Shown here piece after piece: positions 1 through 64,000 of a stretch of 64,000 nt of DNA. Position 1 is the first letter of the stretch, and each line of letters starts with the position of its first letter. The notes under the pieces are model-generated. The model was not told where the DNA came from. It made no database searches and was given only the letters and a program-made list of their open reading frames with translations. Source of the DNA: Nitrospira sp. ND1 (GTDB lineage: Bacteria; Nitrospirota; Nitrospiria; Nitrospirales; Nitrospiraceae); the NCBI RefSeq assembly GCF_900170025.1, contig NZ_FWEX01000006.1, forward strand, positions 776,795 to 840,794. Reading direction: 5' to 3'. A program made the position numbers and the translations under genes.

Positions 1-72
1 ATCGTCCTCATCCAGGCGCTGCTGCTCAGCGGACCCCGGACGAACAGCCTCCTCTCCCGGCGATGTCGACAT
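1..72 (-). CDS. N-terminal fragment of an unknown protein, cut by the left edge
   Basis: An open frame on the minus strand starts at the ATG at 72-70 and runs off the window edge. Only 24 residues are visible, rich in Glu, Asp, Gln and Ser, beginning MSTSPGEEAV. The start is supported by an AGGAGA Shine-Dalgarno-like sequence about 8 bases upstream. Too little is present to suggest a family. Confidence 0.5.
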   Translation of the reverse strand, partial: MSTSPGEEAVRPGSAEQQRLDEDD

Positions 73-167
73 AGCACGAGGTCTCCTACCAGTGTGTTGA
101 CGTACTACATACTCCGAGCAGAAGTGCGGAAACCAGCAGAGCCGTCGACGTTCCCAGAATCCGCTAC

Positions 168-240
168 AGGCTGTTGAGAAAGGCGGTCCAGCAAGGTCGC
201 AGCAGGGGCCAGCATGCGCCGGGCTCGAAAAAGATTCAAC
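168..240. repeat. Degraded copy of interspersed repeat family A
   Basis: The stretch from 168 carries the family A arm (CAGGCTGTTGAGAAAGG) followed by a GTCCAGCAAGGTCGCAGC core, as at 3636, 51985 and 55709. The opposite arm is decayed to something like GAAAAAGATTCAAC near 226-240. The rest of the gene-free stretch 73-394 shows no feature I can name. Confidence 0.45.
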
Positions 241-394
241 CGAGATTCGAGGGCGTCAGGATAGGAAACAAGTCAGCGTCCACCGCGCACGACAGGAGTC
301 GAGTCAGCAAACCGATCTTTGCGAGGTCCGGCGAAAGAAAATATGGGTGGTGACAGGGGACTGGGAAGGAACACTCAGCAGGAAGACACAGGCC

Positions 395-580
395 CTAGCT
401 CCAAACAACGCCTTCTTGGTTCATGAGGTAGTCGATGACTTCGATGCTGTCCCGTAACTGAAGTTGCGCCTGCTCGGACATCGGCAGTATCGCCCCAAGC
501 AATTTGCCGGATTCCAGTTCCGCCAGGTTGGGAATCCCGTCGGTACTCCGCTTTTCCAGGTCGAATCTGAAACTGGCCAC
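395..580 (-). CDS. Small protein of unknown function (61 aa)
   Basis: The frame starts with GTG at 580-578. A strong Shine-Dalgarno sequence, GGAGGTAA, sits 3 bases upstream of that GTG and is the main evidence that the gene is real. The product has 61 residues, is mildly acidic, and has no signal peptide or membrane segment. It contains an LRDSIEVIDYLMNQEG helix-like stretch. I do not recognise a family. It stands alone between a decayed repeat and the beta-helix gene. Confidence 0.55.
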   Translation of the reverse strand: MASFRFDLEKRSTDGIPNLAELESGKLLGAILPMSEQAQLQLRDSIEVIDYLMNQEGVVWS

Positions 581-737
581 TTGTTACCTCCAATCCCTTG
601 TCGGTCGTAGTGCAGCAATTCTTGAGCCACACCGGAGAAACCTGGATGCCATGCGTACACTGAAGCATAGCACAAGGACTCTTTCGACTGGATCAGAGGG
701 CTAACCTCTTAATTTGTTATCGATTTACTGACGGCAG

Positions 738-1778
738 TCAGTGCGATCCGGCTAGAGGGGGCAAGGCACCAAGGTAGGGAAACTCACCGATTTTCACCAG
801 CGCGGTATCCGCACGAAGCCTGAAATCATCCCGGGCAGTGTCAACGAATCGTGGATCCACCGTCAAATCAGAATCAGGCTTCAGTTCTGGAGCCGGTTGG
901 TTGGGGGTTCCGGACCGAAGATAGTTGGACCCGGAGTTTTGCATGGCATTGTAGGAGAACAGCACCCGGCTGGAGGGGGCTACGACGAACCCATAGGCGT
1001 TGAGGCTCACAATATTGCCGGAGGCTTCATTCTGCGAGGTGCCTAAAAACGCCGCCCCGCCACCGTTTTTCACAAAGGTATTGCCGAGTAAGGTCGCCTT
1101 CGCTTGATCGTTGACGATGACCGCCTCGAACAGGCTCCTGGTAATGACGTTTCGTTCGAGTCGTACCGTGGATTTGCCTGCGACGCTGACACCATGATCA
1201 TTGTCATGGATGAAATTGCTCCGCATGACCGCCTGAGAATTTGCGAATTGAACGCCGGTGGTTTCACTGCCGCCGATAATACAGTCCTCGATGCGCACAT
1301 CTTCCACCTGCTGCGTAAACAACATCCCTTTGACCCGCACATGGTGGAGCACGATGCCGCGGCCGTTGAACATCCCCATCGCGTGCCCGCCATGTTCGTT
1401 GATCGTGATGCCGGAGATCTCGATGTTGGTCGCGCCATAGGGCCACTTTCCGACATGGAACACCCCGACCCGCTCACGGCCCAAGATCGTCACCTGATCC
1501 ATTCCTGCTCCGATCAGGCGAACGTTCTCCTTGCTGTGAATGGTCACATCCTCGGCATAGGCGCCGGGCCTGATGAGCACGGTGTCACCCTTCTTTGCGG
1601 CATCCACCGCTTCCTGAATGGATAGGAACTGACCCGAGCCGTCCAACGCCACCACCAGCGGCTGTCGTTCAACGGACGCCGGCTCTTCAGCCTGAGCGAT
1701 GGGTAGGCTCAAGACCTGGGCCGAGGCCGATAGACACACAAAGAGGACGGCGAATAGACAATTTTTCATGTTCTTCAT
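738..1778 (-). CDS. Secreted right-handed parallel beta-helix (NosD/pectin-lyase-fold-like) protein
   Basis: The product carries an N-terminal signal peptide (MKNMKNCLFAVLFVCLSASA and a following Ala-rich cleavage region). It is followed by a pectin-lyase-fold start (GQFLSIQEAVDAAKKGDTVLIRPG) and then a ladder of imperfect roughly 22-residue coils rich in Asn, Val, Ile and Gly, typical of parallel beta-helix repeats. No carbohydrate-active catalytic residues can be assigned, so the substrate is unknown. In-frame ATGs at 1802 and 1790 would lengthen the N-terminus. I chose 1778 because it gives a normal signal peptide. None of the three has a clear ribosome-binding site. It is divergent from coaE. 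Confidence 0.8.
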   Translation of the reverse strand: MKNMKNCLFAVLFVCLSASAQVLSLPIAQAEEPASVERQPLVVALDGSGQFLSIQEAVDAAKKGDTVLIRPGAYAEDVTIHSKENVRLIGAGMDQVTILGRERVGVFHVGKWPYGATNIEISGITINEHGGHAMGMFNGRGIVLHHVRVKGMLFTQQVEDVRIEDCIIGGSETTGVQFANSQAVMRSNFIHDNDHGVSVAGKSTVRLERNVITRSLFEAVIVNDQAKATLLGNTFVKNGGGAAFLGTSQNEASGNIVSLNAYGFVVAPSSRVLFSYNAMQNSGSNYLRSGTPNQPAPELKPDSDLTVDPRFVDTARDDFRLRADTALVKIGEFPYLGALPPLAGSH

Positions 1779-1825
1779 ACAAATGGTCATACCGCCGGGC
1801 ATGGCGAGAAGTCAATCGAGCGTCA

Positions 1826-1854
1826 TTGCGGGCCCTCGCCCCCCATGGTATCTT
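1826..1854 (+). promoter_or_regulatory. Candidate coaE promoter, leaderless arrangement
   Basis: TTGCGG (1826-1831), a 17-base spacer and TATCTT (1849-1854), preceded by TG in the extended -10 position. The -10 ends 8 bases before the coaE ATG at 1863, so transcription would begin at about the start codon. The -35 box is weak. Confidence 0.4.
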
Positions 1855-1862
1855 CCCGCCCC

Positions 1863-2465
1863 ATGATCCTTGTGGGCCTCACCGGCGGTGTCGCGACCGG
1901 CAAGAGCACGGTAGCGAAGATGTTCGAGCGATGCGGGGCGCTCGTCATCGACGCCGATGCGCTGGCCCATCAGGTGGTGGAACCGGGCAAGCCGGCCTGG
2001 CGCGCCATCATCAAGACCTTCGGCACGGCCGTTCTCAATCCCGATCGTACCCTCAATCGCCAGGCGCTGGGCGCCGTCGTCTTTCGAAACCGGTCCAAAC
2101 TGCGCCGCCTGGAACAGATCATCCATCCCCGCGTCGCGCGTGAACAGGCCAGACTGACCAGGCAAGCCGCTCGCAAGGACCCGAACGCCGTCGTCATTTA
2201 CGACGTTCCACTCCTCTACGAAGCCGGCATCGACAAGCGCGTGGACCGGGTCATTGTCGTCACCGCCGACCGGGAAACCCAAATCACCCGCCTGAACAAA
2301 CGCAACGGATTCACCCGCGCCGAAGCCATCAGGCGCATTCGCAGCCAAATGCCGATCAAACAGAAAGCCGCCGCGGCGGACTACCTCCTCGACGGCACCA
2401 CGCCCCGCCCACGCTTGCTGACGCTGGTCAAACGGCTCTACCGCGAGCTTCACACCCTGGCCTAG
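1863..2465 (+). CDS. coaE: Dephospho-CoA kinase
   Basis: It catalyses the last step of coenzyme A synthesis, ATP-dependent phosphorylation of dephospho-CoA, in the cytoplasm. The P-loop GGVATGKST lies at residues 9-17, followed by the family's IDADALAHQVVEPG segment and a lid-like RNGFTRAEAIRRIRSQMP stretch. Length (200 aa) is normal. I start at ATG 1863, which directly precedes MILVGLTGG; a start at 1845 would overlap the candidate -10 box. There is no Shine-Dalgarno sequence, in keeping with a leaderless transcript. The stop codon TAG is part of the CTAG that begins repeat B1. Confidence 0.95.
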   Translation: MILVGLTGGVATGKSTVAKMFERCGALVIDADALAHQVVEPGKPAWRAIIKTFGTAVLNPDRTLNRQALGAVVFRNRSKLRRLEQIIHPRVAREQARLTRQAARKDPNAVVIYDVPLLYEAGIDKRVDRVIVVTADRETQITRLNKRNGFTRAEAIRRIRSQMPIKQKAAAADYLLDGTTPRPRLLTLVKRLYRELHTLA

Positions 2466-2658
2466 CCCGCATTACTCATGAGCGCTTCTGCTGCAATCGC
2501 GGATTCCCGGCTGCGACAGGCCTGTCGGCGGGCGGGCTCGCCGCTCGGTCGGTCGACATCCTGTTCAAGGATGCCTCCCTTCCTTACGGCTCCACGCGCC
2601 CGTCTCGCTTCGCGACTCCGCACTTTCGCGACGAACCGTCATGAATAATGCGGGCTAG
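2462..2658. repeat. Interspersed palindromic repeat family B, copy B1
   Basis: This 197-bp element is bounded by CTAG on both sides (2462-2465, 2655-2658). Inverted arms read GCCCGCATTACTCATGA and TCATGAATAATGCGGG. The left CTAG contains the coaE stop codon. The interior differs strongly from copies B2 and B3, so only the termini define membership. It occupies almost all of the coaE-trxB gap. Confidence 0.75.
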
Positions 2659-2702
2659 ATCGCAGCTTTTCCCTCGCAGCGTCGGTGTGTTAGCATCCGC
2701 GC

Positions 2703-3617
2703 ATGCACAACGTGGTCATTATCGGGTCCGGTCCAGCCGGCCTCACCGCCGCCATCTATGCAGCCAGAGCCAATCTCTCGCCACTGCTCATAGAAGGCTG
2801 GCAGTCCGGCGGGCAACTGACGACGACTACCGAAGTCGAAAACTATCCCGGATTTTCCAAGGGCATCATGGGCCCTGAGCTCATGAAGGAGATACGTGCC
2901 CAGGCGGAGCGATTTGGCACCGAATTCCTGACCGGAGATGTCTCAGCCGTCGATCTCACACAGCGGCCTTTTCGCCTGACCATCGACGGGGAACAGACGG
3001 TGACGGCGGCGACCTTGATCCTGGCCACCGGCGCATCGGCCATTCCGCTCGGCGTACCGAATGAAACCAGGTTGATCGGACACGGCGTCTCGACCTGCGC
3101 GACTTGCGACGGCTACTTTTTTCGCGGGAAAGACCTAGTGGTCGTGGGCGGCGGCGACAGCGCGCTGGAAGAGGCCAATTTTCTGACGAAGTTCGCCCGA
3201 ACCGTCACCGTAGTCCACCGGAGGGACAAGCTGCGGGCCTCGAAAATCATGCAGGACCGCGCCATGAAGAATGAAAAAATTTCCTTCGCATGGAATTCCG
3301 TCGTCGAAGACATCCTTGGAACAGACCTGGTCACCGGGGCCCGACTCAAGAACCTCGTGACAGGGGCCTCTTCGGAACTGGCTTGCGACGGCGTCTTCGT
3401 CGCCATCGGCCACCGGCCCAATACCGATCTCTTCAAAAGCCAACTCACGATGGATGAGAAGGGCTACATCCTCACCTCGCAAGGCACGACCACCAGCGTC
3501 GCCGGCGTGTTTGCCGCAGGTGATGTCCAGGATACGAAGTACCGTCAGGCCATCACCGCTGCCGGCTCCGGCTGCATGGCCGCCATCGACGCCGAACGAT
3601 TTCTGGAGCACCAATGA
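2703..3617 (+). CDS. trxB: Thioredoxin reductase (NADPH)
   Basis: This FAD flavoenzyme passes electrons from NADPH to thioredoxin. The N-terminal FAD motif is [15 protein letters not shown] (residues 8-22). The redox-active disulfide is CATC (Cys132 and Cys135). The NADPH-binding [12 protein letters not shown] follows, and the C-terminal FAD motif [10 protein letters not shown] lies near the end. The length of 304 aa is typical of low-molecular-weight bacterial TrxB. TAGCAT with a preceding TG sits just 6 bases before the ATG and may be a -10 box, but its -35 is poor. A family A repeat follows the stop. Confidence 0.95.
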
Positions 3618-3635
3618 CCGTTGCGTCTGATCGGC

Positions 3636-3760
3636 CAGGATGCTCAAAATCGGCATCCAACAAGGCCGCAGCTGAGCGACAACCGGAGGCGTACCCGCAG
3701 TGGTACGTCGAGGATTGTCGCGAAGCGAGAACGAAGTTGGTGGCGATTTTCAGCATCCTG
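3636..3760. repeat. Interspersed hairpin repeat family A, copy A2
   Basis: This imperfect palindrome of about 125 bp has outer arms CAGGATGCTCAAAATCG and CGATTTTCAGCATCCTG (perfect inverted repeats). Inside are CAACAAGGCCGCAGC and CGAGAACGAAG, matching the other family A copies, around a GCGTACCCGCAGTGGTACGT centre. It fills the gap from 19 bases after the trxB stop to 9 bases before thiI, so it could form a terminator-like or processing structure. Confidence 0.75.
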
Positions 3761-3769
3761 TAACCACTT

Positions 3770-4948
3770 ATGCGTTGCGCCATTGTCCACTACCACGAAC
3801 TCGCCCTCAAAGGCCGCAACCGCGACTTCTTCGAGCAACGGCTCGTCCGCAATCTCAGACTGGCGCTGAAAGATCTGAAGATCCGGCGGATCGAATCGCT
3901 GCAGGGGCGCATCCGGGTGACGATTCCCGATGAGGTAACGCCCGACCTGGTGACTGAACGACTCCGCCGCACCTGCGGAGTTTCAAACTTTCTGCTGACC
4001 GAATCCGTGCCGTTGGATCTCACGGCGCCGGACCTCACGACCATCAAGCAAGTCGCCGAGCGGCAACTCTCCGAACAGACATTCAACTCGTTCCGGGTGA
4101 CGGCCAAACGCGCGGATAAACGCCTGCCTCTGACCTCCATGGACGTCGAACGCGAAGTCGGCGGCTATCTCCACGAAGCCACGGGAAAAGCCGTGAAACT
4201 GAAACAGCCCGACCTGACTCTCTACATCGAACTCCTCACCAAGGAAGCCCATGTCGCGGCAAGAAAGATCCAAGGCCCGGGCGGCATGCCGGTGGGTACC
4301 AGCGGAAAAGTGGCCTGCTTGATTTCCGGCGGCATCGACTCCCCCGTGGCGGCCTACCGGATGATGAAACGTGGCTGCAAGGCAGTGTTCGTGCATTTCT
4401 CCGGACGCCCGCTGGTAAGTCGTGATTCCGAAGAGAAGGTCCAGGAACTGGTCCAGCTGCTGACGGCCTATCAATACCATTCGCAGCTCTACATTGTGCC
4501 CTTCGGCGAGATTCAACGTGAGATCGTCGCGAACGCCCCGGCGGCGTTTCGTGTCGTCTTGTATCGACGGATCATGGTGCGCATCGCCGAAGAGCTCGCG
4601 CGGCGTCATGGCTGTTGGGCGCTGGTCACCGGCGATAGCCTCGGCCAGGTCGCATCGCAAACACCTGAGAATCTGTCGGTGGTGGAAGCAGCCGCGGAAC
4701 TCCCGCTTCTGCGCCCGTTGATTGGCATGGACAAGATCGAAATTACCGAGCAGGCGCAACAGATCGGGAGCTTCACAACGTCGATCGAGCCGGATCAAGA
4801 CTGCTGCAAACTCTTCGTGCCGTTACACCCGAGCACCAGAACCAAACCCGACGATATCCTGCGCATCGAACGGGGCCTGGAGATCAGCACGTTCGTCAAG
4901 CAGGGCGTCGAAAAGGCCGAGCTGTCGACGTTCACCTTTCCTTCGTAA
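3770..4948 (+). CDS. thiI: tRNA 4-thiouridine synthase / thiazole sulfurtransferase ThiI, without rhodanese domain
   Basis: ThiI adenylates U8 of tRNA and installs sulfur, and in many bacteria also feeds thiazole synthesis. The protein has a ferredoxin-like/THUMP N-terminal half (through about residue 165) and a PP-loop ATPase domain beginning LISGGIDSPVAAYRMMKRG (near residue 180). At 392 aa it ends with the AANH domain, like the Bacillus form, and lacks the C-terminal rhodanese domain of the enterobacterial protein. It starts just 9 bases after repeat A2. Its 3' end overlaps the convergent gene at 4932 by 17 bases. Confidence 0.93.
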   Translation: MRCAIVHYHELALKGRNRDFFEQRLVRNLRLALKDLKIRRIESLQGRIRVTIPDEVTPDLVTERLRRTCGVSNFLLTESVPLDLTAPDLTTIKQVAERQLSEQTFNSFRVTAKRADKRLPLTSMDVEREVGGYLHEATGKAVKLKQPDLTLYIELLTKEAHVAARKIQGPGGMPVGTSGKVACLISGGIDSPVAAYRMMKRGCKAVFVHFSGRPLVSRDSEEKVQELVQLLTAYQYHSQLYIVPFGEIQREIVANAPAAFRVVLYRRIMVRIAEELARRHGCWALVTGDSLGQVASQTPENLSVVEAAAELPLLRPLIGMDKIEITEQAQQIGSFTTSIEPDQDCCKLFVPLHPSTRTKPDDILRIERGLEISTFVKQGVEKAELSTFTFPS

Positions 4949-5537
4949 TCCGATCCAGGGCTCGCTCCCGAACCAGTCGAAAGTGGGTATTGAGCTCCCG
5001 CTCCATGGCGACGGCGACCAGCCAATCGGGGACAAGCGTCTTCACCTCGACCAACAAGTCGAATTCCGCCCGCGTTTGCGTTCCGTCGCCGGCCGGTTGC
5101 AGCCTCCACTCCCGATGGTACCGTGTGAAATCTCCCCCCTTGAGGTGCGTGATGAGCCCCCCGCCCGGCAACGCCTGCGATTCACAGAGCAGCCGTTGTT
5201 CGCCGGGTAACAACGCATGTGAAATATAGATGTCGGTGAGGACCCGCCCGTCCTGCTCTTCAACCTGCGCCACCCGCATCCGGGTTTCAAATAGTTCAGG
5301 CCAGTTGCGGTACTCGGACAGGATCGACTGAAGCACCGCTGGGCCGCCGGGAAACAGCAGGGTGGCCGTCGCCCGCACACCGCCGTCAGGATCAGGCTGT
5401 ACCACAAGCGCCCGCAGCAGATGGGTAGAACCAACCTCTCCAGCCGTCGCGCTCCCGACCGGCACGGTCACCAGAGCGAGCAGGCAACCGGATACCAACC
5501 AAACCCATCTCACGACGAATCGTAGCCTGTCCATCAC
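4932..5537 (-). CDS. Secreted START/SRPBCC-fold protein (polyketide cyclase-like)
   Basis: The 201-residue product begins with a hydrophobic leader (VVRWVWLVSGCLLALVTVPV, followed by an Ala-rich cleavage region). The rest fits the SRPBCC/START lipid-binding fold: an ATATLLFPGGPAVLQSILSEY helix, then NWPELFETRMRVAQVEEQDG, alternating strands, and a long C-terminal amphipathic helix. It is probably periplasmic. A Cys lies in the leader (VSGC), so a lipoprotein is possible, though the context is not a clean lipobox. The ligand is unknown. It is convergent with thiI. Confidence 0.75.
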   Translation of the reverse strand: MMDRLRFVVRWVWLVSGCLLALVTVPVGSATAGEVGSTHLLRALVVQPDPDGGVRATATLLFPGGPAVLQSILSEYRNWPELFETRMRVAQVEEQDGRVLTDIYISHALLPGEQRLLCESQALPGGGLITHLKGGDFTRYHREWRLQPAGDGTQTRAEFDLLVEVKTLVPDWLVAVAMERELNTHFRLVRERALDRITKER

Positions 5538-5806
5538 AGTATAACGGTGGGGTTCGTGAACCGGACGAAATTGCGCGCCTCAGACGGACGTCGCACCCGG
5601 AAAATTGCAGAACCGACACTCATGCGTTCCTCCACACCTTGAAACCGTCTCAATACCCGGGCGACCGGAATCGCTCGCCGGCCTTCAGCGCTGCTCAAGA
5701 AGTATACTCATTGAATGCGCCCAGTGCGAGCGCAACGACGGGACGAATACAATTATGCCTGCTGACCGGATGATCACACGGTTGAAAACGGCGGGAACCT
5801 GAACGG

Positions 5807-6568
5807 CTACGCAGAGGCAGGGCGAAACACCAGTACGACTCCTGACGGGTCTCCCCGCTCATCACGGATCATGGCCGCGCTGTCGCTGATCCGATGCTCG
5901 TGCCCGTTGCGACTCACGAGAAGAAACGGGCGCCCGCCAAGATCGGCAGACGTTCCCTTACGCAACATCTGTACGGCCGGATGCAGCACGGACCTCCGAC
6001 TCTCCGGATCTAACACCACCATTACTTCCTGAACTGCCTTCCCCAGGGCATCGGGCTGCGACCAGCCGGTCAATCCCTCAGCCGCCGGATTGAGCATGGT
6101 CACCCGTCCCTGCTGGTCGACCGTCACAACGGCATCTTCCATCGACTGAACGACCGCATCCAGCCACCGCCCGCGTTGCTCGGCAATACGCGACACACGC
6201 TGCCGGAAGAGCGCGAGTTCCAGCGCGGCGCGCAAATCGCTCCTGACAAACGGCTTAATCAAATAGGCCAACGGCAGGGTTTCCCTCGCGCGCTCCAGTG
6301 TCTCCTCATCCGAAAAGGCCGTCAGGTAGATCACCGGTGCGCCATACTGGGTTTGGATGATCCGGGCCGCGTCGATCCCATCCATCGGCCCCTTCAGCTT
6401 AATATCCATGAGAACTAAATCCGGCCGATGCTCCCCGGCCAGCCGTACGGCCTCATCCGCGGATGCCACCACACCCACGACCAGATACCCGAGTGCGCGC
6501 AGCTGACGTCTGATGTCTTCAGCCACGACCACTTCGTCATCGACGATCAGAATTTTTGCCTGCGCCAT
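5807..6568 (-). CDS. Response regulator with REC and PAS domains
   Basis: The N-terminal receiver domain has the acidic pair at Asp10/Asp11 and the phospho-acceptor at Asp55 (LVLMD), followed by LTAFSDEE and a conserved Lys in YLIKPF. After a short helix (near residue 130) a PAS domain follows (WLDAVVQSMEDAVVTVDQQG, then NPAAEGLTGWS). There is no output kinase, DNA-binding or GGDEF domain, so it probably acts through protein contacts. I start at ATG 6568, immediately before MAQAKILIVDDE; the frame continues open upstream with non-homologous sequence. No partner kinase is adjacent. Confidence 0.85.
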   Translation of the reverse strand: MAQAKILIVDDEVVVAEDIRRQLRALGYLVVGVVASADEAVRLAGEHRPDLVLMDIKLKGPMDGIDAARIIQTQYGAPVIYLTAFSDEETLERARETLPLAYLIKPFVRSDLRAALELALFRQRVSRIAEQRGRWLDAVVQSMEDAVVTVDQQGRVTMLNPAAEGLTGWSQPDALGKAVQEVMVVLDPESRRSVLHPAVQMLRKGTSADLGGRPFLLVSRNGHEHRISDSAAMIRDERGDPSGVVLVFRPASA

Positions 6569-6887
6569 AGTACAACCCGATGAAACGAGATCGGAAAATT
6601 GGTATCGCCGCTCACACCACACACCGCTCGAGCGCACTACACACGTATCCGCACAGCGCTCGATACCCCACCGCAACGCAACTAACATGCCACCTGGCCT
6701 TCCCTGTACTGGCATCATGTTATGCCGGGCGGGATTCTTGCCCCCATACACCAACGGTGGTTTTTGAACAGTCCTTGGACAGAATCGGCAGAAAACAAGG
6801 CTTGCGTGGACCAGGCGCTCCGGGAAAGATTCGCTGCGGAAATGACCGCTGTGATACGATGCCGCTCTTTAACGGAGTTGATCCAAC

Positions 6888-7262
6888 ATGTCTTGGCTGA
6901 TTCGTCCGATCCTCCCCCTACTGCTCGGCTGTGTCCTCGCATGGAGCCTTATTCCCGACGAGGGGCAGGCCCAAGCGCCGCCGGAGTCCTCCGCGACGAC
7001 CGAACAATCCTGCAGTTTCGGCATGGCGAAAGGCGATCCCACTCACCAGTGCCAGGTGCCGATTCCCGCCGGCTGCGTCATCGCCCGCTTCCCGGGAACC
7101 GACAAACCGTGGACGACCATCTCCAAAGCCGGTCGCACATTTTGCACCTTCGATCAGAAAGGCACGGACTGGAAGACGCGCATTACCGGCCAATGTACTC
7201 GCTGCGATTCCGGCCATTGCACCGGGCAATTCATGGTGCGATTCGAGTGCGCGAAGCCGTAA
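6888..7262 (+). CDS. Small secreted Cys-rich protein of unknown function
   Basis: The product has 124 residues. It begins with a signal peptide (SWLIRPILPLLLGCVLAWSL, cleavage near GQAQA) and has a mature part with about eight Cys, including CSFGMAKGDPTHQCQVPIPAGC and CTRCDSGHC, probably disulfide-bonded in the periplasm. CGGAG lies about 10 bases before the ATG. Its stop codon overlaps the queG start by one base (TAATG), so the two genes are translationally coupled. The 319-base gap before it (6569-6887) holds no other feature I can support. Confidence 0.75.
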   Translation: MSWLIRPILPLLLGCVLAWSLIPDEGQAQAPPESSATTEQSCSFGMAKGDPTHQCQVPIPAGCVIARFPGTDKPWTTISKAGRTFCTFDQKGTDWKTRITGQCTRCDSGHCTGQFMVRFECAKP

Positions 7263-8293
7263 TGTCCGCGTCCCTCACAGTCGCCATCAAACAAGCCGCC
7301 CGCGAACTCGGCTTCGACGCCGTCGGTATCAGCCTCCTTCCTACGCAAACGAACCCAGCCGTAAATCTGAATCGTGAGGCCTCGGCAGGTGACCTGCTGG
7401 ACCGGCTCCAAGAATGGCTCAGGCGCGGATACCACGCGACCATGGCCTGGATGGTCCGTGATCCCGAGCGGCGAGCCGATCCCACCCGAGTACTGCCCGG
7501 CTGCCGATCGATCATTTCTGTCGGCATGAACTATTACACAGACTATCGGGCCGACGAACGCCAGGGAAACGGGCGCATTGCCCGCTATGCCTGGGGCCTC
7601 GACTACCACAAGATCCTTGGTGACAAGTTGGCCCAACTCGCCGAGCGCATCGGCGCGCTGGCCCCGGCCAGCCTCAACCGGGCCTATGTCGACACGGGGC
7701 CGGTCATGGAGAAGGTCTGGGCCCAGCAGGCCGGACTCGGATGGATCGGCAAACATTCGAACCTTGTCTCGACAGACTTCGGCTCCTGGCTACTCCTGGG
7801 AGAAATTCTGACGACCCTGGAGCTGGAGCCGGATGAGGCGGGAACCGATCTCTGCGGAAGCTGCACGCTCTGCATCCAGGCCTGTCCGACCGGCGCGATC
7901 ACCGAGCCATACGTCGTCGATGCCGGACGTTGCATCTCCTACCTGACCATCGAACTTCGCGGCACCGAACCGCCGATCGCCGAGGACCTCAGGCGAGAGC
8001 TGGGCAACCGGATTTTCGGCTGCGACGATTGCCTGGACATCTGCCCCTACAACGTCCAGGCCAGACCAACCACCGAACCCGGCTTCCAACCTTCCTCGCT
8101 CACCGGTGCCCCGTCGCTGCTGGCTCTGACGAAGATGGACGAGCAGACCTTCGGCACCACGTTCAAACACAGTCCCATCCGCCGCGCAAAATACGCCGGA
8201 CTCCAACGCAATCTCTCCTGGGCGCTCTCCAATGAACCCGCCCCCACCGATCGGCACAGCCCCACACCTCCGCCGAGCGCCGATCCCCGCTAA
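7262..8293 (+). CDS. queG: Epoxyqueuosine reductase
   Basis: QueG reduces epoxyqueuosine to queuosine in tRNA, using cobalamin and two [4Fe-4S] clusters. The cluster motifs are visible: CGSCTLCIQACPTGAI and CDDCLDICPYN. The N-terminal segment (ARELGFDAVGIS, then YHATMAWM and RRADPTRVLPGCRSIISVGMNYY) is diagnostic of the family. At 343 aa it lacks the HEAT-repeat extension of longer QueG proteins. I begin at ATG 7262, coupled to the upstream gene; the open frame reaches further back to 6722 but that part is not QueG-like. Confidence 0.93.
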   Translation: MSASLTVAIKQAARELGFDAVGISLLPTQTNPAVNLNREASAGDLLDRLQEWLRRGYHATMAWMVRDPERRADPTRVLPGCRSIISVGMNYYTDYRADERQGNGRIARYAWGLDYHKILGDKLAQLAERIGALAPASLNRAYVDTGPVMEKVWAQQAGLGWIGKHSNLVSTDFGSWLLLGEILTTLELEPDEAGTDLCGSCTLCIQACPTGAITEPYVVDAGRCISYLTIELRGTEPPIAEDLRRELGNRIFGCDDCLDICPYNVQARPTTEPGFQPSSLTGAPSLLALTKMDEQTFGTTFKHSPIRRAKYAGLQRNLSWALSNEPAPTDRHSPTPPPSADPR

Positions 8294-8386
8294 GCCCCAC
8301 CCACTGTTTCTCCCCGGCCGATAGTGGTAGGCTACGGTCTCATGTCCTCCCTCATGTGAGGACCCACCTCAGCCGGTTGCGAGGCC

Positions 8387-9772
8387 ATGCACGCACCCAC
8401 CCTCCTGATCGTCGAAGATGAAGAACGAATGCGCCGGCTCTTCGAGCTGGTGCTGAAACCCGCCGGGTATCAGCTGCTCCTGGCCCGCTCGGGGGACGAA
8501 GCCCTCCGCGTGATCCAGGAACACGAATCCCTCGACATGATCATCACGGATCTCCAATTGGGCGCCGTCTCGGGCATGGATGTGCTGGAAGCAGCCCGGC
8601 AACAGGTGCCCGATGTGCCGGTCCTTATCGTGACCGGATACGGCACCGTTAAATCGGCCGTCGAGGCCATGCAGAAAGGCGCCTACGACTACATCTCCAA
8701 GCCCGTCGACAATGAAGAGTTGAAGATCGTCATTGCCCGCGCACTGCAGGTCCGCCAGCTCGCCCGGGACAATCGCATCCTGCGCGCAGGGTTGCACGAA
8801 CAGTTCGGCTTCGACCGCATTGTCAGCGTCTCCAAAGAGATGGAACTGATCAAGAGGCTCGCCCGGGAAGTGGCGCAGACCGACGCCACGGTGCTCATCA
8901 CAGGCGAAAGTGGAACGGGGAAGGATCTGCTCGCGCGCGCCATCCACCTCGTCAGCCCACGCGCCCAAGGCCCGATGGTGGCTCTGAACTGCGCCGGCAT
9001 CCCCGAGCACCTGTTGGAATCTGAACTGTTCGGGTATGAAAAGGGAGCGTTTACCGACGCGAAGAAATCCAAACCGGGACGCTTTCAAATGGCGGATCGA
9101 GGCACGCTGTTCCTGGACGAAATCGGCGAACTGAGTTTGACGGCACAGGCCAAACTCCTTCGCGTCCTCGAACAGCATGTCGTGGAACCGTTGGGCGGAG
9201 TGCGCAGTGTCGCCGTCGATATTCGGGTCATCGCCGCGACCAACCAGGAATTACCCGATCTCATCAAAGCCGGCCGTTTCCGCCTCGATCTCTACTATCG
9301 CCTGAACGTCTATCAACTCCGGATGCCGCCCCTTCGCGAACGGCCGGAGGACATCGAGCCGATTCTGACTCAGTTCCTCGGCCAGGCCCGTCGGGAACGC
9401 GGCAGCCGCATCAAGGGAATGACCGCCGAGGCGCTCACGATTCTCAAACAGTATCCCTGGCCGGGCAACGTGCGAGAACTGCACAATGTCGTGGAGTGGC
9501 TGACCATCACCTGCAAACAGGACGAGATTACGCCCGAGCACCTGCCGGCCTCGTTCAAGACCGCTCCGCCGACAAACGAAGAGAAGCCGGCCGGCACACC
9601 GTCGCTCCTCGCGCTGGGACTCTCCGTTGAGGAAGTCGAAAAGACGATGCTCCAAGAGGCGTTGCGCAAAACCGGGGGGAACGTGTCCGAAGCCAGCCGT
9701 CTGCTCAAAATCACACGCAACACGTTGCGATATCGAATGGCCAAACACAACCTGTCGCTGCCCCCAGGCTGA
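8387..9772 (+). CDS. NtrC-family sigma54-dependent response regulator
   Basis: The 461-residue product has three domains. An N-terminal receiver carries the phospho-acceptor Asp55 (MIITD). A central AAA+ domain has Walker A GESGTGKD, the sigma54-contact loop GAFTDA (a common GAFTGA variant) and Walker B GTLFLDEIGEL. A Fis-type helix-turn-helix lies at the C-terminus (GNVSEASRLLKITRNTLRYRM). It activates sigma54 promoters when phosphorylated. The next gene, a histidine kinase, overlaps it by one base (TGATG) and is the evident partner. I could not identify a target promoter. Confidence 0.93.
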   Translation: MHAPTLLIVEDEERMRRLFELVLKPAGYQLLLARSGDEALRVIQEHESLDMIITDLQLGAVSGMDVLEAARQQVPDVPVLIVTGYGTVKSAVEAMQKGAYDYISKPVDNEELKIVIARALQVRQLARDNRILRAGLHEQFGFDRIVSVSKEMELIKRLAREVAQTDATVLITGESGTGKDLLARAIHLVSPRAQGPMVALNCAGIPEHLLESELFGYEKGAFTDAKKSKPGRFQMADRGTLFLDEIGELSLTAQAKLLRVLEQHVVEPLGGVRSVAVDIRVIAATNQELPDLIKAGRFRLDLYYRLNVYQLRMPPLRERPEDIEPILTQFLGQARRERGSRIKGMTAEALTILKQYPWPGNVRELHNVVEWLTITCKQDEITPEHLPASFKTAPPTNEEKPAGTPSLLALGLSVEEVEKTMLQEALRKTGGNVSEASRLLKITRNTLRYRMAKHNLSLPPG

Positions 9773-11712
9773 TGCGTCGCCTAAGACGAACCGGCGGACT
9801 CCAGAGAAAATTCTTCGTCGCGCTGCTCATTGTCGGCATCGTGCCCGGCATGGTCGCGCTCTGGGCGACCTACCGCTCCAGCACCGCCACCCTCAAGCAA
9901 GCCATCGGTGAAGGGTTCCAGGAGATCGCGCGTTCCACCTCCATTCGACTGGCGACCGCCGTCGACAATGAAATCGAACGCGCCATCCGGCTGGCGCTCG
10001 TCCCGCTGCACGTCCGTCAGCCGGTCGTCCTCGCCAACCACCAGGCCGATGCCACAGCCGACAAGACACAACATCAGCCATCACCGGCTCATCCGAAATC
10101 CAACAACCCGCCCGCGGTGGACCAGGACACCACAGGCTACCTCGACGAATGGGCGCGCGAGTCCCGGCACTATGTGCGTGTCACCATTGCCGACCGGCAG
10201 GGACAGGTCGTCGCCTCGACAGATCCGCGGCTGCCGCCGCAACAGACGGGCGAAGTCTGGTGGCGTGAAGCCATACAGGCCGCACCCGGTACGTCCTACG
10301 TCAGCAACGTGACGTTCGATCCTCAGGTGAACGACATGGTCTTCCATGTTGCCGTCCCCATCCTTGACGACACCCGACGAGCCGCCATCGGCGTCGTCGG
10401 CCTCGTCATCCGTCGCAATCTGCTGACTCAAATGATCCTCCCCATCCAGATCGGGAATACGGGTCACGCCATGCTGCTCGACACGCAAGGCACGCCGTTG
10501 ATCTGTCCGGTCCTGCCGCCCACCGCCCATTTGATTCCATCGACCTTGATGGACCGACTGACATTGGATCGCCCCCTGTGGCTGGTCGCAGAAGATGACG
10601 CGCATGGCGGCCGCGATGCGATCGTCGGGGCGGCGCCGGTCCGGCTGACTCATCCGCTGACGCCGGGGAGCCTCGACGGCAACCGGTGGTATGCGTTTAT
10701 CCGGCAGGCGCCCGAGGAAACCTATGCGCCGATCTATTCCCTATTGCTGACGGTCGGCTTGATCGGGTTCGGGCTGGTGATCGTGCTTTCCGCCTTCGGG
10801 TTCGTCGTCGGGTATCGCATCGTGAAACCGATCCTGGCGCTCCAGCGCGAAGCGGAGGGCCTTCGCCTCACGCTGGCCTTACCGGAGAACGGCAGCGTGA
10901 ACCGACCCCTCACTCCGTTGCTTTCGCCGGGCTATCAGACCGGAGATGAAATTGAAGACCTGGCGACAAGCTTCGCCGCCATGCGGAAGGTGCTGGAGGA
11001 AAATCTGCGGACGATCCGGTCACAGCAACATGAACTGATCCGGCAGGAAAAGCTGGCGTCGGTGGGACAACTGCTCGCCGCCCTCGCCCATGATCTGCGG
11101 AACCCCCTCGGCGTCATCCGGAGCTCCGCACAAGTCGTGCTGGAGGGGCCGCAGGAAGAACCCATCCGCCTGGAAATGGCTCGCTATATCATCGATGAAG
11201 TCGACAAACTTTCACTGCGACTCCACGACTTTCTCCGTTATGCCAGACAGAAGCCGCCTGACTTCAAGGTAGAACCTGCGGAAGCCGTCGTCCGCGCTGC
11301 GCTGAGGCAGTGGGAAGCGCAGGGTGGCCATGAACGCATCCGGGTCGAAGAGCGATTCGGGAATGCCCTGCCCTCGATTCAGGTCGACCCGGAGCAGGTC
11401 AAGGAGGCCCTGATGAACCTCCTCATCAATGCGCGGGAAGCGATGCCGGAAGGAGGAACCCTGACCCTCACGACCAGAGCCGGACAGGACAGCGAGGTGG
11501 AAATTGAGGTGGCCGATACCGGAATCGGCATCGCTCCGGAACACCTTTCACGAATCTTCGAGCCCTTCTTCACGACCAAAGCCTATGGAACCGGTCTCGG
11601 CCTCACCAACGTCAAACGGCTCGTTGAAGACAACGGCGGAACCCTGGTCGTGAACAGCAACGCAGGAGCGGGAACATCCTTCACCCTGCGCTTTCGTGCG
11701 GCGGCAGGTTGA
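9772..11712 (+). CDS. Membrane sensor histidine kinase, partner of the sigma54 regulator
   Basis: The product has a first membrane segment near residues 13-30 (FFVALLIVGIVPGMVALWAT) and a periplasmic Cache-like sensor region to about residue 320. A second membrane segment follows (YSLLLTVGLIGFGLVIVLSA), then a HAMP-type linker. A HisKA domain has the phosphorylated His in LAHDLRNPLGVIRSS, and the ATPase domain carries NLLINAREAMPEGG, ADTGIGIAPE and GTGLGLTNVKRLVEDNGG. It is translationally coupled to the upstream NtrC-type gene. The signal it detects is unknown. Confidence 0.92.
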   Translation: MRRLRRTGGLQRKFFVALLIVGIVPGMVALWATYRSSTATLKQAIGEGFQEIARSTSIRLATAVDNEIERAIRLALVPLHVRQPVVLANHQADATADKTQHQPSPAHPKSNNPPAVDQDTTGYLDEWARESRHYVRVTIADRQGQVVASTDPRLPPQQTGEVWWREAIQAAPGTSYVSNVTFDPQVNDMVFHVAVPILDDTRRAAIGVVGLVIRRNLLTQMILPIQIGNTGHAMLLDTQGTPLICPVLPPTAHLIPSTLMDRLTLDRPLWLVAEDDAHGGRDAIVGAAPVRLTHPLTPGSLDGNRWYAFIRQAPEETYAPIYSLLLTVGLIGFGLVIVLSAFGFVVGYRIVKPILALQREAEGLRLTLALPENGSVNRPLTPLLSPGYQTGDEIEDLATSFAAMRKVLEENLRTIRSQQHELIRQEKLASVGQLLAALAHDLRNPLGVIRSSAQVVLEGPQEEPIRLEMARYIIDEVDKLSLRLHDFLRYARQKPPDFKVEPAEAVVRAALRQWEAQGGHERIRVEERFGNALPSIQVDPEQVKEALMNLLINAREAMPEGGTLTLTTRAGQDSEVEIEVADTGIGIAPEHLSRIFEPFFTTKAYGTGLGLTNVKRLVEDNGGTLVVNSNAGAGTSFTLRFRAAAG

Positions 11713-11720
11713 GCAGAATG

Positions 11721-11870
11721 TAGTCGCTCGTCGTTCGTGAAACGTCGTTCGACCCCCGTCCAAAAACAAGAGCCTATGGGGCGAGTAGAGGAATGGACCT
11801 CTTGGCTCCCGGTCCTCGCCCTATGCTCTACCCCTGACGAGATACGTTTCACGATTCACGCTTCACGGCG
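11721..11870. repeat. Putative long imperfect inverted repeat (family C)
   Basis: Sequence shortly after the kinase stop contains CGTTCGTGAAACG and, about 110 bases on, GATACGTTTCACGATTCACG. These share CGTGAAACG in opposite orientation. Inside are the looser inverted pair CTATGGGGCGAG and CTCGCCCTATG. It could fold into a long imperfect hairpin. Only one copy is visible here, so calling it an interspersed repeat is an inference. Confidence 0.35.
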
Positions 11871-11880
11871 GTCGCAGGTA

Positions 11881-11907
11881 AAGCCGGAGGACTTTTTCAG
11901 CCTCCTG
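11881..11907. repeat. Half copy of repeat family A adjoining B2
   Basis: GGAGGACTTTTTCAGCCTCCTG matches the right arm of family A (compare 52200-52217 and 55812-55830). It ends directly against the CTAG that opens repeat B2, a composite junction also seen at 15691-15724 and 62308-62330. Confidence 0.55.
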
Positions 11908-12088
11908 CTAGCCCGGATTATTCATGAATGCCGTCGCGAGGCGTTCGAGACGGAAGCCCGCCGAGGCTGCTCGCACGTAAGGCCGACGCAGGCGTACTGG
12001 CAGTCCGTCGAGGAGGCCGAACGAGAACAGCCTCGCCGGGCGACAGGATCGGACGCCGGAGCAGGGATTCATGAATAGTCCGGGCTAG
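11908..12088. repeat. Interspersed palindromic repeat family B, copy B2
   Basis: This 181-bp element is bounded by CTAG (11908-11911 and 12085-12088). Its arms are GCCCGGATTATTCATGAAT and ATTCATGAATAGTCCGGG. It is almost colinear with copy B3, with no length change. The right CTAG supplies the stop codon of the M48 peptidase gene on the minus strand. On the plus strand it is open throughout and encodes a peptide shared with B3. Confidence 0.8.
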
Positions 12089-12951
12089 ACGCGTTTGGTC
12101 ATGCGGAGGAACCGTTCCTGCAACACCAAGCCGTTGGATACAAGACGCTTGGTGCGAATGGTTTTCTGCACGGCCTCGATCCGCACGGAAAAGTTGGGAT
12201 GGGTCTTAAACAGCGCACGGTCATCGCCCTTGAGATCGCGCAACCGCGTCAGTAGGCCCACATAGGCCTCCGCATCGTATCCGACCCGCGCGGCGAACAA
12301 TTCACCGACCGTATCGGCCTCTGTTTCTTTCTCCTGATCCAGACCTTCATCGAGCAGCTTCTTGACGGCGCCGTCGATCACGCCCTTGAACGCAGCCGGA
12401 TTACTCGTCGCATAGGAGAGGCCGGCTTCGGTCACTCCGGCCAGGCGCTTGCTGCGTTGAATCACATCGAGGATATGCTTTTCGCTCACATGCGCAATTT
12501 CATGCCCCAGGACGGCGGCGAGCTCCGCCTCATTCTTGATTTGCCTGAGCAGGCCCCGGGTCACAAAAATATATCCGGCGGGCGCGGCAAACGCGTTGAT
12601 CGACTCGTGATCCAGAATGGCGACATGGTATGGAATATCGGGCCGGTCGGACGTGTTGGCCACCGCCCTCCCTACCAGGTTTACATAGCGAACTAATTCG
12701 GGCTGATCCACAACACCGCCGTACCGTGCCACGACTTGCAGGGCTATCGCCTGCCCGATCGACGATTCTTCCTCGTAGCCGATGGGAAACAGACTGCCGA
12801 CGACATTGCCTGCGCCATGGATCGCACCGGCCAATCGGGGATTGCCGGACTGTCGGGCGACATCCTCGGCAGCCCGCTGCACCTCTGCACAACCAGCCAC
12901 AGTCATCGAGAGCGCCATCAGGCTCGTCATCCAGATCCTGTTATTTCGCAT
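12085..12951 (-). CDS. M48-family metallopeptidase, lipoprotein
   Basis: The product has a lipoprotein signal peptide with lipobox VAGC at about residues 18-21. An M48 (HtpX/Oma1-type) zinc protease domain follows, with the active site in LGHEIAHVSEKHI and the third zinc ligand plausibly in EKETEADTVGE. The C-terminal THPNFSVRIEAVQ is the conserved THPxxxxRI of soluble M48 peptidases such as BepA. It probably acts in the periplasm, in outer-membrane quality control. The start overlaps the upstream SH3 gene by 11 bases. Its stop codon is inside repeat B2. Confidence 0.9.
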   Translation of the reverse strand: MRNNRIWMTSLMALSMTVAGCAEVQRAAEDVARQSGNPRLAGAIHGAGNVVGSLFPIGYEEESSIGQAIALQVVARYGGVVDQPELVRYVNLVGRAVANTSDRPDIPYHVAILDHESINAFAAPAGYIFVTRGLLRQIKNEAELAAVLGHEIAHVSEKHILDVIQRSKRLAGVTEAGLSYATSNPAAFKGVIDGAVKKLLDEGLDQEKETEADTVGELFAARVGYDAEAYVGLLTRLRDLKGDDRALFKTHPNFSVRIEAVQKTIRTKRLVSNGLVLQERFLRMTKRV

Positions 12952-13453
12952 ATTCGCCCAGGCCTCCTTCCCGCATGAACTCTTCGACGTCCTGGTCGGG
13001 GATTTGATAGGCCGTCATGCGATCCACTACCTCCCGATCCCGCGCGGACACGCCGGCCCGGTCGGCATAACCCTCGGACGCCTTGTCCAGCCCTCTGGCG
13101 CCCGCCGATGCGGTGGTCGCGGACGCGTCTCCGCCCCGCATGCTCTGGCCAAGCCGAGCCAGGGTGTCGTTGCCTCCGGACGGTTTCGATGTCGATGTCT
13201 TGTGGGCGAAGATCCATCCACGCGCGCCGGCTGAAGTCTTGACCTCCACCCAGCTTCCATCGCGACCGACCACCTCCAGCGCGTCGCCGAACTTCACGTT
13301 CCCGACCACGGCATCCAGCGAGGTTTTTCCTGCGCGAAGTTGCGCCGTCTTGGCTTGCACGTAGACGGTTTCAGCCCAGGCTTCCGTCCCCCAGACGAAC
13401 AGACCGATCCACAGGGCGATGAGCGGAATCCAAAACGATCGTGGTGGTATCAC
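12941..13453 (-). CDS. Secreted SH3-domain protein
   Basis: The 170-residue product has a signal peptide (WIPLIALWIGLFVWGTEAWA) and a bacterial SH3 domain at about residues 30-85 (YVQAKTAQLRAGKTSLDAVV, then GDALEVVGRDGSWVEVKT and GWIFAHKT). A Gly/Ser/Ala-rich tail follows, ending in a short helix (AYQIPDQDVEEFMREGG). Such domains usually bind peptidoglycan or its peptides. It overlaps the M48 peptidase gene by 11 bases, so the two are probably made together and may act at the same envelope site. Confidence 0.82.
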   Translation of the reverse strand: MIPPRSFWIPLIALWIGLFVWGTEAWAETVYVQAKTAQLRAGKTSLDAVVGNVKFGDALEVVGRDGSWVEVKTSAGARGWIFAHKTSTSKPSGGNDTLARLGQSMRGGDASATTASAGARGLDKASEGYADRAGVSARDREVVDRMTAYQIPDQDVEEFMREGGLGEYAK

Positions 13454-13479
13454 AGCTTCCTCCCCCTCGGCACTGCCAC

Positions 13480-15618
13480 TTATTTTGAGGTCATTTCATA
13501 GACGCCGTCCCACTCTCCAGGCGGGGGCATCTGTCGATAATTCGTGGATCGTTCCAGGTAGACCCGCGAAGGCCCATCCGACGGATCCAGGGCAACGGCT
13601 TCTGAAAACCTGGCACAAGCCGTTGAGAAATTCCGCATCTTATAGGCCGCCAGCCCTTCCAAATACACGTCGATCACGTGCCGCTTCCTGTCATCCAGCT
13701 GCCCCTTCCGGGCCAACAGTTCGAACACGACGACCGGCTCTTTTTTCCCTTTCACACGTAGCAGATCGATCTCCCGCACTTCAACGTCGTTCTTCGCCAG
13801 TTCGGCCGTCCGCTGGCCGATCAGAATCAGCGTGTCGTAATACTTGCTGGCGCCCTCCAGACGCGAAGCCAGGTTCACACTATCCCCGGTCACTGTGTAT
13901 TCCATTCGCTCCTCGGACCCCATGTTGCCGACGATGCATGGGCCGGAATTGAGGCCGATCCTGGCGCCGATCTCCGGAAGCCCCTCCCGCTTCCAAACCT
14001 CCCGCAACCGGGCCAATTCAACCTGACAGTCCAGCGCCGCGTAACAGGCCAGCGACGCATGCTTCGGGTCGTTCAGCGGCGCGCCAAAGAGCGCCATGAT
14101 CCCGTCACCGAGATACTTGTTCACATTGCCACGATGGGTGGTCTTGATGATGGTCGTCATCGCCGACAAGTAGCGATTGAGCAATGTCACGAGGTCTTCG
14201 GGAGACATCTTCTCCGAGATCGTCGTAAAGCCTGCGATGTCGGAAAAAAAGATCGTGATTTCTTTTTTCTCCCCGCCGAGCTTGATGGCCTCGGGATTCC
14301 GCATGATCTCCTCGACCACCTCGGACGACATGTACTTGTCGAAGGCCGCCCGCATGAGACGGCGCTGCTTGCCTTCGGTCACATATTCGACGGTCGCGGC
14401 CGTGCCGAACGTCAAGGCCAGCGCCGCTTCCGGAAACACCAGTTCCAGCCACCGCTCGTGCCCGGCAAACGCATGTACGACTAATCCATAGTAGGCCACC
14501 GCCAATCCAATCGTGACGCCGAACTTGACCGGGTAGGAACGGAACAACATGAACGTGCCGGCAGAAGCCAGACAGAGCAGCAGGAGGGTCGTCAGCGAGA
14601 ACCACCTCGGAGCTGCTTGCAAGCCCTGCCCGTGCAGGAGATTGTCCAACGCCGCCATATGAATGAGCACACCGGGCGTGGCGGCAGAGAACGGCGTGAC
14701 ACGAAGATCGTAGAGCCCCGCCGCCGTACCGGCGATAAACACCACCTTGTCCTTGAACAACGACGGATCCAGCGACGGCCGTTCGCCCTTCTCCTGCTGC
14801 GCGAAGGCCTGCAACACCCGTCCGATCGAATACTTCTTCGCATGGTAGGTCTGCTCCAGGGATCCATGCCAGTCAATCAACAGGCTGCCGTCGGTCTCCA
14901 ATGGAACGTGGTGGGCGCCGATCTGCAGACGCCCGTCACGCATCGAGAGCCGGTCGGCGCCGAGCAGGTATTGCGCCACCGCTACCGAGAGATGCGGCAC
15001 GACATTGCCGTTGACCTGCCCCAGCAGCGGAACCCGCCTCGTCGGTCCATCGGCGTCGGCAGACAGGTTGATGACACCCAGCCCGCGCGCCTGTTGTGCC
15101 AGCACCGGAATCGGCAGTTTCACTCCGGCATGAGTATCCGGCGCTTGTCTCGCATCCGACGACTCCACCGTGACCGTGGCGCGAGGCTGCGCCTCAGGCG
15201 GGATCGCAGCGGGCTCAGCCTGGAACAGCATCGGCAGGAACACGTTGCCTGCCGCCTTCAGGTCATCGGCAAACGACTGGTCGAATTCTTCCGCATTCTC
15301 GTCCGCCTCGAAGAACATCACATCGAACACGACGGCTCTGGCGCCGGCTTGCTTGAGATACCGCACGACATAGCCGAATCGATCGCGAGGCCAGGGCCAG
15401 CGCCCGAATGCCTCGAGGCTCGATTCATCGATGGCGAGTAACACAAGATTCGAATTGGCTTTGGCAGGATCCGCATAGCGTCGGACCAAATGATCCAGCG
15501 CTTTGAGTTCTGCGACCTCGAACCAGCGGGAGGTGCTGAGCCCGGCCACGAGGGCGAACACCGTCAGGCCCACCGCGACCGCCGAAAGAATTTTTCTTTG
15601 AAAGGGAGTGGAGGTCAT
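13480..15618 (-). CDS. CHASE2-domain class III adenylate/guanylate cyclase
   Basis: The 712-residue protein begins with a membrane segment (ILSAVAVGLTVFALVAGLS), followed by a large extracytoplasmic CHASE2 sensor (LVLLAIDESSLEAFGRWPWP, then GARAVVFDVMFFE). Three further membrane segments lie near residues 335-405. The class III cyclase domain carries metal-binding aspartates in FFSDIAGFT and LGDGIMALFG, with substrate-binding features in YTVTGDSVNLASRLE. A C-terminal TPR-like segment (YLEGLAAYKMRNFSTACARF) ends it. It makes cAMP or cGMP in response to an unknown signal; residues seen do not settle the base. Confidence 0.9.
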   Translation of the reverse strand: MTSTPFQRKILSAVAVGLTVFALVAGLSTSRWFEVAELKALDHLVRRYADPAKANSNLVLLAIDESSLEAFGRWPWPRDRFGYVVRYLKQAGARAVVFDVMFFEADENAEEFDQSFADDLKAAGNVFLPMLFQAEPAAIPPEAQPRATVTVESSDARQAPDTHAGVKLPIPVLAQQARGLGVINLSADADGPTRRVPLLGQVNGNVVPHLSVAVAQYLLGADRLSMRDGRLQIGAHHVPLETDGSLLIDWHGSLEQTYHAKKYSIGRVLQAFAQQEKGERPSLDPSLFKDKVVFIAGTAAGLYDLRVTPFSAATPGVLIHMAALDNLLHGQGLQAAPRWFSLTTLLLLCLASAGTFMLFRSYPVKFGVTIGLAVAYYGLVVHAFAGHERWLELVFPEAALALTFGTAATVEYVTEGKQRRLMRAAFDKYMSSEVVEEIMRNPEAIKLGGEKKEITIFFSDIAGFTTISEKMSPEDLVTLLNRYLSAMTTIIKTTHRGNVNKYLGDGIMALFGAPLNDPKHASLACYAALDCQVELARLREVWKREGLPEIGARIGLNSGPCIVGNMGSEERMEYTVTGDSVNLASRLEGASKYYDTLILIGQRTAELAKNDVEVREIDLLRVKGKKEPVVVFELLARKGQLDDRKRHVIDVYLEGLAAYKMRNFSTACARFSEAVALDPSDGPSRVYLERSTNYRQMPPPGEWDGVYEMTSK

Positions 15619-15690
15619 GAAGGCGATTGCACGATCAAAGACACGCTGACCATCGGGCTATCGTACGTGAGAATGAACCGGAGGGAAAGG

Positions 15691-15720
15691 GGGCTGGAGG
15701 GGGCCTTTTTCAGCACCCGG
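15691..15720. repeat. Half copy of repeat family A adjoining B3
   Basis: GGGGGCCTTTTTCAGCACCCGG resembles the right arm of family A and ends exactly where repeat B3 begins (CTGG, a variant of CTAG). It lies between the cyclase start and the SUMF1-fusion stop. Confidence 0.5.
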
Positions 15721-15901
15721 CTGGCCCGGATGATTCCTGAGGGCCGTCGCGAGGCGTTCGAGACCGAAGCCCGCCGGGGCTTCTCGCAAGTGAGGCCGAC
15801 GCAGGCGTACTTGGAGTCCGTCGAGGAGGCCGAACGAGAAAAGCCCCGCCGGGCGAGAGGATCGGACGGCGGAGCAGGCAGTCAGGAATCTTCCGGGCTA
15901 G
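15721..15901. repeat. Interspersed palindromic repeat family B, copy B3
   Basis: This 181-bp element is the same length as B2 and very similar throughout. Its left boundary is CTGG (15721-15724) and its right boundary CTAG (15898-15901). Arms are GCCCGGATGATTCCTGA and TCAGGAATCTTCCGGG. The right CTAG supplies the stop codon of the protease/SUMF1 gene on the minus strand. Confidence 0.8.
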
Positions 15902-17511
15902 GGGACGTCGGTCGCGCAACGAAATCCTAACGTCGGCCCCCAGTACGTCATCTCGTCCCAGCCCCGGTAGCTGGCGCGCAACTCGAGAGGCCGCTCCATC
16001 CAGCTGCCGCCTCGCAAGACACGAAACGTCCCGCGCAACGGCCCCTGCGGATCCCGGGCCGGCGACGTGCGGTAAAAATCCTCCGCATACCAGTCCTTCA
16101 CCCATTCCGACACCATCCCGATCATGCCGAACACGCCGTAGGGTGACGCGGAGACTGAGGGCAGGCCCAACGGATCGACGCCATTGGCAGAATTCCCGTC
16201 CGTCAGCTTGACCCTGCTTTTCTGAATCACCTCGTCGCTGTTACCCCAGGGATATCGGCGGCCGTCGATTCCCCGCGCCGCCTTCTCCCATTCCGCCTCC
16301 GTCGGCAATCGTTTACCGACCCACTGACAGTAGGCCCGGGCTTGAGACCAGGTGACATTGGTCACCGGGAATTGGGCTCGCTGAGTATCATCGAAGGCAT
16401 CGCGCACTTTCGGAATCAGACATGCGCCTCCCTCCACACAGGCCCGGTACTGCCCGTTCGTCACTCCATGCCGGTCGATCCAATAGGCACTCACATACAA
16501 CCGATGGATCGGACGGGCATCGGGCAAACCATCCTCCATGCCCATGAGGAACTCGCCGGCGGGAATCAACACCATCTCCCCGGGAGGTGTCAGTCCTTGA
16601 TCGACGAATCGCTTGAGCTCTTCCTGCTGGCTTGCCAGCAGTTGAGCATTCACGCGATCAATAGATTCGTCTCCGGCCAGGGGAACCGGCTCATGGACAG
16701 GAGCGGGCGGCACTGGGACACGGGTGACGGACGGCTGGGCACTGTGCCGGCCATCGGAAGACGGAGGCATCGGTGCGGGGTGAATGACCGTGGCCGGCCC
16801 TTCGGACATGCGCACGGTTTCGATCCGCACGGACGTCCGCGTGAGTTCCGTGACCAGATCACCGTTGCCCTTTCCCTTGGGCGACCCCCTTCTCCCCCTG
16901 CCGATGGCGGAGAAATCGAAATCCGGGATGTTGGCTAACAGGGGCGTGGCATAACTGATCGGCACGGCAAAGGCCATCCCTTCCGGCACGATCCCGGACG
17001 GATGGGTAAACTTCGTAGTGAGGATTCCCACGACTTCGCCCTTCCGGTTAAACACCGGGCCTCCGCTGTTGCCGGGATTCACCGCGGCATCGACCTGAAA
17101 GACCCGTTGCACGCCCTTGGTCCTGACGGCAGCCACATGGCCACGAGTGATGGTGATTTCGCGTAACCCGAACTGAAACCCGACGGCAATGACCTCCTGG
17201 TCCAGCTTCACAGCGCCGGCATACCCGAGCAACGCCTCGGAGAGCCCCACCGTCTCCACCTTGAGCAAGGCGAGATCGTGTTCCGCATCCACGCTCACCA
17301 GCACGGCGGGCGCCCGAAATTCCCCGGACGTCACGATCGTGATCCGCTTCGCATTGGCAACGACATGGTGGGCCGTGAGGACATACCCATCACGATGAAC
17401 AATGACGCCGCTACCGGCCGGCTTTTCTACCGGCAATGGCGGACGCTCGTTCGCCCGTCCACTTTCGACAGGCGCGAACAACAGGACAAGCAGGACCAGG
17501 TAGATCTTCAT
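15898..17511 (-). CDS. Serine protease fused to a SUMF1/formylglycine-generating-enzyme-like domain
   Basis: The 537-residue exported protein has a signal peptide (KIYLVLLVLLFAPVESGRA). A trypsin/HtrA-like domain follows, with the triad visible as His48 or His49 in TAHHVV, Asp79 in EHDLALLKV and Ser149 in GNSGGP. There is no PDZ domain. After a Pro-rich linker (about 200-300), a SUMF1-type domain begins near residue 313 (GEMVLIPAGEFLMGMEDG) and continues through WSQARAYCQWVGKRLPTEAE, RRYPWGN and RVLRGGSW to GFRCA. In bacteria SUMF1-type domains often lack formylglycine activity, so its role here is unknown. It overlaps the haem-protein gene by 4 bases, and its stop codon is inside repeat B3. 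Confidence 0.9.
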   Translation of the reverse strand: MKIYLVLLVLLFAPVESGRANERPPLPVEKPAGSGVIVHRDGYVLTAHHVVANAKRITIVTSGEFRAPAVLVSVDAEHDLALLKVETVGLSEALLGYAGAVKLDQEVIAVGFQFGLREITITRGHVAAVRTKGVQRVFQVDAAVNPGNSGGPVFNRKGEVVGILTTKFTHPSGIVPEGMAFAVPISYATPLLANIPDFDFSAIGRGRRGSPKGKGNGDLVTELTRTSVRIETVRMSEGPATVIHPAPMPPSSDGRHSAQPSVTRVPVPPAPVHEPVPLAGDESIDRVNAQLLASQQEELKRFVDQGLTPPGEMVLIPAGEFLMGMEDGLPDARPIHRLYVSAYWIDRHGVTNGQYRACVEGGACLIPKVRDAFDDTQRAQFPVTNVTWSQARAYCQWVGKRLPTEAEWEKAARGIDGRRYPWGNSDEVIQKSRVKLTDGNSANGVDPLGLPSVSASPYGVFGMIGMVSEWVKDWYAEDFYRTSPARDPQGPLRGTFRVLRGGSWMERPLELRASYRGWDEMTYWGPTLGFRCATDVP

Positions 17512-18305
17512 TTTCCGACCGGCAACAGCACGCTAATGGCACCGGCGTTTTGCCCCAACGTGAGGCCTTCCCGCGGATAGCCCGTGCGATCGAGTCCCCC
17601 CTTCGGACCGCCATGGCAATCGAGGCACTGTCTCGTCGCATAGAGCGGAAACATCAGGCGTAGCGACGAACTGTTGGCAGCCATTTCACTGATGACTTTT
17701 TCCCGGGGGTAGGCGGAGTCCGCAAAAGCCTCCAATGCGACCCGTTCGTACGAGTCAGGCCGATTGGCAGGATTCCGGGGATCCAAGGCAGTCTGTTTGA
17801 GTCGTACGCCCGTCACAGCGGTGAAGCGCGTGGACACGCGCGCTCCGAACACGGCCGGAATAAACCCCTTGAACCCGGCCCCCTGCCGATTGAGTTCCGC
17901 TTGAGCATCCGCGATTACCTGCTTGCTCACCGTCACCAGCTCCTGAAGCAGATGGCGGCTCCGCGGGGATAGCGTACCGCCGGCCAACTCATCCAGGTTG
18001 ATGCCGGCTCGGCCACGGAACATATCGCGTAGTTGTCCTTCAAAAGCCTCCGGCGTGAAGCCTTTGTGTGCCTTGGTCGGGTCATCTAGTAAAGTTTGAT
18101 TGTCATTCACGACTGCGCGGCCGGAGTCGAGCAGGATGGCCAGCAGACGAGCCGTCTGCTCCAGTTCGAGAATGGTGTGAAAGGGAATAGTCGACCGGTC
18201 GGAGGACTCAAGCCCCCAGGCAAACGGCAAGGCCGAGGGCCACCCTGCTGCTACCAGGCACGCCAGCATCCACGGCAGACGTCGCATGAGCCGCCTCTGG
18301 TGCAT
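17508..18305 (-). CDS. DUF3365 (Tll0287-like) protein with a c-type haem motif
   Basis: The 265-residue product has a signal peptide (MLACLVAAGWPSALPFAWG) and then a mostly helical DUF3365-type sensor domain. The key feature is CLDCH at residues 227-231, a CxxCH covalent haem site, followed by Gly-rich sequence (GGPKGGLDRTGYPREG) as in other members. It is probably a periplasmic haem redox or gas sensor. It overlaps the downstream protease/SUMF1 gene by 4 bases (ATGA), so the two are coupled. A strong hairpin lies upstream. Confidence 0.82.
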   Translation of the reverse strand: MHQRRLMRRLPWMLACLVAAGWPSALPFAWGLESSDRSTIPFHTILELEQTARLLAILLDSGRAVVNDNQTLLDDPTKAHKGFTPEAFEGQLRDMFRGRAGINLDELAGGTLSPRSRHLLQELVTVSKQVIADAQAELNRQGAGFKGFIPAVFGARVSTRFTAVTGVRLKQTALDPRNPANRPDSYERVALEAFADSAYPREKVISEMAANSSSLRLMFPLYATRQCLDCHGGPKGGLDRTGYPREGLTLGQNAGAISVLLPVGK

Positions 18306-18327
18306 TCGCGTTGCGGACTGCGAGAAC

Positions 18328-18366
18328 CGCGCGCTCCTGCCCCTGATTACCTGGCAGGAGCGCGCG
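18328..18366 (-). promoter_or_regulatory. Perfect 14-bp hairpin between two same-strand genes
   Basis: CGCGCGCTCCTGCC (18328-18341) pairs perfectly with GGCAGGAGCGCGCG (18353-18366) across an 11-base loop. No T-run follows on the minus strand, so it is not a standard intrinsic terminator. It lies between the stop of the 18430 gene and the start of the DUF3365 gene and may stabilise or partly terminate the upstream message. Confidence 0.5.
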
Positions 18367-18429
18367 TCAGTAAAAATCGTACGAGCCTCTCACGATGAAG
18401 TCAAGGCGACGACACGCACGACAGTCACA

Positions 18430-18939
18430 TTACCGACCAGACTGGATGTCGATCATCACGTTGTCGGAATCCAGCTCGATCGTCACAGGCATCCCCTCCT
18501 GAAATACCGACAGCTTGCTTCCCGCCAGCGCGTCGACTTCAAACCGTTCGAATCCCTCAGGAGTCGAGATCTGAATCTCCCCCCAGAAGGGGTCCGCATA
18601 GTGAATCCGGCCGGCCACGACCTTGTGATTGGCAAAGTGTTCACCGCCCGGCCTGGCCGCGTCCAGCAACACGTTCCCTGAATCGATCAGTAACCAGACT
18701 TCATCGCCGAGCCGAGCATTGTGCAGCCCCACCCGATCGGCCTTGTTCGGACTGATTGTCCGGAATTGCAACCCATAGGGAGTTTTGACAAACAGGAGCC
18801 CACTCTCGATTTTGACGATCTGCCCACTCACCGCCGAACGCACACCCATCAGCGGGCTGTCGGTCGAATCAGCCCATCCTGATGCCACCGGGAAGAAAAC
18901 CCCTATCGCAGCGACGACTAGGCACGACTTCCACCTCAT
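18430..18939 (-). CDS. Secreted protein of unknown function (169 aa)
   Basis: The start at ATG 18939 is fixed by a strong Shine-Dalgarno sequence (AAGGAGG, 5 bases away). The product has a signal peptide (MRWKSCLVVAAIGVFFPVAS) and a mature domain of alternating beta-strands (SGQIVKIESGLLFVKTPYG, then GDEVWLLID and KVVAGRIHYADPFWGEIQIS), suggesting a small beta-barrel (OB-like) fold. No family name can be given. It is the last of three small exported proteins downstream of a two-component system. Confidence 0.75.
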   Translation of the reverse strand: MRWKSCLVVAAIGVFFPVASGWADSTDSPLMGVRSAVSGQIVKIESGLLFVKTPYGLQFRTISPNKADRVGLHNARLGDEVWLLIDSGNVLLDAARPGGEHFANHKVVAGRIHYADPFWGEIQISTPEGFERFEVDALAGSKLSVFQEGMPVTIELDSDNVMIDIQSGR

Positions 18940-18979
18940 AACGGCCTCCTTTCGCACCAACTCACATCCAGGCATCGAC

Positions 18980-19375
18980 TCAATAGCCCGGCTCGGTGCC
19001 TCCGCCGGGCGCCGGTGGAACCGTGATGCCGTATTCCAGGATCGGCGTGACCATCAACGCAAAGTTGAACAACTCGTCGGCAGCGACATCGTGAATGCCC
19101 TGCTCACGGGCCCTGAGCATCTTGAACCACTTGCCCATTTCCGACTTGACCGTCCGGGTATCTGCACGATCCACCGCCTCTTTCACGGTCTGCAACCGTT
19201 GGCTGTAGGGTTCCCAATTCGAACCGGGATAGCTGGTCTTGTAGAAGTTGAGGGAGTTATTGATTTCATCGACCCAGGACTGCTGGGCAGACACAGACCC
19301 TGCCAGCAATGCCAAGCCGACGCACAACCCGAAAACCAACGCACAGATTCCATATCCTCTGTTCTGAATAGTCAT
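18980..19375 (-). CDS. Small secreted helical protein of unknown function
   Basis: A GAGGAGG ribosome-binding site precedes the ATG at 19375. The 131-residue product has a signal peptide ending near SVSA and a short mature region predicted to be helical (VDEINNSLNFYKTSYPGSNW, then LQTVKEAVDRADTRTVKSEM). It ends in a Pro/Gly-rich tail (VPPAPGGGTEPGY). I do not recognise a family. Only 40 bases separate it from the next gene, consistent with one operon with 19412 and 18430. Confidence 0.75.
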   Translation of the reverse strand: MTIQNRGYGICALVFGLCVGLALLAGSVSAQQSWVDEINNSLNFYKTSYPGSNWEPYSQRLQTVKEAVDRADTRTVKSEMGKWFKMLRAREQGIHDVAADELFNFALMVTPILEYGITVPPAPGGGTEPGY

Positions 19376-19411
19376 GATGCGCCTCCTCTCAATGACACGA
19401 TCCCACCCGGA

Positions 19412-19741
19412 TCAGAAGGAGACCGACGATTGGCGGTCCGACTCGCGCGCATTCTCCGCATCGGTGGCGTCCGGCGTCTTCAGCTTATTCGTGTCCATGC
19501 TTCCGGATGCGCCGCTCTCCGGAACCATCATGTGACGATCAAACCCCTTCTCCATGTCGTTTACCGACGGCTCGGAGGATGTCGGACTCTCCCCGGAACC
19601 GATCTCCGTTTGCGGCGAGGGAACTCCGATCATCTGGTCGGGATGGATCACTTGCGCCTGTCCCCCGGACGCAATGAACAGCCCCAGGCCCAACCCACCG
19701 ACAATGACGCACACAGACTTGATACGTGATCCCGTTTCCAT
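19412..19741 (-). CDS. Small secreted protein of unknown function (109 aa)
   Basis: GGAGGG upstream selects ATG 19741; an open frame continues to 19798 but lacks a ribosome-binding site. The product starts METGSRIKSVCVIVGGLGLG, an N-terminal signal segment ending near GGQAQ. The mature part is low-complexity, polar and rich in Ser, Glu and Met, with no recognisable domain. It may be disordered. It is first of the three small exported proteins and lies 155 bases beyond the NarL-type regulator gene. Confidence 0.65.
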   Translation of the reverse strand: METGSRIKSVCVIVGGLGLGLFIASGGQAQVIHPDQMIGVPSPQTEIGSGESPTSSEPSVNDMEKGFDRHMMVPESGASGSMDTNKLKTPDATDAENARESDRQSSVSF

Positions 19742-19838
19742 GATGTATCCCTCCTCCATGAAGGATGACCGCATTGCACAGGCACTCTGCGGCAGCACTT
19801 AGAACAGTACTGGAAGCGGGACACGGGGCCTATTGCCT

Positions 19839-19865
19839 GGAGGGTGGATTTTCCCTCCACCCTTT
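19839..19865. promoter_or_regulatory. Hairpin after the NarL-type regulator gene
   Basis: GGAGGGTGGA and TCCACCCTTT can pair (10 bp with two G-T pairs) across a 7-base loop. No T-run follows on the minus strand, so termination is uncertain. Confidence 0.3.
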
Positions 19866-19896
19866 GAGTGAGGACTTGGAGGGAATGAACGGGGAT

Positions 19897-20541
19897 CTAG
19901 CGGCTCTGCAGATAGGTGAGTACGGCTTCAACCCGGCCGCTCACACGGAGCTTCTGATAAATATGGTGCAGATGGGTCTTGACGGTATCCAGGGACACGC
20001 ACAATTGATCGGCGATTTCTTTGTTGCTCCGTCCGGCAGCCGCGCAGGCGAGAATTTCATGCTCGCGTTCCGTAAGGAGCGACAACCCGCCGCCCTCCGA
20101 TTCGCCCTGTTTGTTCACCAGGGCCATCGCCTTCTTGGCGAAGCCGTCGGGCATGAAGGGAGATCGCACCACGTCGCCCTCGAACGTGGCGCGAATGATC
20201 CGCAGAAACTCCTGGTGGTCGGCGTCTTTGAGGATGTACCCGCAGGCTCCCGCTTGCACGGCGGCCACGATCCGGGCATCGTCGTCATGTACCGACAGCA
20301 TCAACACCTTGCTGTCCGGCACGCAGCTGCGGATCAATCGCGTGGCGGTGATGCCGTCCAATCTGGGCATGTCCACATCCATGAGGACGATGCCCGGCTT
20401 GTGTGCCACCGCGAGATCAAACGCCTGCCGGCCATCCATCGCTTCCCCGACCACAACGAGATCTCGCTCATGTTCCAGCAGCAGGCGCAAGCTCTGCCGG
20501 AACAACCGTTGATCTTCGGCAATCACGATGGTGATGGGCAT
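19897..20541 (-). CDS. NarL/FixJ-family response regulator
   Basis: The 214-residue product has a receiver domain with acidic residues at Glu9 and Asp10, phospho-acceptor Asp55 (IVLMD) and a Lys in GYILKDADHQ. The C-terminal LuxR-type helix-turn-helix reads LLTEREHEILACAAAGRSNK and continues EIADQLCVSLDTVKTHLHHI. It binds DNA when phosphorylated. Its start overlaps the upstream kinase gene by 19 bases, which identifies the partner. The three small exported proteins just downstream are plausible members of its regulon. Confidence 0.93.
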   Translation of the reverse strand: MPITIVIAEDQRLFRQSLRLLLEHERDLVVVGEAMDGRQAFDLAVAHKPGIVLMDVDMPRLDGITATRLIRSCVPDSKVLMLSVHDDDARIVAAVQAGACGYILKDADHQEFLRIIRATFEGDVVRSPFMPDGFAKKAMALVNKQGESEGGGLSLLTEREHEILACAAAGRSNKEIADQLCVSLDTVKTHLHHIYQKLRVSGRVEAVLTYLQSR

Positions 20542-22829
20542 ACCTGCTCCTGCCTGACCGGCAACGCGACCGTAAAGACCGCGCCGCCTTCGGGACGATT
20601 CGCCGCCTTGATCTGCCCGCCATGGGCGTCCACCACCAACCGGCAGAAGTGCAGCCCCAGGCCGCGTCCGATCCGGTAATCCTGCCCGTCTTTTTTTCTG
20701 AAAAACATCTCGAAGAGATGCGGCAGGTCCTCCGGCGCAATTCCAGGCCCCTCATCTTGGATCTGAATCGTCACGGTCGAACACGCATCCGGCCCGGCGA
20801 CAGTTTCTCCCTGTGAGACCTGTCCCCCGTTCACCTGCACGCTAATCATGATGGCGCCCCGTGCCGGCGAATACTTCAGCGCGTTGTGGATCAAATTGAT
20901 CAACACCCGTTGCAAGCGTCGGCCGTCCCCCATGATCCACACCGCCTCCGAGGGAACCTGCACATTGAAACGCACCTCTTGCGCCTCGGCCTCGGAGCGA
21001 AACAGTCGTAACACTTCGTGCATCAGCAGACTTGGCGACACCGGCGACGTACTCAACGGCAGTCCCGAATAGTTCTCCTGATAGACATCCAGCATGTCGT
21101 TGATCATGCCCAGCAGGAGATCAGTGGTGAAGCGCAGGTCCTCCAGACAGCGACGCGGCGGATCCTGCCCCATCTCCGGACAGCCTCCAAGCCACTCCAG
21201 CGTCTTCTTGATCCCGGCCAGCGGATTCCTGATGTCGTGGGCAAACATCGAGGCAAACTGGCTCAACGAGGCCAGCCGCTCGGATCGAACGACTTGCCGC
21301 TCAAGCGCCTTCTGCTCGGTGAGGTCGCGGAGTTGGATCATGATCGATTCAATGCGGCCCGCTTTCTTGACCGGCACCCAATCAACCTCCATCGTCAGAT
21401 CACCGGTGGGTATCGGGACGTGCATCGCCCCACCCGACAGGTCCGCCCCGATCCGAATCACTGACTCCAACTGCTCCAGCAGGCGAGGCCGCTCTGACTC
21501 AGCGACAAGGTCCGTGAACGGGCGCCGGGCGAGGGTCGAGACCGGCCGCCCGAGTATGACCTCCCCGCGCCGATTGATGTCCAGGATGGAACCGAACGGA
21601 TCGATCAGAATTTTGGTATCGACCGAATGGTTCCACAGGAGCCGGTAATGCTCCTCCGACGTGGCGAGATCAAGATTCACCTGCTCCAACCGGCGGACGT
21701 ACTGTGCCTTCACTCGGGATGCCTGTTCCAATCGTTGTGCGAGATCGTCGAAACTCGCGGCCAGCGCATCGATCTCGACAATCCCGCTGGGCCGTGAGGG
21801 GGCCTGAGACGGCAGCGGTTCCGACGGCCATGCGCCGCCGAAGACATTGACCCGCTGAATCAAATCGCCGAGGGGACGCACGATGCGCCGGGCCAGCCGC
21901 CAGCGCAGCCACACGATGAACACGACGGCTCCGACCCAGAACGCCCCCAGTTTCCCCATGAGGGCCAACAACGGCTCGAACGTCTCCGACGGATCCTGCT
22001 GCATCAGGATGAACCAGCCACGGGCTTGCTCGATCTGCGCCGGCAGGACGACCCGGGCCAGACCGATGATGCTCTGGTTCCCGCCATGCGTATCCTGCTC
22101 CAACGGAAGCCATCGAGCGGCGGGAGCGTCCGCTGGTGCCTGCATAGATTGTGTCTGGAGGGTCGCGTGAAGATTGGGGGCAAGCATGGAACAGGCGAGC
22201 ACTACACCGTCCTCGGCCAACAGCATCATGTGTCCTGTGCGGCCGATGCGGCTTCCCACAATCGAGGACAAGATACGGTCCGTCCCGATCACGGCCTTCA
22301 GGGCCCCTCGCACCGGCTGCCCCTGTCCGCCGATCGGCACGGCGACTTCCCAAAAACCCCGGCCGCTGCCGTCAACAGTCAGCGGACCGGCCCAGGCGCG
22401 TTGAGCCGAGAACACAACCGGCCACCATGGTTGCTGCGCATAAAAAGTCCGCGCGGATTCGCTCTGCCGGCCTCCGACCAATTGGCCATCCCCTCGGACA
22501 ATCACCAGCGAGTGAAAATAACGATGCTGCTCCTCTCGCCACTGCTCGAACTGCAGCGTAGGTTGCTTCGCAGAGGACGCCCCTTCCACGGATGCTCGAA
22601 TCTCAGGAAGGGCACTGAGTCGTTGCATCCATTCAAGTTCCTTGGCAAGCAACAGGGCCGCTTTGTCCGCGCTCTGGCGGGCTATTTCCTGGAAGGTAAT
22701 GCCGACTGTGGTGTGAAGTGACTGCTTGGCATGCCAGTAGGCATACACGAGGCCGACTGTGCCGGAAAAGATCCCTACCGATAGCACAGAGAGGGTAATC
22801 AAACTCTGGAGACTGACCCGCTGACGCAT
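20523..22829 (-). CDS. Membrane sensor histidine kinase, Cache-PAS-HisKA, partner of the NarL-type regulator
   Basis: The first membrane segment (SLITLSVLSVGIFSGTVGLVYA) begins near residue 10. A large periplasmic Cache-like sensor follows, then a second membrane segment (LGAFWVGAVVFIVWLRWRLA), a HAMP-type linker and a PAS domain (HYRLLWNHSVDTKILIDPFG). The HisKA region has the active His in FAHDIRNPLAGIKKTLEWL, and the ATPase domain shows NLIHNALKYSP, DEGPGIAPEDLPHLF and GRGLGLHFC. I start at 22829; an in-frame ATG at 22919 is possible and neither has a clear Shine-Dalgarno sequence. The design resembles the sensor kinase at 9772. Confidence 0.9.
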   Translation of the reverse strand: MRQRVSLQSLITLSVLSVGIFSGTVGLVYAYWHAKQSLHTTVGITFQEIARQSADKAALLLAKELEWMQRLSALPEIRASVEGASSAKQPTLQFEQWREEQHRYFHSLVIVRGDGQLVGGRQSESARTFYAQQPWWPVVFSAQRAWAGPLTVDGSGRGFWEVAVPIGGQGQPVRGALKAVIGTDRILSSIVGSRIGRTGHMMLLAEDGVVLACSMLAPNLHATLQTQSMQAPADAPAARWLPLEQDTHGGNQSIIGLARVVLPAQIEQARGWFILMQQDPSETFEPLLALMGKLGAFWVGAVVFIVWLRWRLARRIVRPLGDLIQRVNVFGGAWPSEPLPSQAPSRPSGIVEIDALAASFDDLAQRLEQASRVKAQYVRRLEQVNLDLATSEEHYRLLWNHSVDTKILIDPFGSILDINRRGEVILGRPVSTLARRPFTDLVAESERPRLLEQLESVIRIGADLSGGAMHVPIPTGDLTMEVDWVPVKKAGRIESIMIQLRDLTEQKALERQVVRSERLASLSQFASMFAHDIRNPLAGIKKTLEWLGGCPEMGQDPPRRCLEDLRFTTDLLLGMINDMLDVYQENYSGLPLSTSPVSPSLLMHEVLRLFRSEAEAQEVRFNVQVPSEAVWIMGDGRRLQRVLINLIHNALKYSPARGAIMISVQVNGGQVSQGETVAGPDACSTVTIQIQDEGPGIAPEDLPHLFEMFFRKKDGQDYRIGRGLGLHFCRLVVDAHGGQIKAANRPEGGAVFTVALPVRQEQVCPSPS

Positions 22830-23019
22830 GGCGGCAGGCCATTGGAGGGAGCGACTCGACCGGCTCCTTGGACCAGGCAGGGAGTTCTGCCGGGAGTGAA
22901 TGCCAGCCGGATCGCGCATCGGTTACGTCATGTCACGCTCCACTGCTTTCGGACGTACACTCGCCACCCCTTCAGCATACAAAATTTCGGTTGCCGAACA
23001 TAGGCCTCACAATTCACGG

Positions 23020-25452
23020 TCATCGCAACTCGACAATAGTGACACCATCGCCTCCCTCCGCGCGATCACCCGGTCGAAAGGTCACGACGTAGGGAGACGC
23101 CTTCAGGTAGTCACGTAGTACAGCCCTCAGTCGGCCGGTCCCGTGTCCATGAATGATGCGCACAAACGGGCTCCCGCCGAAGATGGCCCGATCGAGCCCG
23201 GCCACCACGATATCCAGTGCGTCGTCCGCGGCCTGTCCCCGCACATCCAACGTCTCCTGAATATCCTCGGGGGCCAGGGTCTGACTGGTTCGCCTGGACG
23301 TCACCGTCGTCGTCTTACGGGGCTCGCTTCGAGCGGGCTGAGGGGGTCGTGCGAGGCCGACCAGACTTCCCACGTTCGCTAGAATTTCGCCTTCCCCGAC
23401 TTTCAGGCGCACACGTTTTTTCCCCTGCGGGCTTTCGAGCAAGGTTCCCGTCATGCCTAACCCGACCACCTCCACCGCATCTCCCACCGACAGCTGATCC
23501 ACGGGAATCGGCTCCTGCGCCGCTCCCACTTCACGGCTGACTGCTTGCTCCAGTTCGATGAGCCGAACTTTGGTTTCCTTGGCCTTGAGTAACTTTTGGT
23601 CGCGCTTGAGGTCGTCGAGCGTGGCTTGGACCGCGGCCCGGGCACGTTGAAATTCATGGGACAGCTTTTTCTTCAGTCCCTGTCGCTCGTCCCGCTCCGA
23701 CTCCTGCAGGAAGGCCAGCAGTTCCTGAGACTCGCGCGCCGCCTGCTCGGCACTCTGCTTGGCAGCCGTTGCGGCAGCGAGGTCCTCGCTCATACGCCGC
23801 TGTTTGTCCTGCAAATCATTCAGCAGGGTCTCCAGGAGCCGATTATCGCCCTGCAGCCGGGCGCGGGCGTCCTGCAGCAACGACTCATCCATCCCGAGAC
23901 GCCCGGCAATTTCGATGGCCGCCGACCCTCCCGGCTGCCCCTGGATCAGCCGATAGGTCGGGGAGAGGGTGTCGATGTTGAACTCCACACTCGCATTGGC
24001 GAAGCCCGGGGTCTCTTGCGCCAACCCTTTCAACAAGCTGTAGTGCGTGGTGGCGACCACCTTCACGCCCGCTGCCGCCAACCGGCACAGCAGAGCGCTC
24101 GCCAATGCCGCGCCTTCAGCCGGATCCGTGGACGTGACCGGCTCATCGAGCAATACCAATGCCCGTCCTGGGTGTATCGGCGAGGGCGAAGTGCCGACGC
24201 CGGTCCCTTCGGACACCTCCTTCAGCAATTGCACCATCTGCGTAATATGGGCCGAAAAACTGGACAGATCCCGCGCCAGATCCTGCGCATCGCCGATATC
24301 CGCATAGACCGAAGGGAAAATCGCCATCTCCGACTCGGGCGCACAGGGAAGATGCAGACCGCAGCGCACCATCAATGCGAACAATCCCAGCAGTTTCAGC
24401 GTGACGGTTTTTCCGCCCGTGTTGGGTCCGGAAATGATCAGGACTCGCACGGTTTCATCGAACACCAGGTCATTCGGCACCACCTGTTCCTTGGTCAGGA
24501 CCAGGAACGGGTGCCGTGCGCGGTTGAGCAGGATACGCCCCTGCTCATTGAGACGCGGCGGAACGGCCTGCAGCCGCTGGCTCAGCCCGGCCTTCGCGGA
24601 AATGGCATCAAGCTCGCCCAGCAACGCCACACTGCCGGCAAGCGCCGGCTGATGAGGCGCCACCATCGCCGACAGTTCCCGCAGAATTCTCCGCACCTCA
24701 CGTTCAACATCCAAATCCACGACTTTGATGGAGTTATTGAGATCCACCAGCTCGCGAGGCTCCAGAAACACTGTGGCTCCGCTCGACGAGACGTCATGCA
24801 CAATGCCGGGGATCCGGCCCTGCATCTCGGCCTTGATCGGAACCACGTAGCGCCCTTCCCGTTGCGCAAAATAGTGCTCCTGCAGCACCTCCTCATACCG
24901 GCGTGAGTGCAGAATCTGCTCGAGGCGATGCCGCATCTGCCACTTGAGGTCATTGGCGCGCTGCATCAACCTGTGCAGTTCGGGGCTGGCTGATTCCCTC
25001 ATTGATCCGTCGGGATCGATGGCGGCATTTAAGGCAATGGTCAGCCGGCGATACTCCTCGACCGGTCCAAGCTGCACCACCATCGCACCCACGGCCGGGG
25101 CATCGGCCTGATGACGCAGGAGATACCGCTGCACGTCATCGATCAATCCCAAAACCAACGCAATGTCCCTCAACTCGTGCGCCTCAAGACAGGCACCCTT
25201 GGCGACCCGGCCTAACCACTCCGCCAAATTGGGAAATCGGAGGACCGGAAAGGGATCGACCCCGGACCTCAATCGAAGCATGTCCGACGTTTCCTGCTGG
25301 CGCATTTGAGCTTGCGACAGGTTGATTTCCAGAACCAGCGATCGACACCGCTCTGCCCCGATTGCAGACTGGGCGTAGGAGGCCAGGTGATCCAGCAGCT
25401 TGGCCCATTCCAGCACGTTGCACGATTCGGACTGTAAGGTTTCAGATTGCAT
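23020..25452 (-). CDS. mutS2: MutS2 family DNA-binding ATPase with Smr nuclease domain
   Basis: MutS2 lacks mismatch-repair activity. It acts on branched DNA and, in Firmicutes, rescues collided ribosomes. The 810-residue protein shows the clamp/core domains, then the ABC-type ATPase with Walker A GPNTGGKTVTLK, Walker B ALVLLDEPVTSTDPAEGAAL and a conserved His in VVATTHYS. A long coiled coil follows (about 520-640), then a KOW-like segment, and a C-terminal Smr domain with LDVRGQAADDAL and FVRIIHGHGTGRLR. Length and order are typical. It is divergent from gap. Confidence 0.94.
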   Translation of the reverse strand: MQSETLQSESCNVLEWAKLLDHLASYAQSAIGAERCRSLVLEINLSQAQMRQQETSDMLRLRSGVDPFPVLRFPNLAEWLGRVAKGACLEAHELRDIALVLGLIDDVQRYLLRHQADAPAVGAMVVQLGPVEEYRRLTIALNAAIDPDGSMRESASPELHRLMQRANDLKWQMRHRLEQILHSRRYEEVLQEHYFAQREGRYVVPIKAEMQGRIPGIVHDVSSSGATVFLEPRELVDLNNSIKVVDLDVEREVRRILRELSAMVAPHQPALAGSVALLGELDAISAKAGLSQRLQAVPPRLNEQGRILLNRARHPFLVLTKEQVVPNDLVFDETVRVLIISGPNTGGKTVTLKLLGLFALMVRCGLHLPCAPESEMAIFPSVYADIGDAQDLARDLSSFSAHITQMVQLLKEVSEGTGVGTSPSPIHPGRALVLLDEPVTSTDPAEGAALASALLCRLAAAGVKVVATTHYSLLKGLAQETPGFANASVEFNIDTLSPTYRLIQGQPGGSAAIEIAGRLGMDESLLQDARARLQGDNRLLETLLNDLQDKQRRMSEDLAAATAAKQSAEQAARESQELLAFLQESERDERQGLKKKLSHEFQRARAAVQATLDDLKRDQKLLKAKETKVRLIELEQAVSREVGAAQEPIPVDQLSVGDAVEVVGLGMTGTLLESPQGKKRVRLKVGEGEILANVGSLVGLARPPQPARSEPRKTTTVTSRRTSQTLAPEDIQETLDVRGQAADDALDIVVAGLDRAIFGGSPFVRIIHGHGTGRLRAVLRDYLKASPYVVTFRPGDRAEGGDGVTIVELR

Positions 25453-25592
25453 CGCACCCCGACTGCCGGTTGATGGTTACGAAAAAACAGACTCTACCCG
25501 ACCGCCCTGGCACAGGCAAGGCAAGCCAGGACCGTGTGAATGACGACCGGCCACTAGCCAACAACCACACTCAATGTCCTCTTTTTGTATGC

Positions 25593-25621
25593 TTGACACA
25601 TAGAAAGTCGGTCAGTACTAT
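25593..25621 (+). promoter_or_regulatory. Sigma70-type promoter of the gap-pgk-tpiA-secG run
   Basis: TTGACA (25593-25598), a 17-base spacer and TACTAT (25616-25621). The -35 is a perfect consensus match and the -10 matches at 4 of 6 positions. It lies about 50 bases before the gap start. A GAGGA ribosome-binding site precedes that ATG. Confidence 0.65.
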
Positions 25622-25660
25622 CGCCCCAGACTCAATCAATTCCACCCGTTTAATTCTTGA

Positions 25661-26680
<1,020 letters not shown>

Positions 26681-26775
26681 GCCGACTCTTGCACAACGGG
26701 CGTTTCTGACGTGCAGCGCAAATCGGCGTGAATATCGCTAGGCTGCACACACCAGACGAGGAGTGAAGGTCTGTC

Positions 26776-27975
26776 ATGAATATTCGCAAACGAATCATCG
26801 AGGATGTCCAGCTTCGTGGGAAACGCGTGATCATTCGCGCCGACTACAACGTTCCGCTCGACGATTCATTGCAGATCACCGACGACACCAGAATTCGATC
26901 CACGCTTCCCACCATCAATCGTGCCGTTGATGAGGGAGCAAAGGTCATCCTCTGCTCCCACCTCGGCCGGCCAAAGGGCAGATTCGATCCGAAATTCAGT
27001 CTGGCCCCCGTCGCAAAACGTCTCCAGCGCCTGCTCGGCAAAGAAGTGATTTTTGCCCCGGATTGCATCGGGGCGGCAGTCGAAGGTCTCGTCGCCAAGA
27101 TGCAGCCCGGCGACGTCATGCTCCTGGAAAATCTCCGTTTCCATCCGGAAGAAGAGAAGAATGACGACGGATTCTCCAAGGCCCTGGCATCCCTCGCCGA
27201 TGTGTACATCAATGACGCGTTCGGTGCCGCCCACCGGGCCCATGCCTCCACAGTCGGCATCACGAAATATATTCCTGAAGCCGCCGCCGGTTATCTCCTC
27301 AAGAAAGAAATTGAATATCTCGAAGGCGCCGTAGAAAATCCGGTGCGACCGTTCGTCGCGATTCTCGGCGGAGCTAAAGTGTCCGGCAAAATCGGCGTGA
27401 TCGAGAACCTCGGGAAAAAAGTCGACAAAGTCATCATCGGCGGCGGCATGGCTTTTACCTTCCTCAAAGCCATGGGGCTGGAGATCGGCCAATCGCTGGT
27501 TGAAAACGACATGCTCGACTTCGCCAAGGGCGTGCAAGACCATGCCTTTTCAAGCGGCGTCAAATTCTATCTCCCGGTGGACTGTGTTGTCGCGGCCAGC
27601 CGTGAACCGGGGGCTGAAACAAAGATCGTTCCGGTTCAGGAAATTCCCAAAGGCTGGTACGGACTGGATATCGGCCCCGCCTCGGTCAAACTATTCTCAG
27701 AAGCAGTTCAGGATGCCAAGACCATTCTCTGGAACGGTCCCATGGGCATGTTCGAAGTCGATGCCTTTGCCAGAGGGACCCTCGCGATGGCCCATTCCGT
27801 CGCCAATGCCTACGCCTTGACCATCGTCGGGGGAGGCGAAACCGCCCTCGCAATCCATCGGGCCGGTGAATCCGAAAGTATCTCGTTCATTTCAACCGGC
27901 GGTGGAGCGGCGCTGGAATTACTCGAGGGGAAAACCCTTCCGGGACTCGCAGCCCTTCCCAACCGTGCAGCATGA
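26776..27975 (+). CDS. pgk: Phosphoglycerate kinase
   Basis: It transfers phosphate between 1,3-bisphosphoglycerate and ADP. Diagnostic segments are RADYNVPLDD and SHLGRPKGRFDPKFSL at the N-terminal substrate site, VYINDAFGAAHRAHAS, ILGGAKVSGKI, and the nucleotide-site GGGETALAI and STGGGAALELLEGK. The length of 399 aa is typical. GAGGAG lies about 10 bases before the ATG. It sits 95 bases after gap and 39 before tpiA. Confidence 0.97.
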   Translation: MNIRKRIIEDVQLRGKRVIIRADYNVPLDDSLQITDDTRIRSTLPTINRAVDEGAKVILCSHLGRPKGRFDPKFSLAPVAKRLQRLLGKEVIFAPDCIGAAVEGLVAKMQPGDVMLLENLRFHPEEEKNDDGFSKALASLADVYINDAFGAAHRAHASTVGITKYIPEAAAGYLLKKEIEYLEGAVENPVRPFVAILGGAKVSGKIGVIENLGKKVDKVIIGGGMAFTFLKAMGLEIGQSLVENDMLDFAKGVQDHAFSSGVKFYLPVDCVVAASREPGAETKIVPVQEIPKGWYGLDIGPASVKLFSEAVQDAKTILWNGPMGMFEVDAFARGTLAMAHSVANAYALTIVGGGETALAIHRAGESESISFISTGGGAALELLEGKTLPGLAALPNRAA

Positions 27976-28014
27976 CGACAACGTCTACCGTTTCCTCCCC
28001 GCAATAGAGGCTCC

Positions 28015-28794
28015 GTGAGAACTCGCTTCATCGTCGGCAACTGGAAAATGAATAAGACCGCCTCGGACGCCGGGGCATTCGTTCATCGTCTATCGCAGGA
28101 ATTGCCCCACCATGCCGGAATCCAGATCGGCCTGACACCGCCATTTACGGCGCTGCACGCCGTACGCGAGGCGCTGGGCCCGGCCTCGGCCGTTCTCCTC
28201 GGCGCGCAAAATCTCTATTGGGAAGATAAAGGAGCATTCACCGGCGAAGTGTCCGGGGCGATGCTGAAGGACATCGGTTGCCAGTTTGTCCTCGTCGGCC
28301 ATTCGGAGCGGCGACAGTATTTCGGCGACCAGGACAGCTGGACGAATAAAAAAGTTCTAGCCGCCCTTCGGCATGGCCTTCAACCGATTCTGTGCGTGGG
28401 AGAAACACTCCAGGATCGTGATTCGGGACAGACCGACCTCGTCATTCAAAGACAGCTTCGCGCCGGACTTGCCGGGACCGAGGCACACACGCTTCCAACC
28501 CTGACGATCGCCTATGAGCCAGTGTGGGCCATTGGAACTGGGCGGGCTGCGTCACCGGAGCAGGCGGTCCCGGTCCATCGCCTCATCCGCCGAACCATCG
28601 GCGAACTGAGCGGAACGGACATAGGAAACCACGTCCGCATTCTATATGGAGGGAGCGTCACACCGCACAATATCGCCGACTTTCTAGCATCCGAAGAAAT
28701 CGACGGCGCACTTGTCGGCGGGGCTTGTTTAGACCCGGTCTCTTTTGCTACACTCGTCAAAGTCGCAATCGGGTCCAAACCCATCACGGCATAA
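28015..28794 (+). CDS. tpiA: Triosephosphate isomerase
   Basis: It interconverts dihydroxyacetone phosphate and glyceraldehyde 3-phosphate. The family start VGNWKMNK, the electrophilic His in [13 protein letters not shown], the catalytic Glu in [13 protein letters not shown] and the phosphate-binding ILYGGSV and LVGGACLDP are all present. The start codon is GTG at 28015, with GAGG upstream. The length of 259 aa is normal. It is followed 9 bases later by secG. Confidence 0.97.
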
Positions 28795-28803
28795 ACACTC
28801 AAC

Positions 28804-29157
28804 ATGTATACACTACTCATCATCATTCACGTCATCGTCTGCCTGCTCATGATTGGAGCAATCCTGCTGCAGTCCGGGAAAGGCGCTGAAATCGGTGCGG
28901 CATTCGGTGGCTCCAGCCAAACCGTATTCGGCAGCCGAGGGCCCGCTAACTTCCTCAGCAAGTTCACCGTCATCACCGCATTTGTCTTCATGTTCACTTC
29001 ATTGTCTTTGGCCATCATCGCAAAGGACCGGAATTTCGCCTCCACAGTCATCGACCTGAATAAGAAACCAGCCGCCACAACCCCAAGTTCCGCGCCGGCA
29101 GAAACCACAACAACCCCTGCCGCTGAATCTCATTCATCCGGCGAGGGTTCGCACTAG
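28804..29157 (+). CDS. secG: Preprotein translocase subunit SecG
   Basis: This small inner-membrane subunit of SecYEG assists protein export. The two membrane segments are YTLLIIIHVIVCLLMIGAIL and FTVITAFVFMFTSLSLAII, joined by the conserved cytoplasmic loop LLQSGKGAEIGAAFGGSSQT and FGSRG. The C-terminal tail is Thr/Ala-rich, making the protein 117 aa. The tpiA-secG order is common in bacteria. The 143 bases beyond the stop show no strong terminator. Confidence 0.93.
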   Translation: MYTLLIIIHVIVCLLMIGAILLQSGKGAEIGAAFGGSSQTVFGSRGPANFLSKFTVITAFVFMFTSLSLAIIAKDRNFASTVIDLNKKPAATTPSSAPAETTTTPAAESHSSGEGSH

Positions 29158-29300
29158 CTTCCTCGCCTCACAGCTCCTACTGCATCGCAGGTATCAGCCG
29201 AGCACATGACGACAGCTCGCTCGCCACAGCCACGGGCTGTCGCGAATTCGCATGCTATCGAGATGTTCGCGTGGGGAAGATACTGTGATCGATGAGACTG

Positions 29301-30215
29301 CTAGACGGGAGTCAGCCACTGCCGGTGAGCGGAATCAGTCCCGCCCACCACATCAAAAAATGCTTTTTGTAAGGTTTGCGTGATCGGCCCTGGCTTTCCG
29401 CTGCCGATGCGCCGCTGATCGATTTCCGTCACAGGGGTGAGTTCTGCCGCAGTCCCGGTGACAAAGACTTCTTCTGCCACATACATTTCATCGCGCGTGA
29501 ACCGCTCCTCGACCACGGGAATATTACGCTCCTTCGCCAATTGGATGATGGAGTTGCGCGTAATTCCCTCAAGAATGGAGGTCAATGGAGTCGTTTTTAA
29601 GACACCACGTCGCACGATGAACACATTTTCTCCCGTGCCTTCCGCTACATACCCTTCAGGATCCAGCATGATCGCTTCGTCATAGCCATCGGCCTTCACT
29701 TCCCGTTTGGCCAGAATGGAGTTGACGTAATAGCCGGAAATTTTCCCGCGCGTCATGGAAACATTCACATGGTGACGCGTAAAGGACGACACTCTGGCTC
29801 GAATCCCCTTGGACAGGGCCTCATCGCCCAGATAGGTCCCCCATTGCCAGGCCGCGATGCTCACCTTGATTGGATTCTCAGCAGGGTAGAGCCCCATGGC
29901 ACCATACCCGATGTACACCAACGGACGAATGTAACAAGCCTCCAACCGATTGACCCGGACGGTTTCGACAATCGCTTCCGAGATTTGCTTCCTGTCGAAA
30001 GGCATTTCGATCAACCCGATGTGGGCGGATTCAAAGAGTCGATCCACGTGCTCAGGCAGCCTGAAAATGGCTGACCCGCTCTTCCCCTTGTAGCAGCGAA
30101 TACCCTCAAACGCTGCCAACCCGTAGTGAAGCGAGTGCGTGAGCACATGAACCTGCGCATCAGCCCAGGCCGCAAACTTCCCATCCATCCATATTTTTTC
30201 GCTGGTTTGTAACAT
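29301..30215 (-). CDS. ilvE: Branched-chain amino acid aminotransferase
   Basis: This PLP enzyme performs the last step of Val, Leu and Ile synthesis. The class IV transaminase signature is complete: HVLTHSLHYGLAAFEGIR, the catalytic Lys in MTRGKISGYYVNS, EGYVAEGTGENVF and SILEGITRNSIIQLA, plus VFVTGTAAELTPV. At 304 aa it has normal length. The start MLQTSEKIWMDGK matches the family, but there is no leader: the predicted -10 box ends 7 bases before the ATG, and no Shine-Dalgarno sequence is present. Confidence 0.95.
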   Translation of the reverse strand: MLQTSEKIWMDGKFAAWADAQVHVLTHSLHYGLAAFEGIRCYKGKSGSAIFRLPEHVDRLFESAHIGLIEMPFDRKQISEAIVETVRVNRLEACYIRPLVYIGYGAMGLYPAENPIKVSIAAWQWGTYLGDEALSKGIRARVSSFTRHHVNVSMTRGKISGYYVNSILAKREVKADGYDEAIMLDPEGYVAEGTGENVFIVRRGVLKTTPLTSILEGITRNSIIQLAKERNIPVVEERFTRDEMYVAEEVFVTGTAAELTPVTEIDQRRIGSGKPGPITQTLQKAFFDVVGGTDSAHRQWLTPV

Positions 30216-30222
30216 GCGCGGG

Positions 30223-30252
30223 ATAATACCAGCGCCTCGCGACGACCGTCAA
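30223..30252 (-). promoter_or_regulatory. ilvE promoter giving a probable leaderless mRNA
   Basis: On the minus strand, TTGACG (30252-30247), an 18-base spacer and TATTAT (30228-30223) with TGG before the -10 (extended -10). Only 7 bases separate the -10 from the ilvE ATG, so transcription should begin at or next to the A of the ATG. Confidence 0.6.
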
Positions 30253-30362
30253 GACAACCGCACGTAGACATTTCGATGCAGAGTCTTCAGGAATTCCGCC
30301 GCTCCCGCCCTCCTTCACGCAGCGGTTCCTGAAGCCAGCTTCGTTCAATGACGCACTAATTC

Positions 30363-30390
30363 TTGACACCCTCTCTGCGGCTATGATAAA
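30363..30390 (+). promoter_or_regulatory. Promoter of the rplU-rpmA run
   Basis: TTGACA (30363-30368), a 16-base spacer and GATAAA (30385-30390). It lies about 35 bases upstream of the rplU ATG, which has its own AGGAGAAAG ribosome-binding site. Confidence 0.55.
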
Positions 30391-30424
30391 CACCCACGTT
30401 CTGCTGACGAGGAGAAAGACGCAC

Positions 30425-30739
30425 ATGTACGCTATTATCGAGACAGGCGGAAAACAGTATCGAGTGGAAACCGGAACCGTACTCCAAGTGGAGTCACTCC
30501 CGGGTGACGTCGGGCATTCTGTGCAGATCGACAAGGTCAAGCTGCTGCATGGCGAGGGCGGACTGGTAGTCGGCCAGCCGGTGGTGGCGGGGGCGACCGT
30601 GACAGCGGAAATCATCCGCCAGGGTCGCACCAGATCGATCACGGTCTTCAAGAAGCACCGTCGCAAGAATTATCGCCGTACCAGAGGCCACCGGCAGGGC
30701 TTTACGCAGCTGCGGGTCACTGGGATCGAAACGAAGTAA
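30425..30739 (+). CDS. rplU: 50S ribosomal protein L21
   Basis: This 104-residue protein of the large ribosomal subunit begins MYAIIETGGKQYRVETG, the family signature. It ends in the conserved basic region FKKHRRKNYRRTRGHRQGFT. I start at ATG 30425, which has an AGGAGA ribosome-binding site; the frame is open 14 codons further up with non-homologous sequence. The rplU-rpmA-obg order is the usual bacterial one. Confidence 0.97.
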   Translation: MYAIIETGGKQYRVETGTVLQVESLPGDVGHSVQIDKVKLLHGEGGLVVGQPVVAGATVTAEIIRQGRTRSITVFKKHRRKNYRRTRGHRQGFTQLRVTGIETK

Positions 30740-30760
30740 CGACTCGAAGGGGAGTTTGCC

Positions 30761-31024
30761 ATGGCAACAAACAAAGGCGGCGGTTCGACAAGGAACGGCC
30801 GTGACAGTAACCCACAATACCTCGGTGTCAAAGCCTACGGCGGAGAGACGATCAAGGCAGGCTCCATCATTGTGCGCCAGCGGGGAACGAAGTTTTTCCC
30901 AGGCCTCAACGTCGGTTTGGGACGGGATCACACCCTCTATGCCTATGTGTCCGGTGTCGTGAAGTTCGAAGGTGGCCGCGGCCGTCAGAAGGTCAGCGTC
31001 TATCCCGTCACAGCGAAGGCCTGA
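30761..31024 (+). CDS. rpmA: 50S ribosomal protein L27
   Basis: The product is 87 residues and starts [20 protein letters not shown], followed by [20 protein letters not shown]. This is unmistakably L27, whose N-terminal tail reaches the peptidyl-transferase centre. No Firmicute-type N-terminal cleavage extension is present. It lies 21 bases after rplU, with a GGGGAG ribosome-binding site. Confidence 0.97.
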
Positions 31025-31149
31025 TCCCTCCTCAGTCCATACCTTTATTCCTACGGAACAGGTGCCTTCCGTTACAGCATCCCCCATGAGCCGGCGAATA
31101 CGCTATACTGCTGTTTCTGAATAAACACGCCGGCTCGGGGATCGCTGCC

Positions 31150-32181
31150 ATGTCTACCTTTGTCGATCAAGTCCAAATCCTGGTGAAGGCCGGTCACGGC
31201 GGCAACGGCGCCTGCAGCTTTCGGCGGGAAAAGTTCGTCCCTCGCGGCGGCCCTGACGGCGGTGACGGCGGTGACGGCGGCAGCGTCGTGGTTGAAGCCA
31301 CCACTCGCCTCAGCACCCTGCTGGATCTTCGTTACCAAAAACATTACGAGGCCGAAAAAGGCGAGACCGGAGGAGGCAGCAACTGCCATGGACGCCGGGG
31401 CGCCGACGTGCGCATTCCCGTCCCGGTCGGCACCATGGTGTTCGACGAGAACACCCAGGAACTGCTGGCCGATCTCACGAAAGACGGAGAAACCTGCGTC
31501 ATTGCCAAAGGCGGTCAGGGAGGCCGAGGCAACACCCAATTCGCCACATCGACCAACCGGGTGCCGACACAATTCGAGCCAGGCACTCCCGGCGAAGAGC
31601 GATTGCTTCGACTCGATCTCAAGCTCCTGGCCGATGTCGGATTGGTCGGCTATCCGAACGCCGGAAAATCGACACTCATCGCCGCCGTGTCCGCCGCTCG
31701 CCCCAAAATTGCCGATTACCCCTTCACCACCCTGACGCCCAACTTGGGCGTGGTACGGTGGACCGGCGAGCAGACCTTTGTCATCGCCGATATTCCAGGA
31801 TTGATCGAAGGGGCACATGAAGGCAAGGGGCTGGGATTTCAGTTTCTGCGCCACATCGAGCGAACCAGCCTGCTACTCCATGTGATCGACATTTCAGAAT
31901 GGGCCACCGAGGACCCGGTCGCGAGCCTGGAGATCATGCGCCACGAACTGACCGCCTACGATGACACATTGGCGGCGCGCCCCTTTGCCGTCGTGGGCAC
32001 AAAACTCGACGTCAAAGGCGAGGGGGAACGGCTCGAACGGCTCCGGAAGTACTGTCAGCGACGCAAGATTCCATTTTTTGCGATTTCGGCAGCCACGCGA
32101 GAAGGACTGGACGAGTGCATACGCTACATAGGCCAGCAAGTGGAACTGCTTCGGAAAACCCCGTGCGAGACGAACTCCTAA
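31150..32181 (+). CDS. obg: Obg/CgtA GTPase
   Basis: This ribosome-assembly and stress GTPase acts on the 50S subunit. The Gly-rich Obg fold is visible at the N-terminus (VKAGHGGNGACSFRREKFVP, then GGPDGGDGGDGGSVV). The G domain follows, with G1 GYPNAGKST, G3 DIPGLIEGAHEGKGLG and G4 VGTKLD. The length of 343 aa lacks the C-terminal OCT extension of some species. TATACT at 31104-31109 may be a -10 box, but no matching -35 is visible. Its 3' end overlaps proB. Confidence 0.96.
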   Translation: MSTFVDQVQILVKAGHGGNGACSFRREKFVPRGGPDGGDGGDGGSVVVEATTRLSTLLDLRYQKHYEAEKGETGGGSNCHGRRGADVRIPVPVGTMVFDENTQELLADLTKDGETCVIAKGGQGGRGNTQFATSTNRVPTQFEPGTPGEERLLRLDLKLLADVGLVGYPNAGKSTLIAAVSAARPKIADYPFTTLTPNLGVVRWTGEQTFVIADIPGLIEGAHEGKGLGFQFLRHIERTSLLLHVIDISEWATEDPVASLEIMRHELTAYDDTLAARPFAVVGTKLDVKGEGERLERLRKYCQRRKIPFFAISAATREGLDECIRYIGQQVELLRKTPCETNS

Positions 32182-33284
32182 GACAAGCCAAACGCGTCGT
32201 CATCAAGATCGGGAGCAGCCTGATCGCCTCGCGCGAAACCGGCCTGAGCGCCGAGCGGATCGAGCGCCTTGCCGGCGAAATCGCCGAGGTGCGGGCACAG
32301 GGGCGCGAGGTACTGGTCGTCTCATCCGGCGCGGTCGTATCCGGCATCAAAAAACTCGGGTTGCGCGAATACCCGAAAAGCCTGCCGCTCAAACAGGCTG
32401 CTGCTGCCGTCGGCCAAAGCCTCCTCATGTGGGCCTACGAAAAGGCCTTTGAGCGCCTCACGCTCCGCGTCGCACAGGTGCTTCTCACGCACGAAGACCT
32501 CGCCGATCGGCGACGCTTTCTCAACGCCCGGCACACCCTCACCACCTTGATCAAGTTCGGGGTGATTCCGATCATCAACGAAAACGATACCGTCGCGGTC
32601 GAGGAAATCCGCGTGGGGGATAACGATACTCTTGCGGCGCAAGTCGCCCACCTCGTCGATGCGGATTTACTGATCATCCTCTCGGACGTCGACGGGCTCT
32701 TTACCGTGGACCCCCGCAAGGACCCGACGGCCGCCTTGATTCCACTGATCCCCGAGATTACGGAAGACATCGAACAGCGGGCCGGCATGTCGTCCACCTT
32801 CGAAGGCACAGGCGGCATGGCCACCAAAGTACGCGCTGCCAAGAAGGTGGGGGAATACGGCGTCGCCACCCTGATTCTAAATGGCACCCAGACAAGACTC
32901 CTTCCGAACGTGCTTTCCGGGCAACCCGGCGGCAGCCTGTTTCTCGCCCGGGAACGACGCATGAACAGTCGCAAACACTGGATTGCGTTTACCCTGCGCC
33001 CCCGCGGCCATGTGCAGCTGGACCAGGGGGCCGTCGAGGCACTGGTACGAAACGGCAAAAGCCTCCTGGCATCGGGCATCCTCGATATTACCGGCCATTT
33101 CGACGCCGGCGATCCGGTGACCTGCGCCGGTCCTGACGGGAAAGAATGTGCTAAGGGCCTCGTCAATTTCTCCTCAGAGATCCTGACGCGAATCAAGGGG
33201 CTCAAGACGGCTGACATCCAAAAAATCCCCGGTCTTCAGGAGTATGAAGAGGTCATTCACCGCGACAACCTGGTGATCCTTTAG
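32163..33284 (+). CDS. proB: Glutamate 5-kinase with PUA domain
   Basis: It catalyses the first step of proline synthesis, ATP-dependent phosphorylation of glutamate. The amino-acid-kinase domain shows RVVIKIGSSLIASRETG, VVSSGAVVSGIKKLG, PIINENDTVAVEEIRVGDND and STFEGTGGMATKVRAAK. A C-terminal PUA domain (about 275-373) completes the normal length. I prefer the GTG at 32163, 19 bases inside the obg end; an earlier ATG at 32115 would add 16 unconserved residues. The overlap suggests coupling to obg. Confidence 0.93.
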   Translation: MRDELLRQAKRVVIKIGSSLIASRETGLSAERIERLAGEIAEVRAQGREVLVVSSGAVVSGIKKLGLREYPKSLPLKQAAAAVGQSLLMWAYEKAFERLTLRVAQVLLTHEDLADRRRFLNARHTLTTLIKFGVIPIINENDTVAVEEIRVGDNDTLAAQVAHLVDADLLIILSDVDGLFTVDPRKDPTAALIPLIPEITEDIEQRAGMSSTFEGTGGMATKVRAAKKVGEYGVATLILNGTQTRLLPNVLSGQPGGSLFLARERRMNSRKHWIAFTLRPRGHVQLDQGAVEALVRNGKSLLASGILDITGHFDAGDPVTCAGPDGKECAKGLVNFSSEILTRIKGLKTADIQKIPGLQEYEEVIHRDNLVIL

Positions 33285-33386
33285 CCAGCCGACGACCACC
33301 CATACATGGCTCGGGCGCGATGTCACCAACACCCGATCTGAATACCGGTCCGCCGCACACAGACGTTTGCATGGAGCCCGTACAAT

Positions 33387-34067
33387 ATGCGCCTGGGACT
33401 CTTGGGGGGCAGTTTTAATCCGATCCACCGGTGCCACCTCTCAATTGCCCGATCTGCCCGACAGCTCCTGCAACTGGATCGCGTCCTGTTCATCCCGACC
33501 GGTGATCCCCCGCACAAACAACCAGGCACGCTGGCCGCAGCCTCGCACCGGCACCGCATGGTCCAGCTCGCCATCCAGGACACTCCAGAGTTCGCTCTCA
33601 CGGACATTGAAATCCAACGTTCCGGCAAATCCTATTCCATCGACACGGTCCGCGCGATCCAGCAGGAATACGGCCCCGACACCGTCCTCTTTTTCATTAT
33701 CGGACTGGATGCGTTTCTGGATCTGCCCTCCTGGAAAGAAGCGGACACCCTCCTGAAGAGCTGTCACTTCGTCGTCATTTCAAGACCGTCCACGAGCTTT
33801 CAGGCGATGGCCGCAATCCCGCTCTTCCGGGACGTGCCGCAAACCACCCTAACCGCGCTGGACGAAGTGCGACAAGAACGCGCGGACGTGGCCATCACAA
33901 ACGGGCAGGCTCTGACATTCCTGCGGTTGCCCCCCTGCGACGTGTCCGCCTCGGAGATCAGGGCACGGCTGCGCAGCGGCGCCTCTCTGGCAAATCTGTT
34001 GCCCACCCCTGTCGAATCCTATATACTTCGCGAGGAGTTATACAGGGAGGACAGTGAGCGTCTCTGA
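33387..34067 (+). CDS. nadD: Nicotinate-nucleotide adenylyltransferase
   Basis: It adenylates nicotinate mononucleotide in NAD synthesis. The nucleotidyltransferase motif GLLGGSFNPIHRCHLSIA is at the N-terminus, with FFIIGLDAFLDLPSWKE and the C-terminal DVSASEIRARLRSGASLANL. The length of 226 aa is normal. The C-terminal coding end overlaps rsfS by 14 bases, the usual nadD-rsfS arrangement. nadA is elsewhere in the window. Confidence 0.95.
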   Translation: MRLGLLGGSFNPIHRCHLSIARSARQLLQLDRVLFIPTGDPPHKQPGTLAAASHRHRMVQLAIQDTPEFALTDIEIQRSGKSYSIDTVRAIQQEYGPDTVLFFIIGLDAFLDLPSWKEADTLLKSCHFVVISRPSTSFQAMAAIPLFRDVPQTTLTALDEVRQERADVAITNGQALTFLRLPPCDVSASEIRARLRSGASLANLLPTPVESYILREELYREDSERL

Positions 34068-34476
34068 ATCAAAGGCTAAAGCTCTCGCGGTGGCAAGCGC
34101 CATCCTGGACAAAAAAGCCACCGATGTTCTCATCCTGCATATCGCCACACTGACCTCCGTCGCCGACTATCTGGTCATCGGTTCCGGGGAATCGGAGCGT
34201 CAAGCGCGGGCAATGGCGGACCACGTGAGCGACGTGCTCACGGCGCAAGGTCACCGGCCGCTCAGCACTGAAGGTGCATCGTCAGCCAAGTGGGTCGTCA
34301 TGGACTTTGGTGACGTGATCGTCCACATTTTCCAAAAGGATATTCGCGAACACTACGCCCTCGAACGACTGTGGGGCGACGCGGGACAAGTTCGATTGCC
34401 GGAAGAGCGGGCCGTGAAAGCCGCTCCCCCGACACGAACCGCCACACGTCCGGCGCGCACCCGGAAACGGGTCTAG
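34054..34476 (+). CDS. rsfS: Ribosomal silencing factor RsfS
   Basis: RsfS binds L14 and blocks subunit joining during starvation. The 140-residue product has the family core [59 protein letters not shown] and YALERLWGDA, followed by a basic Arg/Thr-rich tail. The GTG start at 34054 has a GGGAGG ribosome-binding site 3 bases upstream, inside the end of nadD. The next gene begins 1 base after its stop. Confidence 0.94.
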   Translation: MSVSESKAKALAVASAILDKKATDVLILHIATLTSVADYLVIGSGESERQARAMADHVSDVLTAQGHRPLSTEGASSAKWVVMDFGDVIVHIFQKDIREHYALERLWGDAGQVRLPEERAVKAAPPTRTATRPARTRKRV

Positions 34477-34477
34477 C

Positions 34478-35878
34478 ATGTTTCGGCTCCTCTCCACGAT
34501 CTTCCTCGTCAGCGTCGGCATTTTTCTCTACAGCTATTTTCGCGAACTCAACCCCGGTACGATTACGGTTCGGACCAGCCCGGACGCGCTGTTCGAACTG
34601 AGCCCCGTCTCATTAGTCCTGTTCTCGATGGCCCTGGGCGCTACATTGGTGGCTCTCATCGTCACGATCAAAGAAACCTCCCATGTATTCATGAATTGGC
34701 GGACCAATCGACTCGTCCGCCGCAAAGAGAAGGTCGATGCCCTGCATCGGGATGGAACCCACGCCTTCATGTCCAAACGGACGGCCGATGCCGTGAACCT
34801 GTTTGAACGTGCGCTGGTGATCGATCCGAATCGAACGGATTCGCTGCTCTGGCTGGGGAACATTTACCGCTCCGAGAGCAACTTCACGGAAGCCATCCGC
34901 CTCCACCAGCAGGCCCACCGCATCGAAGAACGCAATGTGGAAGTCCTGCTCGAATTGGCCAAGGACCTGGAAGGCGCCCGACGATACGAGGACGCGCTCC
35001 AAACGCTTCAGAACATTCTCCGCATCGAGCCGGATAACCTAATGGCGTTGATCCGCAAACGTGATCTGCAAATCCGGCTGGAGAAATGGAGCGATGCGCT
35101 CGAAATTCAACACCGGCTGGTCAAAGCGAACCTCCCGGAAAGCGAACGGCGCGCCGAATCGAATCTGCTCCTCGGCTGTATGTATGAAGTCGGACGGCAA
35201 CTCCTGGAACGCGGACACCCGGACAAAGCCCGTCGCTACTTCCGCGGCGCGATCAAGAAAGATCGGACGTTCCTACCGGCCTACATCGGTATCGGTGAGA
35301 TTTTAGTCCGTGAAGGAAAAACCAAAAACGCGGTCGAAATTCTCAAGAAGATCTATGCCAAGACTCGCAGCATCATCATCCTGCACCGGCTGGAAGAACT
35401 CTTTTTGGAGCTGGGCGAGCCGGACGAGATCATCCGTGTCTACCAGGAGGCGCTCCAGCAGGACCCTCACAATGCCGTGATCCAGTTTTATCTCGGGAAA
35501 CTCTACTATCGACTCGAAATGGTCGATGAGGCCTATGACGTGCTCGCAACACTCGATGGGACACAGGAACAACTCGTCGACTACCATAAGATCATGGCCA
35601 ACCTGTACCTGCGTAAGCAGCATATGGACGAGGCCGTAGGAGAGCTCAAGAAGGCCTTGGGCTTCAAGAAACGGGTCGTGGTACCCTACCAATGCACCCA
35701 GTGCCACCATGAACTGGCCGAATGGTCAGGCCGTTGCCGGCGATGCGGACGATGGAACACCTACGTCGCCCTTCCCTGGCGGGACGCGAACCAGCCCGAT
35801 ACCGACCAGGACGGCCAGGCTTCGCGCATCCCGAACGTCCCTTATCAAGGCATTGCATCTCCATTTGAAACCGTGTAG
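34478..35878 (+). CDS. LapA-LapB-like membrane TPR protein with a C-terminal rubredoxin-type zinc site
   Basis: The N-terminal 85 residues look like LapA (DUF1049): two membrane segments (LLSTIFLVSVGIFLYSYF and LVLFSMALGATLVALIVTI) and a basic linker. About nine TPR units follow. The C-terminal CTQCHHELAEWSGRCRRCG has four Cys, as in the LapB rubredoxin-like domain. In gamma-proteobacteria LapA and LapB are separate neighbours and LapB directs FtsH-dependent LpxC turnover; here they appear fused into one 466-residue chain. It begins 1 base after rsfS, in the same run. Confidence 0.82.
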   Translation: MFRLLSTIFLVSVGIFLYSYFRELNPGTITVRTSPDALFELSPVSLVLFSMALGATLVALIVTIKETSHVFMNWRTNRLVRRKEKVDALHRDGTHAFMSKRTADAVNLFERALVIDPNRTDSLLWLGNIYRSESNFTEAIRLHQQAHRIEERNVEVLLELAKDLEGARRYEDALQTLQNILRIEPDNLMALIRKRDLQIRLEKWSDALEIQHRLVKANLPESERRAESNLLLGCMYEVGRQLLERGHPDKARRYFRGAIKKDRTFLPAYIGIGEILVREGKTKNAVEILKKIYAKTRSIIILHRLEELFLELGEPDEIIRVYQEALQQDPHNAVIQFYLGKLYYRLEMVDEAYDVLATLDGTQEQLVDYHKIMANLYLRKQHMDEAVGELKKALGFKKRVVVPYQCTQCHHELAEWSGRCRRCGRWNTYVALPWRDANQPDTDQDGQASRIPNVPYQGIASPFETV

Positions 35879-35978
35879 GGTTTCTCCGCCCTTTTTTCTT
35901 TTCACAGACACGGCCTCCGCCCACGGGTCTCCCGATCGGGAATCAAGGTTCGATCTGTCTTTTCGAGGAGTAGCGTGC

Positions 35979-37010
35979 ATGACTGACTTCACGATCCTGG
36001 CCGACAAGGCCTTGCGGGACGAAATACTCACCCACGAGGAATCCCTCGCCGTATTGCAGACACCGGACTCCCGACTGCTGGAACTCTTGCAGGCGGCGTT
36101 CACCGTCCGTGAACGCTACTTCGGCAAGACGGTTCGCCTGCAAATGCTCTTGAACGCCAAGAGCGGCGCTTGCCAGGAAGACTGCGGCTACTGTTCGCAA
36201 TCGGCCATCTCCAAAGCACCGATCGAACGCTACGGACTGCTCACCCAAGACCAGATGGTCACCGGCGCCCGCCGCGCGGCGGCTGCAAAAGCCCAGCGAT
36301 ATTGTATCGTCATCAGCGGACGCAGCCCGATCGATCGGGACATTGCCGATATCGCCTCCGCCGTTCGCTCCATCAAGCAGGAAGTTCCGATTCAGATTTG
36401 TTGCTCGCTGGGGCTCCTCAATGAACGCCAGGCGAAAGACCTGAAAGCCGCCGGGGTGGACCGAATCAATCACAACCTGAACACGAGCGAAGCCTATCAC
36501 CCCGAGATCTGCACGACACACACCTTTCAGGACCGGCTGGCCACCATCCGGCACGCTCGGACGGCCGGACTCGAAATCTGTTCCGGTGGTATCGTTGGAA
36601 TGGGAGAGAGCGATGAAGACCTGATCGATCTCGCCCTGGCCCTCCGTGAGGTCAAACCGGACTCGATTCCCATCAACACGCTTCACCCGGCATCCGGTAC
36701 TCCAATGGAGCATTGCGCCCCCCTGACGCCGCAACGATGCCTGAAGGCCCTGTGCCTCTTCCGGCTCCTGCACCCGCGAACGGAGATCCGTATCGCCGGG
36801 GGCCGTGAACACAACCTGCGCAGCTTGCAACCGCTCGCGCTCTATCCGGCGGATTCAGTGTTTGTAAACGGATACCTCACCACGCCGGGTCAACCGGCGG
36901 CAGAGGTGTGGCGAATGATCGAAGACCTGGGTTTCGAGATCCAGGTGGACGCAGTGCCGACCAAGCAGGGAATTCCTGCGTCAGAGCCAGTCGCGGGCCT
37001 TCATTCGTAA
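35979..37010 (+). CDS. bioB: Biotin synthase
   Basis: This radical-SAM enzyme inserts sulfur into dethiobiotin. The radical-SAM cluster motif lies in LLNAKSGACQEDCGYCSQSA, followed by RINHNLNTSEAYH, ICSGGIVGMGE and the [2Fe-2S] Arg in AGGREHNLRSLQPL. Length (343 aa) is typical. The start at ATG 35979 has GAGGAG upstream; an open frame extends back to 35709 inside the previous gene but is not homologous. No other bio genes are near. It overlaps the convergent permease gene by 10 bases. Confidence 0.95.
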   Translation: MTDFTILADKALRDEILTHEESLAVLQTPDSRLLELLQAAFTVRERYFGKTVRLQMLLNAKSGACQEDCGYCSQSAISKAPIERYGLLTQDQMVTGARRAAAAKAQRYCIVISGRSPIDRDIADIASAVRSIKQEVPIQICCSLGLLNERQAKDLKAAGVDRINHNLNTSEAYHPEICTTHTFQDRLATIRHARTAGLEICSGGIVGMGESDEDLIDLALALREVKPDSIPINTLHPASGTPMEHCAPLTPQRCLKALCLFRLLHPRTEIRIAGGREHNLRSLQPLALYPADSVFVNGYLTTPGQPAAEVWRMIEDLGFEIQVDAVPTKQGIPASEPVAGLHS

Positions 37011-39646
37011 CGGAGCCCCTCAACCAGCGGTTGCCGGCCGGCCCAACGGGCCGGCCAGAACCCGGCGAGGAGCGAAGCGACCAGAGCCAGCACCGCCACT
37101 TCCGCCATCAACCCCAGGGGCCATGACACCTGGATCGTCCAGCCGAACGACTGCCGGTTGATGACCCGGATTAAAATCCAGGCGAGCGCAAGCCCCCCAA
37201 CGAGTCCCATCGCCGTTCCCAACAGGCCCAGATAGCCGGCTTCCCAGAGAATCAGAGCCGTAATCTGTCCCCGGCTGCTGCCCAGCGCCTGCAACGTGGC
37301 CAACTCCCGACGCCGCTCGACCACCGACGTCACCAAGGTGTTGATGATCCCCAGCATGGCGATAATGATCGCGATGGCCTCCAACACATAGGTCAATGTG
37401 AAGGTCCGGTCGAAAATTCGAAGGATCTCCCGGCGCAATTCTCCGTTGCTTAACACCGTCGGCAGCAGGTTCCCGCGGGAGCCATCGGCCAAGGTTGCAA
37501 GCAGGGCGGCTCTGGCCTGTTCCAGATCGACTTCCGGATCGATATACACAGGAAACACCGTCACGCCGTCATCGTTCCACCAGTGCTGGTACAGAGACCG
37601 GTCGATGACGATCTTCCCGCCATCGGTCGCGTAGTCGTAAAAGACCCCCAGAACCGGCAACGATTTTTCCCCCACCGGCGTCGAAATCGACAACTGACTG
37701 CCCCTGATCACATGCAGGTGATTGGCCACCACCTCCGAGAGGATAGCCCCTTCTCCTGCTGCGGCACGAGTCAGGATTGCCGCCGAGTCACCCTCGAGAA
37801 ACAGATATCGGCTTCGTGCCGCATGGAGCGCCAGATCTCTGGATACCAACGCGATCGGCCGCCCCTCCAGTTCGATGCGTACATCGCGGTACGCATCGAC
37901 CGCCGACACATGCGTGGCCCCGGCCAGACGGGTTCGCCAGGAACCAGGGAGGGCCTGGCTCGACGACCCACCGCGAACCACATGCGGCCACCCGGCCGGA
38001 GCCACGATGAAATCGGCCATGACCGTCTGATCGATCCACATCTCGACCGTGTTGCGAAAACTCCGAATCATCACCATGACCCCGACCATAATCGCGACCC
38101 CGACGAGAAAGGCAGAGACGGTCACTGCATTCCGGCCGATTCCCCGCGTCGTCTGCTCCCGCGCAATGTGGCGAATGGCGCCCCCCAACGAAGGCGAAGC
38201 CGAAGCGGCGCCCAACTCTCGGGTACGGCAAACCCACTGCATGAGGATCGGAACCAGGCAGGAGAGACCGGCAAGCAGACAGAACGTCGCCAGATACCCG
38301 AAGACCGGAACCCCGCCGACTGGTCCGGCTAGCGCGCATCCCAGCGCGAAGAGCAGCAGGCCTCCACCCACCACCCCCAGTGAGGCAGCACGAACTCGCT
38401 GGGCAACATCATATTCCCCAGGAGCAAGGGCCGCGACCACCATGGTACGTCCGGCATCCAAGCTGGGCCCCAGCGCTCCCAGGATTGACACCCCGCTACC
38501 AATCACAATCGCTTCGGTTAACAGCCGGACAGATCCTGGCGGAAAGCCGAAGGTTCTTGGCGCATCAGCCATCGGGACATAGAGGTCCTGGATGGTCCGA
38601 CCGACCAACCCGACGAGTACATTCCCCAGAACCAGGCCCAGACTACCCCCCAGGACCCCTCCGGCCACACCGAACACTCCCGCCTCCGCGAGGAACAGAC
38701 CCACGACCATAGGCTCCGACATCCCGATCGCCCGCAGGATTCCCACCTCCCGCCGGCGTTGCGCCACAGTAAAGGACACGGTGTTGTAAATCAGGAACAT
38801 CCCGATCAGCAGCCCCACCATACTCAGAACGGAAAGGTTCAATTGAAATGCGCCTACCATAGATTCGACTTGCTGGCTGCGTTGGATCGGACGGCGCACC
38901 GTGACAGCCGGAGGCAGAATCCTTGTGATCGCCTCGGCCACCTGTTCGACCGACGAGGAGGGCTGCGTCACCACGTCGATTCGATCCAACCGGCCGCTCA
39001 AACCGAAGGTCCGTTGAAAAGCCGCAATATCCATCACGGCCAGACGGTCCCATGCCGACGGCCCCTCGGCCCTACGACCCATCACCCCCGTGACCGCAAC
39101 GGACACTTCTCGTCCACCGGCTTCAAGGTTCAGCAGCGCCTTTGGGCCGACTCCCAATTCAGAGGCCAGACCCTGCCCGAGCAGGAGTCCGCTTGGAGCC
39201 AGGAGGCCGTCCATTTCATCTCCCTCACCTGGTCGCCACAGAGTCTCCAACGTCGCAGGGAGGCGCCCTTGCATGGAATTCAACTCATCCAGCAGATCCA
39301 GTCCAAGGATGAGGAACGATTGAGAACGGCCGGCCACTCGAACCCCGAGCTCTCCCACCGGTTTAGCTGAATCCACACCGGCGATACCTCTCACGGAAGC
39401 AATCAGGCGCTCGTCCATGCCCGCTTCTCCGGCCGATACCTCCAGTGTGACCGGACCGGCCACGGCTAAGACCGAATCCTCGAACGATCGGAGGACGTCC
39501 ACGTTGGCAGTCTGGACCGCAATCGTCGCCGCAACCCCCAACCCGACGCCGATGATCGTAAGGAGCGTGCGACCGGGATGAGTGGACAAATGTGTCCATC
39601 CAAGACGGGCACAGACCTCGAATAGGGCAGAGGAAATCAGCGGCAT
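37001..39646 (-). CDS. Large FtsX/MacB-type ABC transporter permease (two FtsX domains)
   Basis: The 881-residue membrane protein has the two-module layout of DUF214/YbbP-LolE-like permeases. An N-terminal segment (HPGRTLLTIIGVGLGVAATI) is followed by an extracytoplasmic domain, a first FtsX module around 280-440 (VAQRRREVGILRAIGMSEP), more membrane segments, a second extracytoplasmic domain, and a C-terminal FtsX module (VVERRRELATLQALGSSRGQ). It probably moves a lipid or lipoprotein, or acts mechanically on the envelope. No ATPase is adjacent; the one at 41193 is the closest candidate partner. Confidence 0.88.
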   Translation of the reverse strand: MPLISSALFEVCARLGWTHLSTHPGRTLLTIIGVGLGVAATIAVQTANVDVLRSFEDSVLAVAGPVTLEVSAGEAGMDERLIASVRGIAGVDSAKPVGELGVRVAGRSQSFLILGLDLLDELNSMQGRLPATLETLWRPGEGDEMDGLLAPSGLLLGQGLASELGVGPKALLNLEAGGREVSVAVTGVMGRRAEGPSAWDRLAVMDIAAFQRTFGLSGRLDRIDVVTQPSSSVEQVAEAITRILPPAVTVRRPIQRSQQVESMVGAFQLNLSVLSMVGLLIGMFLIYNTVSFTVAQRRREVGILRAIGMSEPMVVGLFLAEAGVFGVAGGVLGGSLGLVLGNVLVGLVGRTIQDLYVPMADAPRTFGFPPGSVRLLTEAIVIGSGVSILGALGPSLDAGRTMVVAALAPGEYDVAQRVRAASLGVVGGGLLLFALGCALAGPVGGVPVFGYLATFCLLAGLSCLVPILMQWVCRTRELGAASASPSLGGAIRHIAREQTTRGIGRNAVTVSAFLVGVAIMVGVMVMIRSFRNTVEMWIDQTVMADFIVAPAGWPHVVRGGSSSQALPGSWRTRLAGATHVSAVDAYRDVRIELEGRPIALVSRDLALHAARSRYLFLEGDSAAILTRAAAGEGAILSEVVANHLHVIRGSQLSISTPVGEKSLPVLGVFYDYATDGGKIVIDRSLYQHWWNDDGVTVFPVYIDPEVDLEQARAALLATLADGSRGNLLPTVLSNGELRREILRIFDRTFTLTYVLEAIAIIIAMLGIINTLVTSVVERRRELATLQALGSSRGQITALILWEAGYLGLLGTAMGLVGGLALAWILIRVINRQSFGWTIQVSWPLGLMAEVAVLALVASLLAGFWPARWAGRQPLVEGLRYE

Positions 39647-39682
39647 CGGCAGACCTACCGGAACAACACTCTAGTAATTGTT

Positions 39683-39711
39683 TTTACAGATTTACCCAGA
39701 TATGCTAAGAT
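39683..39711 (+). promoter_or_regulatory. Promoter of the LuxR-type HTH gene
   Basis: TTTACA (39683-39688), a 17-base spacer and TAAGAT (39706-39711) in a locally AT-rich stretch, about 34 bases before the ATG. TACAAT, 6 bases before the ATG, is an alternative -10 with a poor -35. Confidence 0.45.
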
Positions 39712-39744
39712 TACGTTCAGTAGAATTTGGGGTACAATATCTAT

Positions 39745-40080
39745 ATGGCACTACGCAAACGACCTCAAGCCAGAAAGCCAGCGAAGACCACCAAGGCCGC
39801 TTCACCGACCAAGAAGAGAAAACCTGCAAGGGTCGTAAAGCCGGCGCCCGTGCGCGCGAAACGATCCGAGGGACTGACGCCCAGGCAGAAAGAAATTCTG
39901 AAACTGGTGTCCCAAGGAAATACCAACCGCGACATCGCCCGCCGCCTGGATATCAGCGTGCGCACCGTTGAGGTGCATCGCTTCAATTTGATGCGGCGCT
40001 TGAAAGTCCGCAACGTCGCGCAGCTGCTTCGTCAGGCGTTACAACAAGGATTCCTTCCGAAGAACTTCGCCTTCCGCTAA
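39745..40080 (+). CDS. Stand-alone LuxR/GerE-type DNA-binding protein
   Basis: The 111-residue product has a Lys/Ala/Pro-rich N-terminal tail of about 48 residues (KRPQARKPAKTTKAASPTKK) and then a LuxR-type helix-turn-helix (LTPRQKEILKLVSQGNTNRD and IARRLDISVRTVEVHRFNLM). It has no receiver domain. The basic tail may add non-specific DNA binding. It is divergent from the FtsX permease and ends in a strong intrinsic terminator, so it is transcribed alone. Its targets are unknown. Confidence 0.88.
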   Translation: MALRKRPQARKPAKTTKAASPTKKRKPARVVKPAPVRAKRSEGLTPRQKEILKLVSQGNTNRDIARRLDISVRTVEVHRFNLMRRLKVRNVAQLLRQALQQGFLPKNFAFR

Positions 40081-40087
40081 CACTCCA

Positions 40088-40124
40088 TGCGCCGGTTCCT
40101 GTACGGAACCGGCGCACCTTTTTT
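40088..40124 (+). terminator. Intrinsic terminator after the LuxR-type gene
   Basis: TGCGCCGGTTCC (40088-40099) and GGAACCGGCGCA (40105-40116) form a perfect 12-bp stem with a 5-base loop. Six T residues follow (40119-40124). It lies 7 bases after the stop codon and abuts the convergent pyrD 3' end. Confidence 0.92.
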
Positions 40125-41049
40125 ACAGCTCTTTCAGTTTCCCCCGACATTCCTCAAGCGACTGCTTGCCCCGCATGGCCAACTCAGCCGCCAGCTCGCG
40201 CTCCAATCGCTCAAACACCCCCGCACCTTCTTCGACCAGCGCCGTCCCCACCTGGACAGCCGACGCACCGCACAGCACATGCTCAAAGGCATCGACTCCC
40301 TGCACGACTCCACCGGTCCCGATGATGGGGATACGTCCCTCCAACAACTTCCAAAACGCTCGCACATTAGCCAGCGCAACCGGCTTGATCAACGATCCCC
40401 CCAACCCGCCGAACCCGCCCTTCGGCTTGATGACCGGCATTTCGCGCTTCGCGTCCACAACCAGACCGTTCCCCACAGAGTTGATCAAATTGAGGTAATC
40501 GACCCCGCAGCGTCGAATCACGTCCGCCATCACCGCGTGGTGCGCCGGATCGAAATAGGGCGGCAATTTCACGCCCATTGGAACGGTGATGAGCGGTCGC
40601 ACCCGCTTGAGCAACCGTTCCGAATCGACCGGATCATAGGCGATCTGCGGCTTACCGGGAATGTTCGGGCAGGAGAGATTGACCTCGATGAGATCGGGTC
40701 GCGCCTGATTGATCACACGCGCCATGGTGAGAAAGTCGTCCTCGCACAGGCCGGCAATGCTGGCAATCACTGGCTTTCCGAACCGGGTGAGTTCGGGGAT
40801 CATCTCCGCATAGGCTCGATACCCGAGATTCGGCAGCCCCATGGAATTGATGGACCCCCCCGGAAATCCGTAATACCGCGGTTCAGGATTACCGACCCGT
40901 GGCTCCAGGGTCATCGATTTAGTCACGATGGCACCGGCCCGGGAACGCCCCAGCGTAATGAGTTCCTCCCGCGTCACACAGAGCGCTCCGGAGGCATTCA
41001 TGAAGCAGGTCGGGAATTTTACTCCCGCAATAGTGACGCTCAAATCCAT
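40123..41049 (-). CDS. pyrD: Dihydroorotate dehydrogenase, class 1A-like
   Basis: It oxidises dihydroorotate to orotate in pyrimidine synthesis. The chain reads ITKSMTLEPRVGNPEPRYY... type sequence, with GSINSMGLPNLGYRAYAEM, the catalytic Cys in VNLSCPNIPGKPQIAYD, GVKLPPYFD and IIGTGGVVQGVDAFEHVLCG. These match the fumarate-linked class 1A enzymes (Lactococcus PyrDA, yeast Ura1) from memory, rather than class 1B or the membrane class 2. No pyrK is adjacent. ATG 41049 follows a GAGAAAGGA ribosome-binding site. Length is 308 aa. Confidence 0.9.
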   Translation of the reverse strand: MDLSVTIAGVKFPTCFMNASGALCVTREELITLGRSRAGAIVTKSMTLEPRVGNPEPRYYGFPGGSINSMGLPNLGYRAYAEMIPELTRFGKPVIASIAGLCEDDFLTMARVINQARPDLIEVNLSCPNIPGKPQIAYDPVDSERLLKRVRPLITVPMGVKLPPYFDPAHHAVMADVIRRCGVDYLNLINSVGNGLVVDAKREMPVIKPKGGFGGLGGSLIKPVALANVRAFWKLLEGRIPIIGTGGVVQGVDAFEHVLCGASAVQVGTALVEEGAGVFERLERELAAELAMRGKQSLEECRGKLKEL

Positions 41050-41192
41050 GCTGATCCTTTCTCCCGACAGGACATGGAACAACCCCGCCGTTGTTCCTCC
41101 CCCATCCTCTTTGAAATTCGCGACGCATTATTCATGACGCCTCTCTCCGAGCGACGAGCCGCCTTCACGAACATAGTACACAACCGTTCGGC

Positions 41193-41891
41193 CTAGTGCC
41201 GGACACAATTCACCAGCCGGCCATCCCGCATATGCCACACATAGTCGGCTGCGTCGGCCGCACTATCGCTGTGCGTCACCAGCAACACCGAGTGACCAAA
41301 CCGTTGCGGTAACGTACGGAACAGGCTGACGATGTCCGCCCCTTGCTTGGAATCGAGATTCCCGGTCGGTTCATCCGCCAGTACAAGTCGTGGCCGATGC
41401 ACGATCGCCCGGGCAATCGCGACACGCTGCTGTTCCCCTCCCGACAACTCGCCGGGCCGGTGCGAACGTCGCCTGTCCATCCGCACCGCTTCCAAGACTT
41501 CGTTGACCCGCTCGGCCACCGCAGCCCCCCGCTCCCCCTTCAGCAGCAACGGCAAGGCAACATTCTCCGCAACCGTCAGGCCGGGAATAAGGTGGAAGGC
41601 CTGAAAGACAATTCCGATCAACTCGCGTCGCAAGCGGGTCCATTCGGTGGCGCTCGCATGGGTCACAGGCCGGTTCTCAATGGCGATGATTCCCGCAGTG
41701 GGCTGATCCAACCCTCCGATCAGATTCAGCAACGTGCTCTTCCCGCACCCGCTCGGCCCGACGAAGGCACAGAACTCTCCCGCCTTCACGTCGAGGGTCA
41801 CGTCCTGCAACGCCGACACAAGCGTCTGCCCGCGGCGATATTCTTTCGAAAGATTCTGCACCCGTACCAGCATGTTGGTGGGATCTTGCAT
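41193..41891 (-). CDS. ABC transporter ATP-binding protein, LolD/MacB type
   Basis: The 232-residue protein has Walker [11 protein letters not shown]-loop in [14 protein letters not shown], signature [14 protein letters not shown], Walker [14 protein letters not shown] and an H-loop in VTHSD. These are characteristic of the LolD/FtsE/MacB subfamily that works with FtsX-type permeases. The nearest unpaired permease is the 881-residue protein at 37001, separated by pyrD and the LuxR-type gene. The start at 41891 is tentative; 41873 is also possible and the frame is open to 42074. Confidence 0.88.
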
Positions 41892-42092
41892 GATAGGAAT
41901 CGATAGCCCTAACGGAGTGCGGAAGCATCCGGCAGATGCATGCAACCGGCACATTGCCGAGCCTCTGGAATCGCTCCGATGCAGGCGAGTGGTCCTATAC
42001 CACACCCGGTTTGTACCCCACAACCTTGACGGCTGAGGGGTCTTCCGTACACAATCCCAACGCGCGTCCGTCACGCCTCTTGGACCTAGACA

Positions 42093-42905
42093 ATGAGCTC
42101 ACACGCACTGTTCGCAGGCATCCTCAGGCAAGCCACACGACTCGTGCTCCCGTCGGACTGCACGACCTGTGAACAGCCCCTCACGGACGATCCCACGCCG
42201 TTCTTCTGCCGCCAATGCTGGGAACTGATTCGACCGCTACAAGGGCCCTCCTGCCCGCGATGCCACCGCCCTTTCGCCTCCCCTTTCGCGACAACCCATA
42301 GCCCGACTCACGAATGCCATGACTGCCGTACCCGCACACCGCACTATTCGCAGGTGTGGGCGGCCTATGCCTACTGCGCACCGCTCCAGGAGGCCATTGC
42401 CCTCTTCAAATATCGCGGAAAGGTGGTGCTGGCGGATGCGCTGGGCGCGTTGCTCGCCCGGGCTCTTCCCGCAGATCTGAATGCGGATCTCCTCATGCCG
42501 ATCCCGCTCCACCCCGACCGCCTTCGGCAGCGAGAATTTAATCAATCACTCTTGCTCGCCGACCGCGTCGGACCTGTACTGAGGAGACCCGTATCCTATC
42601 GAAACCTGGTTCGCATCGTCGATACCGCCCCCCAGACCACGCTCCCCCGCTCCGCACGCCTGCAGAACCTTCACCAGGCGTTCGCCCTGCGCGCCCCAGG
42701 GGAAGTGACCGACAAGCGCGTCCTCCTCATCGACGATGTCTTCACCACGGGCACCACAGCCAACGAATGCGCCAAAGTCCTGCTCAAAGCCGGTGCCGAA
42801 GACGTTGCAGTGCTCACGCTCGCGCGTTCCGTGGATGCCGGCATGGTGCCGGAGACCTGGCTCCCGCCATCGGCCTTCGATCAACCGCACGCCTTGAGGG
42901 TCTAA
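42093..42905 (+). CDS. comF: ComF-family phosphoribosyltransferase-like protein
   Basis: The N-terminus has a zinc-finger-like Cys cluster (CTTCEQPLTDDPTPFFCRQC, then CPRCHRPF and CHDC). A PRTase fold follows, with the PRPP-binding loop RVLLIDDVFTTGTTANECAK. Family members support uptake of single-stranded DNA during transformation in competent species, though many noncompetent bacteria also have them. The 270-residue length is normal. It is followed 2 bases later by the zinc-ribbon gene. Confidence 0.9.
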   Translation: MSSHALFAGILRQATRLVLPSDCTTCEQPLTDDPTPFFCRQCWELIRPLQGPSCPRCHRPFASPFATTHSPTHECHDCRTRTPHYSQVWAAYAYCAPLQEAIALFKYRGKVVLADALGALLARALPADLNADLLMPIPLHPDRLRQREFNQSLLLADRVGPVLRRPVSYRNLVRIVDTAPQTTLPRSARLQNLHQAFALRAPGEVTDKRVLLIDDVFTTGTTANECAKVLLKAGAEDVAVLTLARSVDAGMVPETWLPPSAFDQPHALRV

Positions 42906-42907
42906 CT

Positions 42908-43252
42908 ATGCCGATCTACGAATATCGCTGTCGCCAATGTGGGAAACGAACTACCCGCCTGATCCTCAGCATCAGCGCTGCGCCCCAACAGACATGCGGC
43001 CACTGTCAGAGCCCGGATCTGGAACGACTGCTCTCCCGGTTTGCCTCTCCCAAATCGGAAGAAGCACGCCTTGAGGCCCTGTCCGATCCAAGCCATCTGA
43101 GCGGATTTGACGAAAACGACCCGCAGAGTATGGCCCGGCTCATGAAAAAAATGGGGCAGGAAATGGGAGAAGACCTCGGGGATGACGTCGAAGCGGCGAT
43201 GGAAGGCGGGGGCGCTGCTCCACCCGGAATGGACCAGACCGACTTCGAGTGA
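42908..43252 (+). CDS. FmdB-family zinc-ribbon protein
   Basis: The 114-residue product begins MPIYEYRCRQCGKRTTRLI, with paired CxxC motifs (CRQC and CGHC), the signature of the FmdB/CxxC zinc-ribbon regulatory family. The tail is acidic and Gly/Met-rich (MKKMGQEMGEDLGDDVEAAM). Function is unknown. It starts 2 bases after comF. Confidence 0.85.
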   Translation: MPIYEYRCRQCGKRTTRLILSISAAPQQTCGHCQSPDLERLLSRFASPKSEEARLEALSDPSHLSGFDENDPQSMARLMKKMGQEMGEDLGDDVEAAMEGGGAAPPGMDQTDFE

Positions 43253-43400
43253 CTGCCCCGGTCATGAATATTCACTTGACAGGATTAGCCTTGTCTCCTA
43301 CCATCAGCGAAGAAATGGTTACTCGGCTGATTCCTATGCGCCTACGTACAGCTCCATCGACTCTTCACTGTCGCCGCCATCACGAGCGAGGCTGCCGATA

Positions 43401-43841
43401 ATGTTTGCCGGCGAATACCTCTGTAAAGTCGACGACAAGGGACGCTTCCTGATCCCCTCCCCCCTTCGAGAACGGCTCGAGGCCGAGGGCAATCAGGTCA
43501 TGTTCGTGAAGAATACCGAGCAGACACTCTGGATGTACTCAGCCAAGGAATGGGAAAAGGTCCTGGAACGGACCAGGATCACCCTGGATGAGGACCAGAG
43601 CCGCCTGTTCATGCACCATGTGATGTCGCAAGCCGGCACCTCGGATATCGATAAGGCCGGCCGCGTGCTGATCCCGAGCCGTCTTCGTAAGCTCGTCCCG
43701 ATGGATGAAGATCAGGAAATCTTCCTCGTGGGAATGTATCACCGCCTGGAAGTCTGGGGTCCGTCGGAGTGGCGACGGTATCTCACCAGGACGGAAGACC
43801 GGTACGAGCAGGATATGGCGAAGATCCAAAATCTTCTCTAG
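43401..43841 (+). CDS. mraZ: MraZ-family transcriptional regulator, outside a dcw cluster
   Basis: The 146-residue product has the tandem AbrB-like MraZ fold: MFAGEYLCKVDDKGRFLIPS in the first half and TSDIDKAGRVLIPSRLRKLV in the second. MraZ normally represses the division and cell-wall operon and sits directly before rsmH. Here the following gene is rusA-like and no division genes are nearby, so it may be a second, relocated copy. The frame is open upstream to 43182, but homology starts at 43401. Confidence 0.88.
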   Translation: MFAGEYLCKVDDKGRFLIPSPLRERLEAEGNQVMFVKNTEQTLWMYSAKEWEKVLERTRITLDEDQSRLFMHHVMSQAGTSDIDKAGRVLIPSRLRKLVPMDEDQEIFLVGMYHRLEVWGPSEWRRYLTRTEDRYEQDMAKIQNLL

Positions 43842-43994
43842 TTGATAGGCAGGCCCTTGCGCCGCGTGTCCCGCCATCGACAGTCCTCCATCCCGATTCG
43901 GACGACCTCCTTCAGACCCCCGGTTCAGAAGGCATCGTTTTCTGCGCAGGAGCCAGTTCTGCCGCGCCCAGCCATCCACACGCGTACTCCGGCA

Positions 43995-44504
43995 ATGGCC
44001 ATCACGTCCGCTCCACCGTCCGTTCGAGTGACGGCAGATTCCATCGCACTCACGTTACCCGTCCCACCCAGCGTCAATCACCAATATGCCACGGTCAACG
44101 GGCGCCGCCTGCTCTCCGCCAAAGGCCGTGCGTTCAAGGAATTGGTCGGGCAACAAATTCTGGTTGCGCTTGCCCAATCGCCTCATCGTGGTACTCTAAG
44201 ACGAACCTTGAGCCAGGCGAGCCTCTCGTTATCCATCCAATTTTTCTTCGCCTCGGCCTTGCGTCGGGATACCGACGGGGGACTCAAGATCGCGCAAGAC
44301 GCATTATGTGAGGGCCTGGGACTGAACGACAATCGGGTGGTCGAAACTCACCTCTACAAGTATCAGGATCGCGACAATCCTCGCATGGAAATACTGTTGT
44401 CGGTGGCGACGCCTGCGGCACCTGTCTCCGCTTGTCCCGCCTCGCGTGAGGCCCCGCTTGTGGTGAACCCGGACCATCGATCCGACAGCCGGCGAGAGCG
44501 ATAG
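43995..44504 (+). CDS. RusA-family Holliday-junction resolvase-like protein
   Basis: The 169-residue product has the RusA-type start TLPVPPSVNHQYATVNGRRL. It also carries the catalytic Asp region RRDTDGGLKIAQDALCEGLG followed by LNDNRVVETHLYKYQ, where RusA has its Mg-binding aspartates. RusA nucleases cut four-way junctions and are most often found in prophages. No other phage genes are nearby. The start at ATG 43995 is chosen because the open frame upstream to 43842 is not homologous. A basic tail follows the domain. Confidence 0.82.
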   Translation: MAITSAPPSVRVTADSIALTLPVPPSVNHQYATVNGRRLLSAKGRAFKELVGQQILVALAQSPHRGTLRRTLSQASLSLSIQFFFASALRRDTDGGLKIAQDALCEGLGLNDNRVVETHLYKYQDRDNPRMEILLSVATPAAPVSACPASREAPLVVNPDHRSDSRRER

Positions 44505-44556
44505 CACAGAGCAGGGAGACCGCCGGAACGCGACAGGCCTGCGACGCTCATACGTT

Positions 44557-45795
44557 ATGCCATACCGACCCATCACCATCGATGCCCTGCAAATCGGGAT
44601 GCACGTCGCCAAGCTGGACGTGGCCTGGTTCCGTTCGCCCTTCATGCGGCATTCGTTCCTGATCCGGACCGACGAACAGATCGAGAAGTTGCGACACGCC
44701 GGGGTGAAACATCTCTCCATCGACCCCGCCAAGGGGCTGGATCTCCCGGGAACGCCCGCTTCGACTCCAAACAAACCCAACGTCGTGGTGCAGCCCTCGT
44801 CCACACCTACATCGAGTACGCCGGAGGTGCGCTCCCTCGCCGCGATGACGCAGGAACTGCTGACGGCGAGAGCGGCTCGCGCCCAGCTCGAAGCGTCGGT
44901 GCAGACCACCTTCTCGCGGATTGCCAAAATCGGCATCGTCGATCCGGAGGAAGCCACGCACACCGTGCACGCGATCAGCGCCGTCGCTCAAGCGCTCAAC
45001 AGCCATGCCCTCTTCATGGCCTTCAGCCAGGGGCGCGAGGGCCATGCGCCGCTCAGCCAGCATGCCCTTGCCACCTGCAGCTTTTCGATGATTCTGGCGC
45101 ATGCGGCAGACTACAACCTCATGGCCATCCAGGAATTAGCCACCGGCGCACTGCTCCACGACATCGGCCTCATGCAGGTCCCGCCGAACATTCTCCAACG
45201 GATTCACGACACCTCGACCACCCTCTCCGAACAGAACCGGCGGACCTATGAAGCCCACGCGCGCGGAGGCGCCATTCTGCTCGAACGCCGGGACGGCTTC
45301 TCACCGGCGGTGGGACAGATCGTGGCGGAGCATCATGCCTATCTGAACGGAAGCGGATTTCCCGCAGAAACCGGCGGCGCGTTCACTTCAGACATGACAC
45401 GGATCGTGATGGTCACGGATCGCTACGACGAGTTGCTGACTGGATTCGGCGGCGCTTCGCCGCTCACCCCGCACCAGTCATTGCAGCGGCTCTATCAGGA
45501 AGGGCAGGAAGGCAGATACGAAAACCGGCTGATCTCTCTCTTCGTCAAAGTGATGGGGATTTATCCGGTGTATAGCTATGTCTCGCTGACCACCGGCGAG
45601 CGGGCCATCGTGTCCGTCATCAACTCAGGAAAACTGCACCAGCCCATCGTCACCATCACCCACGATCCCTCGGGACAACCCTACATCGTCCCGCTTGTCA
45701 TCGATCTGGCCAACCAGGACGCAGAAGCTCCTCCCCGTGGGATACGTTCCGTGCTGGGGACCATCCCCACGGAATTCGAACGATCCTTTCACTAA
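44557..45795 (+). CDS. DUF3391-HD-GYP protein, probable cyclic-di-GMP phosphodiesterase
   Basis: The N-terminal DUF3391 region reads ITIDALQIGMHVAKLDVAWF. The HD-GYP domain shows ALLHDIGLMQVPPNILQR and AEHHAYLNGSGFPAETGG, where the classic GYP is here GFP. The upstream His (LSQHALATCSFSMILA) is also present. The domain probably hydrolyses cyclic-di-GMP, but the Phe in place of Tyr in GYP leaves activity uncertain. Length is 412 aa. It has no receiver or membrane domain. The next genes are convergent. Confidence 0.87.
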   Translation: MPYRPITIDALQIGMHVAKLDVAWFRSPFMRHSFLIRTDEQIEKLRHAGVKHLSIDPAKGLDLPGTPASTPNKPNVVVQPSSTPTSSTPEVRSLAAMTQELLTARAARAQLEASVQTTFSRIAKIGIVDPEEATHTVHAISAVAQALNSHALFMAFSQGREGHAPLSQHALATCSFSMILAHAADYNLMAIQELATGALLHDIGLMQVPPNILQRIHDTSTTLSEQNRRTYEAHARGGAILLERRDGFSPAVGQIVAEHHAYLNGSGFPAETGGAFTSDMTRIVMVTDRYDELLTGFGGASPLTPHQSLQRLYQEGQEGRYENRLISLFVKVMGIYPVYSYVSLTTGERAIVSVINSGKLHQPIVTITHDPSGQPYIVPLVIDLANQDAEAPPRGIRSVLGTIPTEFERSFH

Positions 45796-45867
45796 TCCTC
45801 ACCGAGCTCCACTCGCACCCAGCCGGAACTATCTCACGGCCCAGGCCAAACGGTTCGGGCTGAAACG

Positions 45868-47103
45868 TTATTCGTAGCGCAGTGCTTCGATCGGATTGAG
45901 TCGAGCGGCTTTGTTGGCGGGATAGAGTCCAAAAAATAGTCCCACGGCCAGCGAGAACACAAAAGCGGTCATGATCGCATCGAACGAGATGATGGTCGGC
46001 CATCCCGCAATCACTGTGGTCAGTCGAGCGCCGACAATGCCGACGATTACGCCGATGACACCGCCGAACAGACTCAGCGTCACCGCCTCGATCAGAAACT
46101 GCATCAGAATGTGCAGCCGCTTGGCCCCCACCGCCATGCGGACCCCGATTTCCCTCGTCCGCTCCGTCACGGACACCAACAGGATATTCATGATGCCGAT
46201 CCCGCCGACGAGCAGCGAGACCGACGCGATGGCAAAGAGCATGACTGTCAGCGTCTGGCTCGTGCTCTCCTGCACCTTTCCGATATCGACTTGCGTCCGG
46301 ATGGTGAAATCGTCCGCCTGCTCGCCCTGGAGACGATGTCGCGCCCGCAAGACCTCCCGAATCTGATCGACCGCCTCGGGCAAATCCGCGCTCTGTTCCG
46401 TGGACGCAAACAAGGCCCCGACCGATCCCAGAAACTGACTGCCGAACACCTTCCGCTCCGCAGTCGTGAAGGGGATAAAAATCACATCGTCCTGATCCGA
46501 GCCCTGAGCCGACTGGCCCTTGGGAGCCAGCACACCGACAACCTGAAACGGCACATTCTTGATGCGAATCGTCGCACCGATCGCATCCTCGCCGGAATCA
46601 AAGAGATTTTCCAGCGTCGTCTGTCCGATCAGCGCCACGCGAGCCGCGCTCTCCAAGTCGGTGTGCGTAAACGGTCCTCCACTGGTGAACGACCAGTCCC
46701 GAATCGTGAGATAACTCGGAGAGATCCCGTTGACGGGCCCGTTCCAGTTGCGGTTGCCGTTGACGATTTGCATGACATCCCGCTTGGCCCAGCCGGTGTC
46801 CGACAACAGGGGACTTCGCTTTTTCAAGTCGGCTGCGTCTCCGACTGTTAACGTTACGGCACCGCCCTGTCCGCCCCGCACCCCGCCGACGGTGGTGGAT
46901 CCCGGCATGATGATGATCACGTTGGTCCCCATGCTAGCCACCTGTGCCTGCACTGCCGCGCGGGCGCCCTGCCCGATACTCACCATCGCAATCACCGCGC
47001 CCACACCGATGACGATGCCGAGCATGGTCAGGCCGGCGCGAAGCCGGTTCCGACTGAGAATACGCAGCGCGGTCATCACGGTGAGAAGAATAAAAGCCGG
47101 CAT
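45868..47103 (-). CDS. MacB-type ABC transporter permease
   Basis: The 411-residue protein has an N-terminal membrane segment with LSRNRLRAGLTMLGIVIGVG, a large periplasmic MacB_PCD domain (about 45-280), and three C-terminal membrane segments with the FtsX motif VTERTREIGVRMAVGAKRLH. It is a half-permease that pairs with the ATPase encoded 7 bases upstream (47111) and the adaptor at 48319 in a MacAB-like efflux complex, here with the ATPase on a separate chain. The substrate is unknown. Confidence 0.9.
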   Translation of the reverse strand: MPAFILLTVMTALRILSRNRLRAGLTMLGIVIGVGAVIAMVSIGQGARAAVQAQVASMGTNVIIIMPGSTTVGGVRGGQGGAVTLTVGDAADLKKRSPLLSDTGWAKRDVMQIVNGNRNWNGPVNGISPSYLTIRDWSFTSGGPFTHTDLESAARVALIGQTTLENLFDSGEDAIGATIRIKNVPFQVVGVLAPKGQSAQGSDQDDVIFIPFTTAERKVFGSQFLGSVGALFASTEQSADLPEAVDQIREVLRARHRLQGEQADDFTIRTQVDIGKVQESTSQTLTVMLFAIASVSLLVGGIGIMNILLVSVTERTREIGVRMAVGAKRLHILMQFLIEAVTLSLFGGVIGVIVGIVGARLTTVIAGWPTIISFDAIMTAFVFSLAVGLFFGLYPANKAARLNPIEALRYE

Positions 47104-47110
47104 GGGCCCC

Positions 47111-47821
47111 CTACGGCACGACGGTCAGATGCGGGGCTCGCCGTACGTCCTGGGTGATCTGGCCGTCCTTCATGACCAGTTCGCGGGAGGCGTAGGCGGC
47201 GATATCCGATTCGTGGGTCACCAGGATGATGGTGATGCCATCTTCACGGTTGAGTTCCTCGAGAATATTCATGATTTCCCGGCTCGATGCGGTATCGAGG
47301 TTGCCTGTCGGTTCGTCGGCAAAAAGAATCGAGGGGGCCCCGACCAGCGCCCGCGCAATAGCCACACGCTGTTGCTGGCCTCCGGAGAGCTGGGTTGGAT
47401 AGTGCTGCTCCCGACCGGCCAATCCGACTCGCTGCAGGGCTGCGGCAGCCTGTTTTCGCTGTTCCTTGATCGAGAGGCCCCGATAAAACAGCGGCAATTG
47501 AGCGTTCTCCAACGCGCTGGTCCGGGGAATCAGATTGAAGCTTTGGAATACGAAGCCGATCTGCCGGTTGCGAAGCTCGGCCAGGAGATCCGGTTTTGCC
47601 GTCGCCACATCCAAACCATCCAGCTGATACAGACCACGCGTGGGTTGGTCGAGACAGCCGAGAATATTCATCAGGGTCGACTTGCCCGATCCTGACGTGC
47701 CCATCACCGCCACAAATTCACCGCGATCGATGGTGAGGTTGATGCCCCGTAGCGCCTGCACCTCAACGTCGCCGACACGGTAAATCTTCCAGAGGTCTTC
47801 GCAGACGATCAACGGGGCCAT
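47111..47821 (-). CDS. MacB-type ABC transporter ATP-binding protein
   Basis: The 236-residue protein has Walker A GTSGSGKST, signature [15 protein letters not shown], Walker [16 protein letters not shown] and H-loop VTHES. A FVFQSFNLIPRTSALEN segment marks the MacB/LolD subfamily. It is 7 bases upstream of the permease gene. The AT-richer gene at 47861 separates it from the adaptor gene, breaking what would otherwise be a contiguous operon. Confidence 0.93.
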   Translation of the reverse strand: MAPLIVCEDLWKIYRVGDVEVQALRGINLTIDRGEFVAVMGTSGSGKSTLMNILGCLDQPTRGLYQLDGLDVATAKPDLLAELRNRQIGFVFQSFNLIPRTSALENAQLPLFYRGLSIKEQRKQAAAALQRVGLAGREQHYPTQLSGGQQQRVAIARALVGAPSILFADEPTGNLDTASSREIMNILEELNREDGITIILVTHESDIAAYASRELVMKDGQITQDVRRAPHLTVVP

Positions 47822-47860
47822 GCTGTCCTTAAACGAAGAAACCTGGTTTGCAACTAGGCT

Positions 47861-48289
47861 TTACTCAGCCTGATCGAATGCAGACAAAAGCGACTTTGCT
47901 AATACTGTCGGTTCACTAGTGGAAAGCCGGATTGCTTTGCTCATAACTGGCTCAAAACCTTTCCCTGGTCCAAGATTTGCCAAAGGCGTGAATGTCCAGG
48001 CATCATCAAATTCGATTTCAACAGCCCTAGCAGCTTGTGTAAAAGCTCTGTAACTCTTAAATCCTGCAATTCGAAGCATAGGTTCAAAGATGCCTTGCCA
48101 CTTCTTCGGATGAGCCACGCCCTCAAAAGATTCAGCCGCCGCATGAAGGATCTGTCTACCTAGATCCTCAGTGACATTTTGATCGCAAACAATGGGACTA
48201 CCGTTGCTGATCCACACACCCGCAGTTGTTCTTGATGAGGAATCGAGATACACCTTCTGATTTATCTGATACGACATGAGTAGCTGCAT
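47861..48289 (-). CDS. Putative CdiI-type immunity protein, orphan, inserted in the MacAB operon
   Basis: The 142-residue product has the segment SSRTTAGVWISNGSPIVCDQ, then LGRQILHAAAESFEGVAHP and FKSYRAFTQAARAVEIEFDD. This resembles, from memory, a family of contact-dependent growth-inhibition immunity proteins (CdiI_3-like); the match is tentative. Its base composition is visibly more AT-rich than the flanking transporter genes. No CdiA/CdiB-like toxin gene is in the window. ATG 48277 is an alternative start; neither has a good ribosome-binding site. Confidence 0.6.
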   Translation of the reverse strand: MQLLMSYQINQKVYLDSSSRTTAGVWISNGSPIVCDQNVTEDLGRQILHAAAESFEGVAHPKKWQGIFEPMLRIAGFKSYRAFTQAARAVEIEFDDAWTFTPLANLGPGKGFEPVMSKAIRLSTSEPTVLAKSLLSAFDQAE

Positions 48290-48318
48290 AATGCATTGAT
48301 CTAATCTGAATGAACTAG

Positions 48319-49593
48319 CTACATCCCCCGATCGCGCCGACCGCCGCGCTGTTGTCCGCCTCCGAAGCCCGGTGGAAGTTCTCCGCTCTTGCGATCCCCA
48401 CGCGGAGAGTCGATCCCGATGATGACCTGGTCCCCCTCATTGATCGAAGCCGAACTGATTTCAGCGTAGGCCCCGTCTGAAATGCCCATCTCGACAGGGA
48501 CTCGCTCCAAGGCCTCGTCGACCCCCTGCTTCCAAATGGCCAACTGACGGATCGCCGCGTCGGATGTCCCACCTGCGGACATACGGCCGCCGCCCTCACC
48601 CTTGGCTGGTCTTCCCGAAGCCTGTTCATCGCGCACCGTCTTGGGCGGGGTAAAGCGCAGGGCCGAATTCGGCACTTTGAGAATGTTCTCTTTCTTCGCC
48701 ACGACAATGGAGACGTTCGCCGTCATGCCCGGCTTCAGGCGAAACGCCGGGTTCTCGAATTCGACCACAACATCGTAGGTCACCACATTCTGGATGTTGA
48801 TCGGCGCATTTCTCACCTGCCGCACCCGACCCTGAAACTGTTCCCCGGGATAGGCATCCACTGTGAACGAGGCCGCTTTTCCCTCGGCGATCCCGCCGAT
48901 GTCGGCTTCGCTGACGTTGGTATCGACCTGCATCTTCGTGACATCTTCGGCGATCAAAAACAGCATGGGGATGGTAAAGCTGGCTGCGATCCGCTGCCCG
49001 ACCTCGACGAGGCGCGAAATCACCACGCCGTCGACCGGTGAACGGATCACCGTATACTTCAAATCCAACTCGGCCGCCTGCAGCATCGCTTCCGCCTGCT
49101 TGACGGCAGCCTCCGTGACTTTGAGCTGCGCCACCGCGCCTTCTGAGGCGGTCAACGCGACGTCCACTTCGTTCTGCGAGATGAATTGCTGGCCGATCAG
49201 CGACTTGGCCCGGTCCAGTTCACGGCGCCGTTGGGCCAGATCGATCCGGGCCTTATCGAACGCCGCCTTGGCGTTCGCCAGGCTCGCAACCGCCTGATCG
49301 CGTCTGGCCTGGTAAGGGAACGGATCGATACGGGCCACCACCTGATTCGCCGTGACCTTGGAATTGAAATCGGCATGGAGGCTCTCGATCATGCCCGACA
49401 CCTGACTGCCGACCTGAATCGTGGTGATGGGATTGATCGTTCCCGTCGCCGTGACCAGCGAGACGATGGTGCCCCGTTCGATAGGAACCGTGCGATAGCG
49501 CACAACGGCCTTTCGCTCGCCGTTGAAGAACACATAGCCGGCGATGGCAAGGCCCAGCGCAAGGACTCCGACGATGACTCCGATCCGACGCAT
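48319..49593 (-). CDS. MacA/HlyD-family periplasmic adaptor
   Basis: The 424-residue protein begins with a membrane anchor (RRIGVIVGVLALGLAIAGYV) and continues as a MacA-type adaptor: ATGTINPITTIQVGSQVSGM, a coiled-coil hairpin (DQAVASLANAKAAFDKARID), a lipoyl-like half (VIRSPVDGVVISRLVEVGQR) and a beta-barrel domain. The C-terminus is Gly/Arg-rich (GGGQQRGGRRDRGM). It links the inner-membrane MacB-like complex to an outer-membrane channel. No TolC-like gene is seen in the window. Confidence 0.9.
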   Translation of the reverse strand: MRRIGVIVGVLALGLAIAGYVFFNGERKAVVRYRTVPIERGTIVSLVTATGTINPITTIQVGSQVSGMIESLHADFNSKVTANQVVARIDPFPYQARRDQAVASLANAKAAFDKARIDLAQRRRELDRAKSLIGQQFISQNEVDVALTASEGAVAQLKVTEAAVKQAEAMLQAAELDLKYTVIRSPVDGVVISRLVEVGQRIAASFTIPMLFLIAEDVTKMQVDTNVSEADIGGIAEGKAASFTVDAYPGEQFQGRVRQVRNAPINIQNVVTYDVVVEFENPAFRLKPGMTANVSIVVAKKENILKVPNSALRFTPPKTVRDEQASGRPAKGEGGGRMSAGGTSDAAIRQLAIWKQGVDEALERVPVEMGISDGAYAEISSASINEGDQVIIGIDSPRGDRKSGELPPGFGGGQQRGGRRDRGM

Positions 49594-49708
49594 GGACAGG
49601 CCCCTTCTCCCTCGAACAACGCGGTCATTCTAGCAGGAAACGATTTTGCGATGCAGTACCGCGACACTCGGCCTGGCTTGGCAGAACAGCGCCGGCGCAG
49701 AAAACACA

Positions 49709-49740
49709 AAGGCCGTTTGCCTGTGACGGCAAACGGCCTT
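49709..49740 (-). terminator. Intrinsic terminator of the coiled-coil lipoprotein gene
   Basis: A perfect 13-bp stem, AAGGCCGTTTGCC (49709-49721) with GGCAAACGGCCTT (49728-49740), has a 6-base loop. On the minus strand it is followed by the T-rich run TGTGTTTTCT. It lies about 43 bases after the lipoprotein gene stop. Confidence 0.85.
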
Positions 49741-49782
49741 CCGAACCGATCTGTCCGCTATGAGCGGACGTTCATGACACGA

Positions 49783-50511
49783 CTAGGGACTGACCGTGAT
49801 GCGGTCCTTGATATCGTCGAAGACGTCCTTCGGAACCACATTCTTGGCCACCAGCTCACCCTTCACGCGGTACGGGCGATTACTCACGATCCGGTCGGCC
49901 ACATCCTGGCTGACACCCAGCGTCAGAACCAAATCGGTCGACGGCGCCTTATTGATATTCAGCAAGGACACCGGCGGAGCCGCAGCCTCGACAGGTCCGC
50001 CGAAAGGAGTGGGAGATGACGCCGACTTCGCTGCTGACGCACCGCGGGACAACGGCGCAGTCAATTCCGCGGGGACCGACGAGCTCAGGGAACGCGAACG
50101 CTCCTTCATTTCTTTTTGATACCGCGCGACCAACGACTTCAGTTGCTCATTGTGTCGGCGAGCTTCGTCATACTCCTGCTTGATGTTTCGATTCTGCGCG
50201 CTCAGCTGCTTGACCTTGTCTTCCAATTCCTTGGTCCGGACGTCAATGGTATCGCGCTCCTTGTCCCGACCATGCTGGATCCGCTGCAGTTCATCCCGGG
50301 CAATCTGGCTTTCCGACCCGAACTTGGCGTTGAGATCCTTCAGCGTCTTGACCTGTTGCTCCAGCGCATTCTTCTGCGCCCGCGCCCGCTCCAGGTCTCC
50401 CCGAACGGTGTCGGCATCGGCAAGCGCCTCATGATATTTCTTGTCACTTACGCACCCGCTGACGGCCATCGCACTCATCAGCGCGAGCCCAGCCATCCAC
50501 ACATGCCTCAT
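49783..50511 (-). CDS. Coiled-coil lipoprotein with a C-terminal helix-hairpin-helix-like domain
   Basis: The 242-residue product has a lipoprotein signal peptide with lipobox VSGC (Cys20). A long coiled coil spans about residues 30-135 (ALEQQVKTLKDLNAKFGSES and following), then a Ser/Pro/Ala-rich linker. The final 60 residues start LLNINKAPSTDLVLTLGVSQ and continue DVADRIVSNRPYRVKGELVA. This resembles the helix-hairpin-helix of ComEA, in which such domains bind DNA. A lipid-anchored DNA-binding or scaffolding role is only an inference. The gene is monocistronic, with a strong terminator. Confidence 0.75.
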   Translation of the reverse strand: MRHVWMAGLALMSAMAVSGCVSDKKYHEALADADTVRGDLERARAQKNALEQQVKTLKDLNAKFGSESQIARDELQRIQHGRDKERDTIDVRTKELEDKVKQLSAQNRNIKQEYDEARRHNEQLKSLVARYQKEMKERSRSLSSSVPAELTAPLSRGASAAKSASSPTPFGGPVEAAAPPVSLLNINKAPSTDLVLTLGVSQDVADRIVSNRPYRVKGELVAKNVVPKDVFDDIKDRITVSP

Positions 50512-50764
50512 GCGACCCTCCCTGTTCGATCTGGACCGATCGGACCTCGTCTCTCTTGTTGTGTGTATGCCATCATCTCAACTTTGTCAACAAGTTTGCC
50601 GATTGCGAAGCGCCTGCCGGTGAGTCGCTCGCAGTCCGCGGCGACTCCGCAAATGTCGACGACGCTTGACTGGCAGGGAGCAGTCTGGGAATATGCAATC
50701 ACCGTTCAGCAAAACCCCGTAACCAACCACCAGCACACTCACAGACCATCCTAATCAGACTATT

Positions 50765-51640
50765 ATGATGAACTGGGGCCCGGAGCTCGCGATCATTCTC
50801 GGCATCATCGAAGGACTGACGGAGTTTCTTCCCGTCTCCTCGACAGGCCATCTCATTCTCGTCGGGCACGCGCTTGGATTCACCGGAGACATCGCCTCGA
50901 ACGTCGAGATCTCGATCCAGCTGGGATCGATTCTCGCCATCATCGCCTACGAACGCACCAAGCTGGCCTCGCTGGCCTCGCACGCATTCCGTGAGCAGCG
51001 TGACTTCCGGTCGCTCGTGGCCGCCCGAGGGAATGCCTCGTGGGCAACTCTCATTCAACAGTCCATTCAAGCCCAGCCCAATCTCTGGTTCGTCATCGGC
51101 CTGGGACTAGCCTTTTTACCCGCGGCACTCGTGGGATTCCTCGCCCATAAGTCGATCAAGACCTATCTTTTCTCGCCGACGACCGTGGCGATTTCGCTGA
51201 TCGTCGGCGGCATCATCATCCTGGTGGTCGAACGCATGCGGGACCGCGTGCGCGTGAAGGAACTGCTCCAAGTCACCCCCCGCTTGGCGATCTGGGTCGG
51301 CATCGCCCAATGCGCCTCCCTGATTCCCGGCATGTCCCGTTCCGGATCCACGATTGTCGGCGGACTGCTGGCCGGCCTCGACCGTCGCGTCGCCACGGAA
51401 TATTCCTTCTTCCTGGCACTCCCGACGATGATCATCGCGACCATCTATCAGATGCTGAAATCTCAAGCCGCCTTCAGCCAGGACGACTACGTCGCGCTTG
51501 GCATCGGCCTAGTGGTCTCGTTCGCCGTGGCCTGGGCCGTCATCGCCGCCTTTCTCACCTATGTGCAACGCCACAGCCTGAGCGTCTTCGCCTACTACCG
51601 TATGGTGTTGGGCGTCATCGTGCTGCTGGTCGTCCGCTAA
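50765..51640 (+). CDS. uppP: Undecaprenyl-diphosphatase UppP (BacA)
   Basis: It recycles the undecaprenyl carrier lipid for cell-wall synthesis and can confer bacitracin resistance. The two catalytic motifs are intact: EGLTEFLPVSSTGHLILVG and PGMSRSGSTIVGGLLAG. It has about eight membrane segments and the normal length of 291 aa. The start codon is one of two adjacent ATGs (50765 or 50768). The 253-base gap before it carries no feature I can name. Confidence 0.95.
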   Translation: MMNWGPELAIILGIIEGLTEFLPVSSTGHLILVGHALGFTGDIASNVEISIQLGSILAIIAYERTKLASLASHAFREQRDFRSLVAARGNASWATLIQQSIQAQPNLWFVIGLGLAFLPAALVGFLAHKSIKTYLFSPTTVAISLIVGGIIILVVERMRDRVRVKELLQVTPRLAIWVGIAQCASLIPGMSRSGSTIVGGLLAGLDRRVATEYSFFLALPTMIIATIYQMLKSQAAFSQDDYVALGIGLVVSFAVAWAVIAAFLTYVQRHSLSVFAYYRMVLGVIVLLVVR

Positions 51641-51669
51641 TTACACTCATACCAAGGAGCCGAGTGACC

Positions 51670-51936
51670 ATGGCAAACCAAATGGACAGCGTCCACGTCT
51701 ACGACACCTGGGTCAAAGGAAAGAACGGCAAACTCCACTTCGACGTGATGACCACAAGTCAGGAGAAGGCCCTCGTCCTCGCCAAGCAATATCTGGTGGG
51801 AATCGGTGAACCGAACGCGGTCATCACCCTTAAGGAATGCCAGTTCTGCCACAGTGAACCACTGGTCATGTTTTCGGAAGAGCAGCAGCGCCAGTTCCGG
51901 GAACAGGGCGGCTTCATCATTACGATGCCGGTCTGA
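51670..51936 (+). CDS. DUF2024 family protein
   Basis: The 88-residue product begins MANQMDSVHVYDTWVKGKNG and continues KLHFDVMTTSQEKALVLAKQ with ECQFCHSEP and a GGFIITMPV end. This is the DUF2024 pattern. Function is unknown. It is cytoplasmic by appearance. The start follows AAGGAG upstream, and the gene is 29 bases after uppP. Confidence 0.85.
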   Translation: MANQMDSVHVYDTWVKGKNGKLHFDVMTTSQEKALVLAKQYLVGIGEPNAVITLKECQFCHSEPLVMFSEEQQRQFREQGGFIITMPV

Positions 51937-51984
51937 TTGGGAAGAATGAAGCGATTAGTTTGAAGCGCTGACTGTGAAGAGTTT

Positions 51985-52217
51985 CAGGGCGCTCAAAAAG
52001 GCCGACCAGCAAGGCCGCAGCGAGGTCCACGGCGCGAAGCATAATGAGCGCCACGCCTGTGGACGCCGGCGGGATGGTGAGCCGGCCGTGTCCTGGGCGA
52101 GGCGTCACGTTCTTACCCGCCCACCCCACGCCTGCCGGGACAGGCTCTTTTCCCATGGGGTACGTTGGGCTACTGGGCGACGCGAGAACGCCGCCGGCGG
52201 GCTTTTTCAGCGTCCTG
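51985..52217. repeat. Interspersed hairpin repeat family A, long copy A3, abutting the lspA stop
   Basis: Outer arms are CAGGGCGCTCAAAAAGGCC and CTTTTTCAGCGTCCTG. The core shows CCAGCAAGGCCGCAGCGAGG and GCGAGAACGCCGCCGGCGGG, shared with A4. At 233 bp it is about 110 bp longer than the other copies, with an extra GC-rich centre. It ends at 52217, immediately before the lspA stop codon at 52218-52220. Confidence 0.7.
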
Positions 52218-52739
52218 TCAGGAGGGAGGATTTTCAGGAATAACCGGCGCCGCCTCGGGCTCCTTTTCCAGCGCAAAGTGCAGAATCAGAAACGCCACTC
52301 CGACCGTGATCGCCGAGTCAGCGACGTTAAACGCAGGAAAATGGTAGGCGTTGAAATAAAAGTCCAGAAAGTCGATCACTTCCCCGTAGCGCAAGCGGTC
52401 CAGTAAGTTCCCGATCGCCCCGCCGAGAATCGCCGCCACGCTCAGCCGCCCCATCCAATCATCCTTCGGCATGCGGACCAGAATCGTGCCCAGCAAGCCC
52501 ACGGCAAAGATCGAGGTCACACCGAAAAAGACGAACCGGAACGAGCTGCTGCTGGAGGAGAGAAACCCGAAGGCCGCGCCGGGATTCCGGATGTACGTGA
52601 TGCTGAAGAAGTTCGACACGACCGGGATGGATTCATGGAGCCGCATGGACTCCATGACGGAGAGCTTAGTGACCTGATCCAGTACGACAATCGCCAGACT
52701 CAGCAGACCGAGCAGCAAATAACGGACGGAGTTGCTCAA
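52218..52739 (-). CDS. lspA: Lipoprotein signal peptidase (signal peptidase II)
   Basis: It cleaves prolipoprotein signal peptides at the lipobox Cys. The 173-residue membrane protein has the catalytic aspartates in [20 protein letters not shown] and [12 protein letters not shown], plus [18 protein letters not shown]. The start ATG overlaps the ileS stop (ATGA), so the ileS-lspA pair is coupled, as is common. Repeat A3 begins immediately after its stop. Several lipoprotein genes in the window supply substrates. Confidence 0.95.
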
Positions 52740-55567
52740 CGGACCGCCTCAACGCAACGGTCGCAGAGGGTCGGATGGTCGGGGAAGCTTCCCACGGCCG
52801 CACGATAATTCCAGCAACGTTCGCACTTGGGATGCTTACTTGGTGTAACGGTCACATCAATATCATTAGGCCAGGCCTCCCCTGCTTGTGCCGGGCGGTG
52901 TTGTTCCAACTCTACGTGGGACACGATCACAAGAGATGGCAGAAGCCCCTCATAGGTTTTCAAGAATTCATAGGCTTCTGGCGCAGCATTCACGGTTACC
53001 TCAGCCTCCAGAGAGGCTCCGATCGACTTATCGCGTCTCAGTTTTTCCAGAAACAATTGTATCCTCTCACGATAAGCCAACAATCGCTCCCACCGCCCGA
53101 CTAAGGCCGGGTCGCTCCAGCGCGGATCGACTTCCGGAAACATGGCCAGATGCACGCTGTCGGCCTTCGAATCCGTCCGCACCGACTCCGGCAACATCCG
53201 CCAGATTTCTTCCGCCGTAAAACTCAGCACCGGCGCCATCAACTTGGTGAGGGCCACCAGAATGTCGAACAAGACGGTCTGAGAGCCGCGCCGCAACGGC
53301 GAGTCTTTGCGGAAGGTATAGAGCCGGTCTTTCAGGATATCGAGATAGACCGCGCTCAAATCCACGGAACAGAAGTTGTTCAACGCATGAAAGATCGTAT
53401 GAAACTCGAATTCGTCGTAGCCCTTGCGCACGCGCGGAACCAGGTCGCCTAACCGCATCAATGCCCAACGATCCAGTTCAGGCAACTGCTCGAACGGCAC
53501 ACGGTGCTGCGCCGGATCGAAGTCGTACAGATTGCTCAGCAGGAATCGGCAGGTATTGCGGATCTTCCGGTAGGCCTCGATGAGATGGTTCAGAATCTCC
53601 TGGGAAATCCGCAGATCCTCACGATAGTCCTGGGCCGACACCCAGAGGCGAAGGATCTCCGCGCCCGATTGCTTGATCACATCCTGTGGCGCCACGACAT
53701 TGCCCGCCGACTTCGACATCTTCCGCCCGGCCCCGTCCAACACGAATCCGTGCGTGAGCACGGCCTTGTACGGCGCTTGATGATCGGTAATGACTCCCGC
53801 CAGCAAGGCGCTGTGGAACCAGCCACGATGCTGGTCGGAGCCTTCGAGATACAAATCCGCCGGATACCACTGCCGGGACTTGAGCACAGCGGCATAACTC
53901 ACACCGGACTCGAACCACACGTCAAGAATGTCGCGTTCCTTTTCAAATTCCGTTCCGCCGCAGCCTTCGCATTGAGTCCCGGCAGGCAGCAACGCGGCAG
54001 CCTGGTTGGCAAACCAATAGTCGGTCCCATGTTGGCCGATCAAATCGGCGACATGATCGATCACCCGCGGATGCGCTAACACCTTGCCGCATTTTACGCA
54101 GGTAAAACCCGGGATCGGCGTACCCCAGACGCGTTGACGCGAGAGGCACCAATCAGGCCGGTTTTCGATCATTCCGTTGATCCGGTCGCGCCCATAGGCC
54201 GGAATCCAGCGCACCCGTTCAATCTCCGCCAACGCTTCCTTCCGCAGTTCATTCGTCTCCATCGAGACAAACCACTGTTCGGTCGCGCGAAAGATGACCG
54301 GCTGCTTGCAACGCCAGCAATGGGGATAGGAGTGATTGAGCGATCCGTGACCGAGCAACCGCCCGTTCTCTTTGAGGCGTTCCACGATTTTGGGATTGGC
54401 TTTGAAGACATGCTGCCCGACAAACTCAGGAACCGCGGCCGTGAACTTCCCGCCGTTATCGACCGGCGCCAGGATTTCCAGCCGCTCACCGACGCTGGCC
54501 TTGGCATTGTGGGCCAGCACCAGCAGGTAGTCTTCCATGCCGTGGCCCGGCGCGATGTGCACGCAGCCCGTTCCCTGTTCCAACGTGACGAAGTCGCCCA
54601 GGAGCAGCGGCGAAAGGCCGGTGGTCAGGGGACGCTGGGCCTCCAAGCCTTCAAATCCCTCTGATCCCTTCTTGACGCCCACGACCTTGTAGGCCGGGAG
54701 ACTGCAGGCCTTCGCCACCGACTCCACCAACTTTTCAGCGATGACGAGCAGCTCGTCGCCGACCTGCACAAACGCATAGTCGATGTCCGCATGCAGACAG
54801 ACGGCCTGGTTGGCCGGCAGGGTCCAAGGGGTGGTCGTCCAGATCAAGACGGAGGCACTCTTCACATCGGCAGGGAATGCAAGCCCGCCGAACCTCTTGC
54901 TCAAGACAGCCGGGGGACTCACCAGCGGAAACTTCACATAGACCGACGGCGACGTGTGATCGTCGTATTCGACTTCCGCTTCGGCCAACGCCGTCTGGTC
55001 CTGTGTGCACCACAAGACAGGCTTCAGTCCCTTGTAGACCCCGCCCCGCTCCACGAAGCGCCCGAACTCGCGGATGATCGTGCCTTCATAGGCGGGATTC
55101 AGCGTCAGGTAAGGCTGTTGCCAGTCGCCGAGCACACCCAGCCGTTGAAACTCCTCCCGCTGGATCGCGACATATTTCTCCGCATACTCCTTACAGAGCT
55201 TGCGGATCGCGAGGGCGTCCAGGTCACGCTTCTTATCGCCCAGTTCCTTCAACACCTGATGTTCGATCGGCAGGCCGTGACAATCCCATCCCGGCACGTA
55301 AGGGACCTGAAACCCCGACATCGTTTTCGATTTGACGATGATGTCTTTCAGAATCTTGTTCAGCGCGTGGCCGATGTGGATGCGGCCGTTCGCATAGGGT
55401 GGTCCGTCGTGCAGCACGTAACGCGGAAACCCCTGGCGGGACTCCTGGATACGTTCGTACAGCTTTTCCTGCGTCCATCGGGCGAGCATCTCCGGCTCCC
55501 GCTGCGGCAGATTCGCCTTCATCGGGAAATCGGTCTTCGGCAAGTTGAGGGTCGCTTTATAGTCCAT
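52736..55567 (-). CDS. ileS: Isoleucyl-tRNA synthetase
   Basis: This class I synthetase of 943 aa charges isoleucine onto tRNA. The HIGH motif is in [20 protein letters not shown] and the KMSKS loop in [12 protein letters not shown]. An editing domain lies between ([22 protein letters not shown]). The C-terminal zinc finger is [14 protein letters not shown] with a later CDRC. I start at ATG 55567 ([15 protein letters not shown]); the frame is open to 55735 with unrelated sequence. It is coupled to lspA. Confidence 0.95.
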
Positions 55568-55708
55568 AGGATGATCTATCTGAGGAACAAAAGAGCCATG
55601 AAGTGCGCGTAAAGAGAGGACTATACCGAAACGAGGCGAGAGGAACCAGTGGTTTGTTGGCAGCCGGAACCATTTAGCAAGGTGACTGGTAGGATCTGGC
55701 TGTCCTAC

Positions 55709-55830
55709 AAGCTGTTCAGAAAGGTCGTCCGGCAAGGCCGCAGCGAGGGAGCATGTGAGGCGTACCCTTGCGGTACGTTGAACATGCGAGCGACGCGAGA
55801 ACGCCGCCGGCGGCCTTTCTCAACAGCCTG
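55709..55830. repeat. Interspersed hairpin repeat family A, copy A4, abutting the nadA stop
   Basis: Left arm AAGCTGTTCAGAAAGGTCGT and right arm GGCCTTTCTCAACAGCCTG enclose GGCAAGGCCGCAGCGAGGG and GCGAGAACGCCGCCGGCGG. It ends at 55830, and the next bases CTAG contain the nadA stop codon (55831-55833). The centre holds GCGTACCCTTGCGGTACGT, itself a small hairpin also found in A2. Confidence 0.75.
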
Positions 55831-56919
55831 CTAGCTGAGCGCCATCATGCGGTCAAGCGCCACCTTCGCCCACTGCTTTTCGTCATCCGGGACCACAATC
55901 CGGTTCACGACATGGCCGTCGGCAAGGTTTTCCAGCGCCCAGCAGAGATGCGGGGCATCGATCCGGTACATGGTCGCGCATTGGCAGACGGTCGAGGAGA
56001 GGAAAAACACCTTCTTGTCGGTCTGCTCGTGCTTCAGGCGATTGACCAGGTTCAGTTCGGTACCAACCGCCCAGGTGGTGCCCGCCGGCGCCGCCGTAAT
56101 GGTGCGGATGATGTACTCCGTCGAACCGACCAGGTCGGCCTTGTTCACCACATCCTCATGGCATTCGGGATGGACGATGACCTTCACGTCCGGGTACTGC
56201 TTGCGGAAATAGTCCACGTGCGACGGCTGAAACATCTGGTGCACGCTGCAATGGCCCTTCCACAGAATCAGCTTCGCCCGCTTGATCGCCTCCACCGAAT
56301 TGCCGCCTCGCGGCATGAAGGGATCCCAGACAATCATCTGCTCGCGGGGAATGCCCATCTTGTTGGCCGTATTGCGCCCCAGGTGTTCGTCGGGGAAAAA
56401 CAGGATCTTCTCGCGCCGCGCCCAGCTCCATTCGATGACCTTCCGCGCGTTCGACGAGGTGCAGGTCAGCCCGCCATGTTCGCCACAGAACGCCTTCAAG
56501 ATCGCGGCTGAATTCACATAGACCGCCGGCATGACCATCTCTTCCACCGGCACCACCCGCCCGAGCGCATCCCAGCACTGTTCGACCTGCTCAATCGCCG
56601 CCATATCAGCCATGGAGCAGCCCGCCGCCATGTCGGGAAGAATGACCGTCTGGTTGGAGCGGGTTTCCGCCATAAAGTGCACGCCGCAAAACACGACATA
56701 GGGCCGATCGGACCGCTGCTCGGCCACCTGCGCGAGAATCAGGGAGTCGCCGCGAAAATCGGCATGCTGAATCACTTCATCGCGTTGATAATTATGGCCG
56801 AGGATCATCACCCGGTCGCCGAGCGTCCGTTTGGCCGCACGGGTCCGTTCGAAGAGTTCTTCGGCAGACAAGGATTGATAGTCGGTAATGGGACGGGGAA
56901 GCGTGGCGACCGTTTTCAC
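55831..56919 (-). CDS. nadA: Quinolinate synthase
   Basis: It condenses iminoaspartate with dihydroxyacetone phosphate to quinolinate in NAD synthesis, using a [4Fe-4S] cluster. The likely cluster cysteines are in FCGVHFMAET, TCTSSNARKV and the C-terminal region of STVCQCATMYR. VILGHNYQRDEV, HPECHEDVV and FFPDEHLGRNTANKMG are family hallmarks. At 362 aa it belongs to the longer NadA type. A promoter is visible upstream. Its stop codon adjoins repeat A4. Confidence 0.94.
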   Translation of the reverse strand: MKTVATLPRPITDYQSLSAEELFERTRAAKRTLGDRVMILGHNYQRDEVIQHADFRGDSLILAQVAEQRSDRPYVVFCGVHFMAETRSNQTVILPDMAAGCSMADMAAIEQVEQCWDALGRVVPVEEMVMPAVYVNSAAILKAFCGEHGGLTCTSSNARKVIEWSWARREKILFFPDEHLGRNTANKMGIPREQMIVWDPFMPRGGNSVEAIKRAKLILWKGHCSVHQMFQPSHVDYFRKQYPDVKVIVHPECHEDVVNKADLVGSTEYIIRTITAAPAGTTWAVGTELNLVNRLKHEQTDKKVFFLSSTVCQCATMYRIDAPHLCWALENLADGHVVNRIVVPDDEKQWAKVALDRMMALS

Positions 56920-56945
56920 CTGCAGCCTTTCGGTTGATTGAAAAA

Positions 56946-56975
56946 ACTATACCACGAGGGAACTTACACTGTCTG
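56946..56975 (-). promoter_or_regulatory. nadA promoter
   Basis: On the minus strand, CAGACA (56975-56970), an 18-base spacer and TATAGT (56951-56946) with TGG immediately upstream (extended -10). It lies 27 bases before the nadA ATG. Confidence 0.5.
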
Positions 56976-57029
56976 ATTCTACGACACCCCTTCCCGCACA
57001 ATCAATGAAACCACCGCTGAGAAGAGGGC

Positions 57030-57371
57030 CTAGGAAGAGGTTAGGGAGATGAGTCGAAGGGGCCGCGAAAGCAGGCTCTCTTCGTTAGCGAAGTTTCCAA
57101 TATCCTGGCCGGCGGCGGCCATGAGCAAGGGCCACCAGTCATTCACGACCCGGTAGACCAACTGGAAGGGAAACCGATGAAAGAGATAACGGCGAGTTCC
57201 GTGTACAAACAGCGGCCAGCGTTCGGGAGCAAGAGAGACGGCTTCGATGCCGCGGTCAAGTTCGGCCAGAAACGAATCCGCAGCAGACTGGCTTCTGGCC
57301 TTATACCATTGCCGAGCAGCCTGGGCTTCCTCAACGGCGGCGGGATGAAAAACATAAGATAATCCCGGCAT
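57030..57371 (-). pseudogene. RelE/ParE-family toxin with a C-terminal frameshift
   Basis: The N-terminal 80 residues are a normal RelE/ParE toxin (YVFHPAAVEEAQAARQWYKA, then SFLAELDRGIEAVSLAPERW and RRYLFHRFPFQLVYRVVND). After that the frame reads WWPLLMAAAGQDIGNFANEE, which is not ParE-like. In the neighbouring frame the same DNA encodes LVALAHGRRRPGYWKLR and a stop at 57085, the expected ParE C-terminus. One base is therefore missing near 57139-57140, so the product's last strand is lost. It overlaps its antitoxin gene by one base. Confidence 0.8.
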
Positions 57372-57595
57372 CAGAGGCCGAGTATCTTTCGGCGGGCATC
57401 GCTCCAGGAAACGAGATGGGGGTGAGACGAATTGAGCTCCTTGAGGCGGCGGGCGATTTCCTGCTCCCAGTCCGTTTCGGCATCTGCATCAACAGTCGTA
57501 TCCAGGCTGTCCAGCAAGGAGCCCGCCATCGCCGCACGGACCTCGGGCGGAAGCTTCAGGGCCGCCTCTAACAATTTGGACGCATCAGAGCCCAT
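57371..57595 (-). CDS. Antitoxin of the ParE-type pair (addiction module component family)
   Basis: The 74-residue product reads SKLLEAALKLPPEVRAAMAG, then SLLDSLDTTVDADAETDWEQ and EIARRLKELNSS, ending WSDARRKILGL. This matches the small addiction-module antitoxins (TIGR02574-like) that pair with ParE-type toxins. It overlaps the toxin gene by one base and comes first, as is usual. With the toxin damaged it may be an orphan. Confidence 0.85.
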   Translation of the reverse strand: MGSDASKLLEAALKLPPEVRAAMAGSLLDSLDTTVDADAETDWEQEIARRLKELNSSHPHLVSWSDARRKILGL

Positions 57596-58200
57596 ACGCG
57601 AATTCTAGCAGAAGCAGTGGAGCAGGAAAGGCTGTCTTGCACACCTGTGATTGGGCCCGAGCCACGAACATCATCAGCTCATATGGCACAAGGCCTCCGT
57701 GGGGGAAAGGAGACAGCGTCTGGCAGGCGATTGGTCCCCCAGAGACACCTGCCTGAGCACCAGACTAAGCCTTGCCGGCTCGAAGCCTGTCAACTCGCCG
57801 GCGACCGGCTCACACAGGACAGACTTCGCCGTTGCCTCCGAAGCGCAACGGCCGCCTGCTGCGGCAAGTCTGGTATCCGCTCATGCAGTCTAAAGGCAGA
57901 CAATCCCCTGCCAGGCACCAATGCGAAGAAACCGCATCCACTCGAAAATTTCCAGTGGAGGGACGAGAGCGGTGGCCAACGATTCCCAATACTCGCGAAA
58001 CACACGGTCGCGGAGTCCTCTCGTTGTACGTGCGTACGTTGTGAACTACCAGCGCCAACCTCCATTACGTGAACAAGAAAGACAGCGGGAAGTTCACTAG
58101 ACCCAGCTCGCGCTGAATAGACCAGGAGAGCACTGAGGAAGTAGAATGACATGTTCCCGTAAGACTGGATTTACATTTTTAGTTTGGCAAGTTGCAGACG
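57596..58200. other. Gene-free stretch of about 600 bases
   Basis: No frame here has a recognisable protein or a convincing ribosome-binding site, and I see no RNA gene or repeat. Composition becomes more AT-rich toward the right, leading into the RelA/SpoT-domain gene. It may be the remnant of a decayed gene. Confidence 0.4.
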
Positions 58201-59484
58201 ATGGGAAATGCCGAGGACAAATACGAGAAGATGCTGCCTTTCATGGATGCAGCCTCAAAAGAACTTGGGAAGCTCCTAACAGAAGCTCTAAGCAACCTTG
58301 GTGATCCTCACCTTGTGCGTGCCCGAGTGGATTCACGCAGAATAAAAACGCTCGCTTCCCTTAAAAGAAAGGCTGGGGAACACTCCTGGACTGTCGAGAA
58401 CGCTCTTGATAAAGCAATAGACTTAGTTGGGTTCCGAGTAGTCTGCAACAACCTTCAAGATGTTGAGCGAGCCGCCAGTGTACTGGCCAGCTCGCTTAAG
58501 ACGAAAGGCATTCCCGTCACCATCCAAGATTTGATCAAGAATCCTACCAGGACTGGGTACCGCGCAAGTCACCTTCGAATACGGTTTTCTGTAGAGATTG
58601 CTGGCGAAAAGAGAACCATAGGGTGCGAAGTGCAAATTAGGTCCCTCCTGCAGCACGCCTGGGCTGAGTTGTCTCGCGCTGATGTTTACACTAAGGAGAC
58701 CGAGCTAGCACCTTCGTTAGTGCGATCAATGGAGCGGCTTGCACAGCAAATCCATGTCGCCGACCAGATTGCCAACGACATCCGGGAAGAAATCGCACGT
58801 CCTCATGAAGGGAAGCCACCAAAAGATGGATCTGATCTCACAGGATCGTCTATCGCATTCTTGTATCAACAAGCATTCGGTGCGCAGCCTCCGGATTACG
58901 TCATCCAGTCAGCACTTAACGAATTCAAAGGCACACCCGTTCGGGCTGATGGCTTGGCCTTAATTCTTAAGGATAGCGACTTCCTTAGGAAGCTAGGTTC
59001 ACACTATGAAGGTTCCTTCGGCTGGGAGCCCACGACGGAGCAAATTTTCCGGTGGGCCGTTTACGCCGCAGCTCACGGCATAAATTCAGCATTGCAACTC
59101 GTAGCGGAGGAAGGATTGGCGGACCGAGAGGAGATCGACTCCGCTTTTATTGGCGAAGTCGAGTCAGAGCTTCCCCAGACGTGGCAGGATCTCGTCGAGA
59201 GAATCGAGCACACAGAGAAAGACGATGACCCGCAGCATGATATCCTCCGATGGGCAGAAACATATGGCGCTCTCGGTGAATGCGCCATATGCGCTACGAA
59301 GATCGTGCACACGGACTCGCTCACGGAAGTGCTCGTAGAGCATTACGGTCTGGAAGGCGACGAAGCCGACGAGGCTGCCGAGGATATCGAACATGCGCTA
59401 TTTGATAGCGGTGTCGAGACTGGAGACCTCCAAGACAGAAGTCTCTGTTTTTACCACGGAGATGTGATGAGACGAGACGACTAG
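58201..59484 (+). CDS. RelA/SpoT-domain (alarmone synthetase-like) protein with a C-terminal Cys/His-rich segment
   Basis: The N-terminal half is a RelA/SpoT nucleotidyltransferase domain. ATP-site basic residues lie in DSRRIKTLASLKRKAG, Asp74 in DLVGFRVVC, Tyr120 and His123 in TGYRASHLRI, and the catalytic Glu144 in CEVQIRSLLQHAWAEL. All key synthetase positions appear intact. There is no HD hydrolase or TGS/ACT domain. The C-terminal half (about 190-427) is unknown and includes CAIC and CFYHGD, a possible zinc site. Composition is AT-richer than the housekeeping genes. It could be a small alarmone synthetase, or a ToxSAS- or CapRel-type toxin. ATG 58201 is preferred over TTG 58192. Confidence 0.82.
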   Translation: MGNAEDKYEKMLPFMDAASKELGKLLTEALSNLGDPHLVRARVDSRRIKTLASLKRKAGEHSWTVENALDKAIDLVGFRVVCNNLQDVERAASVLASSLKTKGIPVTIQDLIKNPTRTGYRASHLRIRFSVEIAGEKRTIGCEVQIRSLLQHAWAELSRADVYTKETELAPSLVRSMERLAQQIHVADQIANDIREEIARPHEGKPPKDGSDLTGSSIAFLYQQAFGAQPPDYVIQSALNEFKGTPVRADGLALILKDSDFLRKLGSHYEGSFGWEPTTEQIFRWAVYAAAHGINSALQLVAEEGLADREEIDSAFIGEVESELPQTWQDLVERIEHTEKDDDPQHDILRWAETYGALGECAICATKIVHTDSLTEVLVEHYGLEGDEADEAAEDIEHALFDSGVETGDLQDRSLCFYHGDVMRRDD

Positions 59485-59618
59485 GCACCTTCCTCACGCG
59501 GATGAGGAAAGTCTCTAGAAACATCATGCGACGAGTGGCAGGCATCGAAAAGGGAATCCTAGACTGGCAGCGGCTGACCGTCACCGCTGCCAGAAAATAG
59601 AAGAGATTTTGGTCTGCA

Positions 59619-60158
59619 TTGAAAATTACGATTTCAAAACTCGCTGCGGCACAATCGCAACTCTTGGAGGCAATCAACCTTTTCTTCGAAGAGCGAGACC
59701 CCGTATCGATCCATACTCTAGCTTGCGCAGCACTACAAATACTGCACGATCACTTCGATGACATTGGTCAAGTTTGGGATCATAACTTAATATTTCACTA
59801 CGACTCTATTTACGTCCAAGATGAGCACAGAAAAGAATATGCAGACAAAGTTCGGGAAGCCAGAAACTTCTTCAAGCACGCTGAACATGACTTGCGAACT
59901 AAGAAAAATAACATTGAGTTTAATACGGAGACAAACGCCTTTTATATCCTGGAAGCCACTCGGTGCCTGAGAATTATCCATGGAGACAGCCGTGTATTTC
60001 ATCCGGAATTTAGCATCTTCGTATGCTGGTACGGGTTGAAATATCCGGACCATCTCACTGATGAAGGGAAAAAGAGCTACGTCAAACTACAAGGCACGAG
60101 TCCAGATGATTACAAGGCATTCCGTGACGCAATCACATTCCTGAAAGCGAATCCGTAG
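59619..60158 (+). CDS. HEPN-like small protein of unknown function
   Basis: The 179-residue product is helical: AAAQSQLLEAINLFFEERDP and VSIHTLACAALQILHDHFDD, then REARNFFKHAEHD. RNFFKH fits the R-x4-H motif of HEPN ribonucleases; the fold assignment is an inference. The only usable start is TTG at 59619, since the frame is closed just upstream and no ATG precedes the conserved part. It is AT-rich like the upstream RelA/SpoT gene and 134 bases downstream of it on the same strand. Confidence 0.65.
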   Translation: MKITISKLAAAQSQLLEAINLFFEERDPVSIHTLACAALQILHDHFDDIGQVWDHNLIFHYDSIYVQDEHRKEYADKVREARNFFKHAEHDLRTKKNNIEFNTETNAFYILEATRCLRIIHGDSRVFHPEFSIFVCWYGLKYPDHLTDEGKKSYVKLQGTSPDDYKAFRDAITFLKANP

Positions 60159-60343
60159 ATAGAGAGAGATGAAGTCGGGAATGATTTCGTGGCGCGCGGC
60201 GGTCAGGCCTCTTCCTCACCTCCCCCCTTCCCCTTGCACACCTCTCCCTCGCCGTCTCTACACTGATGGATACGCCTCCAACTTTGCAGTAAACTTGGCC
60301 ACAGCAGACTCTGAGCGCGCCTTCCACATGAAAAGGGAACGCC

Positions 60344-60652
60344 ATGGTGGAACTCAGACCAACCTGCGAGCACTGCAACAAACCTCTGCCGCCCGACTCA
60401 CGTGAAGCACGCATCTGCTCCTATGAATGTACCTTCTGTGCGGCCTGCGTGGAGTCGGTCTTAGGCAATGTCTACCCGAACTGTGGTGGCGGTTTCGTGC
60501 CCAGACCCATCAGGCCCTCGAAGAACTGGAAAGGCGACAACTTTCTTGGCCAGGACCCGGCGAGCACAACAACAAAAAACAGGCCGGTCGATCTCGCGGC
60601 TCATGAGTCGTTCTCCGCCGCTATTAAAACCATACCGCCTGAAAAACGATAG
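60344..60652 (+). CDS. DUF1272 zinc-ribbon protein
   Basis: The 102-residue product begins MVELRPTCEHCNKPLPPDSR, then EARICSYECTFCAACVE and VYPNCGGGFVPRPIRP, the standard DUF1272 pattern of paired Cys zinc sites. The C-terminal tail is longer than usual. Function is unknown. The preceding 185 bases hold no feature I can support. Confidence 0.87.
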   Translation: MVELRPTCEHCNKPLPPDSREARICSYECTFCAACVESVLGNVYPNCGGGFVPRPIRPSKNWKGDNFLGQDPASTTTKNRPVDLAAHESFSAAIKTIPPEKR

Positions 60653-60769
60653 TACGTGGATGCGGATGGTCAGAAGTTGCCAGGAACCATTTCGCGGCGT
60701 CGCGGGCTTTAGTCCAAGACTTGTTGTAAAATATCTCGGTGACGTGTCGCCCATCTCTGGGAGGCTCGC

Positions 60770-61099
60770 ATGACACGGAGCAACCAGTCTCAGCGCGACC
60801 ACAATCTTCGAGAACGCGCACTCAAGTTATTTCCTTGGATCTGCGCGCACTGCGGGCGTGAATTTGACGGCAAGAAGCTGAGCCAGCTCACCGTCCACCA
60901 CAAGGACCACAACCACGACAATAATCCACCCGACGGGAGCAACTGGGAGCTACTCTGTCTCTACTGTCACGACAATGAGCACCAGCGGTATCAAGCCACT
61001 GATTCGTCGGATGCAACGTCGCCACGTCGGCAAGAAGAGCAACCTTCAACCTTCACGCCCTTCGCCCATCTCTCAGACTTACTCAAACATAAAACCTAG
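60770..61099 (+). CDS. yajD: HNH nuclease of the YajD type
   Basis: The product has 109 residues. It contains CAHCGREFDGKKLSQLTVHH, then KDHNHDNNPPDGSNWELLCL and YCHDNEHQR. The ββα-metal HNH motif with structural CxxC pairs is the same as in the YajD family. It is cytoplasmic. Whether it acts in repair, defence or housekeeping is unknown. Confidence 0.85.
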   Translation: MTRSNQSQRDHNLRERALKLFPWICAHCGREFDGKKLSQLTVHHKDHNHDNNPPDGSNWELLCLYCHDNEHQRYQATDSSDATSPRRQEEQPSTFTPFAHLSDLLKHKT

Positions 61100-61274
61100 C
61101 GAAATAAACACTCGCTCAGGTCCAGTTCGCGGCGGGGACGTTGTTAGGGTGCGCCCGACGATGAACGCGTCTTTGCTCACACCACACGACAAGCCGATCA
61201 AACCACCTCCTACCTTCACGATAATTCGATTGCACGCCCCCTCATAATAAAGTAACATATTCGTTACCATTGTC

Positions 61275-61610
61275 ATGACCGAGATACGCATACTCGAATA
61301 TTTTGACATCAAGTCGCGTTCGCCTTTTGCCGCATGGTTCGAAGGCCTCCCTGCTGTCGCTTCAGCAAAAGTTGCCGCAGCGCTGTATCAGTTAGCTGCT
61401 GGGAACTGGTCGAATGTGAAGGGAGTTGGAGCTGGAGTGTTTGAACGGAAGATCGATGCCGGGCCGGGCTATCGCGTCTATTTCGGGAAGGACGGTGACC
61501 GGCTTGTGATCTTGCTAGGTGGCAGCACAAAGCAGCGTCAGCAACAGGCGATCGAGACGGCTAGAGACCGGTGGGCAGACTACCGTCGCCGCAAGGGCAC
61601 CAGGACGTAA
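61275..61610 (+). CDS. Type II toxin, RelE/HigB (HI1419-like) family
   Basis: The 111-residue product reads ILEYFDIKSRSPFAAWFEGL, then VKGVGAGVFERKIDAGPGYR and VYFGKDGDRLVILLGGSTKQ. This is the phage-derived 'killer protein' RelE-fold subfamily, which cleaves mRNA. It appears complete. It is followed 18 bases later by an HTH antitoxin, the toxin-first order typical of this subfamily. Confidence 0.88.
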   Translation: MTEIRILEYFDIKSRSPFAAWFEGLPAVASAKVAAALYQLAAGNWSNVKGVGAGVFERKIDAGPGYRVYFGKDGDRLVILLGGSTKQRQQQAIETARDRWADYRRRKGTRT

Positions 61611-61628
61611 CAGTGAGCGGGGGAACCT

Positions 61629-61949
61629 ATGGCACTCACACGACAGTTCAAAGACACGGTAACGGCGCGCGCGGAGCGTGATCCGCGTTTTCGTGAGGCG
61701 CTGTTTGCGGAGGCGCTGAATGCTTATTTCTCCGGCGATACGACTGTGGGCAAGGCCATCCTCCGCGATCTGGTTAATGCCACCATCGGGTTTGAGGAGC
61801 TCGCCCTGACGCTCAAGAAGCCGAGCAAAAGCTTGCATCGGATGTTGGGTCCAGGGGGGAATCCAAGCACCGACAACTTCTTCAGTATCCTGAACGCGCT
61901 CCAGAAGAAGGCTCGCGTCACATTGCGCGTGACGGCCAAAGCCAGCTAA
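61629..61949 (+). CDS. HTH antitoxin of the RelE/HigB-type pair (HI1420-like)
   Basis: The 106-residue product includes REALFAEALNAYFSGDTTVG, KAILRDLVNATIGFEELALT and KSLHRMLGPGGNPSTDNFFS, an XRE-like helix-turn-helix of the HI1420 antitoxin family. It neutralises the toxin encoded just upstream and probably represses the pair. A GGGGGAA ribosome-binding stretch precedes the ATG. Confidence 0.88.
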   Translation: MALTRQFKDTVTARAERDPRFREALFAEALNAYFSGDTTVGKAILRDLVNATIGFEELALTLKKPSKSLHRMLGPGGNPSTDNFFSILNALQKKARVTLRVTAKAS

Positions 61950-61999
61950 GAACGCACGGGCGTAGTACACTGGTCCGCACCATTCATTTCGGAGTTCAC

Positions 62000-62281
62000 A
62001 TGCCCCACGTGTTGATTATTCACGAAGTCGAAGCCTACCCCGCCTGGAAAGCTGTGTTCGATGGCGCGGCGGATCTGCGGAAACGTGCCGGAGAAATCAG
62101 CTACCAGCTCCTGCGCTACGACCAAGATGCGAATAGCATTGTCCACTTCTCGGCCTGGTCTAGCTTGGAGAACGCCCGGCGCTTCTTCGAGTCCCTGGAA
62201 TTGGTCGAATTGAGGCGAGCTGCCGGAGTGAAAGCGCCGGATTTTCTGTATCTGGAAGAGATCGAGCGAGGGGTGCTCTAG
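62000..62281 (+). CDS. Dimeric alpha/beta-barrel (ABM-like) protein
   Basis: The 93-residue product reads MPHVLIIHEVEAYPAWKAVF, then SYQLLRYDQDANSIVHFSAW and NARRFFESLELVELRRAAGV. It fits the ferredoxin-like dimeric barrel of antibiotic-biosynthesis monooxygenase and DUF1330-type proteins. No catalytic role can be assigned. Its TAG stop codon lies in the CTAG that begins repeat B4. Confidence 0.72.
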   Translation: MPHVLIIHEVEAYPAWKAVFDGAADLRKRAGEISYQLLRYDQDANSIVHFSAWSSLENARRFFESLELVELRRAAGVKAPDFLYLEEIERGVL

Positions 62282-62311
62282 GCCGAACCATTCATGAAAA
62301 ATCCGGGCTAG
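62278..62311. repeat. Minimal copy B4 of family B, followed by a family A half arm
   Basis: CTAG at 62278-62281 and again at 62308-62311 enclose GCCGAACCATTCATGA and AATCCGGG, the family B termini with the interior deleted. The left CTAG contains the stop codon of the preceding gene. Beyond it CAGGCTGCTCACAATGCCCG (62312-62331) resembles the left arm of family A, giving the same A-next-to-B junction as at 11908 and 15721. Confidence 0.65.
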
Positions 62312-62341
62312 CAGGCTGCTCACAATGCCCGCCGGAGATCT

Positions 62342-62794
62342 ATGACACACACCGTCAGACAAGCCACCGTCGATGATGTCGAACAACTCGTTCCACTCTT
62401 CGACGCCTATCGTCAGTTTTACGGTCGGACCAGCGATGTGGCTGCCGCGCGGGCGTTCCTACTCGCCCGTTTTGCGAACAGAGAGTCCACGCTGTTCATT
62501 GCGCACGAGGGAGATACGGCGATCGGATTTGCACACCTCTATCCGAGCTTCTCGTCCGTGTCGCTGGCCCGGATTTTTATCCTCAACGATCTTTTCGTGC
62601 AGGAGCAGGCCCGGAGAACCCGCGTGGCTTCTTCGCTGTTGTCGGCTGCCGCCACCTTTGCAGTTTCACTCGGTGCGGTGCGCCTCTCGCTCTCAACTGC
62701 GCTCACAAACGACGCCGCCCACGCGCTCTATCGATCAGCGGGATGGAAGCGCGACCAACAATTCTCCAACTATCATCTGGTGCTCTCAGTTTAG
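62342..62794 (+). CDS. GNAT family acetyltransferase
   Basis: The 150-residue product has the GNAT start MTHTVRQATVDDVEQLVPLF, the central LARIFILNDLFVQEQARRTR (acetyl-CoA-binding strand) and LSTALTNDAAHALYRSAGWK. The substrate is unknown. The ribosome-binding GGAG before the ATG lies in the repeat-derived sequence. The gene is followed by a hairpin before the convergent gene. Confidence 0.88.
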   Translation: MTHTVRQATVDDVEQLVPLFDAYRQFYGRTSDVAAARAFLLARFANRESTLFIAHEGDTAIGFAHLYPSFSSVSLARIFILNDLFVQEQARRTRVASSLLSAAATFAVSLGAVRLSLSTALTNDAAHALYRSAGWKRDQQFSNYHLVLSV

Positions 62795-62847
62795 GCCAAG
62801 CAACGTTCTATCCGGGCCGCGCCGACCCCTCGTAGACGCTCACAGTC

Positions 62848-62879
62848 AGCGGGCCAATGCCTCACGGCATCGGCCCGCT
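62848..62879. terminator. Hairpin between convergent genes, possible bidirectional terminator
   Basis: AGCGGGCCAATGCC (62848-62861) and GGCATCGGCCCGCT (62866-62879) pair over 14 positions with one mismatch and a 4-base loop. The flanks lack a strong T-run in either direction, so efficiency is uncertain. Confidence 0.5.
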
Positions 62880-62899
62880 CCTCTACCGCCCTTTCAGGC

Positions 62900-64000
62900 T
62901 TAGCGAGACACCGGCTCTTGATCTTTGAGGCTGGAGAGTGTCTCCTTAATCACTCTCATCGTGTGCTCGATATCACCATTCTTTTCGCGCTTGGCATCTC
63001 GTTTGACGTCCCGCGGCTCTTTCTTCAACACCGCCCCATGCTCCATCAATGACTCCCTGAACCGGCCCAGATAATATTCATAGTCGGTCCGTCCCAAGGT
63101 CGCGATCGCCTGATCTTTCTTCTCAAGCAGAGCGCTCGTATAGAGCTGCCGTGCCTCCTCAATACGGGGGGCGGCGCGACGGAGACGGCCTCCGGCCTCC
63201 TTTGCAGACGCCATCTCCCCCATCCGATCGCCCATGTCGAGCACCTTGTAATCCTTTGCCAATGGCGCCGCCAGGGCCACACGCGCATGGTAGGCCACGG
63301 CGCGATCGCCGAACCGGTCACTCACCTCCCTGAGCGTATCGTTCCCTCGACGGAGTATGGCGCTGCCGTCGAAATTGAGGATGCGTCCGACGTCATCAGA
63401 GAAGAAGTCCTGCGCAATAAATTCTTCGTCGTAGCCCCGTGGAGGAGCGACACGGATGGTCAGGGCCTCAGAGACGACATCCTCCGTCTCCATATGGAGC
63501 GCGATCTGGATCGTGTAATATCCCGGCTCGGCGATATCCCAGCCGTTCCGCCCGACAGAGATAAAGAGCGAATCGGTCACAAATTCCCCGGGCATCACCA
63601 CCTGAGCCTGCATGTCGTGGCAATAGCGCGCAAAGGGCAGGTACTGCCGGGCCGGCTTGTCCCGCTTCTTGACGATGACGGTCATGTGATCCGTCATGGA
63701 CAGCAACTCCTTTTCCAGCACCAGTGGACGCGAACCGATGTTGGTCAACTTGAGCTCAAGCACAACCGGCTCAAGGAATTGATAGGTGGCTTGGGCCCGA
63801 TCGACGCGAAGGTTGAGCTTCAACGCGGGCTCCGGCGAAGCACTTGCCTGCTCGAATCCATGGTGATCGAACCAATCGGCATTCCCCATCTGCACAAACC
63901 GCTCCGGCGCATGGCGCATGAATACCAACTCGTTGTCGCTGAACCGATAGGCGAAGTCGGAAAAAAACGCCGTCTGTCCGCCGGACACGTTGTACGGATA
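62900..64000 (-). CDS. C-terminal part of an unknown protein, cut by the right edge
   Basis: The frame is open from the window edge, so the visible GTG at 63988 is probably not the true start. About 366 residues are seen. They include DNELVFMRHAPERFVQMGNA, an immunoglobulin-like beta-rich region (PVVLELKLTNIGSRPLVLEK, then DMQAQVVMPGEFVTDSLFIS), and a helical, charged C-terminal third ending KETLSSLKDQEPVSR. I do not recognise the family. The beta-rich region suggests an extracytoplasmic protein. Confidence 0.7.
   Translation of the reverse strand, partial: YPYNVSGGQTAFFSDFAYRFSDNELVFMRHAPERFVQMGNADWFDHHGFEQASASPEPALKLNLRVDRAQATYQFLEPVVLELKLTNIGSRPLVLEKELLSMTDHMTVIVKKRDKPARQYLPFARYCHDMQAQVVMPGEFVTDSLFISVGRNGWDIAEPGYYTIQIALHMETEDVVSEALTIRVAPPRGYDEEFIAQDFFSDDVGRILNFDGSAILRRGNDTLREVSDRFGDRAVAYHARVALAAPLAKDYKVLDMGDRMGEMASAKEAGGRLRRAAPRIEEARQLYTSALLEKKDQAIATLGRTDYEYYLGRFRESLMEHGAVLKKEPRDVKRDAKREKNGDIEHTMRVIKETLSSLKDQEPVSR

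What the first reader, a model, noticed from the sequence alone, without database searches (positions are those of the whole stretch)
2462..62311. CTAG-bounded palindromic repeats that supply the stop codons of four genes
Seen: copies at 2462-2658, 11908-12088, 15721-15901 and 62278-62311 share arms like GCCCGGATTATTCATGA and CTAG (once CTGG) at the ends. In all four the TAG of one terminal CTAG is the exact stop codon of a neighbouring gene (coaE, the M48 peptidase, the protease/SUMF1 gene and the ABM-like gene). Known: IS5-family elements favour 4-bp YTAR (including CTAG) targets. Inference: this is a MITE-like element inserting into CTAG, which in coding DNA is tolerated mainly at stop codons; it may also end or stabilise the mRNA.
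Basis: partly seen in the sequence, partly recalled or inferred. Interest (0 to 1): 0.75.

Follow-up and report, generated by a model that had tools for sequence, protein, structure and literature searches.

The report
Tiny jumping element landing on stop codons
The repeats are real: a small gene-less transposon, apparently made from an IS1380-type insertion sequence, that lands on the four-letter site YTAR; such a site can be a gene's stop codon, and since landing duplicates the site the gene keeps its stop and its protein is unchanged.

Summary
Three full-length copies (2462-2658, 11908-12088, 15721-15901) and one 34-bp copy (62278-62311) are bounded by CTAG (once CTGG); a terminal TAG is the stop codon of coaE, an M48 peptidase, a trypsin/FGE-sulfatase protein and an ABM-like gene. 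It is a MITE family with arms in 27 of 29 genus genomes. The target duplication is YTAR (CTAG, TTAA, CTAA, TTAG), not CTAG alone. The likely source is IS1380, not IS5: IS1380 copies in two relatives carry the same ends with YTAR, as do IS1380 elements elsewhere. Of 63 aligned element-free loci, 59 already have a stop at that triplet, so the element duplicates the stop and does not supply it. Stops hold 29 of 54 own-genome copies and 22 of 62 in a relative: above intergenic YTAR as a whole, not clearly above YTAR within 100 bp of gene 3' ends (p=0.051). Target choice plus selection against coding insertions explains most of the pattern. A 3'-end RNA role is open: a very stable hairpin, and a weak orientation bias at stops seen after the fact. 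No IS1380 transposase was found in the own genome.

The parts
2462..2658 (+). MITE family B, full length 197 bp
   Evidence: (inverted repeat I2)
2462..2465 (+). left target copy CTAG; TAG 2463-2465 is the coaE stop codon
2655..2658 (+). right target copy CTAG
1845..2465 (+). coaE (dephospho-CoA kinase), ends in the left target copy
11908..12088 (+). MITE family A, full length 181 bp; folds as one hairpin, -113.2 kcal/mol
12085..12088 (-). right target copy CTAG; TAG on the - strand is the stop codon of the M48 peptidase
12085..12951 (-). M48 peptidase gene, ends in the right target copy
15721..15901 (+). MITE family A, diverged copy, ends CTGG/CTAG
   Evidence: (D1, 87%)
15898..15901 (-). right target copy CTAG; TAG on the - strand is the stop codon of the trypsin/FGE-sulfatase gene
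15898..17511 (-). trypsin-like plus FGE-sulfatase (SUMF1) gene, ends in the right target copy
62278..62311 (+). 34-bp copy (two fused arms), probably an internally deleted element; relatives have longer elements at the same stop
62278..62281 (+). left target copy CTAG; TAG is the stop codon of the ABM-like gene
62000..62281 (+). ABM-like small gene, ends in the left target copy
   Evidence: below curated cut-off

Best explanation
The repeats are copies of a non-autonomous miniature element (MITE) with 16-bp inverted ends like CCCGSAYTATTCATGA, moved in trans by an IS1380-family transposase. The transposase inserts into YTAR and duplicates it. YTAR holds TAG or TAA on either strand, so a site at a gene's last codon already is the stop. 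Duplicating it leaves an intact stop at the gene's edge and the protein unchanged. Insertions inside genes are removed by selection, so survivors gather at stop codons and between genes. SHOWN: the family, its inverted ends, YTAR duplications, empty sites with the stop already present, IS1380 elements with matching ends, depletion in genes. INFERRED: mobilisation in trans by IS1380, and selection as the filter.
For: Identical YTAR at both ends in 33 of 53 own-genome pairs (CTAG 23, TTAA 7, CTAA 2, TTAG 1) and 47 of 62 in G028. coaE site: eight relatives have a 48-bp gap with a single CTAG or TTAG where the own genome has 241 bp. Four sites together: 63 element-free loci with an aligned gene end, 59 with a stop at the same triplet, 44 with YTAR. 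IS1380 in 7 of 29 genus genomes, 5 over the family's cut-off; four loci have paired ends 12-16 of 16 identical to the MITE arms, one end 16 of 16 to family B. In 29 of 51 IS1380 loci fetched by protein from named genomes, ends were sought without asking for YTAR: 15 of 29 show CC-starting inverted ends plus an identical YTAR flank; these are 12 genomes, 11 outside Nitrospira. Gene depletion odds ratio 0.15. About 11 insertions are shared between the own genome and G028, so most counted ones are not.
Against: No IS1380 transposase found in the own genome (0 matches; one partial PF13701 match under cut-off). 20 of 53 pairs lack identical ends. 14 of 116 elements fall inside called genes. In one search the script favoured any identical 4-bp flank, and 4 more of the 29 came out with an identical flank that is not YTAR. 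The fourth genus IS1380 copy (L117) has CTAA/TTAG. Stop enrichment against all intergenic YTAR (odds ratio 3.5) is larger than plain availability predicts, though it shrinks to 1.8 (p=0.051) near gene 3' ends. Genes were called by a home-made model (coding fraction 0.80), so missed genes inflate the intergenic count.
Confidence: 0.88

Rival explanations
1. The element is kept at gene ends because it works there: its long hairpin, which includes the stop codon, shapes the mRNA 3' end (stability, end trimming, blocking read-through or antisense transcription).
For: Family A folds end to end (-113.2 kcal/mol, z -9.8), family B z -4.5 on the strand tested. One strand (A+/B-) folds better in 97 of 99 elements (A and B share ancestry, so these are not independent), and at stops the gene's sense strand is the A-/B+ one 29:11 (p=0.006). 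Family B has 92 double-changed cells, 85 of them Watson-Crick, against 46.7 expected. Elements favour gene 3' zones over other intergenic sites (odds ratio 4.0). A terminator-like match spans the element's right end at coaE.
Against: The orientation test was not planned, and G028 alone gives 13:9 (p=0.52). Family A read forwards has 29 double-changed cells against 25.4 expected, 11 of them the target word itself. The element has no T-run of its own after the stem. Most counted insertions are not shared between own genome and G028.
Confidence: 0.2
2. The transposase or its partners actively aim at stop codons or gene ends.
For: 51 of 102 elements outside genes lie on stops against 104 of 471 background YTAR sites outside genes, p=6e-8. 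The same M48 and ABM stops carry elements of different family or orientation in different genomes.
Against: Against YTAR within 100 bp of gene 3' ends the excess is small (pooled odds ratio 1.8, p=0.051; own 1.7, p=0.24; G028 1.9, p=0.11; an earlier gene model gave p=0.40). Full IS1380 elements (16 of other groups, 4 of Nitrospira) sit on ends of ORFs of 90 or more codons in 6 of 20 cases against 38 of 149 background YTAR sites.
Confidence: 0.08
3. One reading: an IS5-derived element of CTAG that supplies stop codons.
For: 4-bp YTAR targets are stated for IS5 in the finding (and recalled by me); no call tested it.
Against: The six DDE_Tnp_1 loci of the own genome have no paired matching ends; IS1380 loci of relatives do. 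Stops exist without the element.
Confidence: 0.03

Closest known systems
IS1380-family insertion sequences (NCBIfam NF033539; Pfam PF13701)
   Same: Inverted ends like CCCGxATTATTCAYGA and YTAR duplication, in the same genus and in other groups
   Different: The genus IS1380 elements are 1700-1713 bp with a transposase (457 aa in L108 and L117); the repeats are 34-247 bp and have none
Bacterial MITEs such as RUP, Correia/NEMIS and MITEAba12 (PMC2229807 and PMC6382973, passages seen)
   Same: Short, no transposase, inverted ends, target duplication, many copies, ends shared with a full IS
   Different: RUP uses TA and MITEAba12 9-bp targets; in the passages seen none is described as sharing its target duplication with host stop codons (one MITEAba12 copy makes a premature stop)
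piggyBac transposons (TTAA target recalled; IS1380 used as outgroup in PMC10813416, passages seen)
   Same: One of the four target forms here is TTAA; IS1380 is taken as the prokaryotic outgroup
   Different: Target here is the wider YTAR; the ends were not compared

Membership tests
Bacterial MITE | Short, multi-copy, without transposase gene | tested here: met
   53 pairs of 34-247 bp in the own genome, 62 pairs of 34-222 bp in G028
Bacterial MITE | Terminal inverted repeats | tested here: met
Bacterial MITE | Target-site duplication, shown by empty sites | tested here: met
   33 of 53 and 47 of 62 identical YTAR ends; coaE empty sites
Bacterial MITE | Mobilised in trans by a known transposase | not testable with these tools
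   needs a transposition assay
IS1380-derived (ends and target) | Ends match an IS1380 element | tested here: met
   12-16 of 16 bases for nine ends of five genus loci; three other genus IS1380 copies (L110-L112) lack the ends
IS1380-derived (ends and target) | Same target duplication as IS1380 | tested here: met
   CTAG/CTAG in L108 and L109, TTAG/TTAG in L115, not in L117 (CTAA/TTAG); 15 of 29 wider loci, one of them (L236) the same copy as L115
IS1380-derived (ends and target) | Transposase resident in the same genome | tested here: not met
   0 matches in the own genome
IS5-derived | IS5-type transposase flanked by the same ends | tested here: not met
   six PF01609 loci, no paired ends at up to 6 mismatches; IS5 types outside PF01609 were not sought
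REP/REPIN with RAYT (Y1) transposase | Y1 transposase flanked by the repeat | tested here: not met
   one Y1 locus in the own genome, neither repeat family within the 3324 bp fetched

The most novel reading that the evidence does not exclude
YTAR is a built-in safe harbour: a target word that is a stop codon on either strand lets a transposon enter gene ends without harm, and in this genus the element has become a recurrent 3'-end module, re-inserted at the same stops in different lineages and kept preferentially in the orientation that gives the host mRNA the weaker hairpin.
Probability: 0.2. Interest if true: 0.65.

Novelty: new member of a known kind. Interest (0 to 1): 0.42.

Why it matters
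It gives a concrete case of how the wording of a transposon's target site decides where insertions are harmless: a site that reads as stop on both strands. It names an abundant repeat family of (by inference) the nitrifier genus Nitrospira and links it to IS1380. Many such insertions would be invisible to a search for broken genes, because the gene keeps its length. Whether hairpins hung directly on stop codons change mRNA 3' ends is directly testable.

Tried and rejected
IS5 origin and REP/RAYT: no matching ends. Rfam: no match in the window at gathering scores. PF13701 in the own genome: one partial match under cut-off. 'Supplies the stop': rejected by empty sites. Active aiming at stop codons: not supported once local availability is allowed for.

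An early expectation (9.5 of 51 on stops against 28 seen) was set aside as inflated by missed genes; the improved gene model still shows an excess over all intergenic YTAR.

Literature: nine searches listed no paper whose title or abstract start, as shown, concerns a Nitrospira or IS1380 MITE at stop codons. That covers only the held open-access library. I saw passages of PMC3281130, PMC10813416, PMC6382973, PMC3055811 (64, nothing relevant) and PMC2229807, and only listings of the rest.

Rows dropped: 10 single arms (two of them, the 15721 copy, put back by hand to make 54); 5 single arms in G028; a further own copy at G000:C6:1878515 was not counted; the place lists were cut by the tool, so 54 and 62 are not complete sets. 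In one search, 17 of 116 elements were left out of the folding count (7 short or unassigned, the rest shared sites). In one search, 29 of 51 loci were tested; four of the 15 positives are from one gammaproteobacterial genome and one (L236) is the same copy as L115. In one search, 20 elements were chosen by hand, among them L235 and L236 (the copies L117 and L115), one without YTAR flanks (L242) and some cut by contig ends. In one search element presence was judged by an arm with up to 4 of 16 mismatches within 26 bp of the gene end, 16 of 100 loci had no aligned end, and 4 of the 21 loci with an element are the own genome.
Full report
What is there. Three are full-length repeats, 197, 181 and 181 bp, with arms like CTAGCCCGGATTATTCATGA facing inward from both ends. 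The fourth is 34 bp, two arms run together. A TAG in one terminal CTAG is the stop codon of a neighbouring gene in all four: coaE, an M48 peptidase, a trypsin-like/FGE-sulfatase protein and a small ABM-like protein whose Pfam match is below cut-off. The arm, with up to 3 mismatches, occurs 7 times in the window and never in 100 shuffles, and 105 times in the 4.45-Mb genome against none for the reversed pattern.

The family. In stretches fetched around copies I paired 53 elements and added the diverged window copy by hand (54). These are not all: the place list was cut, and at least one further copy exists. Lengths cluster at 181 bp (family A) and 196-197 bp (family B), with rarer forms from 34 to 247 bp. 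A and B are homologous: A read backwards aligns with B forwards at score 161, against at most 145.5 for 200 shuffled cores, while A forwards gives 123. Of 53 pairs, 33 carry the same YTAR word at both ends: CTAG 23, TTAA 7, CTAA 2, TTAG 1; 20 do not. In relative G028, 47 of 62 do. So the duplication is YTAR. Arms occur in 27 of 29 genomes searched in the genus.

The source. The own genome's six DDE_Tnp_1 loci have no matching paired ends. IS1380-family transposases were found in 7 of 29 genus genomes, 5 of them over the family's cut-off, none in the own genome. Four IS1380 loci, three in G002 and one in G014, are bounded by ends 12-16 of 16 bases identical to the MITE arms; the 4-bp flanks agree in three (CTAG, CTAG, TTAG) and differ in the fourth (CTAA/TTAG). 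Partial copies in G028 and G019 keep one such end; the IS1380 copies of G010, G020 and G023 lack these ends. A protein search of named genomes brought 51 loci. In 29 of them I looked for any inverted ends, favouring an identical 4-bp flank of any word: 19 have an identical flank, and in 15 of these it is YTAR next to ends starting CC. One of the 15 (L236) is the same copy as L115 and four come from one gammaproteobacterial genome, so they stand for 12 genomes, 11 outside Nitrospira. As the script did not ask for YTAR, this is largely independent support.

Empty sites. At coaE, eight relatives (G028, G001, G025, G020, G026, G023, G017, G022) have 48 bp between coaE and the next gene with a single CTAG or TTAG, where the own genome has 241 bp, exactly 193 (197-4) more; G019 has the element too. 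Over the four sites, 84 of 100 loci had an aligned gene end: 21 with an element (4 of them the own genome) and 63 without. Of the 63, 59 have a stop at the same triplet and 44 a YTAR word; four at the ABM site do not. The stop does not depend on the element. At the ABM stop, G012, G020, G001, G014, G005, G003 and G028 show the start of a longer element, and in G012, G020, G001 and G014 a full-length match lies directly there, so the 34-bp window copy is best read as an internal deletion. The M48 stop carries family A in the own genome, G025, G020 and G013 and a B-like end in G014; the ABM stop carries the element in the opposite orientation in G025. The same stop seems to have been hit more than once.

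How special are stops? After taking each element out and calling genes, elements fall on stops in 29 of 54 (own) and 22 of 62 (G028); 10 and 13 lie elsewhere within 100 bp of a gene 3' end, 10 and 18 in other intergenic DNA, 5 and 9 in called genes. Background YTAR in the same stretches: 104 stop, 84 near 3' ends, 283 other intergenic, 426 in genes. Depletion in genes is strong (odds ratio 0.15, p=2e-14). Stops against all intergenic: odds ratio 3.5, p=6e-8. Stops against sites within 100 bp of 3' ends: 1.8, p=0.051 (own p=0.24, G028 p=0.11; an earlier gene model gave p=0.40). About 11 insertions are shared between the two genomes and were not removed from these pooled counts. Full IS1380 elements (16 of other groups, 4 of Nitrospira) end on ORFs of 90 or more codons in 6 of 20 cases, background 38 of 149. 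The simplest reading is target availability plus selection, with insertions gathering at gene 3' ends, where YTAR is often the stop itself.

Possible RNA role. Family A folds into one hairpin that includes the stop codon (-113.2 kcal/mol, z -9.8); family B is weaker on the strand tested (z -4.5). In 97 of 99 elements the A+/B- strand folds better. At stops the gene's sense strand is A-/B+, the weaker one, 29:11 (p=0.006; shared sites removed, single-stop elements only), while elements not at stops between tandem genes show 17:18. But G028 alone gives 13:9, own 23:6, and the test was not planned. Paired double changes exceed independence in family B (92 cells, 85 Watson-Crick, against 46.7) but hardly in family A forwards (29 against 25.4). 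A terminator-like match spans the right end of the coaE element and the DNA after it (2649-2664); only window 1800-3000 was scanned. I treat all this as a lead.

Frames. In the two copies tested (11908 and 2462), read from either end, one frame stops at once at the target's TAG, a second at a TGA in the arm (sixth codon), and the third runs on for 24 to 60 codons.

Verdict. An ordinary kind of element, a MITE, with an instructive target: a word that is a stop codon on both strands.

Noticed in passing
window 3636-3760, 51985-52217, 55708-55830; ends also at 167-203 and 11886-11907: A second repeat family with ends like CAGGATGCTCAAAAAGGCCG facing inward (repeat finder D2/D3). Of 24 ends in the own-genome stretches 5 are flanked by CTAG, three of these being the edge of a family A/B element. 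It abuts the end of ORF 55831-56919(-) and the M48 and ABM stops in relatives.
   Followed up: partly
G000:C6:1878515-1878729 (L371): A further, degraded family B copy (CTAG at the left, CTCG at the right) that was not among the counted elements.
   Followed up: partly
L325 (G028:C21:41120-41153) and G000:C6:1968327-1968360: More 34-bp two-arm palindromes (two in each genome counted), suggesting that this smallest form arose or moved more than once.
   Followed up: no
window, all CTAG sites: CTAG is under-represented (50 against 85.7 expected).
   Followed up: no
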